From contig JAIETP010000005.1 in assembly GCA_019744975.1 (NCBI GenBank), positions 1-64,000 on the forward strand: DNA of 64,000 nt, in the 5' to 3' direction. Numbering within the stretch: position 1 is the first letter of the stretch; each line of letters opens with the position of its first letter. The position numbers and the translations under genes are program-made. The notes below the pieces were generated by a model. It was not told the origin of the DNA. It searched no databases and worked only from the letters and a program-made list of their open reading frames with translations. This stretch comes from Burkholderiales bacterium. Lineage in GTDB: Bacteria > Pseudomonadota > Gammaproteobacteria > Burkholderiales > SG8-41. Below, piece after piece: positions 1 through 64,000 of this stretch.

Positions 1-77
1 GTTCGACGCCTGGGGATTCGAGCGCTGCCTGTGGGGTACGGACTGGACGCGCGCCTTTGCCGTGGTCAATTACGATC
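1..77. repeat. 77-bp exact direct repeat of 253-329
   Basis: Positions 1-77 are identical to 253-329; they diverge at 78 (t) versus 330 (a). The spacing of 252 bp keeps the reading frame. Within the amidohydrolase gene the second copy sits where the family motif belongs. The first copy is misplaced, which suggests an assembly overlap rather than a biological duplication. Confidence 0.9.
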
Positions 78-439
78 TGGGCATCCTGCAGCCGCATGAA
101 CCGGCCGCGCTGGCCGCGCAACCCTGGGCCGACCTGCCCAAGGTGCTGGCACTGGCGAAACGCCCGAACCTGGTGATCAAGGTCAGCGGCGCCTGCACAC
201 TGTCGCAGAAACCCTACCCCTTCCCCGATATCTGGGATCCGCTGGCGCGCGTGTTCGACGCCTGGGGATTCGAGCGCTGCCTGTGGGGTACGGACTGGAC
301 GCGCGCCTTTGCCGTGGTCAATTACGATCAGGCGGTGGAGCCCTTCCGCATGACCGACAAACTCAGCGACAGCGAACGCGCGATGCTGATGGGCGGTGCC
401 TGCGCCAGGGCCTACCGCTGGACGCCGAAAACAAAATAA
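2..439 (+). CDS. Amidohydrolase family protein, C-terminal part (5' end outside window)
   Basis: This is the C-terminal part of a TIM-barrel metal-dependent hydrolase of the Amidohydrolase_2 type, the group that includes 2-pyrone-4,6-dicarboxylate lactonase. The reading frame is open from the window edge. The family's late strand motif, LWGTDWTRAF, carries the presumed catalytic Asp, and a typical tail follows (MLMGGACARAYRW). The first 25 codons repeat residues found 84 codons later and do not fit the usual order, in which a VIDHLGI-like motif precedes GILQPHEP. The genuine coding part visible here is therefore probably from about position 78. Substrate cannot be assigned. Confidence 0.75.
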   Translation, partial: FDAWGFERCLWGTDWTRAFAVVNYDLGILQPHEPAALAAQPWADLPKVLALAKRPNLVIKVSGACTLSQKPYPFPDIWDPLARVFDAWGFERCLWGTDWTRAFAVVNYDQAVEPFRMTDKLSDSERAMLMGGACARAYRWTPKTK

Positions 440-545
440 TCACCAAGGCTGTGGCTCAGCGAGCTTTGGTTTACCCCGCCAGCACGGCCGCCGGCGGTGC
501 GCGCGAAGATGTCGCCGAACTTGCCCGCGAAGGGAATGTCGAGGC

Positions 546-575
546 TTGAGCGAGGGCTTTTTAATCATCTATACT
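546..575 (+). promoter_or_regulatory. Predicted sigma70 promoter of the EAL gene
   Basis: TTGAGC at 546-551 and TATACT at 570-575 are separated by 18 bases. They lie about 75 bases upstream of the EAL-domain start codon. The surrounding 440-638 spacer holds no gene that I can recognise. Confidence 0.45.
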
Positions 576-650
576 AAATACAGGCATAACAATAATCGGA
601 AAAAAATACGCCGAAGTGCTGAGTCACTTTGAACGAGGATGATCCGGATC

Positions 651-1454
651 ATGAACGAGAAGAACTTCAAATCACTGTCCTGCAAAGAGTGCCGCGAAGG
701 CGCGGGCCTCGACTTTGATTTCACGATGGCTTTTCAACCGTTCGTCGATGTATCAACCGGCGGCATCTTCGGCTACGAGGCCCTGGTACGCGGCCCCAAC
801 CAGGAAGGGGCCGGCGTCATCCTCGGCAAGGTGAACGACAGCAACCGCTACCAGTTCGATCAGGCCTGCCGGGTCAAAGCGATCGGGCTCGCCGCAAAAC
901 TGGGACTAAAGGGGGTTTTGAGCATCAACTTCCTGCCCAACGCCATCTACCGGCCGGAAACCTGCATACGCGCCACGCTGGAAGCCGCGGAGGAACTTAA
1001 TTTCTCAACCGATCGCCTGATGTTCGAGGTGACCGAGGGCGAGCGTGTCGGCGACCACTCCCACCTGACCAATATTTTTCAGGAATACAAACGCATCGGC
1101 TTCAAGACCGCCATTGATGATTTTGGTGCGGGATATTCCGGACTCAATCTGCTTGCGGAATTTCAACCCGACTACATCAAGCTCGACATGGCATTGACGC
1201 GCAACATCGACAAAGACCGCGTACGGCGCGCAATCGTGCATGGCATTATGGCGACCTGCCGCGAACTCAAGATGGAGGTTATCGCCGAAGGCATTGAATC
1301 CCAGGGGGAGTGTCTGGCCCTGCAGGATGAAGGCGTCGCCCTGTTTCAGGGATATCTGTTTGCCAAACCCGGCTTTGAGCATCTTCCCCAGGTTTCAGCC
1401 GAGGTCCTGGAACTTGTAAAACCGCGCCGCGCCGCTGACAACCGCCGCAAGTAA
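651..1454 (+). CDS. EAL-domain cyclic di-GMP phosphodiesterase
   Basis: A single-domain EAL protein of 267 residues, predicted to hydrolyse c-di-GMP to pGpG in the cytoplasm. Counting from the ATG at 651, the catalytic set is present: EAL at 43-45, Asn97 in INFLPN, Glu126 in FEVTE, the Asp pair at 156-157 in AIDDFGAGYS, Lys177 in YIKLD and Glu213 in IAEGIES. No sensor, GGDEF or membrane segment is attached. The N-terminus has a small cysteine pair (SCKEC). The start at 651 is preferred because AGGA lies about ten bases upstream; an in-frame ATG at 639 is too close to that site. It is transcribed alone, away from its neighbours. Confidence 0.9.
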   Translation: MNEKNFKSLSCKECREGAGLDFDFTMAFQPFVDVSTGGIFGYEALVRGPNQEGAGVILGKVNDSNRYQFDQACRVKAIGLAAKLGLKGVLSINFLPNAIYRPETCIRATLEAAEELNFSTDRLMFEVTEGERVGDHSHLTNIFQEYKRIGFKTAIDDFGAGYSGLNLLAEFQPDYIKLDMALTRNIDKDRVRRAIVHGIMATCRELKMEVIAEGIESQGECLALQDEGVALFQGYLFAKPGFEHLPQVSAEVLELVKPRRAADNRRK

Positions 1455-1487
1455 GCGTAGGGCAAGCAATGGCCCAACCTGCAAGAA

Positions 1488-2231
1488 TCACCGGTCCCCG
1501 GTTTTCCCCGCCAGCACTTCCGCCACATGCAGCACCTGCGTCTTTGCATCCCCGCGCCGGCGCAGCCGCCCTTCGATATTAAGCATGCAGCCCAAGTCAC
1601 CGAGCACCACGGCATCGGCGCCGCTGGCGGTGATGTTCTCGCACTTGCGTTCAGCGATATGCGCGGAGATGTCGCCGTACTTGATCGCGAAGGTGCCGCC
1701 GAATCCGCAGCACTGTTCGCATTCATTCATCTCGCGCAGTTCCGCGCCCTCGACCTGCGCCAGCAGCGCACGCGGCTGTTGTTTGATGCCGAGTTCGCGC
1801 AGCCCGGAGCAGGAATCATGGTAAGTATATGATTTTATTGATGATTTTGACTTGCCTGTGTAGCGCATAACATTCACCAGAAAATCGGTGAGTTCATAGC
1901 TGCGCTCTGCCAGCGCGCGCAATGCATCGCGCTCCGCTTCCGGCACGGCGTTCAGCAGATCGGGATAGTGGGTGCGCATCATGCCGGCGCAGGAACCCGA
2001 GGGCACGACGACATATTCACAATCGGCGAATTCCCGCGCCACCTTGCGTGCCAGCGCGACGGCTGAAGCGCGATCGCCGGAGTTGTAGCCGGGCTGGCCG
2101 CAGCAGGTCTGGGCTTCAGGCACGACAACTTCGCAACCCGCGGCCTGCAGCAACTCAAGCGCGGCGAAGCCGATGCGCGGGCGCATCAGATCGACGAGGC
2201 AGGTCACAAACAAACCGACGCGTATGGCCAT
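1488..2231 (-). CDS. LutA/YkgE-like (Fe-S)-binding protein with two CCG domains
   Basis: A 247-residue protein with two cysteine-rich CCG domains. The first has Cys11, a CCG at 43-45 (QTCCGQPGYNSGD) and GSCAG; the second has HDSCSG, EQCCGFGG and GCMLN. These match LutA, LldE and YkgE, subunits of L-lactate oxidation complexes and relatives of heterodisulfide and glycolate oxidase subunits. The partners LutB and LutC are not nearby, so the substrate is unproven. Its ATG overlaps the stop of the upstream lipoprotein hydrolase by one base (TAATG), implying translational coupling. Codons near 1821-1851 are AT-rich (residues KSSIKSYTY) and belong to a dispersed repeat family. Confidence 0.85.
   Translation of the reverse strand: MAIRVGLFVTCLVDLMRPRIGFAALELLQAAGCEVVVPEAQTCCGQPGYNSGDRASAVALARKVAREFADCEYVVVPSGSCAGMMRTHYPDLLNAVPEAERDALRALAERSYELTDFLVNVMRYTGKSKSSIKSYTYHDSCSGLRELGIKQQPRALLAQVEGAELREMNECEQCCGFGGTFAIKYGDISAHIAERKCENITASGADAVVLGDLGCMLNIEGRLRRRGDAKTQVLHVAEVLAGKTGDR
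1821..1851 (+). repeat. AT-rich patch, copy 1 (inside lutA-like gene)
   Basis: A close match to the recurring core aagtatttgattttattga, here with 'aagtatatgattttattga'. It lies within the coding region of the minus-strand LutA-like gene and reads in frame. Confidence 0.65.
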
Positions 2232-3250
2232 TATTGGTAGAGCCCCTGCTTCACCAGCCAGTCCTGGATCAGTCCGGCCACCTGATCACTGTTGCGATCC
2301 ATCATGATCATGTGCGAGTTGCCTTTGATACCCGCCTTGGGCAGGTCGATGACTTCGTACTTCGCACCGTGTTTGCCGGCCTCGGCGAGAAAACCCACGC
2401 CGTTGGCGCGAATTTTCGGCCAGCGCGCATCCTCTTCGATGTAATCGCCGTAGATGGCGAGCATGGGCACATTCTTCAGTTTTTCCACCTGCTTCCGATC
2501 GCCGACGCCGGCCGGCTCGACCAGCACCAGCGCCTTGACCTTGTCCGGCCGCGCCTGCGCCACCTTGAAACCAAAACTGCCGGACTGCGAATGCACGACG
2601 ATTGCGCAGGGGCAGACCTTGTCCACCAGTTCGGTGTAGGCCGCGACAATGGCGTCGTCAGTGGTGGTCCAGCGAGGCACACCCTGCTTGGTGAAATTGT
2701 CGTAACCCTCTTTCGGGAACTGGCTGCCCGGCATCAGTTTCATTTTTGCCGGATCCTTGTTGTAGGAACCGGCGCCCTGGCCGATGCGAAAACGCTCGAA
2801 GGGGTTTTCCTTGGTCAGGAACACCGGCTCGCCCTTGAACACGTCGGGATACATCGCCCAGCCGGAACGTCCACGCTCGACAGCGTCGGAGTTGAACACC
2901 GGCCAGCCGCGTTTGACGAAATAGTTGAGCCAGCCCTCGCGTCCGTCGGGCGTGGTTTCGTAGGTGACACCGGACAAACCACCGCCATGCCACAACAGCA
3001 AGGGCAGCGCGCCGCGTTTGTTTTGCGGAATGAAGTACTGCACATACATCTGCTCGACCTGGTAGACGCCGTTGGGATCGACCTTGGCCGGAACACCACC
3101 CGGCGTAAAGACGATCTCCCTGACCGGTTTCCCGGAAATCACGACTTCACGGCCACCAACATGGAACGAGCCCATTTTCTCCAGGGCAATCGGCGCCTGC
3201 GCACAACCCGCCAGCGCGACAGCCAGCACAACCGCAGTCTGTTTCAGCAT
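2231..3250 (-). CDS. Alpha/beta-hydrolase lipoprotein (esterase-like)
   Basis: A 339-residue alpha/beta hydrolase with a lipoprotein signal: MLKQTAVVLAVALAGC carries the lipobox LAGC, so a periplasmic or outer-membrane-anchored enzyme is expected. The oxyanion-type HGGG (LLWHGGGLSG) and nucleophile elbow HSQSG are visible, and a late GNSHM may supply the catalytic His. The start at 3250 has a strong GGAGG site; the frame continues upstream but without signal-like sequence. It is translationally coupled to the downstream LutA-like gene, suggesting one pathway, perhaps ester or lactone cleavage before oxidation. The substrate is unknown. Confidence 0.8.
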   Translation of the reverse strand: MLKQTAVVLAVALAGCAQAPIALEKMGSFHVGGREVVISGKPVREIVFTPGGVPAKVDPNGVYQVEQMYVQYFIPQNKRGALPLLLWHGGGLSGVTYETTPDGREGWLNYFVKRGWPVFNSDAVERGRSGWAMYPDVFKGEPVFLTKENPFERFRIGQGAGSYNKDPAKMKLMPGSQFPKEGYDNFTKQGVPRWTTTDDAIVAAYTELVDKVCPCAIVVHSQSGSFGFKVAQARPDKVKALVLVEPAGVGDRKQVEKLKNVPMLAIYGDYIEEDARWPKIRANGVGFLAEAGKHGAKYEVIDLPKAGIKGNSHMIMMDRNSDQVAGLIQDWLVKQGLYQ

Positions 3251-3330
3251 GATGGTTTCCTCCCTTGTTTGACCGGTGCGGTCAAACCTCCGGCGATGAT
3301 AATAACCCGACCGGCAACTGAATCTCCGCA

Positions 3331-3360
3331 CAAAAAGAAACCCCGGCCGCGGCCGGGGTT
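3331..3360 (-). terminator. Rho-independent terminator after the haemagglutinin gene
   Basis: A perfect palindrome (aaccccggcc/ggccggggtt, 3339-3360) is followed on the minus strand by a T-rich run. It lies 20 bases after the stop of the large exoprotein gene. Confidence 0.85.
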
Positions 3361-3380
3361 GCGATGACCGGGCGCCGGCG

Positions 3381-6300
3381 TTATTTGCAGACCGGCGCGT
3401 CTTTTTTCTTGTCGTCTTCGGTTTCCTTGAACACATCCTTGTCTTTTTCGGCCTCCGGCGGCTCGGTCGATTCACCCAGCGCAACAATCAGCGTCTGGGT
3501 CGGCACTTCCAGCGCTGCACCGCCAAACACCACACCACCGCCACCGTAGGTCACCTTCAGGCTGCTACCGAGTACCGCCGGCGAGCCGCCGGCGATGAAT
3601 CCGGTGCCGGTCGCGGCATCGTAAACCGTGCCCTCAACACCGTTGACGAAATATCCGCCGCTCTCGAGGTTGGGGAAGAGGACGTAAATGCTGGTTGGCG
3701 AAGTGGACTCGATGCTCGCGGAAGCGCCCGCGCCCGTGCCCGCGGTCATCTGGATCACACCGCCGACTTTCACCGGATTAACGGCACTCCCCACATCAGG
3801 CGAGCCTGAAATACGGGCAAAAGCATTCGGGCCGCTACCGCCAGTCAACGACACATTACCGCCCACCGTGATGCCCTGATTGACGCCAAAGATTCCGGCA
3901 GTGCCGCTGGAAACCATGCTGCCCTGCAGCGTCAGCGCGCCGCCAACGGAAATCGCCTGGGCAGCAACAGTATTCATGATGGCCGAGTTGAGCGTCGTAC
4001 CGGTCAGCGAAGCATTGCCGCCAACAATGATGGTCTGCGGAGAGCCGGTGGCGATGATCCCTGCGCCCATCAAATCAAGGTTGCCAGCGATCGACAGATT
4101 CTGGGGGGCAAGCGAGAAAATCTCGGCCTGATTGCCGCCGCCGGACAGCAAGGCACTGCCTCCCACCATGATATTTTGGGCGCCCGCCGTGCTGTTTTTA
4201 TATATATCCGCGCCATTGAGAAGCGTAAGGTTATTGCCGACATTGATATTCTGGTTGCTGGCACTGCTTGTATTAATCCGCCCCGAAGAAGTCAGCGTCA
4301 GGTCGTTGCCGACGGTTATGATCTGCGCGCCGCCGGTATTCACAAAACCGCTGTTGCTTACAAGAAAATCCCGTCCGGCATTAATGATCATGCTGCCGCT
4401 GCCGGTATTGAAATTGCTGGTCGCGGCATGCGTGATATCGCGGCCCGCCTGCAACAGCATCGTGCCGGAAGCAGTATTGATCTGGTTCGCACCCGCGCCG
4501 TGAACGATATCCCCGTCGGCTATCAGCGTCATGGCGCCGCTGCTGGTGTTGATCTGGCCGGTGCCCGATCCCGTATGCAGAATGTCGCGGGCCGCCTGCA
4601 ACCGCATCGCGCCGGAGGAAGTATTGATCTGGTTCGCACCCGCGCCGTGAATGATATCCCGTCCGGCTATCAGCGTCATGGCGCCGCTGCCCGTGTTGAT
4701 CTGGCTGGTGCCCGTTCCCGTATGCAGAATGTCGCGGCCCGCCTGCAACAGCATGGCACCGTTGCTGGTGTTGATTTGTTGCGCCCCAGTGCTGTGTACG
4801 ATGTCCTCCCCGGCAGTGAACATGATGGTTCCGGCGCCGCTGACACTGGCTCCAGCCGCACTTGTGTTCATGAAAATGCTGGAACCAGCAACCAGGGCAA
4901 TGTTGCCGCCGGTTGATGTACTGAGTGCGGCGGCCAGCGTCAGATTACCCGATGCCCGGTACTCGATGTTACCAAGGTAGGAACGATTGGCGGCCGGTAT
5001 GGTGTAGTCCCCGGTGCCACCGGTGTAGGACAGCACGGTATTCTCGAGAACGGTGGGGACATTGAGCGTCAGTGCGCCGATCTGATTGATGGTGGCGCCA
5101 CTGAATTTTCTCAGGCCCCCATGTACTTCCGACAGCACGAGAGTTGATCCCGCGCCGATATTGGTGATGCCGGCGAGAACATCCGCGTTCTGCATGGAGA
5201 GGGTAGTCGGGCCGGTAATGTTCAATACACCGGTGGCAGACTGGCGGTAAAGCGCTTCCCACGACGTGAGGCCGCCACTATTCACGTTGAAGGTACCCGC
5301 ATTATCAATCACACCATCCTGCACTCCCGGGGTACTGATGAACGACCAATTAATCGTAGACGGCGTAGTGATGTTGACAACACCCCCGGCGAGATTGTTG
5401 AACGTCGCCGGCCCGCTGTCACCCAGATCGACCTGACCGCTGATGTTCACCGCGCCTCCGTTGTTCCATATCTTGCTCGCCGGCAGCGCGACAAAACCGG
5501 TGATATTCGTGGTCGCAGTACTCGATGTAGTCAGTTGCCCGGCGCCACCGACCGTGCCGCCTGACCAGTTGAACAAGCCACCAAGCGCGACGTTCGCACT
5601 TCCGCCCAGCGTCCCGCCCGACAGGTTCAACGTGCCGGATAACATCGCCGGGCTATTGAAATTCAGCGTGCCGCCGGCGATCGTGGTCGTCCCCGAACTT
5701 CCGATGCCGTAACTGCCGCCGTTGATGTTCACCGTGCCGCCGGTGTAATGCGCCTGACCGGTGCCGGATACGTTGGATGTACCTGAAAGTGCCCGCGTGC
5801 CTGCGCTGAACTGCAGAATCGCGGGGGAAGTTACGGCATAAACACCATTGGTATCCGTACCACCGACGGCAATGTTCATCGTGCCGCCGTTGACGTTCAC
5901 GCTGCCGGAATTGTTGAACGCGTTGAGCACTGAAATGCCGGCGGTTCCCGGCGTATTCCAGTTGACAGTGCCGGAGTTGTTGAAGGTGTTCGTACCGCTG
6001 CCGGTGGAATCGACACCGATCGCGCTCGATGTGGTGACGTTGAAGGTATTGCTGTTGTTGAATGTCGCACCACTGTTGAGGGAAAAATGTCCACCGGTCA
6101 GCGATGCCGTGCCGGTGTTGTTCCAGACCCGGCCCTCTAGCCGGTGCGAGTTCGTGCCGGCACCCGACAGCGTCGAGGCGCCCGTCGTGGTGAATATGCC
6201 CGTGCCTGACAGGAAGCCCAGAGACGCGGTGGTATCCCAGTTGAAGGCACTGTTGACGGTGGTGTTGCCCGTGCCGGTGAGCGTGGCCCCACCGGACATG

Positions 6301-8063
6301 TTCAGTGTCCCTATCGAGAAATCCGAATTGATCGTGGCGGTACCCCCCGACAGGTTGACGGTTTTGCCGGCGGCATTGATGGTGCCGCCGTTGCCGTCCA
6401 GTGTCACCGTGCCCAGATTCACCGCGCCGCCGGGATTAAACACGATATTCAACGCGCCCGAAGTTGATGTGATGCTCGCATTGACGTCGATGTTGTTGTT
6501 CGCGTTGAAGGTCAGGCTCCGGGTAACCCCCGGCGCAGCCGTGATGGCGCTGCCAATGATGATATTTCCCGCATCGGCTCCGGCAACATTGGTATCCAGA
6601 ATCACGTTGCCACTATTCAGTGCGCCAACGATGGTTGACGCCGCGATTGTCGACGAGCCGACGGTCGGCTGGAAATTGGCGTCGGCTCCCGGATCAATAT
6701 CCAGAATGTTCAAATCGGTACTCGTCACCGTGATGTTCAGTGGGTCCAGCAGCCAGGTTCCACCCTGTCCCGCCGGAGCCGATATGTCCGGCGCCCGCGT
6801 CACGGCGAGATAACCCTTGCCCGACGTTTCGACAAATCCGCCATCGCCGCCTTGTGCGCCACCTCTTGCGGAAATATTGCCGTAGGAACGCGTCGCATCA
6901 TCCGCCCACACAATCACCCTGCCGCCATCACCCGCGGTGATCGCATCGGCATGGATGGTCACATCGGGTCCGACATAAGTGCGAAAGGCGTTCTGCACGT
7001 CGGGATTCCTGCCCTGGTAATCACCACCGACCAGCACCGTGCCGCCCTGGGTGTCGCCTGAAGCATCGATGTTGGCGTGGCCAGTCAGGCCGACCAGATT
7101 GCCCAGCACCTTGACTGTGCCGCCCGCCCCGGCGCTGCCGGTTGCAGCGATGTCGCCTTCAACGATCGTGGTGTCCCCCGCCTGGATGTCGATCCTGCCG
7201 CCGCTGGTGCCACTGACCGAAGTCTGGCTTCCTGCGGCAAGATGCACGTTTTTGCTCGCTTTCAGTACGATGCGACCGCCTTCAACCACCGCGCTGTCGG
7301 CACGCAGTGTGCCGCTGTTGTTGACCAGACCGGCGTAGATGCCGATGCGACCTGCATCCGCGGTAATGGCGCCGAGGTTCTTCGCTTCGTTGTCGGGCGC
7401 GACGATTTCAACACGCAGATTGGGCGTGCCCGGATTGACCAGTTCCACGCTGTTGCCCGCGGCAAGGATCACCTCGCCGTTCGGGCTTGTGATCAGGCCG
7501 TCGTTGCTGACGGCTTTGCCGATCAGGTAGACGCTGCCTCCGCTGATGCTGCCCTGATTCACCACGCTGCCGGCACCGGCGCCGTCGGTGAACTTCATGC
7601 GGTTGTTCAGGAAGTCGTCGTTGCTCAGGTTCAGCGTCGAGGCGACAAGGCCCGCAACGTTGATCTGCGCGTTCGCGCCGAAGACGATGCCGTTGGGGTT
7701 GATCAGGAACACGCGGCCATTCGATTGCAGCGCACCGAGAATCGCCGACGGGTCCTGACCGATCACGCGATTCAGCACCGCGGAGCTGCCCGACTGCTGG
7801 ATGAAGCGCGTCAGTTCATTGACGCCGATGGAGAACGAGCCCCAATTGATGATCGCGTTGGGACTGTTGGTGATGTTGAGAATGTTGCCGGCGGTGGAGA
7901 AACTCGCCGTGCCGTGCACCACCATCGGGTTGACCGGGTTGGCCCGCACTTCGTCAATCAATATCACGCCGCTGAAACAGGCTGCGACAGCGGTGGCCGC
8001 AGCAGTACGCCGCATAGTGAAGGCCCATTGAGCGGCTTTGTTTTTCTGCTGGTTCTGGTTCAT
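3381..8063 (-). CDS. Filamentous-haemagglutinin-type exoprotein (TpsA-like)
   Basis: A 1560-residue secreted beta-helix adhesin. The long signal region ends near Ala41 (DEVRA|NPVNP). It is followed by a two-partner-secretion domain with the hallmark INPNGIVFG (NPNGI at 122-126). The rest is Gly/Asn/Ser/Thr-rich helix repeats. Residues about 1070-1225 form seven 24-25-residue repeats (pattern SGAM-L-AGRDI-H-G-INTS), which alternate in two types to give a roughly 147-bp higher-order DNA repeat. The C-terminus changes to a charged tail (about EKDKDVFKETEDDKKKD) ending PVCK. No TpsB outer-membrane partner is adjacent, so export must use a distant transporter if the gene works. Its own terminator lies downstream. 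Confidence 0.9.
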   Translation of the reverse strand: MNQNQQKNKAAQWAFTMRRTAAATAVAACFSGVILIDEVRANPVNPMVVHGTASFSTAGNILNITNSPNAIINWGSFSIGVNELTRFIQQSGSSAVLNRVIGQDPSAILGALQSNGRVFLINPNGIVFGANAQINVAGLVASTLNLSNDDFLNNRMKFTDGAGAGSVVNQGSISGGSVYLIGKAVSNDGLITSPNGEVILAAGNSVELVNPGTPNLRVEIVAPDNEAKNLGAITADAGRIGIYAGLVNNSGTLRADSAVVEGGRIVLKASKNVHLAAGSQTSVSGTSGGRIDIQAGDTTIVEGDIAATGSAGAGGTVKVLGNLVGLTGHANIDASGDTQGGTVLVGGDYQGRNPDVQNAFRTYVGPDVTIHADAITAGDGGRVIVWADDATRSYGNISARGGAQGGDGGFVETSGKGYLAVTRAPDISAPAGQGGTWLLDPLNITVTSTDLNILDIDPGADANFQPTVGSSTIAASTIVGALNSGNVILDTNVAGADAGNIIIGSAITAAPGVTRSLTFNANNNIDVNASITSTSGALNIVFNPGGAVNLGTVTLDGNGGTINAAGKTVNLSGGTATINSDFSIGTLNMSGGATLTGTGNTTVNSAFNWDTTASLGFLSGTGIFTTTGASTLSGAGTNSHRLEGRVWNNTGTASLTGGHFSLNSGATFNNSNTFNVTTSSAIGVDSTGSGTNTFNNSGTVNWNTPGTAGISVLNAFNNSGSVNVNGGTMNIAVGGTDTNGVYAVTSPAILQFSAGTRALSGTSNVSGTGQAHYTGGTVNINGGSYGIGSSGTTTIAGGTLNFNSPAMLSGTLNLSGGTLGGSANVALGGLFNWSGGTVGGAGQLTTSSTATTNITGFVALPASKIWNNGGAVNISGQVDLGDSGPATFNNLAGGVVNITTPSTINWSFISTPGVQDGVIDNAGTFNVNSGGLTSWEALYRQSATGVLNITGPTTLSMQNADVLAGITNIGAGSTLVLSEVHGGLRKFSGATINQIGALTLNVPTVLENTVLSYTGGTGDYTIPAANRSYLGNIEYRASGNLTLAAALSTSTGGNIALVAGSSIFMNTSAAGASVSGAGTIMFTAGEDIVHSTGAQQINTSNGAMLLQAGRDILHTGTGTSQINTGSGAMTLIAGRDIIHGAGANQINTSSGAMRLQAARDILHTGSGTGQINTSSGAMTLIADGDIVHGAGANQINTASGTMLLQAGRDITHAATSNFNTGSGSMIINAGRDFLVSNSGFVNTGGAQIITVGNDLTLTSSGRINTSSASNQNINVGNNLTLLNGADIYKNSTAGAQNIMVGGSALLSGGGNQAEIFSLAPQNLSIAGNLDLMGAGIIATGSPQTIIVGGNASLTGTTLNSAIMNTVAAQAISVGGALTLQGSMVSSGTAGIFGVNQGITVGGNVSLTGGSGPNAFARISGSPDVGSAVNPVKVGGVIQMTAGTGAGASASIESTSPTSIYVLFPNLESGGYFVNGVEGTVYDAATGTGFIAGGSPAVLGSSLKVTYGGGGVVFGGAALEVPTQTLIVALGESTEPPEAEKDKDVFKETEDDKKKDAPVCK
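4390..4850 (-). repeat. In-gene tandem repeats of the haemagglutinin
   Basis: Seven tandem units of 72-75 bp encode SGAM-L-AGRDI-H-type repeats. Alternating units are more alike, for example 4530-4605 against 4678-4755, which points to duplication of pairs. Such arrays can change copy number and are prone to collapse during assembly. Confidence 0.8.
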
Positions 8064-8153
8064 GACACCCCCTGTCGTGACCGCCGGATCGACTGATCCG
8101 CATCAACACTGTTCGTTATGGTTTGCTGCCGTAAATTTATGACGATTCATTAT

Positions 8154-8181
8154 TTCACGCCACCGGGAAAACCGGCGTGAA
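8154..8181. promoter_or_regulatory. Hairpin upstream of the haemagglutinin gene
   Basis: TTCACGCC and GGCGTGAA flank a short centre that itself has CCGG pairs, giving a strong stem about 90 bases before the exoprotein start. It could be an operator or an mRNA leader structure; no T-run follows on either side, so it is not a clear terminator. Confidence 0.4.
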
Positions 8182-8266
8182 CTATCTCTCGTTATGCGTG
8201 AATTAATACAGCTGCTGTTGACGCGCGGGCAGCAACAGGCGGGGAGCCAGAGGGAAAACCCGAGTA

Positions 8267-8302
8267 AATAATATATTCAATAAAATCAAATACTTATAAA
8301 TA
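8267..8302 (-). repeat. AT-rich patch, copy 2
   Basis: The minus strand reads aagtatttgattttattga followed by atatatt. It starts about 25 bases after the stop of the HtrA-like gene and is in the same sense. Confidence 0.8.
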
Positions 8303-8326
8303 ACACTCAGGATCTTACTTACACCC

Positions 8327-9298
8327 TCACACCATATGCCACGGCCGCAGATAGGACAGCCGGTCGCTGGTCTGTACGATCAGGTGTTTGACCACCTTGT
8401 CGCGAACGATGTGCAGCGTGACGTCGCTGCCGGCACTGCTGGACCACAGGCTTTCGTAGAACTCGCTCTGGCTGCCGATGGAATCGCCGCCGATGCCGAG
8501 GATGATGTCCCCACGTTTCAGGCCGGACTGGTCGGCCGGCGAATCAGGCAGCACGCGCGTGACCACCAGATGCCCGTCAACCTGTTCGGTGTTCAGCCCC
8601 AGCCAGGGGCGCGCGGCGCCGCGGCGGCGGCCGTCACGCACCAGGTCGTCGAGCACATCCTTCAGCAGATTGATCGGCACGAACATGTTGCCGGGAAACG
8701 CGACGCCGGCATTGAGCGCATCGCTGACCCACAACGAAGCAATGCCGACCAGCCGGCCGTGGCCGTCGAACAGCGCTGCACCGCTGTGTTCATAACGCGG
8801 CGGCGCGGTGAACAGCGCGTCGTCGATCATGTATTCCCACCAGCCGATGAAGCGGCGCCGCGACACCAGCGCGGCACCGGTGACGCCGCCGGCGCCGGCA
8901 TGGCCGGCAACGACCAGACTTTGCAGTTCACCGAGATTGCTGGAGTCGCCGAGTTCCACCGGTGCGCAGGGCGGCGGCGGCGAAGCCCGCAACAAACCAA
9001 AACCGGTGGCATGGTCAAAACCGACGACACTGGCCGGATAAATCCTGTTGTCGCCGGTCATCACCAGTATTGATGCCGCTTCCAGCACCAGGTAACCGAT
9101 GGTCAGGATCAGGCCGTTGCTGTCAATGACGATGCCGGTGCCCTCGCGCTCGGCACCCAGCGTGTCCGCCGTGCGCGCGCCATCCACCGCGCGGATGGAG
9201 AGTTTGACCACCGCGTCGAGCGGCGGCGTGATCGGTCGCGGGATGCTGTTGGTGGCACGCCAGGCGGCGACGGATGCGGCGAACAGCGAAGCGGTCAT
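8327..9298 (-). CDS. HtrA/DegP-like protein with degenerate catalytic triad, PDZ domain
   Basis: A 323-residue protein with trypsin-like (S1C) and PDZ domains in HtrA order. Against the DegP pattern, the His motif TNNHV reads TIGYL (His replaced by Tyr69), the Asp motif reads ATGFGLL (Asp replaced by Gly99), and the Ser motif GNSGG reads EHSGA, with Ser172 kept. Proteolysis is therefore unlikely; a chaperone or binding role through the PDZ domain (about 230-310, PWLGL to VRD) is more plausible. A hydrophobic N-terminus (MTASLFAASVAAW) may be a weak signal. The ATG overlaps the greB stop (ATGA), so the two genes are co-translated. Confidence 0.8.
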   Translation of the reverse strand: MTASLFAASVAAWRATNSIPRPITPPLDAVVKLSIRAVDGARTADTLGAEREGTGIVIDSNGLILTIGYLVLEAASILVMTGDNRIYPASVVGFDHATGFGLLRASPPPPCAPVELGDSSNLGELQSLVVAGHAGAGGVTGAALVSRRRFIGWWEYMIDDALFTAPPRYEHSGAALFDGHGRLVGIASLWVSDALNAGVAFPGNMFVPINLLKDVLDDLVRDGRRRGAARPWLGLNTEQVDGHLVVTRVLPDSPADQSGLKRGDIILGIGGDSIGSQSEFYESLWSSSAGSDVTLHIVRDKVVKHLIVQTSDRLSYLRPWHMV

Positions 9299-9828
9299 GC
9301 GCCATCCGGTATTGTCGTTGTTACATACCGCACATCGGTGATTTCAATCTCTTCAACACCGCCCGGCGTCACCAGCTTCAAGCTGTCACCTGCGCGGCGT
9401 TTCAGCAGTGCTTTCGCAATCGGCGAAATCCAGCTGACATGGCCGCGCGCGGTATCGACCTCATCGACACCGACAATGGTCACCGTGTGCTCCCCGCCGC
9501 TGCCGTCGATGTAATCCACGGTGGCTCCAAAAAAAATCTGGTCAGTCTCGCCGCGCGTCGCGGGATCCACCACTTCGGGCTTATCCAGGCGTTTGTTCAG
9601 GTAGTGAATGCGGCGGTCGATTTCGCGCAGGCGTTTTTTGCCGTAGAGGTAATCGCCGTTCTCCGAACGGTCGCCGTTCGACGCCGCCCAGGACACCACT
9701 TTCACCAGTTCCGGACGCTCCACATCCAGCAAATGCAGCAACTCGCGCTTCAACCGGGCATAACCCTCGGGCGTCATGTAATTCGGCGCCGGGGCGGCAG
9801 GCGGTGGTGGCAGGGAGGTTTTGATCAT
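9295..9828 (-). CDS. greB: Transcription elongation factor GreB
   Basis: A 177-residue GreA/GreB-family factor that stimulates transcript cleavage in backtracked RNA polymerase. It has the N-terminal coiled-coil pattern (MTPEGYARLKRELLHLL to GDRSENGDYLYGKKRLREIDRRIHYL) and a C-terminal FKBP-like domain (FGATVDYID to GVEEIEITDVRY). The wording YLYGKKRLREIDRRI with KRLD favours GreB over GreA. A proline-rich N-terminal extension precedes the domain. The gene is coupled to the downstream HtrA-like gene. Confidence 0.9.
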   Translation of the reverse strand: MIKTSLPPPPAAPAPNYMTPEGYARLKRELLHLLDVERPELVKVVSWAASNGDRSENGDYLYGKKRLREIDRRIHYLNKRLDKPEVVDPATRGETDQIFFGATVDYIDGSGGEHTVTIVGVDEVDTARGHVSWISPIAKALLKRRAGDSLKLVTPGGVEEIEITDVRYVTTTIPDGA

Positions 9829-9964
9829 GGGAAGGGTGAGTTTAGCGAAAACGGCGGCGCCCGGCGGTGGCCAGGGCTTGCAGCCGGGCTTGCGGGCGAC
9901 ATTTCATAATGTAAAATCCCGTTGACTTCGATCTCACCCCACACACCACCGACACAAAACCCCC

Positions 9965-10735
9965 GTGGCCGCAAAAACCGTCAAACCTTCCATCCAGGTC
10001 ATCGAGCGCATGATGCAGCTGCTCGACGTGTTGTCACAGCACACGGTGCCGGCAACGCTGAAACAACTGGCGACAACCACCAAGCTGCATCCCTCCACCG
10101 CGCATCGCATCCTCGGCGTGATGGTCGACAACCGGCTGGTGGACCGCATCGAGCCGGGCACGTACCGGCTGGGCATCCGCCTGGTTGAACTCGGCAGCCT
10201 GGTGAAGTCGCGCATCAGCGTGCGCCAGGAAGCGCTGCCGCACATGCATGAGCTGCACCAGGCGCTGGGCGAAACCGTGAACCTGTCGGTGCGCCGCGAC
10301 GATGAGGTGGTCTATATCGAGCGCACCTCCGAGGGCAACACCATGATGCGCGTGGTGCAGATCATCGGCGCCCATGCACCGCTGCACATCACGGCGGTGG
10401 GCAAGATTTTTCTCGCCGCCGATACGCCGCAGCGTGTCGCCGAGTATGCCGCGCGCAGCGGCCTGCCCCGTTATACCGACAACACGCTGACCGACGCCAA
10501 AAAACTTGCCGCCGAACTCGAGGAAATCCGCAGGTGGCAATACGCCTTTGACAACGAGGAAGCCGAGCGCGGCGTGTGCTGCGTCGGCGCCGGCATCCAC
10601 AACGACGAAGGCCAGATCGTCGCCGGCCTGTCGGTGTCGGCGCCCACCGAACGCTTCCGCAAGACCTGGGCGGAAGCCGTGCGCCAGGCAGCGGAACGCA
10701 TTTCGCGTGCGATGGGTTACCAGGTGTCGCGCTGA
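9965..10735 (+). CDS. IclR-family transcriptional regulator
   Basis: A 256-residue IclR regulator. The N-terminal winged helix (IQVIERMMQLLDVLSQ to LHPSTAHRILGVMVDNRLVDR) is followed by an effector domain with family motifs such as HITAVGKIFLA and CCVGAGI. The start is GTG at 9965 in a weak context. It faces the exonuclease, TctC and aldolase genes on the same strand and could control the TctC-aldolase pair, but no operator is evident. An octamer tandem repeat follows its stop. Confidence 0.88.
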   Translation: MAAKTVKPSIQVIERMMQLLDVLSQHTVPATLKQLATTTKLHPSTAHRILGVMVDNRLVDRIEPGTYRLGIRLVELGSLVKSRISVRQEALPHMHELHQALGETVNLSVRRDDEVVYIERTSEGNTMMRVVQIIGAHAPLHITAVGKIFLAADTPQRVAEYAARSGLPRYTDNTLTDAKKLAAELEEIRRWQYAFDNEEAERGVCCVGAGIHNDEGQIVAGLSVSAPTERFRKTWAEAVRQAAERISRAMGYQVSR

Positions 10736-10739
10736 CCGC

Positions 10740-10795
10740 GTTCACCCGTTCACCCGTTCACCCGTTCACCCGTTCACCCGTTCACCCGTTCACGT
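10740..10795 (+). repeat. (TTCACCCG)n octamer tandem array
   Basis: About seven perfect copies of the 8-bp unit ttcacccg fill the spacer between the IclR stop and the exonuclease start. Related arrays occur near 20.2 kb and 39.7 kb. No ribosome-binding site separates the array from the next ATG. Confidence 0.95.
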
Positions 10796-10801
10796 AATTA
10801 G

Positions 10802-11380
10802 ATGTTTGACCGCCCCGTCGTTTTCCTCGACCTCGAAACCACCGGCGCCAAAGCCGGAGAAGACCGCATCACCGAAATCGGCCTGATCGAAGTCGATGGC
10901 GGTTATTTCGTCCGCGAATGGTCGACGCTGGTCAATCCCGGCATCCCCATCCCGCCGCTGATCCAGTCGCTGACCGGCATCAATGATGCGATGGTGGCCA
11001 CGGCGCCGTATTTCGGGGATATCGCACAGGAACTGCATGACGCCATCGCCGGCCGCATGCTGATCGCGCACAACGCGCGATTTGATTACGGTTTTCTCGA
11101 GCAGGAATTCAAACGCATCGACCAGGATTTTTCCGCTCCGGTGTTATGTACTGTCAGGCTGTCGCGCAAACTGTTCCCGCAACACGCCCGGCACAATCTG
11201 GACACATTAATCAGTCGCCACGACATCGACTGCGACGCCCGCCATCGCGCGCTGGGTGATGCGCGTGTGTTGTGGCAGCTGGCGCAGCAATGGCGGGTCG
11301 ACCCCGGAGAAGCCGCCGTGCTCGAAGCCACGGCAAAGCTGATAAAAACAACGGCCGCAGTCGTCGAGCCTGCGGCATAA
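10802..11380 (+). CDS. DnaQ-like 3'-5' exonuclease (DEDDh)
   Basis: A 192-residue exonuclease domain of the DNA polymerase III epsilon type. The acidic set is visible: Asp10 and Glu12 (FLDLETTG), Asp95 (HNARFDYGFL), His148 and Asp153 (RHRALGDA). In many betaproteobacteria a very similar domain is the N-terminal half of a longer protein fused to a UvrC-type nuclease (family knowledge). Here it ends after about 190 residues, with a short Ala-rich tail and no GIY-YIG domain following. The ATG lies nine bases after the octamer array with no clear Shine-Dalgarno sequence, so translation may be weak or array-dependent. Confidence 0.87.
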   Translation: MFDRPVVFLDLETTGAKAGEDRITEIGLIEVDGGYFVREWSTLVNPGIPIPPLIQSLTGINDAMVATAPYFGDIAQELHDAIAGRMLIAHNARFDYGFLEQEFKRIDQDFSAPVLCTVRLSRKLFPQHARHNLDTLISRHDIDCDARHRALGDARVLWQLAQQWRVDPGEAAVLEATAKLIKTTAAVVEPAA

Positions 11381-11423
11381 TTGTCCTGAAATCCAAAATC
11401 AACAAAATCCGGAGGAGAATGTC

Positions 11424-12392
11424 ATGACGCATCACCTGCAGAAAATTGCCGTCGCCACACTGTTCGCGCTGTGCCCGCTCGCAGCCACTGCACAGCAATA
11501 TCCGGTCAAGCCCGTGCGTTTCATCATCCCGTTCCCGCCGGGCGGCCCGACCGACATCATGGGCCGCATTGCGGCCGACATCCTGGCCAAGTCCACCGGC
11601 CAGCAGTTCATCGCCGACAACCGCGGCGGCGCCGGCGGCAACATCGGCGCCGATCTCTGCGCCAAGGCGCCCGCCGACGGTTACACCATCTGCATGATCA
11701 CCGCGGCACAGGGTGTGTCACCAGCGATCTACAAAAAAATGTCCTATGACCCGGTGAAGGATCTCGCGACGGTCACGCTGATGGCCAATCTGCCCAGCCT
11801 GCTCACCGTGCATCCCGCCCTGCCGGCGAAAAACGTCAAGGAACTGCTGACCATCGCCAAGGCCAAACCCGACGCACTGACCTATGCCTCCACCGGCAAC
11901 GGCAGCAGCCCGCACATGCTGATGGAAATGCTCAAGTTCTATACCGGCGCGAAGATGGTGCATGTGCCGTACAAGGGCCAGGCGCCGGCGGTGGTCGACC
12001 AGATCTCCGGCCAGGTCCAGCTCGCCTTCAACACCGCGATCGGTGTCATGCCCCATGTCGGCAGCGGCCGGCTGAAGGCTATTGCGGTTTCATCGAAGGA
12101 GCGTTTCCCGCCGATGCCCGATCTGCAGACCGTGGAAGAAGGCGGCGTCAAGGATTTCGACGGCGGCTCCTGGCAGGGCGTGGGTGCACCCGCCAACACG
12201 CCACCGGACATCATCCGCCGCCTCAACACCATCTTGGTCACCGAGCTCAAAACTCCGGCGATGCGCGAGCAGATGATCAAACGCGGTGCGCTGGTTTCGG
12301 CCAATACGCCCGAGGAATTTTCGGCGTTCCTGAAAGCCGAAATCGCGAAGTGGACCAAGATCGCCAAGGCTGCCAAGATCAGCATCGACTAG
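11424..12392 (+). CDS. TctC/Bug-family tripartite tricarboxylate transporter receptor
   Basis: A 322-residue periplasmic solute-binding protein. A signal peptide (MTHHLQKIAVATLFALCPLAATA|QQYP) precedes the Bug pattern: KPVRFIIPFPPGGPTDIMGR, then GAGGNIGAD and LTYASTGNGSSPHM. These receptors bind carboxylates. The TctA and TctB membrane partners are absent here, as is common in Burkholderiales. A good GGAGGA site lies upstream. The class II aldolase gene starts 14 bases after its stop, suggesting a two-gene catabolic unit. Confidence 0.93.
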   Translation: MTHHLQKIAVATLFALCPLAATAQQYPVKPVRFIIPFPPGGPTDIMGRIAADILAKSTGQQFIADNRGGAGGNIGADLCAKAPADGYTICMITAAQGVSPAIYKKMSYDPVKDLATVTLMANLPSLLTVHPALPAKNVKELLTIAKAKPDALTYASTGNGSSPHMLMEMLKFYTGAKMVHVPYKGQAPAVVDQISGQVQLAFNTAIGVMPHVGSGRLKAIAVSSKERFPPMPDLQTVEEGGVKDFDGGSWQGVGAPANTPPDIIRRLNTILVTELKTPAMREQMIKRGALVSANTPEEFSAFLKAEIAKWTKIAKAAKISID

Positions 12393-12405
12393 GAGTCGTG
12401 ACCGC

Positions 12406-13146
12406 ATGGCGAAAAAAGCCTCCCCCGAACAGCAGGCACGCATCGACCTCGCCTGCGCGCTGCGCAGCGCATCGCGGATGGGGCTGGGTGAAGGCATCTG
12501 CAATCACTTCAGCGCCGAAGTGCCCGGCCATGCCGGGCACATCCTGATCAAAACGCAGGGCCTGCACTGGTCGGAAGTGACCCCCGCGGATCTGGTCACT
12601 GTCGATGCGCAGGGTCGCAAGGTCGCGGGCAAACACGAAGTGGAACCGACGGCGTTTTTCATCCACGGCGCGGCACACCGCAGCAAGCCCGATGCCAAGT
12701 GCGTACTGCATACGCATATGCCGTTTGCGACTTCTCTGACGGTGGTGCACGGCGGCCGTGTCGAACCGGCCAGCCAGGTCGCGCTGAAGTTTTACGGCCG
12801 CACCGCCTACGACGAAAACTACAATGGTCTCGCGCTGGATGCGGCGGAAGGTGCGCGCATCGTCGCCGGTTTGAAAAACGCCGACATATTGTTCCTCGCC
12901 AACCACGGCATCATTGTCACCGGCCCGGCGATCGATGTCGCCTTCGACGACCTCTATTACCTGGAACGCGCCTGCATGCTGCAGGTGCTGGGCATGGGTA
13001 CCGGCAAGCCCTTGAAGATGGTGCCGGAAGCCATCGCGCGCAGCACTGCCGCGCAGATGACCGACGACACCCAGGCACGGCTGCATTTCATTGCGCTGAA
13101 ACGCCTGCTGGATCGCGATGAGCCGGGTTGGTCGAAACTCAGCTAA
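12406..13146 (+). CDS. Class II aldolase/adducin family protein
   Basis: A 246-residue zinc-dependent class II aldolase. The metal-binding His pair is in HTHMPFATSL and a third His in LFLANHGIIVTG. The N-terminus has the family glycine-rich start (SRMGLGEGICNHFSAEVPG). The length suits family members that act on hydroxy acids or short sugar-acid phosphates. Its substrate may be the ligand of the adjacent TctC receptor (inference from spacing). Confidence 0.88.
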   Translation: MAKKASPEQQARIDLACALRSASRMGLGEGICNHFSAEVPGHAGHILIKTQGLHWSEVTPADLVTVDAQGRKVAGKHEVEPTAFFIHGAAHRSKPDAKCVLHTHMPFATSLTVVHGGRVEPASQVALKFYGRTAYDENYNGLALDAAEGARIVAGLKNADILFLANHGIIVTGPAIDVAFDDLYYLERACMLQVLGMGTGKPLKMVPEAIARSTAAQMTDDTQARLHFIALKRLLDRDEPGWSKLS

Positions 13147-13182
13147 ACCCTTAGGGCAAGCCAACAAACATTTCAAATACCC

Positions 13183-13266
13183 CCGTCACTCCGGCGCAAG
13201 CCGGAGTCCAGGATGTTTGCTTGAAAAATCAAGGTCGCTGGATTCCGGCTTGCGCCGGAATGACGA
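13183..13266. repeat. Palindromic intergenic repeat (CCGGCGCAAGCCGG type)
   Basis: Arms at 13183-13211 and 13238-13265 are imperfect reverse complements. Each contains ccggcgcaagccgg or its complement with flanking gtcattcc-like ends. Repeats of this type are widespread in proteobacterial intergenic DNA. It sits after the aldolase stop and may act as a transcript end or mRNA stabiliser. Confidence 0.8.
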
Positions 13267-13276
13267 TAGATGGATG

Positions 13277-13510
13277 TTAGTGGTAAACCACCGGCACGTT
13301 CAGAAGCACGCTGAAGTTGTCGAGGAATTCATCGACGCTTTCCGTTGAGGCGTCATCGCCGACCGCGGCATTCAGGGCGTTGGCAAATTTTTCCGCAACG
13401 TCACCCTGAAAATAGGTGCCGCGCGAGCTGCGCTTGTCCACCAGCTCCAGGCCCTGCTGGCCGGGATATTCGGCAACGTAATACTGCTCACTGTTGTAAA
13501 CGATGCGCAT
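13277..13510 (-). CDS. DUF3567 family protein
   Basis: A 77-residue protein matching the small betaproteobacterial DUF3567 family. It starts MRIVYNSEQYYV, has the central YELVDK-like motif (LELVDKRSSRGTYFQGDVAEKF) and ends with the VPVVYH tail. Function is unknown. A GAAAGGA site lies before the ATG. Confidence 0.8.
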   Translation of the reverse strand: MRIVYNSEQYYVAEYPGQQGLELVDKRSSRGTYFQGDVAEKFANALNAAVGDDASTESVDEFLDNFSVLLNVPVVYH

Positions 13511-13526
13511 GGCGGCTTCCTTTCGT

Positions 13527-13549
13527 GATAAGTCATTGATTCTTATCGG
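13527..13549 (+). repeat. AT-rich patch, degenerate copy 3
   Basis: gataagtcattgattcttat resembles the recurrent core in outline (TAAGT, TTGATT, TTAT) and lies just upstream of the DUF3567 gene. Membership is uncertain. Confidence 0.35.
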
Positions 13550-13564
13550 AAAATTATAAAAAAC

Positions 13565-13589
13565 TCCAATAAAAACAATAGCTTGTAAA
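13565..13589 (-). repeat. AT-rich patch, copy 4
   Basis: The minus strand reads aagctattgtttttattgga. It lies about 55 bases beyond the DMT transporter stop, in the same sense. Confidence 0.7.
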
Positions 13590-13644
13590 CGATATGGGGG
13601 AGCTGTCGGCTTTTACAAGAGAGAGAGCGCGCGCGGGCAATGCG

Positions 13645-14541
13645 TCAGGATCCCCGCGGCCGTGACTGGCTGAACGCGAGGCCGGCGAGGATCAGAGCAA
13701 GCCCCAAATAGGCATTGGCCTGCGGTGCCTCGCCCAGCACCAGCAATCCCAGCATCACCGCAACGCCGGGGCTCAGGTAATTCACCAGCGACATGAAGGA
13801 CGGGCCGGCGGAGCGGATCAGCATGAAGTACAGAACGGTGGCAATCGCCGTCGGCGCAACCCCCAGCCAGACCACCGCAGCCACGGACGATGCTGCCGGC
13901 GCAATCAGCCACGGCCGGTCCAGCCACAAGGCCACCGGTACGACAATGACCGCGGCGATCAGCAGCGTTGCCGCTGCCGACACCAGCACATCACCCTTGA
14001 TGATCAGCCGCGTCAGCACGCTTTGCAGCGCGTAACACAGGGCGCCGCCGAGCACCGCCAGCTGCGACACGATGCGCAAGACATCACCACCAACACCCGC
14101 CAGCGCGGCAGGCCCCATCAGCAGCACGATGCCCAAAAAACCGATCGCGAAACCGGTCGTACGCCGCCGTGTCAGGTGTTCGCCGGCAATCAGAAAATGC
14201 GCGAGTGCAATCGTCGCCAGCGGCATCATCGCCATCAGGATGCCGGCCAGCGCACTTTCGACCACCTGCTGTCCCCAGGTGATCAGATAAAACGGCACGG
14301 CGTTGCCGACAATCGCTATAACGACATAAGGCAGCCACGCCTTCCCCGGCGGCGGCAGGCGTTTGCCCATCAGGTAGACAATGCTGATCAGCACCACCGC
14401 TGCAACCCCGACGCGCCCGGCGACCACGGTCAGCGGGGGCAGTGTAGCCACCGCGATGCTGTTGAACATGAAGGAAGAGCCCCACATGGCGACCAGCGCA
14501 AGCAGCAGCGCCCAGTCGCGCGGGGTGCGCTGGTTTGACAT
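13645..14541 (-). CDS. DMT-superfamily (EamA) transporter
   Basis: A 298-residue inner-membrane protein with ten predicted transmembrane helices arranged as two EamA halves. The first begins WALLLALVAMWGSSFMFNSIA; the second begins after GGDVLRIVSQ. The pattern is that of drug/metabolite exporters of the RhaT/EamA type. The substrate cannot be told from sequence. It is transcribed divergently from purB, and an AT-rich patch lies beyond its stop. Confidence 0.9.
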   Translation of the reverse strand: MSNQRTPRDWALLLALVAMWGSSFMFNSIAVATLPPLTVVAGRVGVAAVVLISIVYLMGKRLPPPGKAWLPYVVIAIVGNAVPFYLITWGQQVVESALAGILMAMMPLATIALAHFLIAGEHLTRRRTTGFAIGFLGIVLLMGPAALAGVGGDVLRIVSQLAVLGGALCYALQSVLTRLIIKGDVLVSAAATLLIAAVIVVPVALWLDRPWLIAPAASSVAAVVWLGVAPTAIATVLYFMLIRSAGPSFMSLVNYLSPGVAVMLGLLVLGEAPQANAYLGLALILAGLAFSQSRPRGS

Positions 14542-14641
14542 CGGGTATGCAGCCGCGCCAGGGGTGCGGCCGGTTTTTTATGGGTAGCGGGAAGCATACA
14601 CGATGCACCCAATACGACAGCTCATGCAGACCACATGATAA

Positions 14642-16078
<1,437 letters not shown>

Positions 16079-16117
16079 GTCAGCGCATCTGACAGAGCTC
16101 TCGCAGAGAGAATTCTT

Positions 16118-16147
16118 GTAAGTATTTGATTTTATTATTTATTTTGT
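16118..16147 (+). repeat. AT-rich patch, copy 5
   Basis: gtaagtatttgattttatta followed by tttattttg. It lies 40 bases after the purB stop and runs into the last codons of the convergent thioesterase gene, supplying its stop codon. Confidence 0.8.
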
Positions 16148-16665
16148 TCTGCGCGTTTGTTTGCCGAAAACGCCGCCCAACGCTGCAAGGCCTCCGACAT
16201 CGGCGGTGGCGCCTCCGTATACCCAATCGCCTGCAACAGATCCGTGTTCGGCACCCGCGCACCACGCGCAAGGAACACCCCCTTCACATAAGCGTGCGCG
16301 CACAACTCGCCGTCATGTTCGAACAATTGCTCCAGATAAACGTATTTGTCGTCCCAGGTCAGCAGCCGCGTCACCAGGTCAAACCGCGCGAACGGTTTCA
16401 GTGAACGGATGTAAGTGATTTCGGCGGCGGCCAGCACCGGCATCCAGCGCCGGCGCAGCGCCTCGCGCAACAGCCCCGATTGCGCGGTCAGATGCACACG
16501 GCCGAGATCCATGAACGTCAGGTAACGCCCGTTGTTCATGTGCAGGTTCAAGTCGCAGTCGTTGGGCCAGACGCAGAACGCGACGCGGGATTCCTCGAAC
16601 AGGCCGCGCCGCTGCAGGCTGCGCAAGCGCCACAGCAGCCACAGCAGGCGTAGATAAAGATTCAT
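16135..16665 (-). CDS. Acyl-CoA thioesterase-like hotdog protein
   Basis: A 176-residue 4HBT-like protein. An N-terminal amphipathic or membrane-proximal segment (LYLRLLWLLWRLRSLQRRG) precedes the hotdog core, with the pattern WPNDCDLNLHMNNGRYLTFMDLGR, close to FadM/THEM6-like thioesterases. It probably hydrolyses acyl-CoA, but the substrate is unknown. The stop and last residue (EQNK) lie in AT-rich patch 5, so the tail may be altered relative to relatives. It lies three bases downstream of the DedA gene. Confidence 0.8.
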   Translation of the reverse strand: MNLYLRLLWLLWRLRSLQRRGLFEESRVAFCVWPNDCDLNLHMNNGRYLTFMDLGRVHLTAQSGLLREALRRRWMPVLAAAEITYIRSLKPFARFDLVTRLLTWDDKYVYLEQLFEHDGELCAHAYVKGVFLARGARVPNTDLLQAIGYTEAPPPMSEALQRWAAFSANKRAEQNK

Positions 16666-16668
16666 ACC

Positions 16669-17310
16669 TCAGTCTGTGCGGTTGCGATGACGCAGGTATT
16701 CCACAACGCCGGGCAGGATCGACAGGATGATGATGGTGATGATCACCAGCGTCAGGTTGTCCTTGATCACCGGGATGTTGCCGAAAAAATATCCGGCGTA
16801 ACCCAGCGACACCACCCACAATACGGCGCCGCTGATGTTGTACAGCGCAAAGCGCGGGTAAGGCATGCTCGCCGCACCCGCGACAAACGGCGCATAGGTG
16901 CGGATGATGGGCACGAAACGGGCGATGATGATGGTCTTGCCGCCATGACGCTCATAGAACGCATGGGCCCGCTCCAGGTGTTTGGGATTCAACCAGCGCG
17001 AATTCCTGTCCTTCAGCACCCGCGGCCCGATGTAATGGCCGATACCGTAATTGACGGCATCGCCGAGGATCGCCGCGATGATCAGCAGCACCACCAGCAG
17101 GTGGATGTTCATGCCGCCGGCTGCTGCAATGGCGCCGGCGACGAACAGCAGCGAGTCACCGGGCAGGAACGGCGTCACCACCAGCCCGGTCTCGCAGAAC
17201 ACGATCAGGAACAGGATCAGGTAAACCCAGGCGCCGTAACTGGCGACCAGCGCCTGCAGGTGGTCGTCGAGGTGGAGGACGACGTCGATGAACAGCGTGA
17301 GCAGTTCCAC
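16669..17310 (-). CDS. DedA family membrane protein
   Basis: A 213-residue inner-membrane protein of the DedA/VTT (SNARE-associated) family, implicated in lipid scrambling and envelope homeostasis. Family hallmarks are [32 protein letters not shown] and the charged [24 protein letters not shown]. About five hydrophobic segments are present. It follows secF by 14 bases on the same strand and is probably part of that transcript. Confidence 0.93.
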
Positions 17311-17324
17311 TGAGGCCGTCGTGC

Positions 17325-18272
17325 CTAGACCACGGCCCCGTCATCGCCCGGCTTGGCCACAACCTCCGGCTTGACCAGATCGTCGCGCTTCAAACCCATC
17401 CACATCAGCAGCGGACTGCCGACCAGCACCGAGGAATAGATACCAAACATGATCCCGATGGTCAGCGCCAGCGCGAAATAATAAAGCGTCTCGCCGCCGA
17501 ATATCAGCATCGAGCACACCATCAGCTGGGTTGAACCGTGGGTGATGATGGTGCGCGACATGGTCGAGGTGATCGCCGCGTCGATGACCTGCGGCACCGC
17601 CATGTTGCGGAACTGGCGGCTGCGGAAATTTTCGCGTATCCGGTCCATCACCACCACCGACTCGTTGACCGAGTAGCCGAGGATGGCCAATATCGCCGCC
17701 AGCACCGGCAGCGAAAACTCCCAGTTGAACAGCGAGAAGCAGCCGAGGATGATCACCACGTCATGCAGGTTGGCGATGATCGCCGACACGCCGAACTTCC
17801 ATTCAAAGCGCAGCGCCAGATAACCCACGATTCCGAGCGACACGAACAGCAGCGCCAGTGCGCCGCTTTCCAGCAGTTCCTTGCCGACCTGCGGGCCGAC
17901 AAATTCAACCCGCTGCAACTGAACCGCGGCATCCAGCTGCTTCAGTTCAACCATCACCGTTTCCGAAACCTTGGCACTGGTCAGGCCTTCCTTGACCGGC
18001 AGGCGGATCAGCACGTCGCGCGCCGTGCCGAAATTCTGCACGCTGGGTTCCGAAAAGCCGATTTTGACCATGCGCTCGCGGATCTGATTGAGGTCCGGCG
18101 GTTGCTGGTAAGTGACTTCGATCACCGTGCCGCCGGTGAAATCGACACCGAGGTGCAAACCCTTGGTCGCCAGCGAACCCACCGCGATCAGGAACGTGAT
18201 CAGGGAGATCACGTTGAAGATCCGCGCGTAACGCATGAACGGGATGTCGCGCTTGATTCTGAAAAATTCCAT
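17325..18272 (-). CDS. secF: Protein translocase subunit SecF
   Basis: A 315-residue SecF. TM1 begins with [21 protein letters not shown], followed by the periplasmic segment with [14 protein letters not shown], and a cluster of five C-terminal helices including [21 protein letters not shown]. With SecD and YajC it uses the proton gradient to pull preproteins through SecYEG. It lies 27 bases after secD. Confidence 0.97.
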
Positions 18273-18299
18273 GTCTTATTTTCTCCGGCCTGATCCAGC

Positions 18300-20162
18300 T
18301 CAGGTTATTTTCGATGCAGGCTTCCACACCTGCCCGATGGATATTTTGTCCAGCTTGCGCCGTCCGCCGTAATAGAGATTCACCATGGCGCGCGACACCA
18401 TCACCGCGCTGAACATCGAGGTCAATATGCCCAGGCAGTGCACCACCGCGAAACCGCGCACCGGACCGGAGCCGAAGGCAAACAGCGCGATACCGGCAAT
18501 CAGGGTGGTCACGTTTGAATCCAGAATTGTCGCCCAGGCGCGCTCGTAACCGGCGTGCAGTGCAGCGTGCGGGGTATTGCCGTTGCGCAATTCCTCGCGG
18601 ATGCGCTCGTTGATCAGCACGTTGGCGTCAATCGCCATGCCCAGCGCCAGCGCAATCGCCGCAATGCCGGGCAGGGTCAGCGTGGCCTGCATCATCGACA
18701 ACAGCGCGATCAGGAACAACAGGTTGGCGCCCAGCGCGATCACTGAAATCAGGCCGACCAGCGCGTAATAGGCAATCATGAACACTGCGATCGCGGCAAA
18801 CCCCATCCACATCGACTGGAAGCCGATCTTGATGTTTTCGGCGCCCAGCGACGGTCCGACCGTGCGTTCCTCGATGATATCCATCGGCGCCGCCAGCGCA
18901 CCGGCGCGCAGCAGAAGTGATACGTCGTTGGCTTCCTGCGTCGTCATGGCCCCGCTGATCTGCACGCGGCCCCCACCGATTTCGCCGCGGATCACCGGAG
19001 CGGTGACCACCTCCCCTTTGCCGCGTTCGAACAGCAGGATCGCCATGCGTTTACCGACATTTTCGCGGGTAATCTGCTGGAATATCCGCGCCCCGGCACC
19101 GTCGAGGTTGATGTGCACCGCCGGTTCATTGGTCTGCCCGTCAAAACCGGGCTGGGCGTCGTTGATGCGTTCACCCGTCAGCACCACCTGCTTTTTCACC
19201 AGTACCGCCTGGCCGTTGCGCTCGTAATACAGTTCGGTGCCAAACGGCGCCTGCCCGGCCTTGGCCTGGTCCAGCGCCCCCGCATCGCGCATGCGTTCGT
19301 CATCGACCATGCGCACTTCCAGCGTCGCTGTGCGTCCGAGGATGTCCTTGGCCTTGGCGGTGTCCTGCACACCAGGCAACTGAACCACCACGCGGTCGGC
19401 GCCCTGCTGCTGGATGATCGGTTCGGCAACACCCAGTTCATTGATGCGATTGCGGAGCGTGGTGATGTTCTGCTGCAGCGCGAATTCCTGGGTGCGGCGC
19501 TGCGCCTCGACCTTCAGCGTGCCGGTGATCCGGTATTCCCCGGCGTCGTCAGCCGTCTTCAGTTCGAGATCGGGCATATCCTTTGCGATGCGCGCCAGCG
19601 CCTTGTCGCGCAGCGCGGCTTCGCGGAAACGCACCGCCACGGCCTGGCCTTCACGCGCGATGCCTGAATACTGGATGCGCTGCTCGCGCAGCAGGCCGCG
19701 GATATCGTTGGTGTAGGCCTCCACCTTTTTGGTCAGCGCCGACTTCATGTCGACCTGCATCAGGAAATGCACACCGCCGCGCAGATCGAGGCCCAGGTAC
19801 ATCGGCAGCGCACCGATCGAGGCCATCCATTGCGGGCTGCGCGACAACAGATTCAGCGCCACCACGTAGTTCTCACCCAGGGCGGCCTGCACGGCGTCCT
19901 TGGCCTTCAACTGGTCATCGGTGGTGGAAAACCGCGCCTTGACGCTGGTGGTATCGAGCGCAATCCCATCGGCGGCCAATCCGGACTTCTTGATCGCCTC
20001 TTCGACACGCGCCATCAGCGCGGCATCGACCTTCAGGTTGCTGCGCAGAGGCGACACCTGCACCGCGGGCACTTCGCCGTAAAAATTGGGCACGGTATAG
20101 ATCAGCCCGATCGCCACGGCAGCAAGGATCAGCAGGTATTTCCAGAGGGGGTAACGATTCAT
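18300..20162 (-). CDS. secD: Protein translocase subunit SecD
   Basis: A 620-residue SecD. It has the N-terminal TM (PLWKYLLILAAVAIGLIYTVPNFYGE), the LGLDLRGGVHFLMQVD motif, a large periplasmic domain and the RND-type C-terminal helices (IALALGMAIDANVLINERIREELRNG). Length is normal for proteobacteria. It is the central member of the yajC-secD-secF unit. Confidence 0.97.
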   Translation of the reverse strand: MNRYPLWKYLLILAAVAIGLIYTVPNFYGEVPAVQVSPLRSNLKVDAALMARVEEAIKKSGLAADGIALDTTSVKARFSTTDDQLKAKDAVQAALGENYVVALNLLSRSPQWMASIGALPMYLGLDLRGGVHFLMQVDMKSALTKKVEAYTNDIRGLLREQRIQYSGIAREGQAVAVRFREAALRDKALARIAKDMPDLELKTADDAGEYRITGTLKVEAQRRTQEFALQQNITTLRNRINELGVAEPIIQQQGADRVVVQLPGVQDTAKAKDILGRTATLEVRMVDDERMRDAGALDQAKAGQAPFGTELYYERNGQAVLVKKQVVLTGERINDAQPGFDGQTNEPAVHINLDGAGARIFQQITRENVGKRMAILLFERGKGEVVTAPVIRGEIGGGRVQISGAMTTQEANDVSLLLRAGALAAPMDIIEERTVGPSLGAENIKIGFQSMWMGFAAIAVFMIAYYALVGLISVIALGANLLFLIALLSMMQATLTLPGIAAIALALGMAIDANVLINERIREELRNGNTPHAALHAGYERAWATILDSNVTTLIAGIALFAFGSGPVRGFAVVHCLGILTSMFSAVMVSRAMVNLYYGGRRKLDKISIGQVWKPASKIT

Positions 20163-20167
20163 GTCAA

Positions 20168-20283
20168 AGCCGTGAACAAGTGAACAAGTAACGGGTCAAG
20201 GGAACACTTGGAGCGAAGCAGAACGGGCAACGGCAACCCGGGGAACTGACGCGTTCACCCGTTCACCACTCACCCGTTCACTG
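20168..20283. repeat. GTGAAC / GTTCACCC repeat arms between secD and yajC
   Basis: gtgaacaagtgaac on the left and gttcacccgttcaccactcacccgttcac on the right form an imperfect inverted repeat with internal tandem units. The right arm uses the same octamer as the array at 10740-10795. The yajC stop lies in the right arm. Confidence 0.8.
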
Positions 20284-20604
20284 TATTGTTTTGATGGTGC
20301 CCTTGGGCAGCACGGTCTGGATCGCCGCGCGCTGCATCTGCATCTCGACAGCTTCGGCAACCGCAACCGTAATGTACTGTTCATCAACCTTGGTAATGCG
20401 GCCGAGGATGCCGCCGGCGGTGATGACCTCATCACCCTTTTGCAGGCTGTCGACCATGGTTTTGTGTTCTTTCGCGCGCTTCATCTGCGGGCGGATCATC
20501 AGGAAATACATCACGCCAAACATCACGACGATGAGCAGGATGCTTTCGATGCCGCCGCCCTGCGCGGCAGCCGGGGCCTGCGCCCATGCTGGACTGATTA
20601 ACAA
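20278..20604 (-). CDS. yajC: Preprotein translocase subunit YajC
   Basis: A 108-residue YajC with one TM (IESILLIVVMFGVMYFLMIRPQMKR) and a cytoplasmic beta-rich domain (GDEVITAGGILGRI). It starts with TTG at 20604 behind a strong GGAGG site. YajC associates with SecDF and AcrB. It heads the secDF transcript after the terminator that follows tgt. Confidence 0.95.
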   Translation of the reverse strand: MLISPAWAQAPAAAQGGGIESILLIVVMFGVMYFLMIRPQMKRAKEHKTMVDSLQKGDEVITAGGILGRITKVDEQYITVAVAEAVEMQMQRAAIQTVLPKGTIKTIQ

Positions 20605-20707
20605 GATAAACCTCCGTTGCGTTGGAAGAGGGCCCGCTCAATTTTTCAGACCGATCGAGGCGGGCGCGCTCAAAGCATTGTATTTTAACCTATTATTGAT
20701 GTTATCC

Positions 20708-20741
20708 AAAAACATGACAGCCTCGTCGGAGGCATGTTTTT
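20708..20741 (-). terminator. Terminator after tgt
   Basis: AAAAACATG and CATGTTTTT enclose a CCTC-gtcg-GAGG stem with a four-base bulge. On the minus strand a T-run follows. It lies 35 bases after the tgt stop, so yajC-secDF probably has its own promoter in the remaining spacer. An AT-rich stretch at 20673-20700 nearby weakly resembles the dispersed patch. Confidence 0.6.
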
Positions 20742-20775
20742 GTCGTTATTTATGGAACTTTCATTAAATCATCAC

Positions 20776-21906
<1,131 letters not shown>

Positions 21907-22962
21907 TCAGGGACGAGAATCAGGACCTGGATTCAGGGGCGCACGTTCGATCAGCATGGCGTCACCATAACTGAAAAAGCGGTAACGCTGCGCAATCGCA
22001 TGCTGATAGGCGCGGCGGATATGATCAGTGCCGCCAAAAGCTGATACCAGCATCAGCAGCGTCGAACGCGACAGGTGAAAATTGGTGATCAGCCGGTCGA
22101 CGATGCGAAAGCGGTAACCGGGCAGCACGAACAAACTCGTCTCGGCATGGCCCGCGACCGGCTCCCCGTTTGCAGCCGCGGATTCCAGCGCGCGCAGGCT
22201 GGTGGTACCGACCGCGACCACCCGCCCGCCGGCAGCGCGGGTCGCGCGCAAGGCATCCACCGTGGCCTGCGGCAGTTCATACCATTCGCTGTGCATGCGG
22301 TGTTCGGCCAGGTTCTGCACCCGCACCGGCTGGAAGGTGCCGGCGCCGACATGCAGCGTCAGGGATGCCACGCCGACACCATGCGCGCGCAGGGCATCGA
22401 GCATGGCCGCATCAAAATGCAGGCCGGCGGTGGGTGCCGCGACCGCGCCGGGATTTTTTGCGTAAACGGTCTGGTAACGCTCGGCGTCACCGGCATCCGG
22501 CACATGCGTAATATAGGGTGGCAAGGGCACCGCACCATGGCGTTCGAGCAGCGTCCAGACGTCGGCGTCATCACCAAAACGCAGCCGCCACAGATCATCG
22601 TCACGCCCGATCACGGTGGCTTCGACACCGCCATCCAGCAGCAGGGTGCTGCCCGGTTGCGGCGCTTTGCTGGCACGCACCTGGGCCTGCACTTCATGGA
22701 CATTCAGCACACGCTCGATCAGCACTTCAATGCGTCCGCCCGAGGCCTTGCGTCCGGTCAGGCGCGCCTTGATGACGCGGGTATCGTTGAGCACCAGCAG
22801 GTCGCCGGGCTGCAGCAGTTCGAGGATGTCGGGAAATTGCCGGTCGCGCAGCTCGCCGCTGGCGCCGTCGAGATGCAGCAGCCGGCTCGCACGACGCGTG
22901 GTTGCAGGGGCCTGGGCAATCAGCTCCGCGGGCAGTTCGTAAGCAAAGTCGTCCAGATGCAT
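21907..22962 (-). CDS. queA: S-adenosylmethionine:tRNA ribosyltransferase-isomerase
   Basis: A 351-residue QueA that transfers and isomerises the ribose of SAM onto preQ1-modified tRNA. Motifs include the N-terminal [15 protein letters not shown], the central [18 protein letters not shown] with [11 protein letters not shown], and the C-terminal [19 protein letters not shown]. It is first in the queA-tgt unit. Confidence 0.97.
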
Positions 22963-23115
22963 CTTGTCTTGTCAGCTGCGGGTTGCCCCGCGCCGCGGAT
23001 TTAAGGGATAATCGCCGCCCCATGCCGGGACTCGTTATAGCACCCCCTTGAGGGGTGTGGCGGAACAGGTCGTCGCATGGGGCTCTCAGCATCGTGTTTC
23101 GAAGAAGTCCATTCA

Positions 23116-23200
23116 GCCGGGATGGCGGAATTGGTAGACGCACGGGACTCAAAATCCCGCGCCGCAAGGCGTGCCGGTTCGATTCCGGCTTCCGGCACCA
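23116..23200 (+). tRNA. tRNA-Leu (anticodon CAA)
   Basis: An 85-nt gene with encoded CCA. The acceptor stem pairs gccggga with ttccggc. The D-loop has TTGGTAGAC, the anticodon stem-loop is cggga-ctcaaaa-tcccg giving CAA, a long variable arm follows, and the T-loop is GGTTCGATTCC. It stands alone between queA and panC. Confidence 0.97.
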
Positions 23201-23223
23201 GCATCACTCCAAACATCAACCTC

Positions 23224-24063
23224 TCAAACCGCAGGCCTGTTCACCTCGACATTGTCGATCAGGCGCGTTTTACCCAGTCGCGCCGCAGCGAGTATCACCA
23301 GCGCTTTTTCACCATTGCCTGGCGGCTGCAGATCATGCTGCCGGCGCACCGCGACATAGTCAGGCTTCCAGCCGTGGCGCGCGAGTTCCGCCATGGCAGC
23401 CAGCTCAACGCGCTGGTAATCGCTGGCGCCCATCGCAATCTCGCCGCGAGCATTGCGCAGCACGCGGTAGAGCCGCGGCGCCTCCTGGCGCTCGGTCGGG
23501 CTCAGATAGGCGTTGCGCGAAGACAGCGCCAGCCCGTCCTCGGCGCGCACCGTTTCCGCGAGTATCAATTCAATCGGCAGCGCGAACTGGCGCACCAGGT
23601 TGGACAGCACCAGGCACTGCTGGTAATCCTTCTTGCCGAAAATCGCCGCGTGCGGCGACACCATGTTGAACAGTTTCATCACCACCGTTGCAACGCCGCG
23701 GAAGTGGCCGGGACGCGCGGCGCCGTCAAGGATGTGCTGCAGATCCGAGGGCTCGATCACAAAGGTCTGCGGCTCGGGATAAATTTCCTTCTCGTCCGGC
23801 GCGAACACGACATCGACGCCGGCATTGCGCAGGCGCTCGCAATCCGCCTCGAAGGTGCGCGGATAACGGTCAAAATCCTCGCGCGGACCGAACTGCAGCC
23901 GGTTGACGAAAATGCTGACGACGGTGCATGCCGCGCGCGGCTTGGCGATCCTGATCAGCTGGATATGCCCGTCGTGCAGATTGCCCATGGTCGGCACGAA
24001 CACGTTGTTGGGCTCGCGGCGCAGGCGCTCCCGCAATTCGGAAACTGAATGTATGACGTCCAT
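23224..24063 (-). CDS. panC: Pantothenate synthetase
   Basis: A 279-residue PanC that joins pantoate and beta-alanine using ATP. The nucleotidyltransferase motif is PTMGNLHDGHI, with FGKKDYQQCLVL and the SSRNAYLS motif following. The start at 24063 gives MDVIHSVSELRERL. It is separated from panB by a 271-bp structured repeat element, although the two are usually adjacent. Confidence 0.97.
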   Translation of the reverse strand: MDVIHSVSELRERLRREPNNVFVPTMGNLHDGHIQLIRIAKPRAACTVVSIFVNRLQFGPREDFDRYPRTFEADCERLRNAGVDVVFAPDEKEIYPEPQTFVIEPSDLQHILDGAARPGHFRGVATVVMKLFNMVSPHAAIFGKKDYQQCLVLSNLVRQFALPIELILAETVRAEDGLALSSRNAYLSPTERQEAPRLYRVLRNARGEIAMGASDYQRVELAAMAELARHGWKPDYVAVRRQHDLQPPGNGEKALVILAAARLGKTRLIDNVEVNRPAV

Positions 24064-24140
24064 GGGAATCAGTGCTGAACGATGAGTGATGAATGATGAA
24101 CGAAAGGCCCGAGATCATACCGGAGAACGGTTTTTCCGCT

Positions 24141-24411
24141 TAGGGCCTGTTAACCATTATTTCATGAGTGCGACGGCGACGATTTGGCCTCAGGGCTAGG
24201 AGCGTCGAGCGCGGTTTGCCCGTAGGCAAACAAGCGAAGGCGCGACAACGCCCTGGGGCCAAATCGTCCCGTCCCTCCGGGTTGTGGCCAAAATCGCCAT
24301 TGGCGGCGTTGCTTGCCTTGCCCATATTCTCGATATGGGCCGCAGCAAGCGCCTTGCCACTGACGATTTTGGCCACAACGCATCTCACGAAATGATGGTT
24401 AACAGGCCCTA
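24141..24411. mobile_element. MITE-like element: 27-bp terminal inverted repeats enclosing two long hairpins
   Basis: This fills most of the 372-base gap between panC and panB. Terminal repeats at 24142-24168 and 24384-24410 start AGGGCCTGTTAACCAT and match with about three mismatches; the bases outside are T on the left and A on the right, compatible with a TA target. Inside are two stem-loops. One has 19-bp arms at 24178-24196 and 24250-24268 with an inner GTTTGCC-cgta-GGCAAAC hairpin. The other has perfect 16-bp arms at 24281-24296 and 24364-24379 with an inner CCCATAT/ATATGGG hairpin. It carries no credible coding frame. It could be a non-autonomous transposon or a structured RNA. Confidence 0.75.
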
Positions 24412-24435
24412 GCACTCCGCATTCTGAACTCATCG

Positions 24436-25230
24436 CTAGAAAGAATGTTCCTTGCCGGGGAAGCGGCCCTCGCGCACTTCCTTGACGTACAAGGCCACGG
24501 CATCCTGGATCGAACCCGCCGCGGCCTTCATGTAATTCTTGACGAATTTGGCTTTTTTACCGGGATAAACATCGAGCATGTCGTGCAACACCAGCACCTG
24601 GCCATGACAGTCGATGCCCGCACCTATACCGATCGTCGGCACTTTCGCCGCCGCGGTGATCTGGCTGGCCAGTGCAGCGGGTATCGCCTCGAGCACGATC
24701 ATGCCGGCGCCGGCCTGTTCGAGAATACGTGCGTCATCAAGCATGCGTTGCGCGTCGTCCCCGGCCTTGCCCTGTACGCGGTAACCGCCCAACTGGTGCA
24801 CCGACTGCGGGGTCAGCCCGAGGTGGCCGCAAACCGGAATGCCGCGTTCGGTCAGGAATGAAATCGTTTCCAGCATCGGCCGCCCGCCTTCGATTTTCAC
24901 CATGTGCGCGCCGGCCGCCATGATTTCGGCGGCATTGCGGAAGGCGTCCTGCGGGCTGACCTGGAAAGTGCCGAAGGGCATGTCGCCGATAATAAAAGCG
25001 CTTTTCGCGCCGCGCGCCACGCATTGCGTGTGATAGACCATGTCGCGCAGCGACACCGGCAGCGTCGACTCATGTCCCTGCAGCACATTGCCCAGGGAAT
25101 CGCCGATCAGCAGCGTGTCGAGTCCCGCACCGTCCAGCAGCGTCGCGAAACTCGCGTCGTAACAGGTCAGCATGGTGATCTTCTCGCCGTCCCGCATCAT
25201 CTTGTGCAGCGTGCTCAGCGTAATACGCAT
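24436..25230 (-). CDS. panB: 3-methyl-2-oxobutanoate hydroxymethyltransferase
   Basis: A 264-residue PanB that makes ketopantoate from alpha-ketoisovalerate and methylene-tetrahydrofolate. Motifs include [52 protein letters not shown] and TIGIGAG. The start at 25230 has an AGGAGAG site; the longer frame upstream has no family similarity. It is followed by the MITE-like element rather than by panC directly. Confidence 0.97.
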
Positions 25231-25243
25231 GTCGCTCTCCTGG

Positions 25244-25888
25244 CTAACTTCCGAGACTGAAAAACTCGCGCGGACCGCGCATGGCGTTGACCCGCTGCAA
25301 CAATAAATCAAAATCCGCCGCCGAATCAACGAAGTTCAGATTTTCCGAATTCACGATCAGCAGCGGCGCCGCGGTGTAATGATGAAAAAACCGCGCATAG
25401 GCATCCGCCAGGCGCAGCAGGTATTCGTCGGATATGGTTTTTTCGTAAGTGCTCGCGCGTTTGCGCACCCGCTCCACCAGCGTTTCCGCCCCCGCCTGCA
25501 GATACACCACCAGATCCGGCTGCGGCGCCTGCGGTTTGAGGTGATCGTAGATCTGCCGGTACAGGGCGAGTTCATGGTCGTTCAGCGTCAGTTGCGCGAA
25601 CAGCGGGTCCTTTTCCAGCATGAAATCGGCGACGGTGACGCTGCGAAAAAGATCCGATTGCACCAGGTCGCGCACCTGATTCAGGCGCTGGAACAGAAAG
25701 AACAGCTGCGCCGGCAGCGCATGGCGCGCGGGGTCCTGGTAAAAACCGGGCAGAAAGGGATTGGCATCCGGGTCTTCAAACAAGGTCGCTGCGCCAAGAT
25801 GTGTGGCCAGTCGTCGCGCCAGCGTGGTTTTGCCTGAACCTATCGGGCCTTCGACCACGATGTAGCGGTACTTCGCAGCGAGATTCAT
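25244..25888 (-). CDS. Deoxynucleoside kinase (dAK/dGK type)
   Basis: A 214-residue P-loop kinase of the deoxyadenosine/deoxyguanosine kinase family. The Walker A is [35 protein letters not shown] follows; and the lid-like [15 protein letters not shown] has basic residues. It phosphorylates deoxynucleosides for salvage. In betaproteobacteria this gene commonly sits between folK and panB, as here. The start at 25888 is chosen for family length; an in-frame ATG at 25903 is possible. Confidence 0.85.
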
Positions 25889-25916
25889 GCTGCACGTTCC
25901 CATTTTGCAGAGAGAC

Positions 25917-26420
25917 TCACACCAGAATTTTCTGTAATTGCGCAACACTCGCTGCATCCACCCGCCTGGCGAGATCACTGACCCTGCCCTGCCCCGGCAC
26001 CACGGCATCCGGCGCGATTTCGGCGAGCGGCAACATGACAAAAGCGCGTTCGAGCATGCGCGCATGCGGAATCGTCAGTCCAGGCTCCTGCAACACCACA
26101 TCACCGTAGAGCACGATGTCGAGGTCCAGCGTACGGGGTGCATTGGGAAATTCACGGACGCGGCCATGCGCGCGTTCGATCGCCAGAAGCGCGTCAAGCA
26201 GCGCATGCGGCGCCAGCGCGGTTTCGATCATCGCCACTGCATTGATGAAATCCGGCTGATCGGCGTAACCGACCGGCGCGCTGCGATAAAGCGATGAACG
26301 CGCAAGCACGCGGGTGCCGGGCAATGCCGCCAGCGCGGTAAATGCGGCCTCGATCTGGCGCAGCGGTTCGCCGATGTTTGCGCCCAGCGCAACACAGGCG
26401 GTATGTGTTTGCGCCGCCAC
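25917..26420 (-). CDS. folK: 6-hydroxymethyl-7,8-dihydropterin pyrophosphokinase
   Basis: A 167-residue HPPK in folate synthesis. Hallmarks are CVALGANIGEP at the N-terminus, RSSLYRSAPVGYADQPDFINAV, and the signature RTLDLDIVLYGD followed by LTIPHARMLERAFVMLPLAEIAP. The best start is GTG at 26420, five bases after the pcnB stop and giving MAAQTHTACVALG. Longer upstream versions would overlap pcnB entirely. Confidence 0.92.
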   Translation of the reverse strand: MAAQTHTACVALGANIGEPLRQIEAAFTALAALPGTRVLARSSLYRSAPVGYADQPDFINAVAMIETALAPHALLDALLAIERAHGRVREFPNAPRTLDLDIVLYGDVVLQEPGLTIPHARMLERAFVMLPLAEIAPDAVVPGQGRVSDLARRVDAASVAQLQKILV

Positions 26421-26425
26421 CGCCG

Positions 26426-27769
26426 TCAGTCCGCAGCCGGCGCAGCGCCAGACTTGCGCCGGCGGCGCTTGCGGCGTTTTTTCGCCGGCCCGGCATGATC
26501 CGTCACCAGCATCGACTCGCGGGTCTCGCTGTCGGCATCCTGGAATCTGGTCCACCAGTCGCCGATGGCCATGTCCAGTTCGCCGCTCTCGCAGCGCAAT
26601 AGCAGGAAATCGTATGCAGCGCGGAAGCGCGGATGTTCGAGCAGGCGGAACGGCCGCTGGCCGGCGCGCTGCTCGAATCGCGGCTGCAGGGCCCACAAGT
26701 CCTTCATATCGGAGGTAAAGCGGCGCGGAATCGCCAGTTGCTCGGTTTGCGTGGTGATGATCTGGTCCATCGCCTCATACAGCGCCGGCACCGGCGGCAC
26801 TCCACGAGCCTCGATTTTTTTCCACGCCGCCAACACTTCATGCCAGGTCAGCGCGGCGAACAGGAAGGCTGGGGATATCGGTTTTCCGGCAAGAACCCGG
26901 GCATCGGTGTTTTTCAGCGCCAGCATCACAAAACGCTCGCCCAAAGGCTGCTCGAGAATCACATCGAGCAGCGGCAGCATGCCGTGATGCAGGCCTTCCT
27001 TGCGCAAACGTTTCACGCATTCTGCGGCATGCCCCGACAGCAGCAGCTTGAGCATTTCATCGAACAGGCGCGCCGCCGGCACATTGGCCAGCAAAGTGGC
27101 CTGCGCCTTGATCGGTTTCCGGGTGGCGGCGTCGATTTCAAGACCGCAGGAGGCGGCGAAACGCACCGCGCGCAGCATGCGCACCGGATCCTCGCGGTAA
27201 CGCTGAGCCGGTTCGCCAATCATGCGCAGCCGTTTACGTTTGAGATCGGCAACACCACCGTGGTAATCCCAGACCTGCTCGCGCGCCGGATCATAAAACA
27301 GCGCATTGATGGTGAAGTCGCGGCGCGTCGCGTCCTGCGCCTGATCGCCCCAGACGTTGTCACGCAGCAGACGGCCGTGCTCATCCTCGACGCTTGTACC
27401 TGCACTGGCATCAACCGCGGGGCCGCGGAAGGTTGACACCTCGACCATGTCGCGGCCGCATAACACGTGGACGATTTTGAACCGCCGGCCGATGACACGC
27501 GAACGGCGGAAAATGCCGCGCACTTCCTCGGGTGTCGCATTGGTGGCGACGTCAAAATCCTTGGGGTCGCGGCCAAGTATCAGATCGCGCACCGCACCGC
27601 CGACGACAAAGGCGGAGTAACCCGCCTCCTGCAGCGCATCACAGGTGCGCAGGGCGCAACTGCCGATGCGGTCACGGGTGATGCCATGCTCGCTCACCGC
27701 GATGATGCGCGGTTTGGCGGACTTGAACATGCGGCCCCAAAACACGCGGCCGAGCATCCTGGTGATCAT
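26426..27769 (-). CDS. pcnB: Poly(A) polymerase I
   Basis: A 447-residue PcnB of the class II nucleotidyltransferase family, which adds poly(A) to RNA 3' ends. The head domain has FVVGGAVRDLILGRDPKDFDVATNATPEEV with the catalytic Asp pair, then RRDFTINALFYDP and the RYREDPVRMLRAVRFAA motif. The C-terminus is strongly basic (KKRRKRRRRKSG), as in other PcnB proteins and unlike CCA-adding enzymes. It is followed closely by folK. A small direct repeat (catgcggaaat twice) overlaps its 5' end at about 27769-27791. Confidence 0.94.
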   Translation of the reverse strand: MITRMLGRVFWGRMFKSAKPRIIAVSEHGITRDRIGSCALRTCDALQEAGYSAFVVGGAVRDLILGRDPKDFDVATNATPEEVRGIFRRSRVIGRRFKIVHVLCGRDMVEVSTFRGPAVDASAGTSVEDEHGRLLRDNVWGDQAQDATRRDFTINALFYDPAREQVWDYHGGVADLKRKRLRMIGEPAQRYREDPVRMLRAVRFAASCGLEIDAATRKPIKAQATLLANVPAARLFDEMLKLLLSGHAAECVKRLRKEGLHHGMLPLLDVILEQPLGERFVMLALKNTDARVLAGKPISPAFLFAALTWHEVLAAWKKIEARGVPPVPALYEAMDQIITTQTEQLAIPRRFTSDMKDLWALQPRFEQRAGQRPFRLLEHPRFRAAYDFLLLRCESGELDMAIGDWWTRFQDADSETRESMLVTDHAGPAKKRRKRRRRKSGAAPAAD

Positions 27770-27933
27770 GCGGAAATCATGCGGAAATGTCGTTCAGAGC
27801 ATCGTTCAGCGCATTCAGTGAGGACCGGAAACAGGTTATCCACGCGCTGCAGCAGAAGAAAACCGCGCGATTATACATGGCCGCACTTTGCCCACTCTCG
27901 CGCCCACTTCCTTGTGGCCGCCCAGCCGAGGCC

Positions 27934-27976
27934 GCTCAGTTCAGACAGCTCATTTCAGACTGCTCAGTTCAGACTA
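27934..27976. repeat. 14-bp tandem repeat (gctcagttcagact x3)
   Basis: Three consecutive units of about 14 bases (gctcagttcagaca, gctcatttcagact, gctcagttcagact). The array ends inside the last codons of the HAD phosphatase, providing its terminal SLN and stop. Confidence 0.85.
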
Positions 27977-28620
27977 ATTATCGGCCAGCCACGCGCTTCG
28001 GCGTGTGCGCGCAGCGCGGCATCGGGATCCACGGCCACCGGATGGCCAACCTGCTCCAGCAACGGCAGGTCGTTATGGGAATCACTATAAAATGTTGATT
28101 TTAAAGAGTTTTTTAAAGAAACCCCGCGCCCGGCCAACCATGCCTCCAGGCGTTCGACCTTACCCTCGCGGAAACACGGCGTACCGCTGACACCACCGGT
28201 GAACACGCCGTCGCGCACCTCGGGTTCGGTGGCAATCAGGTGCTCGATGCCGAAGGCGCGCGCAATCGGCGCGGTGACGAAACTGTTGGTCGCGGTAATG
28301 ATCACCCGCAGCTCGCCGCGATGTTTGTCAACCAGCGCGCGAGCCGAATCGCGGATCATCGGCAGGATGCGCTCCCTCATGTATTCGCCATGCCAGGCAT
28401 CCAGCACCGTACGCGGATACTGCGACAGCGGTTTCAGCTGGAAATCGAGGAACTCGTAAATATCGAGCGTGCCCGCCTTGTACTGGTCGTAGAAGGCCTG
28501 GTTGCGCGCTTCGTAGTTTTTGCGGTCAAGCACGCCGCGGTCGATCAGAAATTGCGCCCATTCAAAGTCGCTGTCGCCGGCGAGCAGCGTGTTGTCGAGA
28601 TCAAACAAGGCCAGGTTCAT
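27964..28620 (-). CDS. HAD-IB family phosphatase (SerB-like)
   Basis: A 218-residue HAD hydrolase. Motif I is LALFDLDNTLLAGDSD, motif II is VIITATNSFVTAPIARAFG, and the motif III/IV region is FYSDSHNDLPLLEQVG. This betaproteobacterial subgroup is related to phosphoserine phosphatases; the substrate is unproven. The stretch LKNSLKST before FYSDS is encoded by an AT-rich patch (28087-28118) and is unlike the surrounding GC-rich codons. The C-terminal residues come from a 14-bp tandem array. Confidence 0.87.
   Translation of the reverse strand: MNLALFDLDNTLLAGDSDFEWAQFLIDRGVLDRKNYEARNQAFYDQYKAGTLDIYEFLDFQLKPLSQYPRTVLDAWHGEYMRERILPMIRDSARALVDKHRGELRVIITATNSFVTAPIARAFGIEHLIATEPEVRDGVFTGGVSGTPCFREGKVERLEAWLAGRGVSLKNSLKSTFYSDSHNDLPLLEQVGHPVAVDPDAALRAHAEARGWPIISLN
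28087..28118 (+). repeat. AT-rich patch, copy 6 (inside HAD gene)
   Basis: ttgattttaaagagttttttaaa matches the longer form of the family (ttgattttattgatatttttaat, as at 60291) at about 18 of 23 positions. It lies within coding sequence of the minus-strand gene without breaking the frame. Confidence 0.55.
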
Positions 28621-28642
28621 TGGTGTTTCCGTTCCATGGTTT

Positions 28643-29326
28643 TCAGTTGCGCGGCAACGCCGCCTGCAGCAGTTCGCGCGCCAGCGGTACGGTGATCGCG
28701 CGTTTTTGTTCGAGTGACAGGCGGTCCAGGGTATCGACCAGCGCGCGCAGCGAACTGAGGTCGCGCGGCGCGCGCGACAGCAGGTAATCAGTCACCTCTG
28801 CCGGCAATTCGAAACCGCGGGCCCGGGCATAACTATGCACTGCTGCGCGGCGGTCATCCTCACTCAGTGCACGCACTTCATATACCAGCCCCCAGGCCAG
28901 GCGCGTCAGCAGGTCCGGGCGCAAAGCCAGACGCGCCGGCGGCACATCGCCGGCCACCAGCAGCATGCCGGATGACTCCTTCAAGCTATTGTATATATTG
29001 AATAATTCAATCTGCGCTGGCGGCGGCAATTGCTGCACATCATCGACGGCAATGGCATCTGTCGCCGCAATCGCAGCAGCGGCCGGCGGATCATCAGAGG
29101 CATGGAAGCGCGCAACACGGCCGGCGCCCTGCCACTCGCGCAGCACTGCGCGCAACAAATGCGTACGCCCGCTGCCGCTGCCGCCCCACAGATAAACAAA
29201 ACGTTCGCCAGCGCCGCCGCGCGCCAGCGCGCGGACTGCGGCAAGGACTTCCGCATTTTCCCCGACAACAAAATTGTCCAGCGTCGGCGCCGGCGGCGAT
29301 GCCAGTTCGAATGCCAGCTGCTTCAT
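28643..29326 (-). CDS. hda: DnaA regulatory inactivator Hda
   Basis: A 227-residue DnaA-like AAA+ protein lacking the DNA-binding domain. With the DNA-loaded clamp it stimulates ATP hydrolysis by DnaA and limits re-initiation. The N-terminal clamp-binding motif KQLAFEL and Walker A-like [12 protein letters not shown] are visible, with VDDVQQLP as Walker B. The segment [10 protein letters not shown] is encoded by AT-rich codons of the dispersed patch family. It is transcribed divergently from purM. Confidence 0.92.
28982..29010 (+). repeat. AT-rich patch, copy 7 (inside hda)
   Basis: aagctattgtatatattgaa followed by taattcaa matches the aagctattgtttttattga variant seen on the minus strand at 13565-13589. 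It lies in coding sequence of the minus-strand hda gene. Confidence 0.5.
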
Positions 29327-29504
29327 TGCCGGAAGTGCTGCGGTTTGCGGCCCGGGGTATGCATTTAAGATAAAATTCGCGTCGATTACAGGTTATTGCC
29401 GAACACGCATTTTAGCAGGGCACCGGATACCCACCCCTGAAACACCACCCCCTCATCTCGTTCCATTTATCACCTCATTTATTCTGTCAGCCGCGAGGAC
29501 CCTC

Positions 29505-30554
29505 TTGAAACGCAAAACCCCATCCCGCAAGGCCCTGACTTACCGCGACGCCGGTGTCGACATCGACGCCGGTGACGCTTTGGTCGACCGTATCAAGCCG
29601 CATGCAAAACGCACCATGCGCCCGGGCGTGATGGCCGGCATCGGCGGCTTCGGCGCCTTGTTTGCAGTGCCAAGCGCTTATCGCGAACCGGTGCTGGTTT
29701 CGGGTACCGACGGCGTCGGCACCAAACTCAAGCTGGCCTTCGAATGGCAGCGCCACGACACCATCGGCATCGACCTCGTCGCGATGAGCGTCAATGACAT
29801 CCTGACGCTGGGCGCCGAACCGCTGTTTTTCCTCGACTACTACGCCTGCGGCAAACTCGATGTTGATTCCGCCACCGATGTGGTCAAGGGCATCGCCGCC
29901 GGCTGCGAAATGGCCGGCTGCGCGCTGATCGGCGGCGAAACCGCGGAAATGCCCGGCATGTACCCGCCGGGGGAATACGACCTTGCCGGTTTTGCAGTCG
30001 GCGTGGTCGAGAAAAAACGCATCATCAACGGCCGCAGCATCCGGCCCGGCGACGTGATTCTCGGCCTCGGCAGCAACGGCGCGCATTCCAACGGTTATTC
30101 GCTGATCCGCAAAATCATCGCCCGGCGCGGCGTCAAACTGTCGGCAAAAGTCGGCGGTCGCGCGTTAAAGGACCTGATCCTGGCGCCGACGCGGATTTAT
30201 GTGAAACCGCTGCTGAAACTGATGAAACAATTACCGGTCAAAGGATTGGCACACATCACCGGCGGCGGATTGCTGGACAACGTGCCGCGTGTACTCGGCG
30301 ACAAGCTGACCGCGGAAATCAGCCGGGATGCCTGGCCGCTGCCGCCGCTGTTCCGCTGGCTGCAGCAGCAGGGCAATGTCGCCGATGACGAAATGCACCG
30401 CGTGTTCAACTGCGGCATCGGCATGGTGGTGGTGGTGGCAGAGAAAGATGCTGTCCGTGCGCAGGCGCTGCTCAAACGCGCCGGTGAGCGGGTCTGGCGC
30501 ATCGGCAGCGTACGACGGCGTCGCGGCAATGAACCACAGACGGTTGTAGTGTAG
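29505..30554 (+). CDS. purM: Phosphoribosylformylglycinamidine cyclo-ligase (AIR synthetase)
   Basis: A 349-residue PurM, the fifth step of purine synthesis. Motifs include [71 protein letters not shown] and [15 protein letters not shown]. The start is TTG at 29505 with AGGA eight bases upstream; upstream frame has no similarity to PurM. purN follows after 18 bases. Confidence 0.97.
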
Positions 30555-30572
30555 AAAACAGAAAGGACTGCC

Positions 30573-31214
30573 CTGAAACGCATTGCGATACTGATTTCCG
30601 GGCGCGGCAGCAACATGGAAGCCCTGCTCGCCGCGGGCCTGCCGGCGCAGATCTGCGCGGTCATCAGCAATAATCCGGCGGCCAAAGGCCTGGACACTGC
30701 GGCGCGCCACGGCGCGGCCACCACGGTGGTCAATCATCGCGATTACGCGCAGCGTGCGGATTTTGATGCCGCGCTGGCGCAGGCCATCGACACGGCAAAG
30801 CCCGACTTCGTGGTGCTGGCCGGTTTCATGCGCGTGCTGACCGCGGACTTCGTCAACCGTTACCAGGGCCGCCTGATCAACATCCACCCTTCGCTGCTGC
30901 CGGCGTTTCCCGGCCTGCACACCCACCGCCAGGCGCTGGCCGCGGGCGTACGTGTGCACGGCTGCACGGTGCATTTTGTCACGCCGCAACTCGATCACGG
31001 CCCGATCATCATCCAGGCCGCGGTGCCGGTGCTGCCCGGAGACGACGAAAACACGCTGGCGAAAAGGGTGCTCGCCGAGGAGCACCGCATTTATCCGCAG
31101 GCCGTACGCTGGCTGTGCCAGGACCGTATCACGCTCACCACCGACGGCCGGGTCAACATCAGCGGCGCAACTGCTGCCGCGCACGCTTTGCTCTCCCCCT
31201 CCCCGGATGTTTAA
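30573..31214 (+). CDS. purN: Phosphoribosylglycinamide formyltransferase, probable CTG start
   Basis: A 213-residue PurN that formylates GAR using 10-formyl-tetrahydrofolate. The substrate-binding ISGRGSNMEAL, the active-site region GFMRVLTADFVNRYQGRLINIHPSLLPAFPG and GCTVHFVTPQLDHGPII are intact. The first in-frame ATG (30615) would cut off the essential N-terminal strand and the GRGSN loop. Upstream, the frame is closed by the purM stop and the only plausible initiator is CTG at 30573, seven bases after AAAGGA. It overlaps the DUF3108 gene by eight bases. Confidence 0.93.
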   Translation: MKRIAILISGRGSNMEALLAAGLPAQICAVISNNPAAKGLDTAARHGAATTVVNHRDYAQRADFDAALAQAIDTAKPDFVVLAGFMRVLTADFVNRYQGRLINIHPSLLPAFPGLHTHRQALAAGVRVHGCTVHFVTPQLDHGPIIIQAAVPVLPGDDENTLAKRVLAEEHRIYPQAVRWLCQDRITLTTDGRVNISGATAAAHALLSPSPDV

Positions 31215-31908
31215 AACACTCTTCACTTTATTGCTTGCCATTGCGCTGCCGGCTTACGCTGCGGTCACTCCACCACAGGCCGTGCAGGCGCAGTACGAGC
31301 TGTCGATGAACGGCACTCCGATCGCGGTAATGCAGGAAACCTTTGAAATCCGCGATGGCGGCTATCAGGCCGCCAGCGAAACCCAGGCCATCGGTCTGTT
31401 CGCGCTGGTGCAGCGCCGTCCCGGACGCGTCACCAGCAGCGGCGACGTCGGCAGCAGCGGCCTGCGCCCGAAGACCTTCGACGGCACGCGCGGCACCGGT
31501 GATGCGCGGCGGGTAAACGCCGCGTTCGACTGGACCGCGGGCACGCTGACGTTTACCCACGACGGCCGCAGCGAAACCGCGACGCTGCCGCCGGGCACCC
31601 AGGACCGGCTGTCGGTGATGTACCAGTTCCTGTTCCTGGATCAGGCCAAATTGAAGGGCCTGGCATTCGCGATGACCAACGGCCGCAAACTCGACCAGTA
31701 CCGCTACGACATCGGCCCCGATACAGCGATCGACACGCCGCTGGGCCGGCTGACGGTGATCCATCTGGTCAAACAACACGCCGCCGGTGAAACCGCGACC
31801 GAAATCTGGCTGGCGCGCGAACACCGGCTGATGCCGGTCAAAATGCGCATCGTCGAAGACGACGGCAAGCGCTACGAGCAGGTCATCTCCCGCCTGGAAA
31901 TCCGGTGA
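31207..31908 (+). CDS. DUF3108 domain protein A
   Basis: A 233-residue exported protein. A signal peptide (MFKTLFTLLLAIALPAYA|AV) precedes a DUF3108 domain with AQYELSMNGTPIAVMQETFEI, RPGRVTSSGDVGSSGLRPKTFDGTRG, then DRLSVMYQFLFL and DTPLGRLTVIHL. Function is unknown; the fold is thought to be periplasmic beta-rich. It overlaps purN and is immediately followed by a paralogue (GTGA overlap). Confidence 0.85.
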   Translation: MFKTLFTLLLAIALPAYAAVTPPQAVQAQYELSMNGTPIAVMQETFEIRDGGYQAASETQAIGLFALVQRRPGRVTSSGDVGSSGLRPKTFDGTRGTGDARRVNAAFDWTAGTLTFTHDGRSETATLPPGTQDRLSVMYQFLFLDQAKLKGLAFAMTNGRKLDQYRYDIGPDTAIDTPLGRLTVIHLVKQHAAGETATEIWLAREHRLMPVKMRIVEDDGKRYEQVISRLEIR

Positions 31909-32933
31909 AGCGCGGCCCCGCGATGCGCCTGCTTGCCGCCGCGGCTTTGTCCGTGGCCGCGCACGCTGCGCTGCTTGCCGGTTCCTGGCTGACGCTGCCG
32001 GAGCCCGCGCCGGAACTGCCGCCGCTGAATGTTCAACTGCAAACACTGGCGCCGCGACCGGCGGCGAGGCCGCATGCCGAACCGCAGGCTCATCAGCAAA
32101 CCAGGCGGCAGGCACAAAACATCGCCGCCGCACCACGCACCATGCAGCAACCGGAGATCGCGATACCGGCAACACCGGATCCGGCAGAGGTGATCGAATC
32201 CGCGGCACCCGAACCCGCAGTGGTCGCCAGTGCAGCGCCCACAGTATTTCAGACGCCTGAAGCGCCGCCGCTGCCCAGTTTTCCGCGCAAAGGTCGCATC
32301 ACTTATTTATTAACCATGGGATCAGACCAGACTCCGGTCGGCCGCACGGTGCAGACCTGGGAGCTTGACGGCACGCAGTACACGCTGGGCGGTCAGTCGG
32401 AAAGCACCGGCCTGATTGAAATGTTCAGGCCGCACCGTTATCACTACCTGAGCCGCGGTACGGTATCCGATCAGGGGCTGCGGCCCGAGCGATTCGTGGC
32501 CAGCGTCAAACGCGGCAGCCGCAGCGAGGAATCGCTGGCGGTGTTCAACTGGAAAGAAGGCCAAGTGCAACTGGGCCGCCTGCCGCAACAGACTTCGGTG
32601 GCATTGCCCGCGGGCAGCCAGGACATCCTCAGTTTCATGTATCAGCTGGCGCTGCTGCCGCCGGCACCCGGGCGCATTACGATGCCGTTCACCCGCGGTC
32701 GCCAGCTGGAAACCACCCGTTTTGACGTATTGCCCGCGGAGACCGTCGACACGCCGCTGGGCCGCCTGCGCGCCGTGCCGGTGATCCAGGTCCGCGAAAG
32801 CGGACGTGAAAGCCTGGCCGTATGGCTGGCAACGGAATACCGCAACCTGCCGATCCGCATCCGTTTTTTCAACCGCGACGGCGAGCCCTCAGGCGAACAG
32901 CTGGTCACCGCGATACAAGTCAGCGAGCAATGA
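31905..32933 (+). CDS. DUF3108 domain protein B with N-terminal anchor and Ala/Pro-rich linker
   Basis: A 342-residue paralogue of the preceding protein. An N-terminal hydrophobic segment (MRLLAAAALSVAAHAALLAGSWLTL) and an Ala/Pro/Gln-rich linker to about residue 125 lead to a DUF3108 domain (GRITYLLTMGSDQTPVG, YHYLSRGTVSDQGLRPERF, SFMYQLALLP, DTPLGRLRAVPV). The layout resembles a TonB-like spacer reaching into the periplasm (inference). It starts with GTG overlapping the preceding stop; ATG at 31923 is an alternative. Its stop overlaps the methyltransferase start. Confidence 0.82.
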   Translation: MKRGPAMRLLAAAALSVAAHAALLAGSWLTLPEPAPELPPLNVQLQTLAPRPAARPHAEPQAHQQTRRQAQNIAAAPRTMQQPEIAIPATPDPAEVIESAAPEPAVVASAAPTVFQTPEAPPLPSFPRKGRITYLLTMGSDQTPVGRTVQTWELDGTQYTLGGQSESTGLIEMFRPHRYHYLSRGTVSDQGLRPERFVASVKRGSRSEESLAVFNWKEGQVQLGRLPQQTSVALPAGSQDILSFMYQLALLPPAPGRITMPFTRGRQLETTRFDVLPAETVDTPLGRLRAVPVIQVRESGRESLAVWLATEYRNLPIRIRFFNRDGEPSGEQLVTAIQVSEQ

Positions 32934-34258
32934 AAACCGCCATCAAACCCGCAGCAAAAAAATCCGCCGTCCCGTTGTCTACGGCGGCACCCGCCCCAGC
33001 ACGCGTACCCAATACGCTGCGCCTCGCTGACGCCACGACCGCGCTGTCGCGCGTCCTGACCTTCACCTACCCGGCCGATGCCGTGCTCAGCCGCTATTTC
33101 CGCGAACGCCATGTACTCGGCCCGCAGGACCGCGCCTTCGTCGCCGAGGCTGTGTTCGGCGTGTTGCGGCGGAAGGAATTGTTTGACCATGTGGCGCCGC
33201 AAGCCACGCCGCGGCAGCTGGTGCTGCTGTGGCTGGCGCGCATCGCCGGTTTCAGCAGCCGCGAGCTGACTCCCCTGTGCAAGGCCGACGAAATCCAGTG
33301 GCTCAACGCCACGCGCGCGCAGTCGTCCTCACTGCCGCTCGGCGTTGAGGCCGGCCTGCCGCAATGGATCGTCGACCGGCTGCGGCCGCAACACGATGAC
33401 GACTTCATCCGCAGGCTCGGCCGCGCGCTGCAGGACCCGGCGCCGCTCGACCTGCGGGTCAATACCATCCGCGCCAACCGCGATACCGTGCTCGCCGGCC
33501 TCAACGCCGGCGGCATCGAAGCGGCGGCGATGCCTTTTTCGCCGATCGGCATCCGCGTCAAGGGCAAACCGTCGATCAACCGCCATCCGCTGTTCACCAG
33601 CGGCGCCATGGAAGTGCAGGACGAGGGCAGCCAGCTGTTGGGTTACCTGCTGGCGCCGCGGCGCAGCGACCTCGTGGTCGATTTCTGCGCCGGCGCCGGC
33701 GGCAAGACGCTGATGATCGGCGCACTGATGCATTCACAGGGCCGGGTTTATGCCTTCGACGTTTCGCAGAAGCGACTGGACAAGCTGAAGCCGCGGCTGA
33801 AACGCTCGGGCCTGTCCAACCTGCACCCGCTGGTGATCGCGCACGAGAACGACACCAAGGTGAAACGCCTCGCCGGAAAAATAGACCGCGTGCTGGTCGA
33901 TGCGCCGTGCAGCGGGCTCGGCACCCTGCGCCGCAACCCGGACCTGAAATTCCGCCAGTCGCCGCAGTCCATCGCAGAACTGGTCGTCAAGCAGGCGGCA
34001 ATCCTCAATGCCGCGGCGCGCCTGGTCAAACCCGGCGGGCGGCTGGTTTACGCAACCTGCAGCCTGCTGGACGAAGAAAACCAGGACATCATCCGGGCAT
34101 TTCTCGACACACACCCCGAGTTCAAGGCACTGGATTGCGGCGAACTGCTGCGCCGTCAGGACATCAACCTTGATGTCGGTGAACAGCTGCAGCTGTGGAC
34201 CCACATCCACAACACCGACGGTTTTTTTGCCGCGGCCATGGAACGCATCGCCTCCTGA
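32930..34258 (+). CDS. RsmB/NOP-family RNA (cytosine-C5) methyltransferase
   Basis: A 442-residue SAM-dependent methyltransferase of the RsmB/Nop2 family. The SAM site is VVDFCAGAGGKTLMIGALM; the two cysteine motifs are VDAPCSGLGTLRRNPDLKF and VYATCSLLDEEN. An N-terminal basic tail (MKTAIKPAAKKS) precedes a NusB-like region. It probably makes m5C in rRNA or tRNA, but the exact position cannot be assigned. The ATGA overlap with the DUF3108 gene shows coupling. Confidence 0.88.
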   Translation: MKTAIKPAAKKSAVPLSTAAPAPARVPNTLRLADATTALSRVLTFTYPADAVLSRYFRERHVLGPQDRAFVAEAVFGVLRRKELFDHVAPQATPRQLVLLWLARIAGFSSRELTPLCKADEIQWLNATRAQSSSLPLGVEAGLPQWIVDRLRPQHDDDFIRRLGRALQDPAPLDLRVNTIRANRDTVLAGLNAGGIEAAAMPFSPIGIRVKGKPSINRHPLFTSGAMEVQDEGSQLLGYLLAPRRSDLVVDFCAGAGGKTLMIGALMHSQGRVYAFDVSQKRLDKLKPRLKRSGLSNLHPLVIAHENDTKVKRLAGKIDRVLVDAPCSGLGTLRRNPDLKFRQSPQSIAELVVKQAAILNAAARLVKPGGRLVYATCSLLDEENQDIIRAFLDTHPEFKALDCGELLRRQDINLDVGEQLQLWTHIHNTDGFFAAAMERIAS

Positions 34259-34300
34259 ACCCAATGCTGGAATTTTCCGACCAACCCGAACAACACACTC

Positions 34301-35596
34301 ATGTCCGCATCCGCTGAATTCCACGGCCTGCTGCTCGATCTCTGGGGCGACCTGCAAAACGTAAAAATCCTCTGGCAGGTGGGCGTACTCGCGGCATGCA
34401 TACTCGTCGGCTGGTTGTTGTCACGTCGTTATAACCTGCGGGTACTCGGCCATGTGCCGCTGGACGCCACGCAGGCGCTGGGCATCGGCAGCATGCAGCG
34501 TCTGCTGTTTCCGTTGTCGACGCTGGTGCTGGTGATGATCGCCAAGTCCGTGCTGCGCCACTGGCAAAGCACCCATCTGCTCAATGTCGCCGCAGCGTTG
34601 CTGCTGGCAATGGCATTGATCCGCATCTCCATCTACATCATGCGCCACACCTTTGCCCCCAGCCCGTGGCTGCGCGCATCGGAGCGCTGGATCAGCTGGC
34701 TGGCATGGATCGGCGTCGCCGTCTACCTGACGGGGCTGTGGCCCTTCGTCCGCGATGCGCTGCTCGACATCAACTTCGCCGTCGGCAAACAGAAATTTTC
34801 GCTGCTGCTGGTGTTGCAGGGCAGCCTCTCGGTCATCGCCACGCTGCTGGTCGCGCTGTGGCTGGGGCGCCTCGCCGAAGTGTGGCTGATGCGCGCCACC
34901 ACACTGCAGGTCAACCTGCGCGTGATGTTCTCCAAGCTGGTGCAGGTGTTGTTGCTCCTTGCAGCTTTCCTGATCGCGTTGCCGGCGGTGGGCATCGACC
35001 TGACGGTACTGTCGGTGTTCGGCGGCATGCTCGGCGTCGGCATCGGTTTCGGGCTGCAGAAAATTGCCGCCAACTACATCAGCGGTTTCATCATCCTGAT
35101 GGACCGCTCGGTCAGCATCGGCGACGTGGTCACCATCGGCGAACATACCGGCACGCTGACCCAGATGACGGCACGTTATGTCGTGGTGCGCGGCCTGGGC
35201 GGTCTGGAAGCGCTGATTCCCAACGAAACGATCATTACTTCCACGGTAGTCAACCATTCGTTCAGCGACCGCAACATTCGCGTCGCGCTGCCGATCCAGG
35301 TTGCCTACGCAAGTGATCTCGACGCAGCCCGGAAAATCATGGTTGATGTCGCGACAAAACACCCGCGGGTGCTGAAGGATCCGGAACCGGGCGTGCTGAT
35401 CACGGCTTTTGCCGACAGCGGCATCAACCTTGAGCTGGGTGTCTGGGTCGATGATCCCGATCAGGGGCTTGCCAGCCTGCGTTCGGACCTTTACGCGGAA
35501 ATCTGGCGCGCCTTCAGGGAACAGGGTATTGAAATTCCCTTTCCGCAACGCGAAGTGCGCATCGTCGGTGAAATTAAGTCAACACCGGAAAAATAG
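34301..35596 (+). CDS. MscS-type mechanosensitive ion channel
   Basis: A 431-residue membrane protein with about five or six N-terminal helices and the MscS pore and beta domain. TM3 reads LTVLSVFGGMLGVGIGFGLQKIAANYISGFIIL, followed by RSVSIGDVVTIGEHTGTLTQMTARYVVVRGLGGLEALIPNETIITS. It releases solutes upon osmotic downshift. It closes the purM-to-methyltransferase run. An AT-rich patch begins two bases after its stop. Confidence 0.92.
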   Translation: MSASAEFHGLLLDLWGDLQNVKILWQVGVLAACILVGWLLSRRYNLRVLGHVPLDATQALGIGSMQRLLFPLSTLVLVMIAKSVLRHWQSTHLLNVAAALLLAMALIRISIYIMRHTFAPSPWLRASERWISWLAWIGVAVYLTGLWPFVRDALLDINFAVGKQKFSLLLVLQGSLSVIATLLVALWLGRLAEVWLMRATTLQVNLRVMFSKLVQVLLLLAAFLIALPAVGIDLTVLSVFGGMLGVGIGFGLQKIAANYISGFIILMDRSVSIGDVVTIGEHTGTLTQMTARYVVVRGLGGLEALIPNETIITSTVVNHSFSDRNIRVALPIQVAYASDLDAARKIMVDVATKHPRVLKDPEPGVLITAFADSGINLELGVWVDDPDQGLASLRSDLYAEIWRAFREQGIEIPFPQREVRIVGEIKSTPEK

Positions 35597-35597
35597 G

Positions 35598-35631
35598 TAT
35601 TATTCAATAAAAACAATGGCTTGCATTATAG
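35598..35631 (-). repeat. AT-rich patch, copy 8
   Basis: The minus strand reads aagccattgtttttattgaa followed by taata. It starts at the mscS stop codon, opposite in sense to that gene. Confidence 0.75.
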
Positions 35632-35739
35632 TTCCCGGTAAATCCGGGGGCGCAGGGTATCCCCGGCTATTGTTCTTCAGTACACTCCCCCCGATATTGA
35701 CGTTATTAAGACGTTATTACGATAAAAGCGAGACGCTGA

Positions 35740-36900
35740 ATGTATACAGGGATTCTGGATTTACCGTGGTGGGGCTACGTGGTTTACGCGCTGGTCGTCA
35801 CCCATATCACCATTGCCGCGGTGACAATTTATCTGCACCGGCACTCTGCCCACCGTGCGCTGGATCTGCACCCGATCGTGGCGCATTTTTTCCGCTTCTG
35901 GCTGTGGCTGACCACCGGCATGCTGACCAAACACTGGACCGCCATCCACCGCAAACACCACGCCAAGTGTGAAACGGTTGACGATCCGCACAGCCCGCAG
36001 ATTTTCGGCATCCGCAAGGTGCTGATGGAAGGCGCAGAGCTATATCGCGTGGAAGGCCGCAACAAGGACACGCTGGAGCGTTACGGCTACGGCACGCCTG
36101 ACGACTGGCTGGAGCGCAATATCTACCGCCACGACCGTTATGGCATCGCCATCATGCTGATCACCAACGTGATCCTGCTCGGACCGATCGGCATCACCAT
36201 CTTTGCGGTACAGATGCTGTGGATTCCCTTCCTGGCCGCCGGCGTCATCAACGGCATCGGCCACTATTGGGGATATCGCAACTTCCAACCCGAAGACGCC
36301 AGCAGGAACATCATTCCCTGGGGCATCCTGGTCGGCGGCGAGGAACTGCACAACAACCATCACGCCTATGCGACATCGGCGAAACTGTCGAATCGCTGGT
36401 ATGAGTTCGACATCGGCTGGTTGTATATCCGCATCCTTGAGACCTTCGGGCTGGCGCATGTCAAGAAAATCGCCCCCAAACTGGTTCTCGACAGCTCCAA
36501 AACCAGCTGCGATCTGGCCACGCTGCAGGCGGTAGTGACCCATCGTTACGAGGTTGTGTCGAAATACGCCGCCTCGCTGCGCGCCACCTGCGCGCAGGAA
36601 CTGCAGACGCTCAAAGGCAAGGCTGCGGACGTCGATACCGGCAAGCTGAAACGCTGGCTGCACATCGACAAAACGGCTCTTCCCGCCGCGGAACTGGAGC
36701 AGCGTGAAGCGACCATCAAGCAGAGCACCGTGCTGACCACCGTCTACAACATGCGCGATGAACTGGCACAGCTGTGGCAGCGCTCGACGGCATCCAAGGA
36801 ACAACTGGTGAAACAGCTTGAAGACTGGTGCCACCGTGCCGAGAACAGCGGCATCGAGGCGCTGGAGCAGTTCTCGCGCAGACTGCGCTGCTACGCTTGA
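35740..36900 (+). CDS. Membrane fatty acid (acyl-CoA) desaturase
   Basis: A 386-residue desaturase of the delta-9 type. The three histidine boxes that bind the di-iron centre are HRHSAHRALDLHP, HRKHHAKCE and NNHHAYATSAK, separated by four hydrophobic segments. It adds a double bond to saturated acyl chains at the membrane. A helical, charged C-terminal part of about 130 residues follows the last box. It is a single gene with a terminator downstream. Confidence 0.92.
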   Translation: MYTGILDLPWWGYVVYALVVTHITIAAVTIYLHRHSAHRALDLHPIVAHFFRFWLWLTTGMLTKHWTAIHRKHHAKCETVDDPHSPQIFGIRKVLMEGAELYRVEGRNKDTLERYGYGTPDDWLERNIYRHDRYGIAIMLITNVILLGPIGITIFAVQMLWIPFLAAGVINGIGHYWGYRNFQPEDASRNIIPWGILVGGEELHNNHHAYATSAKLSNRWYEFDIGWLYIRILETFGLAHVKKIAPKLVLDSSKTSCDLATLQAVVTHRYEVVSKYAASLRATCAQELQTLKGKAADVDTGKLKRWLHIDKTALPAAELEQREATIKQSTVLTTVYNMRDELAQLWQRSTASKEQLVKQLEDWCHRAENSGIEALEQFSRRLRCYA

Positions 36901-36932
36901 AGCACCGTGCCTTGACGGCGCAGTGCTTCAAC

Positions 36933-36961
36933 AAAAAAGCCCGCAACTGCGGGCTTTTTTT
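36933..36961 (+). terminator. Terminator after the desaturase gene
   Basis: aaaaaagcccgc-aact-gcgggctttttt is a strong GC stem with flanking A and T runs, about 33 bases after the stop. Confidence 0.9.
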
Positions 36962-37024
36962 GTTTATAACCACACATCCATCCGCCTGTTAAGCAACAGC
37001 GTACTTCAAGGAATATTTTTCAGA

Positions 37025-37060
37025 CAATAAAAAAGCCCGCTGTCGCGGGCTTTTTTATTG
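37025..37060. terminator. Bidirectional terminator between the desaturase and rpmG
   Basis: caataaaaaagcccgc and gcgggcttttttattg form a near-perfect palindrome. It can end rpmBG transcripts on the minus strand and residual plus-strand transcription. Confidence 0.9.
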
Positions 37061-37074
37061 TCTGCTTGCGCAGC

Positions 37075-37230
37075 TTATTTGATTTTGGCTTCTTTATAGG
37101 CCACATGTTTGCGCGCGACAGGATCGAATTTCTTGATCTCCATCTTCTCGGTCATCGTGCGCTTGTTCTTGGTGGTGGTGTAGAAGTGGCCGGTGCCGGC
37201 GGTCGATTCGAGTTTGATTTTTTCACGCAT
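37075..37230 (-). CDS. rpmG: 50S ribosomal protein L33
   Basis: A 51-residue protein beginning [20 protein letters not shown] and ending [10 protein letters not shown], the normal size and sequence of L33 without the cysteine pairs. It is downstream of rpmB and followed by a terminator. Confidence 0.97.
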
Positions 37231-37254
37231 GATGATTTGTCCTGTACTTTGTGC

Positions 37255-37491
37255 TTAGATGTTCATGCCCTGCTCGCGCAGATCGGCGAGTACGACATCA
37301 ATGCCTTTGCTGTCGATGGTGCGCAGTCCGGCGCTCGACACGCGCAGGCTGATCCAGCGGTTTTCGCTTTCGACCCAGAACCGGCGCTTGTGCAGGTTGG
37401 GCAGGAAACGCCGTTTCGTTTTGTTGTTGGCATGGGAAACATTGTTTCCGACCATCGGCTTTTTGCCGGTGACGTCGCAGACCCGAGACAT
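37255..37491 (-). CDS. rpmB: 50S ribosomal protein L28
   Basis: A 78-residue L28 starting [20 protein letters not shown] and containing [19 protein letters not shown]. Length is exact for the family. The frame extends upstream but the start at 37491 is clear from homology. Confidence 0.97.
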
Positions 37492-37587
37492 GGCAGTGCT
37501 CCGCAAATTCTGAAAAGGCGCGATGATACACGGAACCCCCACCCGCCTCAACCCATACCGCTAGCCGGGTGCATGGGCCCCAGAAAC

Positions 37588-37620
37588 AATTATTTCAATA
37601 AAAACAAATACTTACAATAA
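37588..37620 (-). repeat. AT-rich patch, copy 9
   Basis: The minus strand reads aagtatttgtttttattgaa followed by ataatt. It begins at the radC stop codon and has the same sense as radC. Confidence 0.8.
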
Positions 37621-38286
37621 TCCACGCTCGGCAAACGACAAGGCACCGTCGCCGGCGACAACAAAATGATCGAGTACGCGCACATCCACCATGGCCAGCG
37701 CCTGTTTCAGCGCCGCAGTGAGCGCCTCATCGGCACGACTGGGCTCCGCAACGCCCGAGGGATGGTTATGGGCAAATATCACCGCCGCAGCGTTGTAATG
37801 CAGGGCGCGTTTGACCACTTCGCGCGGATAGACGCTGGTCTGGGTCAAGGTACCGCGGAACAACTCTTCGCAGGCCGTCACGCGATGCTGGGCATCAAGA
37901 AACACCACGACAAACACCTCGTGAGGACGACCGTGCAAGGTGAGTCGCAGATAATCGCGCACTGCCCCAGGAGCCGACAGCGCGGCGCCGGCATCGAGTT
38001 TTTCGCGCAGCGTGCGCCGCGCGATTTCCAGCGCCGCCTGCAACTGGGCGTATTTGGCCGGGCCCAGGCCCGGCTCGGCACAGAAGGATTCATTGGCGGC
38101 CCCGGCCAGGGCGGACAGTGAGCCGAAACGGGTCAACTGATCGCGCGCCAGTTCCACCGCGGTTTTACCCTTGATGCCGGTACGCAGGAAAATCGCCACC
38201 AGTTCGGCATCCGACAGGCTCTGCGGCCCCTTGGCCAGCAGTTTCTCGCGGGGGCGTTCGTCCAGCGGCCAGTCGGTGATTGCCAT
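37612..38286 (-). CDS. radC: RadC family JAMM/DUF2466 protein
   Basis: A 224-residue RadC-like protein. An N-terminal helix-hairpin-helix part ([28 protein letters not shown]) is followed by the JAMM metal-binding motif [15 protein letters not shown]. The metallo-isopeptidase fold is certain; the biological role is debated. The start at 38286 has GGAG nine bases upstream. The last codons and stop fall in AT-rich patch 9. Confidence 0.9.
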
Positions 38287-38331
38287 TGCAGCATGCTCCG
38301 GGTTGATCATTAAAGAACGCGCCGGCCCGCC

Positions 38332-38363
38332 CTTGGTTTACCCGTCCCCTGGTTTACCCGTCC
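38332..38363. repeat. Short direct repeat ggtttacccgtcc
   Basis: Two adjacent copies (ttggtttacccgtcc, ctggtttacccgtcc) lie in the divergent spacer between radC and coaBC. They resemble the other GTTYACCCG-type arrays of this window. Confidence 0.6.
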
Positions 38364-38420
38364 TTGAGTTTGCAGTTACACTTGCCATCCCCTTGCAGCG
38401 GGAAGCGCCAGGTGCTTGAT

Positions 38421-39632
38421 ATGCAAAGTAAAAATGAAGCTAAAAAGGTCCTGCTCGGCCTCACCGGCGGCGTCGCCGCGTACAAGGCCGCCGAACTCGT
38501 GCGCCGGCTGGGCGACCATGGCATCGAAGTGCAGGTGGTGATGACCAAAGCGGCCTGCGGTTTCATCACACCGGCGACACTGCAGGCGCTGTCCGGCCAT
38601 CCGGTTTACACCGACATGTGGGACGGGCGCATCGCCAACGGCATGCCCCATATCGAACTGTCGCGCGACAAGCAGGTCATCGTCGTAGCACCCGCCACGG
38701 CCGATTTCCTCGCCAAGGCGGCGCTGGGCCTCGCCGATGATCTGCTGTCGACCTTGTGCCTCGCCCGCGACTGCCCGCTGATCGTTGCGCCGGCGATGAA
38801 CCGCCAGATGTGGGAGCACCCGGCGACCCGGCGCAATGTCGCGCAGCTCAAACGCGACGGCGTGATCGTGCTCGGCCCCGACAGCGGCGACCAGGCCTGC
38901 GGCGAAACCGGCATGGGCCGCATGCTCGAAGCCGACGAACTCGCCGAAGCCATCAGCGGATTCCTCGAACCGAAAACGCTGTCCGGCAAACGCGTGCTGA
39001 TGACCGCGGGTCCGACCTTTGAGCCGATCGACGCGGTGCGCGGCATCACCAACCGCAGCTCCGGCAAAATGGGTTATGCGCTGGCGCGCGCGGCGATTGC
39101 CGCCGGCGCCGAGGTCACGCTGGTGTCGGGACCGGTCAGCCTGGCCGCACCGGTGGGCGCGATCATGGAACGCGTGCAGACCGCCGCGGAAATGTTCGAC
39201 GCCGTCAAAAAACACGCCGCCAAAGCCGACATTTTTATCGGTGTCGCCGCAGTCGCCGATTACCGCGTCAGCGCACCGCGCAAACACAAGATCAAGAAAA
39301 CCGACGAAGCCGGGCTCAAGCTGAGCTTCGTACCGAACCCCGACATACTCGGCTGGATCGCCTCACGGCCCAAGCCGCCGTTTTGCGTCGGCTTCGCCGC
39401 GGAGAGCCGCAATCTCGATGCCTATGCCGACGAAAAACGGCGGCGCAAAAAAGTGAAACTGATGATCGCCAATCTCGCGCAGTCCGCGATCGGCGCCGAC
39501 GACAACGAAGTGTCACTGCTCGACGACGCCGGCACCCACCGCCTGCCACGCGCGCCGAAAGATATCGTGGCACGGCAGATCGTTGCGCATATTGCGGCAC
39601 TTTGCGCCGCACAGCGCCGCAAAGCGCGGTGA
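38421..39632 (+). CDS. coaBC: Bifunctional CoaBC (PPC synthetase/decarboxylase)
   Basis: A 403-residue Dfp protein making 4'-phosphopantetheine from phosphopantothenate. The flavin decarboxylase half has LTGGVAAYKAAELVRRL, PATADFLAKAALG and APAMNRQMWEHP; the synthetase half has TAGPTFEPIDAVRGITNRSSGKMG and VAAVADYRV. The ATG at 38421 fits the family start. It lies upstream of dut, as is usual, and completes a CoA set with panB and panC elsewhere in the window. Confidence 0.96.
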   Translation: MQSKNEAKKVLLGLTGGVAAYKAAELVRRLGDHGIEVQVVMTKAACGFITPATLQALSGHPVYTDMWDGRIANGMPHIELSRDKQVIVVAPATADFLAKAALGLADDLLSTLCLARDCPLIVAPAMNRQMWEHPATRRNVAQLKRDGVIVLGPDSGDQACGETGMGRMLEADELAEAISGFLEPKTLSGKRVLMTAGPTFEPIDAVRGITNRSSGKMGYALARAAIAAGAEVTLVSGPVSLAAPVGAIMERVQTAAEMFDAVKKHAAKADIFIGVAAVADYRVSAPRKHKIKKTDEAGLKLSFVPNPDILGWIASRPKPPFCVGFAAESRNLDAYADEKRRRKKVKLMIANLAQSAIGADDNEVSLLDDAGTHRLPRAPKDIVARQIVAHIAALCAAQRRKAR

Positions 39633-39726
39633 AATAAGTGAAGGAGTGAAGATGTGAATGGGGTACATCCCATAGAACGTCCTTACTCCTTCACGCATTC
39701 ACTCCTTCACCCCTTCACTGGCTTGC
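39632..39726. repeat. GTGAAGGA / TCCTTCAC repeats between coaBC and dut
   Basis: gtgaaataagtgaaggagtgaagatgtgaa on the left and ttcacgcattcactccttcaccccttcac on the right form an imperfect inverted repeat of tandem 7-8-mers. This is a diverged relative of the GTTCACCC arrays at 10.7 and 20.2 kb. Confidence 0.75.
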
Positions 39727-39727
39727 G

Positions 39728-40177
39728 ATGAAACAGATAGACGTCAAAATCCTCGACGCGCGGCTGCGCGAGCAGTTGCCGCAATATGCCACCCCCGGTT
39801 CAGCCGGCCTCGACCTGCGCGCCTGCCTTGATGCACCGCTGACACTCGCTCCCGGGCAGACCGCACTGATCCCCGCCGGCATGGCCATTCACATCGCCGA
39901 CCCCGGCCTGGCGGCGATCATCCTGCCGCGCTCCGGCCTCGGCCACAAACACGGCATCGTACTCGGCAACCTGGTCGGCCTGATCGATTCCGACTACCAG
40001 GGCCAATTGTTTGTATCGACCTGGAACCGCGGCAATGCCGCCTTTACCATCAATCCGCTGGAACGCCTGGCGCAACTGGTGGTCGTACCCGTCGTGCAGG
40101 TTACATTCAACATCGTCGATGATTTTTCCGCCTCCTCCCGTGGCGCCGGCGGTTTCGGCAGCACCGGCAAAGGCTGA
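39728..40177 (+). CDS. dut: dUTP diphosphatase
   Basis: A 149-residue trimeric dUTPase. The five motifs are present, including [53 protein letters not shown] and the C-terminal [13 protein letters not shown]. It hydrolyses dUTP to dUMP. The cbiX-like gene starts five bases later. Confidence 0.97.
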
Positions 40178-40181
40178 CGCC

Positions 40182-40565
40182 GTGGCACAAACCGGCCTGG
40201 TGCTGTTCGCGCATGGCGCGCGCGATCCGGAATGGGCCGAGCCCTTCCGCGCCATCGCTGCCCGCGTTGCCGCCGGGCGCAAGGATCTGACGGTCAAGCT
40301 CGCCTTCCTTGAGATGCAGCCGCCGTCGCTGGCCGACGCCATCACCGAGCTCGCGACCGCCGGCCACGGCACCATCCATATCGCACCGCTGTTCATGGCG
40401 CAGGGCGGACACCTGAAAAAGGATGTGCCGGTGTTGCTGGCGGAAATCAGCCGTCAACAGCCCGGGTTGAAAATAGAATTGCTGCCGGCCATCGGCGACG
40501 TACCCGGTCTGCGCGATGCCATTGCCGACTGGCTGACCGGCGCCGTTCCCGGGGCCTCCGCATGA
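40182..40565 (+). CDS. CbiX/SirB-type chelatase-like protein
   Basis: A 127-residue single-domain protein matching small CbiX/SirB sirohydrochlorin chelatases (FAHGARDPEW with the metal-binding His, and HIAPLFMAQGGHLKKDVP with a second His). The start is GTG at 40182 after an AAAGG site. Cobalt or ferro-chelatase activity is likely, but no cobalamin or siroheme genes lie nearby. Its stop overlaps the DUF192 start by four bases. Confidence 0.85.
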   Translation: MAQTGLVLFAHGARDPEWAEPFRAIAARVAAGRKDLTVKLAFLEMQPPSLADAITELATAGHGTIHIAPLFMAQGGHLKKDVPVLLAEISRQQPGLKIELLPAIGDVPGLRDAIADWLTGAVPGASA

Positions 40566-40996
40566 AACGCCTGCTGCCGATCCTTGCGCTGTGCCTGATG
40601 CCGGCCATCGCGCCGGCCGCGATGCCGCAGATCGAACTGTCGATCAACAAACACTCACTGACCGCAGAGGTCGCCGGCAACGATGCCGACCGCATGCAGG
40701 GCCTGATGCACCGGCGCATGCTGCCGGAAAACCGCGGCATGTTGTTTGTGTTTCCGAACATCGCCCACCACGGCATGTGGATGATGAACACCCATATCCC
40801 GCTGTCGGTGGCCTTCATCGACGATGCTGGAGCCATCATCAACATCGAGGACATGCAGCCGCACACCCGCGACTCGCACAGCGCCAAAAGCCCGGCACGT
40901 TATGCGCTGGAAATGAACCTCGGCTGGTTCCGCAAACGCGGCATCAAGCCGGGCATGAAAATCGAGGGCCTGGGAAAAGCACCACCACCGCGCTGA
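40562..40996 (+). CDS. DUF192 family exported protein
   Basis: A 144-residue protein with a signal peptide (MKRLLPILALCLMPAIAPA|AM) and a DUF192 domain: NDADRMQGLMHRRMLPENRGMLFVFP, MWMMNTHIPLSVAFIDDAG and ALEMNLGWFRKRGIKPGM. Function is unknown. It is followed by a terminator. Confidence 0.9.
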   Translation: MKRLLPILALCLMPAIAPAAMPQIELSINKHSLTAEVAGNDADRMQGLMHRRMLPENRGMLFVFPNIAHHGMWMMNTHIPLSVAFIDDAGAIINIEDMQPHTRDSHSAKSPARYALEMNLGWFRKRGIKPGMKIEGLGKAPPPR

Positions 40997-41013
40997 ACGC
41001 CGTACAGCCCGAC

Positions 41014-41042
41014 AAAAAAGCCCGGACATGCCGGGCTTTTTT
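41014..41042. terminator. Bidirectional terminator between DUF192 and sodB
   Basis: aaaaaagcccgg-acatg-ccgggctttttt forms a strong stem with A and T runs. It serves the convergent genes on both sides. Confidence 0.9.
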
Positions 41043-41074
41043 GTTGTGATCAGATCGATTTCAGGCAACGCATC

Positions 41075-41656
41075 TCAACCAAAATTTTTTGCTGCGAAAT
41101 CCCAGTTGGCCAGACTGCCCAGGAAAGTTTCGACAAACTTCGGCCGCGCATTGCGGAAATCGATGTAATAGGCGTGTTCCCACACGTCGATGGTCAGCAG
41201 GGCCTTGTCACCGGTGGTCAGCACGGTGGCGGCATTGGACGTATTGACGATATCCACGCTGCCATCAGCCTTTTTCACCAGCCAGGTCCAGCCCGAACCG
41301 AAGTTGCCGACCGCGCTCTTGGTGAAGGCTTCCTTGAAGGCATCAAAGCCGCCCCACTTCCTGTCGATGGCCGCCGCCAGCGCACCCGCGGGTTTGCCGC
41401 CGCCGGCCGGTTTCATGCTGCTCCAGAAAAAAGTGTGGTTCCACACCTGGGCCGCGTTGTTGAACACGCCGCCGGAGGATTTCTTGATGATGTCTTCGAG
41501 CGACGAGTTTTCGAACCCGGTGCCCTTGATCAGGCCGTTGAGGTTGGTGACATAAGCCTGATGGTGTTTGCCGTAATGGAATTCGAAGGTTTCCTTCGAG
41601 ATGTGCGGCGCCAGCGCGTCCATTGCATACGGGAGTTTCGGCAGTTCGTGTTGCAT
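41075..41656 (-). CDS. sodB: Superoxide dismutase (Fe type)
   Basis: A 193-residue Fe/Mn superoxide dismutase. Metal ligands are His27 ([11 protein letters not shown]), His74 (VWNHTFFW) and the Asp and His in [10 protein letters not shown]. The [14 protein letters not shown] and FGSGWTWLV wording matches the iron SodB group. Start at 41656 follows AAAGGA. The gene is single. Confidence 0.95.
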
Positions 41657-41753
41657 GTGCATCCTTTGCTTTTTGGTTTCAAAAAAACGGCGATGATAGG
41701 GCAGGCTGTCGCCCAGACCAACCCGCACCGGACAATAACCGTTTAACAAAAGA

Positions 41754-41782
41754 AAAACGCCCGGGGGGTTCCCGGGCGTTTT
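41754..41782 (-). terminator. Terminator after the PuuD-like gene
   Basis: aaaacgcccggg and cccgggcgtttt form a 12-bp stem; on the minus strand a T-rich run follows. It separates the PuuD-like gene from sodB. Confidence 0.9.
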
Positions 41783-41803
41783 GACAACAAAAGGCGCTGA
41801 GAG

Positions 41804-42391
41804 TTACAGGCCGCCGTTTTGCTGTGCGACCATGCAGAACAGCATTGGCACCGACAACATGGTATTAGCACGCGAGGTCAGCATCGCCAGGCGCGCCGCC
41901 TTGGCCTTGGCCTCGGCATCCACCTGCACAATACCCAGCGCTTTTTTCTGATTCGGCCAGATGATGAACCACACGTTGAAGGCCATGATCAGCGCCAGCC
42001 ACATGCCGATGCCGATGGCGACGAACCCCTCGCCGAACATCAGCGCCGAACCCAGATAGCGGTTCATGCTGGCGACGATCAGCCCGGTGATGACGGTGGC
42101 CAGGGCCGCCCAGCGGAACCAGAACAGCGCGGTCGGCGCGATCACCTTGCCGATCGCCGGCTTCTGTTCATCGGGGATTTTCGGCATTGACGGAATCTGC
42201 ACGAAGTTGAAATACCACAACAGGCCGATCCACATCACACCCGCCATCACATGCAGCCAGCGGAAGACGAAAGCCCACCAGGCGTGGTCACCGGCACGTG
42301 CACCTTCGCCGCCGGTGGCAATGATGATCAGGACAAGTATGACGAAGCCGGCAAGGACGGTGCGGCCCAGAGACTGGAATATAGCTCCCAT
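41804..42391 (-). CDS. PuuD/Urate_ox_N-type membrane protein
   Basis: A 195-residue protein with about four transmembrane helices resembling the membrane domain of urate hydroxylase PuuD: WWAFVFRWLHVMAGVMWIGLLWYFNFVQIP, then MAFNVWFIIWPNQKKALG and LTSRANTMLSVPMLFCMV. Full PuuD proteins also carry a cytochrome c domain, which is missing here, and there are no purine-catabolism neighbours. A role in urate oxidation is therefore uncertain. Confidence 0.75.
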   Translation of the reverse strand: MGAIFQSLGRTVLAGFVILVLIIIATGGEGARAGDHAWWAFVFRWLHVMAGVMWIGLLWYFNFVQIPSMPKIPDEQKPAIGKVIAPTALFWFRWAALATVITGLIVASMNRYLGSALMFGEGFVAIGIGMWLALIMAFNVWFIIWPNQKKALGIVQVDAEAKAKAARLAMLTSRANTMLSVPMLFCMVAQQNGGL

Positions 42392-42592
42392 GTGTGAACT
42401 CCTTTCGTTCTGAATTGTTTTATCGAGCGGATCAAACGCTCACAAGCAGCAGAAAGTCTAGCACAGCACCCAGGACGAGCCGCTGGCAAAGGCCACGATG
42501 CAGACAGGGAGAAAGCAGGAATAAGGGTAATTGTGCAAAAAAACCGGGCCATCGCAACGGAGCCGCGCGATTTTGGCCACATCATCACAAAG

Positions 42593-43561
42593 TCAGGCGG
42601 CGGCGAGGCTTCCGGTTTCGACCGCGGCGATCGCCTTGGCCTGGTTCAGATCCTGCGCATATCCCGTGCCATAAAGACAGCAGGCAAACTGGTTGGCAAT
42701 CGGCACCGGCATCGGAATGCGACCCTCGAGCACGCCGTTGATCCAGTGCGCGGTGCCCTTCAGATCATGCGCCGCGGGCAGCGGATGCGCGCAGCGCGGC
42801 GTCACCTCGGCATCAAACAGCAAACGCGCCGCGCCATCCCGCACCAGTTCGATGCCCGGACGGCACTGCGCATCGACCACCGGCTCGCCGTCCCGGGTTT
42901 CGAACAACAGCGCGCTTTTCTCGACGTCGCAGAGCAGGGACTGCAGCACCGCGCGTTCCTGAGCGTGCTCTGCCGGAATCAGCTGCAGCGCACCGCCGCC
43001 GAAAGGATCGGCCAGCCGAGCCAGCACACGCGCCAGCACGCCGCCGCCCAGGCGTACACGCAGCGCCAGCAGGTCGGCCAGCGCCGGCGCCAGCGCGCCG
43101 GTCGGCACAAAGGCGAGATGCCCGGCCTGCAGTTCCTGCTGTGCCTGCGCAAGACTGGCGCAGGGCATGATGCCCAGCTCGCGGAAAACATAGGCCGACG
43201 CCACGCCGTGTTCGCCGCTGAGCATGCCGTGCACCAGCACCGGGACACCCAGGCGCTGCAGGCTGATCGCCAGCAGCGGCAGCAGGTTCGGCTGCTCGCG
43301 CAGCGCGCCGTAACTCGGCATCAGCACCGGGCGCCATTGCGTATCCGGCGCCGTCATCTGGAACACCCGCGTCGACAACGCGGCCAGCACGCCGACCAGT
43401 TCCTGTTGCGACATCTGACGCTGTTCGAGCAACGCCAGCAGCCCGCCCAGTTCGAGGTCGGGAACACCGCGGTCAAACACCGCCGCGAACAAGGTCTCGG
43501 CCTCGCTCTCCGACAGCGGCTGGCCCGCGGCCAGTTCATCAATCATGTGCGCCCAAGTCAT
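42593..43561 (-). CDS. ybiB: YbiB/TrpD2-like nucleic-acid-binding protein
   Basis: A 322-residue protein with the anthranilate phosphoribosyltransferase fold, of the YbiB (TrpD2) group (LSESEAETLFAAVFDRGVPDLELGGLLALL, RPVLMPSYGALREQPNLLPLLA, PVLVHGMLSGEHGVAS). Family members bind DNA rather than catalyse tryptophan synthesis. A GGAGG site precedes its ATG. The symbol rests on overall pattern. Confidence 0.82.
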   Translation of the reverse strand: MTWAHMIDELAAGQPLSESEAETLFAAVFDRGVPDLELGGLLALLEQRQMSQQELVGVLAALSTRVFQMTAPDTQWRPVLMPSYGALREQPNLLPLLAISLQRLGVPVLVHGMLSGEHGVASAYVFRELGIMPCASLAQAQQELQAGHLAFVPTGALAPALADLLALRVRLGGGVLARVLARLADPFGGGALQLIPAEHAQERAVLQSLLCDVEKSALLFETRDGEPVVDAQCRPGIELVRDGAARLLFDAEVTPRCAHPLPAAHDLKGTAHWINGVLEGRIPMPVPIANQFACCLYGTGYAQDLNQAKAIAAVETGSLAAA

Positions 43562-43802
43562 CGCGTTTTTCCTCCAGCCTGTGCACCACCAGTGGTTTAC
43601 GCTGATGCAATGAGCAACCCCCGTGCCATGTCCCCGCAGGGGCTGTCAGCGGTGAAGCACGGAATAAAAACCCCTCTGCGCGCCACCTATCGGTGCGACT
43701 GCCGGCAGACCCGCTTTATTTTGGTGCCGGGCGCTTTGTTATGTTGCGCTGCGGAATCCGGCGCGCGGATATTTCATATCCTGCAACTTTGTCCAAAACC
43801 CA

Positions 43803-44567
43803 TCACGGCTTGCGGCGCACGGCGTCCCCGGTGAACGGCACAAAACGTACGGCGATGACTTTGCGTTGCGTCACTCCACCACGCGCATCCTTCTCGACGA
43901 CATACAGCGACTGCGCGCCGCGTTCGCCGAGCGGTATCACCAGCCGCCCGCCCGCCTTCAATTGGTCCACCAGCGGTTGTGGCAGGTGTGGTGCCGCAGC
44001 GGTGACCATGATCGCGTCGAACGGCGCCTCTTCCAGCCACCCCCGGTAACCGTCGCCGATGCGCGGCTGCACGTTCCAGTAACCCGCCGCAGCCAGTGCG
44101 CCTGCGGCAGCGCGGCCCAGCGGCTCGACGATTTCAATGGTGTACACAGCCCGCGCCAGTTCAGCGAGTACCGCAGCCTGGTAGCCGAGACCAGTGCCGA
44201 CTTCCAGCACCTTGTCGCCGGGCTTGATATCCAGCAGATCCGTCATCAAGGCCACGACGAAGGGCTGCGAAATGGTCTGGTCATGGCCGATGGGCAGGGG
44301 ACGGTTTTCGTAGGCATGGGCAAACTGCGACGGCGGCATGAAACGATGACGCTCCACCTTGCCCAGGGCAGCCATCACCCGCTCGTCGAGGCGGCCGCGG
44401 CCGGTCTCGCGCGCCGAGTCGCGCGCCATCTGTGCGACCTCCTCAACCATGCGTGCGCGGCGCGCATCAACATTGTCGGCGGCGACGGCATTCATAAACC
44501 CTCCGGAGCCGGCGCAAACCAGGCCGGCCATGCCGGCACACAAGGCGGTGACGGCACGACGGTGCAT
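43803..44567 (-). CDS. pcm: Protein-L-isoaspartate O-methyltransferase
   Basis: A PCMT that repairs isoaspartyl residues using SAM. The core has MPPSQFAHAYENRPLPIGHDQTISQPFVVALM, VLEVGTGLGYQAAVLAEL and GRLVIPLGERGAQSLYVVEKD. The start is uncertain. ATG 44567 gives a signal-like N-terminus (HRRAVTALCAGMAGLVCAG, then AVA), implying a periplasmic form. ATG 44495 has the better GGAGG site and would give a cytosolic form. The frame also opens at 44594, but that lies inside the psiF terminator hairpin. Confidence 0.88.
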   Translation of the reverse strand: MHRRAVTALCAGMAGLVCAGSGGFMNAVAADNVDARRARMVEEVAQMARDSARETGRGRLDERVMAALGKVERHRFMPPSQFAHAYENRPLPIGHDQTISQPFVVALMTDLLDIKPGDKVLEVGTGLGYQAAVLAELARAVYTIEIVEPLGRAAAGALAAAGYWNVQPRIGDGYRGWLEEAPFDAIMVTAAAPHLPQPLVDQLKAGGRLVIPLGERGAQSLYVVEKDARGGVTQRKVIAVRFVPFTGDAVRRKP

Positions 44568-44583
44568 GGCTGCGGCACAAAAG

Positions 44584-44618
44584 AAAAAGGACATACCGTT
44601 TCCAGTATGCCCTTTTTA
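44584..44618 (-). terminator. Terminator after the psiF-like gene
   Basis: aaaaaggacata and tatgcccttttt pair with one mismatch around a ten-base loop. On the minus strand a T-run follows. It ends the psiF-like transcript before pcm. Confidence 0.75.
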
Positions 44619-44678
44619 CTGCCGGACAAAAATCGCTGTAATGCAGCGATGCATTACAGCGATTACAAGCCCGGGAGA

Positions 44679-45089
44679 TCAGCCCTTCAGGCAGGCGCTC
44701 ATGAACTTCTTGCGGTCGTCGCCCGACTTGCCTTCAGCCTTGACGTTGCAGTCCTTCATGCGATCCTGCTGCTTTTTCTGCGCAGCGCTCGGCTCTTTTT
44801 TGCCCGAATCTTCGCCCTTCAGGCACGAGCTCATGTATTTCTTGCGGTCATCGCCCGACTTGCCTTCAGCCTTGGCGTTGCAGCTCTTCATGCGCTCCTG
44901 CTGTTTTTTCTGCGCTTCGCTGGGTTCTTTTTTGGCTTTTTCAGCAGCAGGGGCAGCCTTTTTCTCGGCGGCCGGTGCAGCTTTTTTCTCGGCAGCCGGT
45001 GCGGCCTTTTTGGCTTCCGCCTTGTCCTGAGCATGAGCCGAAGTCAGCGCAAACAGCGTGCAAATCATCGCGGCGATCAGTTGTTTCAT
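44679..45089 (-). CDS. PsiF-repeat exported protein
   Basis: A 136-residue protein with a signal peptide (MKQLIAAMICTLFALTSAHA|QD), a lysine/alanine-rich linker with three KKAAPAAE-type repeats, then two PsiF repeats (QKKQQERMKSCNAKAEGKSGDDRKKYMSSCLKG and a near copy), each with a conserved Cys pair. PsiF in E. coli is phosphate-starvation induced; its function is unknown. Confidence 0.85.
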   Translation of the reverse strand: MKQLIAAMICTLFALTSAHAQDKAEAKKAAPAAEKKAAPAAEKKAAPAAEKAKKEPSEAQKKQQERMKSCNAKAEGKSGDDRKKYMSSCLKGEDSGKKEPSAAQKKQQDRMKDCNVKAEGKSGDDRKKFMSACLKG

Positions 45090-45100
45090 TTGCCTCTCCT

Positions 45101-45137
45101 AAATTTATTCAATAAAAACAACGGGTTATAAATAATC
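45101..45137 (-). repeat. AT-rich patch, copy 10
   Basis: The minus strand reads acccgttgtttttattgaat followed by aaattt. It lies upstream of psiF and about 56 bases beyond the LLM oxidoreductase stop, in that gene's sense. Confidence 0.7.
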
Positions 45138-45192
45138 GCCACCGTAACCGGGGTCCCGGGCGTCGATACCCGGATTAACGTCCCTCGCCGAA

Positions 45193-46209
45193 TTACGGAT
45201 GACAGAGACTGAACGCCCCGGCCAGCAACTCGTAGGAACGCAGCCGCGAGTCGTAATCGCCGGTGATGGTGATCACCATCAGTTCATCGGCCTCGAACTC
45301 CGCTTGGATTTCCAGCAGTCGTTGTTTGACGACATCCGGCGTGCCGAGCACCACGCGCCGCCGGTGATGCTGGGTGATGCGCCGGCGGTCGGCGTCAGTG
45401 TACGGATAGGACTCGGCCTCTTCCAGCGTCGGCACCGGCGCGTTCACCCCGTAATCCATGTTCAGCCGGCGCAGGTCCACGCTTTGCGCCAGCCGCTCCG
45501 CCTGCGCCTGCGTGTCGGCGCAGATCACGAACACACAGACCAGCGCCTGCGGTTGCGGCTCGCGCGCGGAGGGTTGATAGCGGCGTTTGAAATCGCGCAT
45601 CACCACGTCGCCGCCGCGCGCGCTGATGAAATGCGCGAACGCAAAACGCAGTCCGAGCTGCGCCGCCAGCGCACCGCTGTAATCCGAGGAACCGAGCAGC
45701 CAGATCTGCGGACTGGTGTCGCCCGCGGGCTGCGCCCGGACCTGGCGGAACGGATGACCTTCGGGCAGATCATCGTCGAGGTAGGCCGCGAGGTACTGCA
45801 CCTGCTCGGGAAAATCATCCGCCGACGGATAACGGCCCTGGCCCATTGCCATCGCAGTGGCCTGATCGCCGCCGGGCGCGCGGCCGATGCCGAGGTCGAT
45901 GCGCCCCGGAAACAGGGCCTCAAGCATGCGGAACTGTTCAGCAATTTTCAGCGGACTGTAATACGGCAGCAACACGCCGCCGGTGCCGACGCGAATGGTC
46001 GTCGTCGCCGCTGCCAGCCGCGTCACGAGGATTTCCGGGCAGGGATCGGCCAGCGCCATGATCGAGTGATGTTCCGCGCACCAGTAGCGGTGATAACCCA
46101 TCGCCTCCGCCGCCTGCGCCAGACGCAGGGTTTGCTGTATCGCCTGCTGCGGGGTGTGGCCGCTGATGATCGGGGACTGGTCAAGGACGCTGAGTTTGAT
46201 GGTTGTCAT
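45193..46209 (-). CDS. LLM-class flavin-dependent oxidoreductase
   Basis: A 338-residue bacterial-luciferase-like TIM-barrel protein (LSVLDQSPIISGHTPQQAIQ, WCAEHHSIMALADPCPEILVTRLAAATTTIRVGTGGVLLPYYSPLKIAEQF, RIDLGIGRAPGG). It resembles the YhbW/MsnO8 group that uses FMN. The substrate is unknown. Confidence 0.9.
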   Translation of the reverse strand: MTTIKLSVLDQSPIISGHTPQQAIQQTLRLAQAAEAMGYHRYWCAEHHSIMALADPCPEILVTRLAAATTTIRVGTGGVLLPYYSPLKIAEQFRMLEALFPGRIDLGIGRAPGGDQATAMAMGQGRYPSADDFPEQVQYLAAYLDDDLPEGHPFRQVRAQPAGDTSPQIWLLGSSDYSGALAAQLGLRFAFAHFISARGGDVVMRDFKRRYQPSAREPQPQALVCVFVICADTQAQAERLAQSVDLRRLNMDYGVNAPVPTLEEAESYPYTDADRRRITQHHRRRVVLGTPDVVKQRLLEIQAEFEADELMVITITGDYDSRLRSYELLAGAFSLCHP

Positions 46210-46230
46210 ATAAACCTTAAGTCAAAAACT

Positions 46231-46348
46231 TTTAGCCACAGAGGTCTCAGAGAGCACAGAGAAAGTCAGAACCAAGACAAAGCCACTTGGTTTGGGTGAT
46301 GGTTTTGATTTTGCTCTTCTCTGTGGCCTCTGTGACCTCTGTGGCTGC
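46231..46348. repeat. CACAGAG inverted-repeat element, copy 1
   Basis: tttagccacagaggtctcagagag (46231 on) and its approximate complement ending tgacctctgtggctgc (to 46348) enclose about 50 bases. A sister copy lies at 47357-47470, on the other side of the deacetylase gene. Confidence 0.85.
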
Positions 46349-46369
46349 CGTTGACTTTGCTTTTGACTT

Positions 46370-47323
46370 TTACTCCGAGCCGCGAATGAATGCATTGAGC
46401 ACGCCGCACCAGCCCAGCGCCAGGTTGTTGCGGTTGTAACCACCGCCACCGAAGCCCATGATGCGGCCAGCGCTGAGTTCATTCGCCAGCACACACAGGC
46501 GTTGTGCCGCGTGAGCATGCGCATTCGGCGTGTACTGCAGATGCGCCAGCGGATCGCCGGCGATGCTGTCGGCACCTGCCTGGAACACGATGAATTCCGG
46601 TTTGTGCGCACGCAGGTGTTCTTCGACACGCTCCCAGGCCTTCATGAATTGTGCATCGGTAGCACCGGGCTGCATGGGAATGTTGAGTTTTAATCCCGCA
46701 CCGCCACCCTTACCGCGTTCGCTGTCGGCGCCGGTACCGGGATACAGGAAACGTCCATCTTCGTGGATGTCGGCGTAAATCAGGTCGGGGTCGGACTCAT
46801 ACGGGTAGTACAGGCCGTCGCCGTGGTGCACGTCGATATCGACATAGGCCACACGCCGGATGCCGTACTGCGCGCGCAGCGTATCAATGACCACGCCGCA
46901 GTCGTTGAACACACAAAAACCTGCGGCATGGTCACGTGCCGCATGGTGCAGGCCGCCGATGGGCTGGAAGCTGCGCAAGGCATCACCCGCCATAATGCGT
47001 TGCAGACCATCGAGTGCCGCGCCGACAACATGGGCTGAGGCTTCGTATACGCCGGGGAAAGCCGGCGTGTCACCGGCGTCGATGGAACCATAACCGCGAT
47101 CCGACAACTGCTGCACGCGCTGCACATGATCCTCGCCGTGGAAGCGCCCGATCTCCGCAGCACTCGCCGCACGCGAAGCGCAGACCGCCGCGAATTTATC
47201 AAGTTTCTGTTTATGCGCTTCCGCCCAGAACGCATTCTGGCGGTCCGGACCCCAGGGATGGCCGTCGGGAAAGCCGTAACTGCCCAGTGCTTCGTCCACA
47301 TACAACAACACTTCTGATTTCAT
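46370..47323 (-). CDS. Histone-deacetylase-family (Zn) amidohydrolase
   Basis: A 317-residue class II HDAC-like protein. The catalytic His pair is in GGLHHAARDHAAGFCVFND, the zinc ligands in VDIDVHHGDGLYY, and the family DADSIAGDPLAH-like region reads QAGADSIAGDPLAHLQ. Bacterial members act on acetylated lysine, polyamines or acetoin-related substrates; which applies is not visible. It sits between two CACAGAG repeat elements and has GGAGG before the ATG. Confidence 0.92.
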   Translation of the reverse strand: MKSEVLLYVDEALGSYGFPDGHPWGPDRQNAFWAEAHKQKLDKFAAVCASRAASAAEIGRFHGEDHVQRVQQLSDRGYGSIDAGDTPAFPGVYEASAHVVGAALDGLQRIMAGDALRSFQPIGGLHHAARDHAAGFCVFNDCGVVIDTLRAQYGIRRVAYVDIDVHHGDGLYYPYESDPDLIYADIHEDGRFLYPGTGADSERGKGGGAGLKLNIPMQPGATDAQFMKAWERVEEHLRAHKPEFIVFQAGADSIAGDPLAHLQYTPNAHAHAAQRLCVLANELSAGRIMGFGGGGYNRNNLALGWCGVLNAFIRGSE

Positions 47324-47356
47324 GATGCCTCCAGCGACTGGAACAACTTCAAAACC

Positions 47357-47470
47357 TTTTAGCCACAGAGGGCACAGAGGACACAGAGAACTTCAAAAAC
47401 AGCGGGCCTGCCCGCAAGGCAGGTTCCATTTAGGGGTTTTCTCTGTGCGCTCTGTGTCCTCTGTGGCTGC
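47357..47470. repeat. CACAGAG inverted-repeat element, copy 2
   Basis: Left arm tttagccacagagggcacagagg (47357 on), right arm ctctgtgtcctctgtggctgc (to 47470). It shares the flanking tttgactttgcttttgac with copy 1 but has a different centre. Confidence 0.85.
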
Positions 47471-47497
47471 CTTTGACTTTGCTTTTGACGTTAGCCT

Positions 47498-48613
47498 TTA
47501 AAACAGATTGCCCTGCACGGCCGCGCCCGGCACCCGAAACTGCGTCGTGTCGCGCTTCACACCTTCGCCGCGCCGCGCCTGGTTCAGGCCGGCCTTTTTG
47601 CAGGCGACGCTGAAGCGCTGCTTCAGCAGATCGGCGAATTCCCTGTCGCCGCGCATGCGGCTGCCGAATTCAGGATCGTTGTCGCGTCCGCCGCGCATCG
47701 CCTGCACCCGGCTCATCACATGCGCCGCCTTCAGCGGGTAATGCCGTTCCAGCCAGTCGCGGAATAAAGTCTTCACCTCATACGGCAGGCGCATCAGGAT
47801 GTACCCGGCGCGTTGCGCGCCATGCGCCGCAGCGGCCTCGACGATGGCCTCGATTTCGTGATCATTGAGGAAAGGCACCACCGGCGCCGCCATCACCCCC
47901 GCCGGAATACCCGCATCGGCCAATGCACGCACCGCCTGCAGCCGCCGCAGCGGCGCCGTGCAGCGCGGCTCCATGCGCCGCGCCAGTTCATGGTCCAGCG
48001 TGGTCACCGACACAAACACTTCCGCCAGTCCCTTTTTTGCCATCGCGGCGAGGATGTCGATGTCGCGCTCGACCAGCGCATTCTTGGTGACGATGCCGAC
48101 CGGCTGGTTGAACTCGGCACAGACTTCGAGAATGCCGCGGGTAATGCGCCGCTCGCGCTCCGCCGGCTGGTACGGATCGGTGTTGGCGCCCAGCGCGATC
48201 AGCTCACATTTGTAACCCGGCTTCGACAATTCCTTGCGCAGCAATTCCGCTGCGTTGGTCTTGGCAAAAATGCGTGTTTCAAAATCGATCCCAGGCGAGA
48301 GATTGCGATAGGCATGGCTGGGCCGCGCATAACAATAAATGCAGCCGTGTTCACAGCCCTGGTAGGGATTGATCGACTGCGCGAATGGAATGTCCGGCGA
48401 ATCGTTGCGCGAGATGATGGATTTCGCGCGCTCGTCGGTAATGACGGTTTTTAACGCGCGTTCCTCGCCGCTTGCCGCCGCATTTTGGTCACTGCTCCAA
48501 CCGTCGTCAAAGGCCTCGCGATCGACCTGTTCGAAACGCCCCTCGGGATTAACGCCCGCGCCGCGCCCCTTGCGCGGATCGGCGTGTTTACCCGACAAGG
48601 TACGCAGTGCCAT
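47498..48613 (-). CDS. PA0069-family radical SAM protein
   Basis: A 371-residue radical SAM protein with the cluster motif GCEHGCIYCYARPSHAY (CxxxCxxC) and downstream ALGANTDPYQPAERE and VSVTTLDHELARRMEPR, as in the PA0069/SplB-like group. The substrate is unknown. The upstream hotdog gene ends four bases before its ATG, suggesting one transcript. Confidence 0.88.
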   Translation of the reverse strand: MALRTLSGKHADPRKGRGAGVNPEGRFEQVDREAFDDGWSSDQNAAASGEERALKTVITDERAKSIISRNDSPDIPFAQSINPYQGCEHGCIYCYARPSHAYRNLSPGIDFETRIFAKTNAAELLRKELSKPGYKCELIALGANTDPYQPAERERRITRGILEVCAEFNQPVGIVTKNALVERDIDILAAMAKKGLAEVFVSVTTLDHELARRMEPRCTAPLRRLQAVRALADAGIPAGVMAAPVVPFLNDHEIEAIVEAAAAHGAQRAGYILMRLPYEVKTLFRDWLERHYPLKAAHVMSRVQAMRGGRDNDPEFGSRMRGDREFADLLKQRFSVACKKAGLNQARRGEGVKRDTTQFRVPGAAVQGNLF

Positions 48614-48617
48614 GGCC

Positions 48618-49637
48618 TTATTCCGTTTTGCTGGCGTGCGTGGTCATCAGCTCGAACACCTTGCGCGGACGGCCGTCCTTGCCGCGGCAGCTGACTTCGG
48701 TGCGTACCACGGCGATCAGCCGGCCGTGATGCACGACTTTGGATTTTATTTTCAACGAGCGGCCTTCGCCGGGGCTGATGTACCAGGCCGACAGCGCGGT
48801 CAACGACCAGTGCGGCGTCAACGCGGCGATGGCGTTTTCGGCGGCAAGCCCGAGCAGAATGCCGCCTTGGACGTGACCAACACGATTGCCGATGTGCGGG
48901 CCGTTCTTCACGGTCGACTGCGCGGCGCCAGCGACATGTCTGGCCTGCACACCCCAGAAGCGCTGGATGAAGGAGCCGCCGTGCGCACGTACATCGGCAA
49001 TCGCGGCATCGGCGGTAGCCAGCACCTTTTTCTCGTCGGGATGCAGCTTGCCGCCGGGAATCTCCGGCGTCGGGTTTTCACCGCGGCGGCGGTGCGGCAC
49101 CGGATGCAGCTCCACACCCTTCGGCGGCTTCAACACCATGAACGTCGCCGTACCGCTGCAGACCAGACCCACGTCGTTATTGATGCTCATGGTGCTGACA
49201 CCCTGGCGTCCTGCAGCGCCCTGCACAAAACCATGCATCGCGCCGCGGCCCGACAGCCGCCCGGTCAGCGCCGCGCCGGTGAACTGCAGGTTCATGGTCA
49301 CCGTCGCCAGTCGTGTATGCGGCGGCAACCCGGCGCGTACCGCGGCGGCCGTCACCAGATCGGCGAGTATCGCAAAGCCGGACAGATTGAGTTGCCCGTC
49401 GGCTTCCGCGCAATGCGGCGCGACATCCACCGACAGCGCGGTGTAATCGGTGCCGACATGGTCGTACGACAGGTCGAGGAAATTGCCGGCGAAGTGATAA
49501 CCGGGTTCACGGTTCAGTGCGATGCCGCGCAGCACCTGCGCGCGGATCGCGTCCAGCGTTTCAGTGGCGGGTGTTGCGGTGGCTGGCATTAGGGTGGCCA
49601 GAGTCGGTGCCGTTGCAGCAGTCAGCGCTTTGTTCAT
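48618..49637 (-). CDS. Tandem hotdog (PaaI-like) thioesterase
   Basis: A 339-residue protein with two hotdog domains: one around residues 60-180 (LNLSGFAILADLVTAAAVRAGLPPHTRLATVTMNLQF) and one around 235-330 (VGHVQGGILLGLAAENAIAAL, then WYISPGEGRSLKIKSKVVHHGR). It is predicted to act on acyl-CoA; chain specificity is unknown. An Ala/Thr-rich N-terminus precedes the first domain. Confidence 0.83.
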   Translation of the reverse strand: MNKALTAATAPTLATLMPATATPATETLDAIRAQVLRGIALNREPGYHFAGNFLDLSYDHVGTDYTALSVDVAPHCAEADGQLNLSGFAILADLVTAAAVRAGLPPHTRLATVTMNLQFTGAALTGRLSGRGAMHGFVQGAAGRQGVSTMSINNDVGLVCSGTATFMVLKPPKGVELHPVPHRRRGENPTPEIPGGKLHPDEKKVLATADAAIADVRAHGGSFIQRFWGVQARHVAGAAQSTVKNGPHIGNRVGHVQGGILLGLAAENAIAALTPHWSLTALSAWYISPGEGRSLKIKSKVVHHGRLIAVVRTEVSCRGKDGRPRKVFELMTTHASKTE

Positions 49638-49691
49638 CGCCCGATTGTAACAAGCGACCCTTGGCCGCCCGCTTTGAAGCCACCCATGGGA

Positions 49692-49730
49692 ATATTATAA
49701 GTATTTGATTTAATTGATATTTTTAATATT
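49692..49730 (+). repeat. AT-rich patch, copy 11
   Basis: aagtatttgatttaattgat followed by atttttaat, almost identical to copy 14 at 60281. It lies between the hotdog gene and the tannase stop, antisense to both. Confidence 0.85.
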
Positions 49731-49758
49731 CATCCTGGCGCCCGATGGCGATGATGAT

Positions 49759-51309
49759 TCACCGCCGTTCGGCTGCCGCGGTCGCGGCGACGCAGGAATA
49801 GTTCTCCGCATTGGCGGTATCACCCGAACCCAGGTAACGCGCGACCTGCGGAAACGGACAAAGTGCATGGGTGCGCACCACCTGATCCCCGACCATACGC
49901 CAGGCGACGATGCGTGCCGGCTTCTGCTCCCGCTCGACCCAGGCCGTGATCGCGCCGATGCGGTCAAAGGTATCGGCACCAAGGCCGCCGCGACAGTGCA
50001 ACACACCCGGCAGCATGAATAATGCCATCGACTCATCGGCCGCATGCCCCGTCGTCGACCGCACATTCCTCGAATAAATGATGCTGCTCTCGGCGGGCAC
50101 CTGGGGATCCGACCAGCCATGCCACATCAGCAGTTTGCCGCCGCGGTCAAAAAACGGTTTCAGGTTGAAATTGTCGGAAGCCAGCAGTCCCTTGTCGAGA
50201 CGCGCTGCATACTCAATGTCGTCGGCTACGTTTTCCAGGCGAAACTCCCATTTGGTGTCCTTCAAGTGAAAGTTGCGCACGCGCGCCACCGAATTGGGCA
50301 GCGGTTTAGGACTGGCCATCGTGGCCCATTGCAGTTCACTGCCCGGGCGCAGATGCGCCGCCAGCAGCAGCCTGCCGGTGGCGCTGTCGCGGAACGGCGA
50401 GGTCAGCGTCTTCGCCGATTCCACCTGCGCCGCGGTCAGGCAGTTCGCGTCATCGCCGCCCTTGCACTGCAGTGACGCGTAATCGAATTTACAGGCGCGC
50501 GGATTTTCGATGATGCCGTCGACCACGCCATCGAGTCCGTCGCAGGCCTGCATCACCGCGCGGTGGATCATCGGATACTTGCTCGCCGGGATGTGATGCT
50601 CCGGCGTGCGGTTCACCACCAGATTGATGCCGATACGCGCGGCATCCAGCCGCGCCTGGTTCCACGACGGCGCACCGGCTACGATGCCGTCGAAGTCGCC
50701 CGGATAACGCTGCGCGCTGGTGATGCCGTGGCGCCCGCCGCCGGAACAGGCGTTGTAGTACGAAAAGGCCGGGGGTTTGCCGTAGTGCGCCGCGATCACC
50801 GCCTTGGCTGCCACCGCCATTTCATGTGTGGAACGGTAGGCGAAATCCAGCAGCTTGTCGGGATACGCGGGCATGAAATCGGCGCTGCCACCGACGTGGC
50901 CGGTATCAGTACCCGTGGTGGCATAACCCCCGATCAGGGCCTCCGCCATCAGCGAAAAGGGAATATAACCGGCGAGGCCGCCATCACCGACCGCCTGCAA
51001 TCGGCCATTCCATCCCGCTGCCGGCAACCAGACTTCGATTCTGATGTCCGAAGCCGGACCGGGCTTGGCCGTGATCATCACGCGGCAGAACGCGGGCAGC
51101 TTGGGCACTGCCGCCTTCAACTGCGCGGCGGTTGCCGCAGACACGCCTGTGACCGACAAGGCCCCCGCAGCCACTGCCTGCGTTCCGGTCACACTGGCGC
51201 CGGGCAGAGACAGTTTCTGCAGTGCCGAGCAGTCCTGTGCAACTGAAACTGCAGCATGGCCCAATGACATTGCCGCAACGAGTGCGGCAATGACGATGCG
51301 ATTGTTCAT
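49759..51309 (-). CDS. Tannase/feruloyl esterase family protein
   Basis: A 516-residue secreted esterase. A signal peptide (MNNRIVIAALVAAMSLGHAAVSVA|QD) is followed by the tannase/feruloyl esterase fold. The nucleophile motif is YNACSGGGRHG, with the paired cysteine and late LHCRGG (Cys-Ser / His-Cys pairing typical of the family). It would release phenolic acids or aromatic alcohols from esters. It is a single gene with a GGGGGAG site. Confidence 0.9.
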   Translation of the reverse strand: MNNRIVIAALVAAMSLGHAAVSVAQDCSALQKLSLPGASVTGTQAVAAGALSVTGVSAATAAQLKAAVPKLPAFCRVMITAKPGPASDIRIEVWLPAAGWNGRLQAVGDGGLAGYIPFSLMAEALIGGYATTGTDTGHVGGSADFMPAYPDKLLDFAYRSTHEMAVAAKAVIAAHYGKPPAFSYYNACSGGGRHGITSAQRYPGDFDGIVAGAPSWNQARLDAARIGINLVVNRTPEHHIPASKYPMIHRAVMQACDGLDGVVDGIIENPRACKFDYASLQCKGGDDANCLTAAQVESAKTLTSPFRDSATGRLLLAAHLRPGSELQWATMASPKPLPNSVARVRNFHLKDTKWEFRLENVADDIEYAARLDKGLLASDNFNLKPFFDRGGKLLMWHGWSDPQVPAESSIIYSRNVRSTTGHAADESMALFMLPGVLHCRGGLGADTFDRIGAITAWVEREQKPARIVAWRMVGDQVVRTHALCPFPQVARYLGSGDTANAENYSCVAATAAAERR

Positions 51310-51429
51310 GACTCCCCCTGAATTTTTCCCGAACTAGTTCCCGAATCGTTTTGTTTGGCCTGTATGGCATCGACCCTGCAGCGAACGATTATTGCACAGG
51401 CTTTCGGCCGCACCGCCCCCTCAGTCCAC

Positions 51430-52311
51430 CTATGGGACATCCCGCGTTAATGCCTGCGCCACGGCATCCAGCGCTGCCGCGGATGCCCCGCCCTGCGCCC
51501 GCGCCAGGTCCAGCGCGATCCGGTTCAGCGCGCGATAGGCCTCGGCAATGCGCGGATCCAGCGCATTAAGCGCCGCGAGTTGCCGCGCCAGCACCGCGGC
51601 GTCCCCGCGTGCCACCGGCCCGGTCAGTGCGCGCACGGTGCCCAGCGCAAACACATTGTCCAGCGTCTCGCGCACCAGCGGCTCCATCATTTTTTGCGCA
51701 GTGTTGCGTTCGATGCCGGCCCGCTCATAGGCGCGCAATCCCGCCTCCATCAGCGCTGTCAGGTCGTTGCAAACCAGTACGCTTGCGGCGTGATACAGCG
51801 TCTTGCCGGCGGGATCGATGGCCGCAATGCGACCGCCGAGTTGTTCAAACAGCGGCGTCAGCCGTTTCAGTGCTTCGGCATCACCTTCCACCGCGCAGTA
51901 CGTGCCCTTGAAGGTTTGCACCGCCGTCGCCGGATCGGCAAAACTTTTCAGTGGATGTACGCTGGCGACCAGCGCACCCGCCGCCCTCAGCGGCGCAAGG
52001 ATGTCCGAGGATTGTGAACCGCTGCAATGAAACACCACATCCCCCTTGCGCAGCTGAGCTGTTGCAGCCAGCGCCGTCGCAACGGACGCAATCGCCGCAT
52101 CCGGCGGCGTCAGCAGCCAAAGATGGGCAGGACGCATGTCGCGCAACACCCGCACTGCACGACCCGAACTGATGAAGGCGACGGCCGATTCCGCGGTGGC
52201 GATTTCCGCGCTCAGCACATCCTGCACCGCGCATAGTCCGGCACGCTGCAGCAGCGCGCCCAGCGTGCGCCCGGCGCGCCCCGGACCGATGATGTTTAAT
52301 GTTTTTGTCAT
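51430..52311 (-). CDS. Rossmann-like/DUF2520 domain protein
   Basis: A 293-residue protein with an N-terminal Rossmann nucleotide site (TLNIIGPGRAGRTLGALL), the central FHCSGSQSSDILAPLRAAGALVASVHPLKSFAD, and a C-terminal DUF2520 helical region (GKTLYHAASVLVCNDLTALMEAGL). It resembles 6-phosphogluconate dehydrogenase-like reductases; the reaction is unknown. The start at 52311 fits the family; the frame runs further but into the divergent gene. Confidence 0.85.
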   Translation of the reverse strand: MTKTLNIIGPGRAGRTLGALLQRAGLCAVQDVLSAEIATAESAVAFISSGRAVRVLRDMRPAHLWLLTPPDAAIASVATALAATAQLRKGDVVFHCSGSQSSDILAPLRAAGALVASVHPLKSFADPATAVQTFKGTYCAVEGDAEALKRLTPLFEQLGGRIAAIDPAGKTLYHAASVLVCNDLTALMEAGLRAYERAGIERNTAQKMMEPLVRETLDNVFALGTVRALTGPVARGDAAVLARQLAALNALDPRIAEAYRALNRIALDLARAQGGASAAALDAVAQALTRDVP

Positions 52312-52376
52312 GGTCTTATGGTATCCCACGCAGGCCGGCTTACGTGCAATCACCCCACTCATCCGAAAGGACTGCC

Positions 52377-52844
52377 ATGCATCCTCTCCCGCCCCTGCTG
52401 CTTTGTGCCGCCGCCGCGCTGCATGTTCCGGGGGCTCTCGCGATGTACCCCGAAAGCACCGAGCCAGTCGCGAACCAGGCTGATCCTGACTTCACCGCGG
52501 GCAAGGCCGCCGTCAAAGCCAAAGACTGGCCGCGCGCGATTGCCGCGCTGAACGCCGCCGCCAGACGCGACAACAACAATGCCGACATTCATAACCTGCT
52601 GGGTTACGCCCAGCGCAACAACGGCAACTTCGGGCTTGCGCTGAAACATTACGACCGTGCGCTGACACTGGACCCCAAACACCTGGGCGCGCGCGAATAC
52701 CTCGGCGAACTCCATCTGCAGCAGAACAACCTGGCCAAGGCGGAAGAACAGCGTGCGGAGCTGACCAGGCTGTGTCCCAAGTCCTGCGAAGAACTGACCG
52801 AGCTCAGCGAAAAAATCGACGACTACAAAAAGAAGTTGCGCTAG
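52377..52844 (+). CDS. TPR-repeat exported protein
   Basis: A 155-residue protein with a signal peptide (MHPLPPLLLCAAAALHVPGALA) and about two or three tetratricopeptide repeats (AKDWPRAIAALNAAARRDNNNADIHNLLGYAQRNNGNFGLALKHYDRALTLDPKH). It probably acts as a periplasmic scaffold. The start has a GAAAGGA site. Confidence 0.8.
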   Translation: MHPLPPLLLCAAAALHVPGALAMYPESTEPVANQADPDFTAGKAAVKAKDWPRAIAALNAAARRDNNNADIHNLLGYAQRNNGNFGLALKHYDRALTLDPKHLGAREYLGELHLQQNNLAKAEEQRAELTRLCPKSCEELTELSEKIDDYKKKLR

Positions 52845-52859
52845 GTTTTTCGCAGCGGC

Positions 52860-53237
52860 TTACGGCCCCGGTTCGTCCGGCAACACCCTTTTTTTCGCGA
52901 TGCCGCCGGCGACCATCGCGACGATGAACTGCGGCAGCGATACCACCGTCATCGCGATGATCGCCAGCGGCCACAGCGACGCCGACCCTCCCCCCAGTAC
53001 CATCGCCACGGACTGTCCGATCGCCATGCTCAGCGCCCAGCGCCAGGCGCGCTGCGGAAAAAAATAAGCAAGCACGAAAATCACCAGGCACATCGCCGGA
53101 ATGCCGATGGTGAAATACATGGATGCATCCCATGCCTCCTTGCGACCCGATATCATCGTAATAGACAGGCAGATCGCCAGCCCGGCGATGAAGGAAACCC
53201 CGTACGGCAGCAGATGGTTATCCGGCTTGCCCATCAT
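52860..53237 (-). CDS. Small membrane protein, four TM segments
   Basis: A 125-residue protein with four predicted helices (YGVSFIAGLAICLSITMI, MYFTIGIPAMCLVIFVLAYFF, WALSMAIGQSVAMVLGG, LAIIAMTVVSLPQFIVAMVAGG). I do not recognise its family. It overlaps the end of the upstream membrane-protein gene by about 20 bases, so the two probably act together. Confidence 0.7.
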   Translation of the reverse strand: MMGKPDNHLLPYGVSFIAGLAICLSITMISGRKEAWDASMYFTIGIPAMCLVIFVLAYFFPQRAWRWALSMAIGQSVAMVLGGGSASLWPLAIIAMTVVSLPQFIVAMVAGGIAKKRVLPDEPGP

Positions 53238-53628
53238 CCTGCCCCCTGTGTGCAAGCCACAGCACCACGCTGCCCACCAGCACGCCGGGCACGACCACGG
53301 CGCCGCTGACCAGGATCGCGATCACCACCTCGAAGGGCCACAGGTTGTGCGCGCTGTAATCCAGCACGCCGTCCACCACCACCCGCGCCATCACCACCGC
53401 AGGCACGGCGGCGCCCATCACCACGACGACACGCATGAAGGATTTGCCGGAGGTCACCCGCGCCAGCGCCGCCACCGCGAACACCACGACCAGTTCCACG
53501 CCGAGCAACGCATCAGGCAGATTGAGCTTGTTGTACGGAATCAGCCAGTACGGCACACCCACCGCGAGAAAAGCCAGCGCGAAGCCGGGTTGCCACCAGT
53601 ATTTGCGCCAATCGATGCTCATCGGCAT
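53218..53628 (-). CDS. Small membrane protein, four TM segments
   Basis: A 136-residue protein with four hydrophobic segments and an N-terminal WRKYWWQPG. Family unknown. It follows the OmpA-like gene by four bases and overlaps the next small membrane protein, forming a three-gene minus-strand run. Confidence 0.7.
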   Translation of the reverse strand: MPMSIDWRKYWWQPGFALAFLAVGVPYWLIPYNKLNLPDALLGVELVVVFAVAALARVTSGKSFMRVVVVMGAAVPAVVMARVVVDGVLDYSAHNLWPFEVVIAILVSGAVVVPGVLVGSVVLWLAHRGQDDGQAG

Positions 53629-53632
53629 CCGG

Positions 53633-54496
53633 TTATTTTTTCACCAGCTCCACGCGACGGTTTTTCGCGCGTCCGTCTTCGCTGCGGTTGTCGGCAACCG
53701 GTTTTTCCTGACCGAAGCCCGCGGCAGACAGCCGTTTCGCATCGATCCCCGAAGCGACGATCGCCGCCATCACACTCTGCGCGCGTTTCTCGGAAAGTGT
53801 CTTGTTGGCCGCCGCCTGGCCAACATTGTCAGTATGGCCCTCGATGGCGATTTTCAGCGCCGGCGCCGATTTCAGCATAGTCGCAATCTCGGCCACCGTT
53901 GCCTTGCCATCAGCCTTCAGGTCTGCCTTGCCGGTGTCGAAATTGATATACAGCGCGATATAACCGTTGCGGTTCAGTTCATCGAGCAGCTTGTTGGCAG
54001 TGACCACCTGCTGCATCGCCGCCACCTCGACAATCGACAGTTTGTAGCTTTGCGTCGGTGCGCCGAAAATATCGGGCTCCACCCGCACCCAGACATCCTT
54101 GCCGCCCGTCGTCACCTTGAGCGTGGTTTCCCCGCCGTCGGAATCCCGCGGCAGACGTTCGTACACCACCTCACCACCGATGGACTTGATCGCATTCTGG
54201 TAATTGCGGATCAGCTCCAGCGCACTGGGCTGTTTGTCCGGCTTGTTATAAAAATAACGGATGATCGTGGCATCGCCCTCAATCGACTGGGGCTTTGCCG
54301 GGCTGCCTTTGGCGCCGACCTTGAATTCCACCGCATTGTAATTTTTGGTGTATTCAGTGATCCGCGAATCCGGATACCGCGTCAGCAAGGGATGGTCTTT
54401 CGACTTCGGTGCATCCGCCGCCTGCAGTGGCGCAGCCACCACCAGCAGCGCACCCAGCAGCACACAGCCTTGCAATAAGTCACTGAATGTCTTCAT
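53633..54496 (-). CDS. OmpA-family peptidoglycan-associated protein
   Basis: A 287-residue exported protein. A signal peptide (MKTFSDLLQGCVLLGALLVVAAPLQA|AD) leads to a 150-residue domain of unknown type, then a C-terminal OmpA-like domain (YINFDTGKADLKADGKATVAEIATML, IEGHTDNVGQAAANKTLSEKRAQSVMAAIVASGI, GFGQEKPVADNRSEDGRAKNRRVEL). It is predicted to bind peptidoglycan. The start at 54496 has a GGGGAGAA site. Confidence 0.88.
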   Translation of the reverse strand: MKTFSDLLQGCVLLGALLVVAAPLQAADAPKSKDHPLLTRYPDSRITEYTKNYNAVEFKVGAKGSPAKPQSIEGDATIIRYFYNKPDKQPSALELIRNYQNAIKSIGGEVVYERLPRDSDGGETTLKVTTGGKDVWVRVEPDIFGAPTQSYKLSIVEVAAMQQVVTANKLLDELNRNGYIALYINFDTGKADLKADGKATVAEIATMLKSAPALKIAIEGHTDNVGQAAANKTLSEKRAQSVMAAIVASGIDAKRLSAAGFGQEKPVADNRSEDGRAKNRRVELVKK

Positions 54497-54551
54497 GGCG
54501 TTTCTCCCCTTGCGCAAGATTGATAATACGACACCATACCCGCAGTCTAAA

Positions 54552-55016
54552 TCAGGATGCATCCGGTACCAGCAACAACCAGTGCACACCCAGCGCTTCG
54601 GCCAGCGCCTGGAAAAATGCGATCGGCAGTTCGGTGGACAACTGCACCGGTGCTGCCAGGAACGGCCCCAGTTCCCAACCCAGTTGCTCTTCAAACTGCT
54701 CCAGCGAAATGCCGGCGGCAGTCAGATGCGCACGAATGCGCTCAGGGAGATCCGGCAAGGCCATGCGCTCCCCATCCGGCACGGTTTCACCGAACAGATC
54801 CGCCAGCCGCAAACCGAATAACTCCGCCAGCGCCACACCCTGAAACAATGTCAGCGTGGCCGCCAGTTCACCGTCGCGCTGCTCGAGGTCGTCATACCAG
54901 GCGGGATTCAGCGCGAGATGTGCTGCGGTCTCGGCGCGGGATTTGCCGGCGCGGATGCGTGCGCGGCGGATATTGGCGGCGCTGGAGGCAATCGGATTCG
55001 GGACGTATGTGGACAC
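54552..55016 (-). CDS. XRE-like helix-turn-helix protein
   Basis: A 154-residue protein with an N-terminal Cro/CI-type helix-turn-helix (NIRRARIRAGKSRAETAAHLALNPAWYDDLEQRDGELAATL) and a C-terminal region suggesting a second degenerate repeat of the same kind. The start is GTG at 55016 behind GGCGGAG. Target genes are unknown; it is divergent from the TctC-enolase pair and might regulate it. Confidence 0.75.
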   Translation of the reverse strand: MSTYVPNPIASSAANIRRARIRAGKSRAETAAHLALNPAWYDDLEQRDGELAATLTLFQGVALAELFGLRLADLFGETVPDGERMALPDLPERIRAHLTAAGISLEQFEEQLGWELGPFLAAPVQLSTELPIAFFQALAEALGVHWLLLVPDAS

Positions 55017-55175
55017 TGTACAACTCCGCCTCTTCGGACGAAATGAACGGGGCAACGGCCGTGCACCGTCAACAGTAGCACCAAAAAATCTGCGCGGATA
55101 TCTCCTGCAGCTCAAATCATGCACACGATACGTGTATTTTCATAATGCTAAGATCAGGAAAAATCAGGAGACAAA

Positions 55176-56156
55176 ATGACGCGAAAAATATGGACGCTTT
55201 CAGCGATATTGTGCGCAAGCTGCAGCGCAGCAACAGCCATCGCGCAATCAGCAACGCAATACCCGGCGAAAGCCATCCGCATGATTGTTCCCTCGGCACC
55301 GGGCAGCGGCCCGGACATCATGGCGCGGACCATAGGACAAAAACTGAACGAGGCCTGGGGCCAGCCGGTGGTCGTTGAAGCCCGGCCGGGCGCGGGCGGC
55401 ATCATCGGCTCGGAAGCAGTGGCAAAATCGGCGCCCGACGGCTATACCCTGATCATGGGCAACGCCGGCTCGCACTCGGTGAATCCCAGCCTGTATCGCA
55501 AGCTGCCCTACGACCCGCTGAAGGATTTTTCACCGATTGCGCTGGTATCGTCCGCGCCCAATATCCTGATCGTACATCCCTCACTGCCGGTGAAATCCGC
55601 GAAAGACCTGATTACCTTGGCCAAGGCGCGCCCAGGGGAACTGACTTTCGGCTCCGGCGGCAACGGCAGCACGGCACATCTGTCGGGCGAATTGTTTCGC
55701 ACACTTGCCGGCATCAGGATAGTGCACGTGCCGTTCAAGGGTGCGCCGGCCGCAGTGCTCGGCGTCATTACCGGCGAGATTTCGATGGCCATCCTCAATC
55801 TGCCGCCGGCCCTGCCCCATGTCAAAAACGGCCGGCTGAAAGCGCTGGGCGTCAGCACCCCCAAACGTTCTGCCGCAGTTCCGGAGTTGCCGACTATCGC
55901 CGAATCCGGGTTGCCGGGTTACTCGGCAACGGCCTGGTACGGTGTGCTCGCGCCAGCCGGCACGCCGCGCGAGATCATCATGAAAATCAATGCAGAAATC
56001 GTCAAAGGCCTGCGCACCGAAGAAATGAAAAAACGCATCGCATCCGACGGCGGCGAAGTCATCGGCAGCACCCCGGAAGAATTCACCGCCGTCATGAAAA
56101 CGGATATCGCCAAATGGGCCAAAGTCGTGCAGGCCTCGGGTGCGCAGGTGGACTGA
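55176..56156 (+). CDS. TctC/Bug-family solute receptor
   Basis: A 326-residue periplasmic binding protein. A signal peptide (MTRKIWTLSAILCASCSAATAIA|QS) is followed by KAIRMIVPSAPGSGPDIMARTIG, GAGGIIGSEAVAKSAPDGYTL and LTFGSGGNGSTAHLSGELF. It is likely to bind a sugar acid or other carboxylate. Its stop overlaps the ATG of the enolase-superfamily gene (TGATG), strong evidence for a shared substrate. Confidence 0.94.
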   Translation: MTRKIWTLSAILCASCSAATAIAQSATQYPAKAIRMIVPSAPGSGPDIMARTIGQKLNEAWGQPVVVEARPGAGGIIGSEAVAKSAPDGYTLIMGNAGSHSVNPSLYRKLPYDPLKDFSPIALVSSAPNILIVHPSLPVKSAKDLITLAKARPGELTFGSGGNGSTAHLSGELFRTLAGIRIVHVPFKGAPAAVLGVITGEISMAILNLPPALPHVKNGRLKALGVSTPKRSAAVPELPTIAESGLPGYSATAWYGVLAPAGTPREIIMKINAEIVKGLRTEEMKKRIASDGGEVIGSTPEEFTAVMKTDIAKWAKVVQASGAQVD

Positions 56157-57322
56157 TGAAGATTGCGCTGGTCGAGCCGCTGATACTCAATGTTTCGGAA
56201 AAAACCAACTGGTTTTTCATTCGCGTCACCGCGGAAAACGGTCTGACCGGTCTTGGCGAAGCATCGCTCAACGGCTGGGAACCGGCGCAGCTGGCAGTCG
56301 CTGAAAATCTGCGCGCAGAACTGCAAGGAAAAAACGTCAACGGCGCGCCGCAGTTGTTGCGGGTTTACCCGCATTCGCCGGGCGGCTTGGTCGCGAGTTC
56401 GGTTGTCAGTGCTGCCGAACAGGCGATCACGGATCTGCGCGCCAAGCTGGCCGGGGTCCCGGTGCATGCGCTGCTCGGCGGCAAGACCGGGGCGCGCAAG
56501 GCGGTGCGGGTTTACGCCAACATCAACCGCGGCGCACGCGATCGTTCCCCCGAAGGGATTGCCCGGTCCGCAGGCAATGCGGTTGCCGCAGGTTATGCCG
56601 CGATCAAAATCGCGCCCTTCGACGGTGTCTATCCCGGCCATCCCGATGGCGCTGAGCTCAAACGCCTCACGCAACTCGGCATTGATCGCGTCTACGCCAT
56701 CCGCGAAACCGTCGGCCCCGACATCGACATCATGGTCGATTGCCACTGGCGCTTCGACGAGTCGGGCGCATTGCGGCTGATGCGCGATCTGCAGGCAGCC
56801 AGGCTGTACTGGCTGGAATGTCCGGTCTCCGAAAATCCGGATGGCTTTGCAGCGCTCAAACGCGTCCATGATGAAACCACCCGGTGCGGCATGAAGCTGG
56901 CCGGCGCCGAACGCCAGGTTGCAGTCGCCGGCTTCAAACCGTTTGTGGCGGACGGGCTGCTCGACGTGGTGATGCCCGACATCAAATATGCCGGCGGCTA
57001 CTCTGAAATGCTGGGCATCGCCGCACTCTGCGCCGCCAACCATGTCGGTTTCTCCCCGCACAACCCCAGCGGGCCGGTATGCAACATGGCCAGCATCCAG
57101 CTTTGCGCCATTGCGCCGGCATTCCTGATACTCGAATACCAGCTGGCCGAAAGTCCGCTCTATTTTGACGTGGCCGGCGGGTTTCAACCCCGATTGGTCA
57201 ACGGTTGTTTTGAAGTGCCGGACACCCCCGGAATCGGCATTGAACTCGATGATGCCGTGCTGAAGGCACACCCCTTCCGGGCGCTTGCCGCGAACGCCAA
57301 TCTGGATCCACGATTAGGCTGA
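56156..57322 (+). CDS. Mandelate racemase/muconate lactonizing enzyme family protein
   Basis: A 388-residue enolase-superfamily enzyme. The capping domain (FIRVTAENGLTGLGEASL) is followed by a barrel with the base Lys in YAAIKIAPFD, metal ligands in IMVDCHWRF, YWLECPV and LAGAERQ, and a His in GFSPHNPSGP. Such enzymes remove a proton next to a carboxylate, often as sugar-acid dehydratases. The coupled TctC receptor suggests a secondary-acid substrate. Confidence 0.88.
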   Translation: MKIALVEPLILNVSEKTNWFFIRVTAENGLTGLGEASLNGWEPAQLAVAENLRAELQGKNVNGAPQLLRVYPHSPGGLVASSVVSAAEQAITDLRAKLAGVPVHALLGGKTGARKAVRVYANINRGARDRSPEGIARSAGNAVAAGYAAIKIAPFDGVYPGHPDGAELKRLTQLGIDRVYAIRETVGPDIDIMVDCHWRFDESGALRLMRDLQAARLYWLECPVSENPDGFAALKRVHDETTRCGMKLAGAERQVAVAGFKPFVADGLLDVVMPDIKYAGGYSEMLGIAALCAANHVGFSPHNPSGPVCNMASIQLCAIAPAFLILEYQLAESPLYFDVAGGFQPRLVNGCFEVPDTPGIGIELDDAVLKAHPFRALAANANLDPRLG

Positions 57323-57353
57323 CGTTTTCGATCAGCAAACTTTTGGGCACCCT

Positions 57354-57480
57354 GTAGCCCGGATGCGCCCCGAAGGAAGTCCCCTTGAGGGGAGGCCGCA
57401 GGCCGTTATCCGGGGAATGGGTTTTGTAGTCATCGCTCCCGCTTACATCCCCCGGATTGCGCGAGACTTATCCGGGCTAC
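57354..57480. repeat. REP-like palindrome (GTAGCCCGGAT type)
   Basis: Outer arms gtagcccggatgcg (57354-57367) and cttatccgggctac (57467-57480), inner arms near 57403-57415 and 57449-57461. This widely distributed palindrome type marks the left edge of the AT-richer islet. Confidence 0.8.
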
Positions 57481-57495
57481 GACACTGCGGCCTTG

Positions 57496-57780
57496 CTAGG
57501 CTGCCAGCTTCATCACGCGCAACTGCTTGCGTCCCTGCTCCGCATGCCAGAGGTCGTACTGCAATTGCTGGTTGAGCCAGCTTTCCGCGGATGTGCCGAA
57601 CGCGATCGACAGACGGACCGCCATTTCCGGACTGATGCCGGCGCGGCCATTGAGGATCGCGGACAGTGTCTTGCGGCTGACGCCCAGCGCCTTGGCCGCA
57701 TCGGTCACGGTGACTTTCAGCGGCTCCAGACACAGCGACTTGATGACCTCACCGGGATGCGGGGGATTGTGCATGCGCAT
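57496..57780 (-). CDS. HigA-family antitoxin-like regulator
   Basis: A 94-residue XRE protein of the HigA (VapI) type: [70 protein letters not shown]. HigA neutralises a RelE-like HigB mRNase and represses the operon. The normally upstream higB is not intact; only a short frame precedes it. Of the near start codons, 57780 has AAAGGA at good spacing. Confidence 0.88.
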
Positions 57781-57791
57781 GATCATTCCTT

Positions 57792-57881
57792 TCAGTGATA
57801 GTCCTCATAATCGACAACATCCTGAATTACCAGCGCTTCGTTCTTGCGAGTCCGGCGACACGCAATCGTTAGGTGGATCGC
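57792..57881 (-). pseudogene. Possible toxin-gene 3' remnant upstream of higA
   Basis: An open stretch of about 29 codons ends [16 protein letters not shown] and stops 11 bases before the antitoxin start, the position where a higB stop would be. It has no usual start codon and is closed on the other side by the stop of the 57882 gene. The VDY-DYH ending recalls RelE/HigB C-termini but the match is weak. Confidence 0.3.
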
Positions 57882-58484
57882 TCACTTGTGATGAATCCAG
57901 GCAAGGGTGGCTGCTTGTGGTTTCAGCAACGCGGCGTGGATGCGAACTCTATATCCTCGCCAATCAATCAACTCGTCCAGTACAGAGCCATTCGGCGGAA
58001 CTGCCAGACCCAATCTAACAAAATCGACACCCAACCCAACCGAATAATTTACATCAGGTGTGGCCACGGACAAAAATCTTACACGATCTGGACGACGCGG
58101 AATGCCCGCAAGAGAAAGTTCGCTCACGGGTTTAAAAACGAATCGAATCCAAGGAACAATTCCATCTTGGCTAAGCATTATCTGTAGGTCAGCAATACCT
58201 TCATACAGTGCCCTGCTCCCATTTGCTTTGAGGTGGAAATAAATGGGTGGATGAAACGTTAGATGTGGATTCCGGATCGGTCTCAGCGTACTCGGATCTG
58301 ACCGAATCAGGTACTCCACGGCGACGCGGTTGTACGCATTCCAAACATTGTTTTTTGCATTGAAGTTCGGCGAAACAAACGTCTTGTCATGCAGTCCCAC
58401 GGAAATTGAACCATCGGGCTGAAAACTTACCCAACCGATCCGTCTTGGTTTTACTCCATCGGTCGCGGTAAGAAGAACTTCCAC
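57882..58484 (-). CDS. Unknown protein in AT-richer islet
   Basis: A 200-residue protein that I do not recognise. It has no signal, membrane segment or cysteine motif. Features are an N-terminal GWVSFQPDGSISVGLHDKTFVSPNF, a central HPPIYFHLKANGSRALYEG and a C-terminal basic RGYRVRIHAALLKPQ. Codon use and base composition are clearly AT-richer than its neighbours, pointing to transfer. The likely start is GTG at 58484. It lies upstream of the HigA-like gene on the same strand. Confidence 0.6.
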   Translation of the reverse strand: MEVLLTATDGVKPRRIGWVSFQPDGSISVGLHDKTFVSPNFNAKNNVWNAYNRVAVEYLIRSDPSTLRPIRNPHLTFHPPIYFHLKANGSRALYEGIADLQIMLSQDGIVPWIRFVFKPVSELSLAGIPRRPDRVRFLSVATPDVNYSVGLGVDFVRLGLAVPPNGSVLDELIDWRGYRVRIHAALLKPQAATLAWIHHK

Positions 58485-58500
58485 TAGCTACCTAACACGT

Positions 58501-58520
58501 AGTAATTGATATTTTTAGTT
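58501..58520 (+). repeat. AT-rich patch, partial copy 12
   Basis: agtaattgatatttttagtt matches only the second half of copies 11 and 14 (attgatatttttaat). Confidence 0.5.
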
Positions 58521-58590
58521 GACGTCTTGCACCCGGTCAGTACGCATCATAACCAGTTCCCCGCAAGCGGCCGTCCACCTGGGTCTTCTC

Positions 58591-58622
58591 ATAAAATAAT
58601 AAACAAAATCAAATATTTACTT
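58591..58622 (-). repeat. AT-rich patch, copy 13
   Basis: The minus strand reads aaatatttgattttgtttat followed by tatttta. It lies about 95 bases before phoD. With copy 14 it brackets phoD in opposite orientation. Confidence 0.75.
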
Positions 58623-58716
58623 GAATTCCCGGTTGAGCCCGCAAAAACACATTCACCCACCAGCAATCACCCGCTGTAGTCCCCCGGTCACGCTGCCGCG
58701 TTAAGCTCCACACACC

Positions 58717-60276
58717 ATGCACAACACCCGCCGCAGTTTCCTGCTCCGCAGCGCCGCCCTCTCCGCCGCACTGGCCTTGCCGTCACAGCGCGTCATCGCC
58801 CAGCCGCGTTTTACACAGAATCCCTTCTCACTGGGTGTCGCTTCCGGTTACCCGCAACCGGACGCAGCCGTGCTGTGGACACGGCTCGCACCCGATCCGC
58901 TGAACGGCGGCGGCATGCCGGAGGCGCCTGTAGCAGTGCGCTGGGAGATTGCCGCCGATGCGCGTTTCAGCAAAATCGTTGATCGCGGTGAAGTGCTTGC
59001 CACGCCACAGTTCGCGCATGCGGTGCATGTGTCGGCGCGCGGGCTGGAACCCTCGCGCTGGTACTGGTACCGCTTCATGGCCGGCGACGCAGTCAGCGCC
59101 ACCGGCCGCACGCGTACTGCGCCGGCCGCCGACGATGCACGCGGCAAGCTGGCGTTTGCCATTGCCTCCTGCCAGCACTATGAACACGGCCACTACGCGG
59201 CTTATCGCGACATGGCGCAGCAGCAACTCGATTTCGTGGTCCATGTCGGTGATTACATTTACGAGGGTTCCTGGGGCCGGCGCGACCGCGTGGTGCGCGA
59301 ACATCACACAGCGGAACCCTATACGCTGGCCGATTACCGCAACCGTTATGCGCAATACAAACTCGACCCCAACCTGCAGGCCGCACACGCCGCCTGCCCC
59401 TGGCTGGTGACCTGGGATGACCACGAAGTCGACAACGATTACGCCCGCGACCGTTCGCAGGACATGGACCCGGTCGATGCCTTTCTCTTGCGCCGCGCCG
59501 CGGCCTACCAGGCCTGGTACGAACACATGCCGCTGCCGCCGGGCACATATGCCGGCGGGCCGGACATGAAGATTTACGCCACGCATGTGATGGGCAATCT
59601 CGCGCGCATCCAGCTGCTCGACATGCGCCAGTACCGCGATTACCACGTCTGCCCGCGCCAGGGCCGCAAGGCCGGCGGCAACCAGGTCAATGTGCTGGAA
59701 TGTCCGGAACTGAAGCAAGCGGGCCGCTCATTGCTCGGCAGCACACAGGAACAATGGCTGGAAAATGCACTGGCGCAATCCACGGCGCGCTGGAACATCA
59801 TCGCGCAGACCACGCTGATGGGCCAGGCCGACCGCGGCGCCGACAACGAACGCGTGGTCTATACCGACGGCTGGGACGGTTATCCGGTGGCGCGCGAAAA
59901 ACTGCTGCGTTTCATCGCCGAACGCAAAATCCGCAACCCGGTGGTCATCGGCGGCGATGTGCATTTTTCAATGGCGGGCGAACTGAAACTGGATTTTGAC
60001 AATGAACGCTCTCCGGTCATCGCCAGTGAATTTGTCTGCACCTCGATTTCATCATTCGGCCCGAGCCGTGCGCGGATCGAGGCGCTGCTCGCCAAAAATC
60101 CGCATGTGAAATTCGCCAACGGTGCGCGCCGCGGTTACGCGAAATTCGAAGTCACGCCGCAGCGCTGGGAGACTTCATTCCGAGCTGTGGTCGATGTTGC
60201 CGATGCGCAGTCGAAAGTGTACGAACTGGGGCAATACGTGGTGGAGGACCGCCGGCCCGGGCCGCAGCGCGGGTAA
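58717..60276 (+). CDS. phoD: PhoD-like alkaline phosphatase/phosphodiesterase
   Basis: A 519-residue enzyme with a twin-arginine signal (NTRRSFLLRSAALSAALALPSQRVIA). The PhoD fold is shown by FSLGVASGYPQPDAAVLWTRL, the metal sites FAIASCQHYEHGHYAAYRDMA, HVGDYIYEG, VTWDDHEVDNDYA and NPVVIGGDVHFSM. PhoD enzymes release phosphate from phosphomonoesters and diesters in the periplasm and use Ca and Fe. It stands alone; no Pho box was evident. Confidence 0.92.
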   Translation: MHNTRRSFLLRSAALSAALALPSQRVIAQPRFTQNPFSLGVASGYPQPDAAVLWTRLAPDPLNGGGMPEAPVAVRWEIAADARFSKIVDRGEVLATPQFAHAVHVSARGLEPSRWYWYRFMAGDAVSATGRTRTAPAADDARGKLAFAIASCQHYEHGHYAAYRDMAQQQLDFVVHVGDYIYEGSWGRRDRVVREHHTAEPYTLADYRNRYAQYKLDPNLQAAHAACPWLVTWDDHEVDNDYARDRSQDMDPVDAFLLRRAAAYQAWYEHMPLPPGTYAGGPDMKIYATHVMGNLARIQLLDMRQYRDYHVCPRQGRKAGGNQVNVLECPELKQAGRSLLGSTQEQWLENALAQSTARWNIIAQTTLMGQADRGADNERVVYTDGWDGYPVAREKLLRFIAERKIRNPVVIGGDVHFSMAGELKLDFDNERSPVIASEFVCTSISSFGPSRARIEALLAKNPHVKFANGARRGYAKFEVTPQRWETSFRAVVDVADAQSKVYELGQYVVEDRRPGPQRG

Positions 60277-60280
60277 GTTT

Positions 60281-60314
60281 ATATAAGTATTTGATTTTAT
60301 TGATATTTTTAATA
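60281..60314 (+). repeat. AT-rich patch, copy 14
   Basis: aagtatttgattttattgat followed by atttttaat, starting five bases after the phoD stop and in the same sense. With copy 11 it is the best example of the full-length element. Confidence 0.9.
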
Positions 60315-60348
60315 CGACTTACAGTCCGGCGATTTACAGCCCGACGTT

Positions 60349-60645
60349 TTACAACCCGAGTATTCGCGCCGCTTCCGCGGCATAACGGCTGATGGTCATG
60401 CCTTCGTACACCGCCTCGTCGACGGTTTCATCGAGCAGGACGCGGATTTCATGCAGGCTGTCGCTGACCCAGTGGTCGCGCTGCACGGGCGAGTTGAGCA
60501 CGTTGCGCAGCGTCTCCACTTCATCGCGCAGGCGCTGCACATCCGCCGAACCGCCGCGCACTTTCGCCAGATCACGCTCCAGCGCATCGATCAGTTGCGC
60601 GGCCTGTTCGAGATCGATGGGTTTGGTTTTGTCGTTTTCGCTCAT
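60349..60645 (-). CDS. Hypothetical coiled-coil protein
   Basis: A 98-residue acidic protein, helical throughout, with heptad-like ALERDLAKVRGGSADVQRLRDEVETLRNVL. No family recognised. It is downstream of the S4-domain gene on the same strand. Confidence 0.65.
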   Translation of the reverse strand: MSENDKTKPIDLEQAAQLIDALERDLAKVRGGSADVQRLRDEVETLRNVLNSPVQRDHWVSDSLHEIRVLLDETVDEAVYEGMTISRYAAEAARILGL

Positions 60646-60675
60646 GGTTTTTTCCTCCGTTGATACGGCTTGGAC

Positions 60676-61050
60676 CTATTCGTCACGCCAGCGTTCGAGC
60701 TGACGCCGTTCGCGTTTGGTCGGCCGGCCGTGGCGCTCCTGCGCCGGCTCGGCGGCAAATTTGCGCAGCGCGACCTGCGCCTCGCGCTGTGTGCGGCTGG
60801 TTTCGTCTTCAGTGTACAGAGTGCGCGCCACAGTGGCGGAACCACGTTTATCCGACAGTTGTACAACACGTACCGTCCATGCATAAGCACCGATCTGGAT
60901 CACCAGTTCATCACCAACATGCACGTCCTTCGCCGGCTTGATGCGTTCACCGCTGATTTTGACCTTGCCGCCCTCGACCGCCTGCTGCGCCGCCGTGCGC
61001 GTCTTGAAAAACCGCGCGGCCCACAGCCATTTATCGACACGGACGGACAC
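60676..61050 (-). CDS. hslR: S4-domain RNA-binding heat-shock protein Hsp15
   Basis: A 124-residue protein with an N-terminal S4 domain (VRVDKWLWAARFFKTRTAAQQAVEGGKVKISGERIKPAKDVHVGDEL) and a basic C-terminus (GRPTKRERRQLERWRD). This is the layout of Hsp15, which rescues 50S subunits carrying nascent peptidyl-tRNA. The likely start is GTG at 61050, five bases after the upstream stop; there is no clear Shine-Dalgarno, so coupling is probable. Confidence 0.88.
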   Translation of the reverse strand: MSVRVDKWLWAARFFKTRTAAQQAVEGGKVKISGERIKPAKDVHVGDELVIQIGAYAWTVRVVQLSDKRGSATVARTLYTEDETSRTQREAQVALRKFAAEPAQERHGRPTKRERRQLERWRDE

Positions 61051-61055
61051 GGCAA

Positions 61056-61469
61056 TCAGCCAGGCAGCGGCATCGCCTTGCGGTTGGCCAGTGCGATCCA
61101 GCCGCGGATGATGCGATAAAGCACCCAGACTCCGGTCAGCAGCATCAGCGGCAGCCCAACAACGGCACCGACTATCGTGATAATCATCAGCCATGACAGG
61201 ACAAACCAGCCCAGCGCCCACCAGAAGGTGCGGATCTGCCAGGAAAAATGGCTGTCGAGAAAGGTGCCGCGCACAGAATCGCGCTTCACATAATTGATGA
61301 TCACCGCGATGATCGAAGGCCAGCCGCTGAGAAAGGCGGTGACGATGAAGGCCGCGCTGGTCAGCCCGGTCAGCGCGCTGAAGGCATGCAGGCCGTAGAT
61401 GATGTGCGTCAGCGTGACCAGGTCGTCGGAAGGCAGCGGGCTCAGGGTTTTGCCGTCGATGTCGGTCAT
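61056..61469 (-). CDS. COG3671-type membrane protein
   Basis: A 137-residue membrane protein with three or four helices (THIIYGLHAFSALTGLTSAAFIVTAFL, FWWALGWFVLSWLMIITIVGAVVGLPLMLLTGVWVLYRIIRGWIAL). It resembles the small DUF4870-like proteins found in many proteobacteria. Function is unknown. It is coupled to hslR. Confidence 0.75.
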   Translation of the reverse strand: MTDIDGKTLSPLPSDDLVTLTHIIYGLHAFSALTGLTSAAFIVTAFLSGWPSIIAVIINYVKRDSVRGTFLDSHFSWQIRTFWWALGWFVLSWLMIITIVGAVVGLPLMLLTGVWVLYRIIRGWIALANRKAMPLPG

Positions 61470-61502
61470 GGTTATTCCTTCCTTGGTATTCCGGGAAAAA
61501 GG

Positions 61503-61590
61503 GATCCCGTTCGCCCTGAGCCTGTCGAAGGGTGAACAGGCTTCGACAAGCCTGTCCTGAGCAAAGCCGAAGGACTCAGCGCGAACGGGA
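61503..61590. repeat. Palindromic repeat (CTGTCGAAGG/GCGAACGG type)
   Basis: Outer arms atcccgttcgccctgag (61504-61520) and ctcagcgcgaacgggat (61574-61590) with an inner gcctgtcgaag/cttcgacaagc stem. This palindrome type recurs in many GC-rich genomes. Confidence 0.8.
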
Positions 61591-61619
61591 TTGCTTGGAT
61601 GTTTGACATCAAATCACCA

Positions 61620-62009
61620 TCACGAGAGATCGATTGCATGTTTCTTGAAATCCGCCAGCGATGCAAACTCCAGCGAAGCTTCATGCGTCGCCGCCAGCAC
61701 CACCTGCGGCGCGCGCCCGGCGTCCAGCGCCTCGCGCCAACGCGGCGCGCACAGACACCAACGGTCGCCCGGTTTTAATCCAGGGAACCCCGCCTGCGGC
61801 CAGGGCGTGGTCAGGTCATTACCCTGCGCCTTGCTGTATTCGAGGAATTCCGCGGTCATCACCGCGCACACCGTATGCACGCCGACATCTTCCGGGCTGG
61901 TGTTACAGCATCCGTCACGGAAAAAACCGGTTTTCGGCCGTTCGCTGCAGGGCTGCAGCTTCTCGCCTAATACATTGCGCGAATGTTCGTGAGGGTCAAA
62001 TCGTCGCAT
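61620..62009 (-). CDS. DUF2237 family protein
   Basis: A 129-residue protein with the full DUF2237 pattern (NVLGEKLQPCSERPKTGFFRDGCCNTSPEDVGVHTVCAVMTAEFLEYSKAQGNDLTTPWPQAGFPGLKPGDRWCLCAPRWREAL). Five cysteines are conserved; the function is unknown. Confidence 0.92.
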   Translation of the reverse strand: MRRFDPHEHSRNVLGEKLQPCSERPKTGFFRDGCCNTSPEDVGVHTVCAVMTAEFLEYSKAQGNDLTTPWPQAGFPGLKPGDRWCLCAPRWREALDAGRAPQVVLAATHEASLEFASLADFKKHAIDLS

Positions 62010-62029
62010 GTTCCGCTCCTGTGCCGGAT

Positions 62030-63535
62030 TCAGGCATGCACATGTCGTGCCTGACGCAGTCTGCCGCGCGCACCCGCCTTTGGATCCGGCCGCGTGCCGC
62101 TGGCCATGAACGGCAGCTTGCCCTTGGCGCCACCGGCCTCGTAATCACCGACCACTGCAGCAGCCACCATGGTCGCATCCGTGCCGGACTCGACCAGAAA
62201 ATCATGCAGGTATCCGCAGAGTTTTTCCAGCGCGAATTCATGGGTCTTGCCGGTGCGGGCGAACAACCAGTCGGTGAACCGCATGAATCGGGTAAAAGGA
62301 CTATCCGCCAGCAGCAAGGGCAGCGCGCGGTGAAAACGCCCGGAATTGCCGACCAGATCCCAGTACCGCGCAAACCGCACGATGCGTTGTACCGCATTGA
62401 AATCGAGGGCGTCTGTGGCCAGCACCACATAGGGCGCATCCGGGCTGTAACGCATCGCATGTTGTTCGGTATGGCGGGCAATCGGCGCACCGCGCAGGCG
62501 TTTGAGGATGCCGACCTGGATTTCATGCGGACGCAAGGCATGCAGCCGGTCAAAGCCGCGACCGAAGCTGGCCAGGTCCTCGCCGGGCAGGCCGGCGATC
62601 AAGTCGACATGGATCAGCGCCGGTGATTCCTCCCGCAGCCAGCGCAGATTGGCCTCGGCAGCGGCATTGTCCTGCCGGCGCGAAATGCGCGCCTGCACCG
62701 TCTCATCCCAGGTCTGGATGCCGACTTCGAAATGCAGCCTGCCCTGCGGGAAACGCAGGATCGCAGCCTTCAATTTTTCCGGCAGGTGGTCGGGGATCAG
62801 TTCGAAATGGATGAACAGGTCATCCGACAGCCGCGCCAGGAAAAATTCGAGTATGGCCAGGCTGGCGGCGATTTTCAGATTGAAGGTGCGATCGACAAAA
62901 CGGAAATGCCGCGCACCGCGGTCGTATAAAACCTGCAACTCGCCGAGAAAACGTTCGACCTCGAAAGGCCAGGCGGTTTTGTCCAGCGCAGACAGGCAGA
63001 ATTCGCATTTGAACGGGCAGCCGCGCGAGGCTTCAACATAGATGAAACGCCGCGCGATGTCATCGTCGTTGTATTCGCCGTAGGGCAGCGCGATGTCGGC
63101 CAGCGGCGGCTGTTTGCCGGCATGGATTTTTTGTGCCGGCGGTTTGCCGGCCATGATGTCGGCGCAGAGCTGCGGGAAGGTCACATCGCCCCAGCCGGTG
63201 ACCACGTAATCGGCCAGCGTGCAGACGCGCTGTTCTTCAGTTTCGTAACTGACTTCGGGTCCGCCGACCACAATGACGATCTCTGGCGCCACACGTTTGA
63301 GGATGGCGATCACGCGCGCCGTTTCCTCGACGTTCCAGATATAGACGCCAAAACCGATCAGCCGCGGCGCATCCGCCAGCAGGCGTTCTGCGATATCCGC
63401 CGGACGGTCACCGAGGACGAATTCGCTGATGCGGGTCTGCTCGCGCAAGACGCCCATGTTGGCACGCAGGCAGCGCAGGCCCAGCGCGGCATGCACATAC
63501 CGGGCATTGATAGTGGTGAGGGTGATTCCAACCAT
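62030..63535 (-). CDS. B12-binding radical SAM protein
   Basis: A 501-residue protein. An N-terminal cobalamin-binding domain (GITLTTINARYVHAALGLRCLRANM to VVGGPEVSYETEEQ) is followed by a radical SAM domain (VEASRGCPFKCEFCLSALD, CxxxCxxC), then VDLIAGLPGEDLASFGRGFDRL and a DUF4080-type C-terminus. Such enzymes often methylate unreactive carbons. The target is unknown. The DUF2237 gene follows after 20 bases. Confidence 0.9.
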   Translation of the reverse strand: MVGITLTTINARYVHAALGLRCLRANMGVLREQTRISEFVLGDRPADIAERLLADAPRLIGFGVYIWNVEETARVIAILKRVAPEIVIVVGGPEVSYETEEQRVCTLADYVVTGWGDVTFPQLCADIMAGKPPAQKIHAGKQPPLADIALPYGEYNDDDIARRFIYVEASRGCPFKCEFCLSALDKTAWPFEVERFLGELQVLYDRGARHFRFVDRTFNLKIAASLAILEFFLARLSDDLFIHFELIPDHLPEKLKAAILRFPQGRLHFEVGIQTWDETVQARISRRQDNAAAEANLRWLREESPALIHVDLIAGLPGEDLASFGRGFDRLHALRPHEIQVGILKRLRGAPIARHTEQHAMRYSPDAPYVVLATDALDFNAVQRIVRFARYWDLVGNSGRFHRALPLLLADSPFTRFMRFTDWLFARTGKTHEFALEKLCGYLHDFLVESGTDATMVAAAVVGDYEAGGAKGKLPFMASGTRPDPKAGARGRLRQARHVHA

Positions 63536-63636
63536 GCCCCTATTATCGCATCGGGCGTGACCCGCCCCGGACGTTTTTGATACCCTAGCGCCCTTACCCC
63601 TTATTTTTCCCCCTTACTCTTTTCAGGAAGCAAGTC

Positions 63637-64000
63637 ATGGCACAACGACCCGAACAAGGCGCACCCGATACCAAAATGGACGCCACCGCGCTGTATCGCG
63701 AAGACATCGTCACCGACCGCAAGGTCGGCACCATCCGCCGCATGACCCCACTGAAAAGCGATGGCACGGATGACGCAACGCGGCCGACGCTGTACGTTGG
63801 CGAAGCGCAGATCATGACCAATGCCGGCCCGCTGCCGATTAATTTCGAAATCGAAGCACCGAACCTCGGTGCAGCCGTCGAAAAATTCGGTGACGCCGCC
63901 AAGGAGGCCGTCGAACGCACGGTGCGCGAACTGCAGGAACTGCGCCGCCAGCAGGCCTCTTCCATCGTCGTACCGGGCATGGGTGGCCCCGGCAGCAAGA
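63637..64000 (+). CDS. Conserved hypothetical protein, 3' end outside window
   Basis: The first 121 codons are visible, starting MAQRPEQGAPDTKMDATALYREDIVTDRKVGTIRRM and continuing TLYVGEAQIMTNAGPLPINFEIEAPNLGAAVEKFGDAAKEAVERTVRELQELRRQQ. A good AGGAAG site lies upstream. No domain recognised; the pattern suggests a small cytoplasmic protein near its end. Confidence 0.75.
   Translation, partial: MAQRPEQGAPDTKMDATALYREDIVTDRKVGTIRRMTPLKSDGTDDATRPTLYVGEAQIMTNAGPLPINFEIEAPNLGAAVEKFGDAAKEAVERTVRELQELRRQQASSIVVPGMGGPGSK

What the first reader, a model, noticed from the sequence alone, without database searches (positions are those of the whole stretch)
1821..60314. Dispersed family of AT-rich ~30-bp patches (about 14 sites) in a GC-rich chromosome
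Core aagtatttgattttattga, often continued as atttttaat or ataatt, recurs at 1821, 8267(-), 16118, 37588(-), 49692, 58591(-) and 60281. The variant aag[ct]nattgtttttattgaa occurs at 13565(-), 35598(-), 45101(-) and 28982, with weaker copies at 13527, 28087, 58501 and possibly 20673. Most lie within 60 bases of a stop codon and, in six of eight clear intergenic cases (8267, 13565, 16118, 37588, 45101, 60281), share the sense of the gene just ended. There is no strong dyad, so it is neither a REP nor a standard terminator. It could be a mobile micro-element, a U-rich 3'-end signal or a nucleoid-protein site.
Basis: seen in the sequence. Interest (0 to 1): 0.8.

Follow-up and report, generated by a model that had tools for sequence, protein, structure and literature searches.

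The report
Evenly spaced genome-wide IHF-site grid
The AT-rich patches look like strong landing sites for the DNA-bending protein IHF; hundreds of them, spaced more evenly than chance and often kept at the same places in related species, dot this bacterium's chromosome, many at gene ends, and they probably help to fold it.

Summary
A weight matrix finds 13 sites in the window and 124 in 864 kb of the genome; the reversed-sequence control finds 4. The core plus T-tract is an IHF site: YAANNNNYTG[A/T]T[A/T] in 107 of 124 sites, with the A-tract placed as at lambda H'. The extraordinary part is number and upkeep. In one family, three genera carry 46-760 copies (one genome, G066, 6); outside it, one of 387 genomes in the order is rich. 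Sites persist at orthologous loci in 42 of 55 tests against 0 of 82 controls. Spacing is more even than random (mean 6.4 kb, CV 0.66 against 0.96). They favour gene 3' ends and avoid divergent spacers. One site inside a gene replaced a protein segment, without net insertion in 13 of 18 genomes, which argues against a mobile element. The sense bias is not upheld (37 of 65). No HU was found in any of the 38 genomes of the family with 9 or more copies, but HU loss is not sufficient. Best reading: a selected grid of IHF sites with an architectural role. Uptake sequence is a serious rival; no binding data exist.

The parts
1822..1848 (+). IHF-like site inside a CCG-domain gene (1488-2231, minus strand); position 7 decayed (ATG for TTG)
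   Evidence: PWM 25.9 bits; same place in 10 of 10 genus relatives tested and, same strand, in g3, 8 of 9 g9 and 1 of 3 g2 genomes with the gene
8270..8296 (-). IHF-like site, exact 20-base core, 43 bp after the stop of 8327-9298
   Evidence: site above 9 bits in 6 of 16 relatives
13529..13555 (+). IHF-like site (weak here), facing the next one
   Evidence: PWM 13.4 bits; a site (this one or its partner) in 16 of 16 relatives
13559..13585 (-). IHF-like site, partner of the former, between EamA and DUF3567 genes
   Evidence: PWM 27.5 bits
16119..16145 (+). IHF-like site between the ends of convergent genes, downstream of a purB-like gene (14690-16078)
   Evidence: PWM 28.0 bits; 10 of 13 relatives
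28088..28114 (+). IHF-like site inside an HAD-type gene (27964-28620, minus strand)
   Evidence: PWM 18.4 bits, exact YAANNNNTTGATW
28982..29008 (+). IHF-like site inside an Hda-like gene (28643-29326, minus strand)
   Evidence: PWM 16.8 bits
35597..35623 (-). IHF-like site after a mechanosensitive-channel gene (opposite sense)
   Evidence: PWM 23.1 bits
37588..37614 (-). IHF-like site 10 bp after the radC-like gene (37612-38310)
   Evidence: PWM 29.6 bits
45102..45128 (-). IHF-like site between 45193-46209 and the psiF-like gene
   Evidence: PWM 24.6 bits
49698..49724 (+). IHF-like site 48 bp after the tannase-like gene (opposite sense)
   Evidence: PWM 28.7 bits
58593..58619 (-). IHF-like site in a long divergent spacer
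   Evidence: PWM 22.7 bits
60284..60310 (+). IHF-like site, exact core plus full T-tract, 20 bp after the PhoD-like gene
   Evidence: PWM 32.5 bits, the best in the window

Best explanation
Each patch is a high-affinity binding site for the IHF heterodimer: the half-sites YAA and YTG[A/T]TT separated by four free bases, with an A/T-tract about one helical turn away that wraps the second arm. IHF would fold the DNA back on itself at each site. The genome carries roughly 500 of them (extrapolated), spaced more evenly than chance, many just behind genes, and kept in place by selection. The most likely role is architectural: fixing where supercoiled loops have their ends, so that bends and supercoil barriers lie at gene ends and not in promoters, in a genome in which no HU was found and IHF is the only member of its protein family seen. 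Shown: motif, numbers, placement, spacing, conservation, IHF genes present, no HU found. Inferred: that IHF binds them in vivo, and the architectural role.
For: Motif: 107 of 124 own sites fit YAANNNNYTG[A/T]T[A/T], 123 within one mismatch, with 39 different spacers; published consensus WATCARnnnnTTR, TAAnnnnTTGATW, and WAWCAAC in unsynchronised E. coli (passages of PMC8407004); most of the strongest IHF sites carry an A-tract on that side (passages of PMC9519438); same geometry in lambda attP. In G064 and G062, 14 of 35 sites have C at the position where the consensus allows R/Y. Footprint over 24 comparisons (rows chosen with the matrix): YAA and TTG 0.75-1.00, spacer 0.38-0.75, flanks 0.25-0.75. 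Own IhfA and IhfB present; a same-genus IhfA and a g2 IhfB match IHF structures 1ihf at 2e-40 and 3.5e-34. Conservation 42 of 55 against 0 of 82. Even spacing. Divergent spacers hold 8 of 89 intergenic sites, 25 expected; 46 of 65 tandem sites nearer the stop. No HU found in the 38 genomes of the family with 9 or more copies. IHF pins plectonemes and bridges DNA in simulations (abstract and passages of PMC9519438).
Against: No binding data. Only 49 of 124 sites carry the classical A at position 10; 58 carry T. HU loss is neither sufficient nor clearly necessary: g4 (4 of 5) and g6 (4 of 4) show no HU and have at most 1 copy; 18 of 387 genomes elsewhere in the order (8 of them under 90% complete) show no HU and no enrichment; the independently rich G842 keeps a divergent HU-like match. 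IHF proteins barely differ between rich and poor genera, so they do not explain the spread. Even spacing, lack of polarity and a coding share of 34 in 123 also fit uptake sequences (PMC1939737 passages). Conservation is not complete: the 8.3-kb site is found in only 6 of 16 relatives.
Confidence: 0.62

Rival explanations
1. DNA uptake sequence: a self-recognition tag for natural transformation that builds up by biased uptake and recombination, as in Neisseriaceae and Pasteurellaceae; the IHF match would be chance, or the uptake machinery prefers bent DNA.
For: Hundreds of lineage-specific copies, even spacing, both strands about equal, 34 of 123 in coding sequence, replacement without net insertion in most rows of one gene; uptake sequences show such features (passages of PMC1939737).
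Against: The motif and its tolerated variation follow the IHF consensus, spacer and A-tract; orthologous positions are largely kept; avoidance of divergent spacers has no obvious reason; the same code is dense in a second, distant family.
Confidence: 0.1
2. Ordinary regulatory IHF sites: the lineage simply has a very large IHF regulon, each site acting on a nearby promoter.
For: IHF consensus; many sites lie in spacers that could also hold the next gene's promoter; a site is kept upstream of a DUF3567 gene in 16 of 16 relatives.
Against: Divergent spacers are depleted (8 of 89, 25 expected), convergent spacers are used (16), tandem sites lie nearer the stop (46 of 65), 34 are in coding sequence, and spacing is even.
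Confidence: 0.17
3. U-rich transcript 3'-end signal without a hairpin.
For: Median distance of site centre from stop codon 36 bp in tandem spacers.
Against: No strand preference (37 of 65), 28 of 34 coding sites antisense, no GC-rich hairpin in six sites folded, conserved half-sites with a free spacer.
Confidence: 0.04
4. Mobile micro-element copied around the genome.
For: Many similar copies in spacers.
Against: Orthologous copies kept across a genus and at one gene across genera; no net insertion at that gene in 8 of 8 g1 rows, G003 and four of eight site-bearing g9 genomes; identity between relatives falls to flank level outside a footprint of about 27 bases.
Confidence: 0.02
5. Sites of another, lineage-specific DNA-binding protein that shares much of the IHF code.
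For: T at position 10 in about half the sites is unusual for the classical consensus; the presence pattern is lineage-specific.
Against: The consensus from unsynchronised E. coli also shows W there (PMC8407004 passages); IHF is present and conserved. No other candidate was sought.
Confidence: 0.05

Closest known systems
IHF sites of the lambda attP H' type
   Same: Half-sites, four-base spacer and A/T-tract at the same distance
   Different: Here about 500 copies genome-wide (extrapolated), evenly spaced; position 10 is A or T
REP/BIME families (including E. coli RIB/RIP elements that bind IHF, as recalled)
   Same: Hundreds of copies, extragenic bias towards gene ends, avoidance of divergent spacers (REP side as recalled)
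   Different: No palindrome, footprint of about 27 bases only, largely kept orthologous positions, 34 of 123 inside genes
DNA uptake sequences (DUS/USS)
   Same: Dispersed, evenly spaced, no polarity, in coding and non-coding DNA (PMC1939737 passages); built here without net insertion in most rows of the one gene examined
   Different: Motif is IHF's; competence not examined
Correia/NEMIS elements with an IHF site in Neisseria
   Same: Repeats of which one form carries an IHF site (passages of PMC2229807)
   Different: Those are mobile elements of about 105-155 bp; here only the site itself is conserved

Membership tests
IHF binding site | consensus WATCARNNNNTTR (reverse YAANNNNYTGATW) | tested here: met
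   49 of 124 strict, 107 of 124 with A or T at one position, 123 of 124 within one mismatch of that
IHF binding site | A-tract on the WATCAR side at the H' distance | tested here: met
   T fraction 0.57-0.85 at +22 to +26; lambda T-tract at +21 to +26
IHF binding site | genome encodes IhfA and IhfB with conserved DNA-binding arms | tested here: met
   L193 and L194; close relatives' arms align with IHF of known structure
IHF binding site | bound and bent by IHF | not testable with these tools
   needs gel shift, footprint or ChIP
REP/BIME | imperfect palindrome | tested here: not met
   asymmetric matrix; of six folded sites only the 13.5-kb pair has a notable (AU-rich) stem, z -2.33
DNA uptake sequence | many dispersed, evenly spaced, non-polar copies | tested here: met
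DNA uptake sequence | natural competence and preferential uptake | not tested
   competence genes not searched; uptake needs an experiment
MITE or other mobile element | insertion of extra bases against empty sites | tested here: not met
   CCG-domain gene: no net indel in 13 of 18 site-bearing rows, extra codons beside it in 5; only one locus examined at this level
Intrinsic terminator | GC-rich hairpin before a U-run, in the sense of the gene | tested here: not met
   six sites folded; 37 of 65 in the genes' sense

The most novel reading that the evidence does not exclude
A clade of HU-less betaproteobacteria runs its chromosome on a sequence-addressed scaffold: an inherited, evenly spaced grid of hundreds of IHF sites at gene ends sets loop and supercoil boundaries, took over what unspecific HU does elsewhere, arose a second time in a Gallionellales genome, and was important enough to overwrite residues of a conserved protein.
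Probability: 0.33. Interest if true: 0.87.

Novelty: new variant of a known kind. Interest (0 to 1): 0.68.

Why it matters
Nucleoid-associated proteins are usually thought to act with loose specificity, and whether bacterial chromosomes carry fixed folding addresses is open. A grid of hundreds of strong, largely conserved, evenly spaced IHF sites in genomes without a detectable HU would make this testable: positions are known, predictions are sharp (IHF peaks, loop boundaries, supercoil barriers at gene ends), and near relatives without the grid serve as controls.

Tried and rejected
A weight matrix against the genome's own base composition drifted into plain AT-richness (3,172 overlapping hits) and was replaced by one scored against an AT-rich background. 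The Markov and reversed controls use a matrix trained on the same sites; the independent evidence for excess is, the fresh 400 kb (61 sites, 4 reversed). My first reading of HU loss as the driver was weakened: loss is neither sufficient nor clearly necessary. The family association (9 or more copies in 38 of 52 genomes without HU against 0 of 22 with it) is not phylogenetically independent (tree). Two of the 52 (G013, G063) gave no match to the protein family at all, and several others are incomplete, so their HU status is only inferred. IHF co-evolution was looked for and not seen. One search did not reverse minus-strand loci; one search repeats it with orientation: beyond g1 a site within 300 bp downstream of purB occurs in 1 of 25 genomes (G002), but five g3/g9 genomes share a site 880-905 bp downstream, same strand. 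The footprint is biased by choosing relatives' sites with the matrix; one search repeats presence or absence by position. Gene calls come from a simple codon-bias caller of my own, so starts are approximate. The spacing null ignores spacer type. Competence genes were not searched. Papers: search listings 34, 44, 53, 54, 55, 64 and 67 (63 returned none); passages of PMC8407004, PMC9519438, PMC1939737, PMC2229807 and PMC5683647 (the last not useful). In these listings I saw no description of such a grid; the library is open-access only.
Full report
WHAT IS THERE. The two consensus forms are in the window as described, 7 matches each at up to 3 mismatches against at most 0.01 expected. The genome (G000, 3,685,515 bases) holds 130 + 119 copies of TAAGTATTTGATTTTATTGA at up to 3 mismatches and none of the backward pattern. 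A weight matrix made on the window plus 20 evenly picked 20-kb stretches finds 63 sites in 464 kb, with none at the same cut-off on the reversed sequences and 0.6 on Markov copies. A further 400 kb gives 61, with 4 reversed: 124 in 864 kb, about 530 per genome by extrapolation.

WHAT IT IS. Reading the matrix from the core's first T: Y A A, four freer bases, T T G, A or T, T T, an A/T-rich run, and a T-tract at +22 to +26. This is the reverse complement of the IHF consensus WATCARNNNNTTR with its A-tract. Of 124 sites, 49 fit YAANNNNYTGATW, 107 fit it with A or T at position 10, and 123 fit that with one mismatch; 39 different spacers occur, GTAT in 43. The lambda attP region (J02459, L233) shows three consensus matches, and in one, which I recall as H', the T-tract lies at +21 to +26. 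The matrix itself does not score the lambda sites above 9 bits (best 1.6): the likeness is in half-sites and geometry, not in the whole 35-base string. Passages of PMC8407004 give TAAnnnnTTGATW and, from unsynchronised E. coli cells, WAWCAAC, which allows A or T at the same position. Passages of PMC9519438 state that most of the strongest sites have an A-tract on that side. In G064 and G062, 14 of 35 sites have C at position 7, the place of R in WATCAR.

THE PROTEIN. The window's genome has two matches to the DNA-binding family PF00216: IhfA (L193, 98.9% to another genus member) and IhfB (L194, 96.8% to a g2 relative). Those relatives' IhfA and IhfB match IHF of known structure (1ihf_A at 2e-40, 1ihf_B at 3.5e-34; that 1ihf is from E. 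coli is recalled). An HU query (L163) finds in G000 only these two, at 2.1e-14 and 1.2e-12, where HU matches of the family score 3.4e-25 or better.

DISTRIBUTION. Family f1 (74 genomes): genus g1 46-249 copies, g3 288, g9 57-760 except G066 (6), g2 9-18, g4 to g8 at most 6. Class sample (369 genomes, up to 2 mismatches): at most 3 outside the window's own genome. Order sample (399 genomes): outside f1 only G842 is rich (183), all others at most 8. A looser IHF plus A-tract pattern over the same 399 gives 63-1,195 in the 12 f1 genomes (controls 2-14) and 304 in G842 (control 9); in the other 386 the largest excess over control is 75, in G628 (89 against 14). So HU-less f1 genomes that are poor by the strict core (G002 191, G049 63, G066 66) are raised by the looser one; g4, g6 and the HU-bearing genera were not in that sample, and 40-120 kb samples of five of their genomes (G007, G034, G044, G055, G054) gave 0-3 matrix sites each. 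The window thus most likely lies in an uncultured betaproteobacterium; this is inference. A purB plus CCG-gene tree of 26 genomes joins g1 with g9, g3 and G066 (support 0.991; the latter three together 0.998); G066's place inside is unsupported (0.217). One origin in f1 and one in G842 would suffice.

PLACEMENT. On 864 kb: 89 sites between genes in 99 kb of spacer, 34 inside genes, 1 at an edge. Divergent spacers hold 8 (25 expected, p = 1e-5), convergent 16, tandem 65. Of the 65, 46 lie nearer the stop than the next start (p = 0.001), median 36 bp from the stop; 37 share the genes' sense (p = 0.32). Inside genes, 28 of 34 run antisense; by my reading of the consensus the antisense strand has two open frames of three and hydrophilic residues, which is probably why. 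On 464 kb of contiguous sequence (68 intervals, sites within 150 bp merged) the spacing has mean 6.4 kb and CV 0.66; random placement with the same coding and non-coding numbers gives 0.96 +/- 0.11, 0 of 2,000 as even.

EVOLUTION. In 20 orthologous stretches of 17 genus relatives, the matrix hits all fell at or near the window's own site positions. By position, the in-gene site is present in 10 of 10 relatives tested, the 13.5-kb pair in 16 of 16 (at least one of the pair), the purB-downstream site in 10 of 13, the 8.3-kb site in 6 of 16. In total 42 of 55, against 0 of 82 for 3' ends of six other genes. The in-gene site recurs at the same place and strand in G003 (g2), G004 (g3) and 8 of 9 g9 genomes with the gene, and is absent from G001, G002, G066 and all 10 genomes of g4 to g8 with the gene. 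Where it is absent the segment mostly reads like PGRFDGTVTYHDS; where present, like SKISIKTITYHDS: the DNA site stands in place of other residues with no net insertion in 13 of 18 site-bearing rows (G004, G060, G062, G064 and G073 have extra codons beside it or in it). Within the site, wobble positions 2, 8, 11, 14 and 17 are identical to the window in 10 of 10 relatives (5, 20 and 23: 0.7, 0.9, 0.8), while outside they range from 0.1 to 1.0. Downstream of purB, five g3/g9 genomes share another site at 880-905 bp, same strand.

HOW IT MOST LIKELY WORKS. IHF binds each site and folds DNA sharply; simulations in PMC9519438 show that it pins plectoneme apices and that bridging isolates topological domains (abstract and passages). 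Evenly spaced sites behind genes, out of divergent spacers, would fix loop ends where they disturb transcription least. Within f1, no HU was found in the 38 genomes with 9 or more copies, and none of 22 HU-bearing genomes has more than 1 copy. But 14 f1 genomes without HU have fewer than 9 copies, 18 of 387 other order genomes show no HU and no enrichment (G847, at 2.8e-17, set aside), and G842 keeps a divergent HU-like match (4.4e-24, six family matches). HU loss may have permitted the grid; it does not by itself produce it.

RIVALS. Uptake sequences share even spacing, lack of polarity, coding share and build-up without insertion (PMC1939737 passages); the IHF code, its tolerated variation and the avoidance of divergent spacers speak against. 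Ordinary IHF regulation explains part of the sites at best. Terminator and mobile element are disfavoured.

LIMITS. No binding, expression or contact data; unnamed, partly incomplete genomes; approximate gene calls; the spacing null ignores spacer type; family statistics are not phylogenetically independent; replacement without insertion was examined at one gene only; the literature library is open-access only.

Noticed in passing
window 35740-36900: Reading frame with a fatty-acid desaturase domain followed by an ISL3 transposase domain: a possible gene-transposase chimera.
   Followed up: no
G000 and family f1: No HU was found in the 21 g1 genomes or in g2, g3, g6 and g9, while g5 (1 of 1), 12 of 15 g7 and 8 of 10 g8 genomes have it, G050 in part only.
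   Followed up: partly
G842 (L202-L208; L042, L055 and others): A Gallionellales MAG outside the family carries 183 copies of the same core at up to 3 mismatches, with A at position 10 in most sites and six matches to the HU query.
   Followed up: partly
L249, L240, L241, L242, L243: Five g3/g9 genomes share a site 880-905 bp downstream of purB on the same strand: another kept position, different from that of g1.
   Followed up: no
window 28982-29008: One site lies inside an Hda-like gene, a regulator of replication initiation by recalled function.
   Followed up: no
L353 (G066:C113) and L364 (G034:C28): Extra divergent IHF-like paralogues (57% to IhfB, 63% to IhfA) in two genomes without HU and without the dense grid.
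   Followed up: no
L046, L063, L067 and other loci: Records titled Bordetella parapertussis; three of these genomes were counted and their motif counts equal family members G028, G069 and G004, so they are probably mislabelled environmental MAGs.
   Followed up: no
window 3381-8063: A 1,560-residue protein with a TPS secretion domain, likely a two-partner-secretion exoprotein.
   Followed up: no
window 23116-23197: A tRNA gene, the only Rfam match in the window at gathering scores.
   Followed up: no
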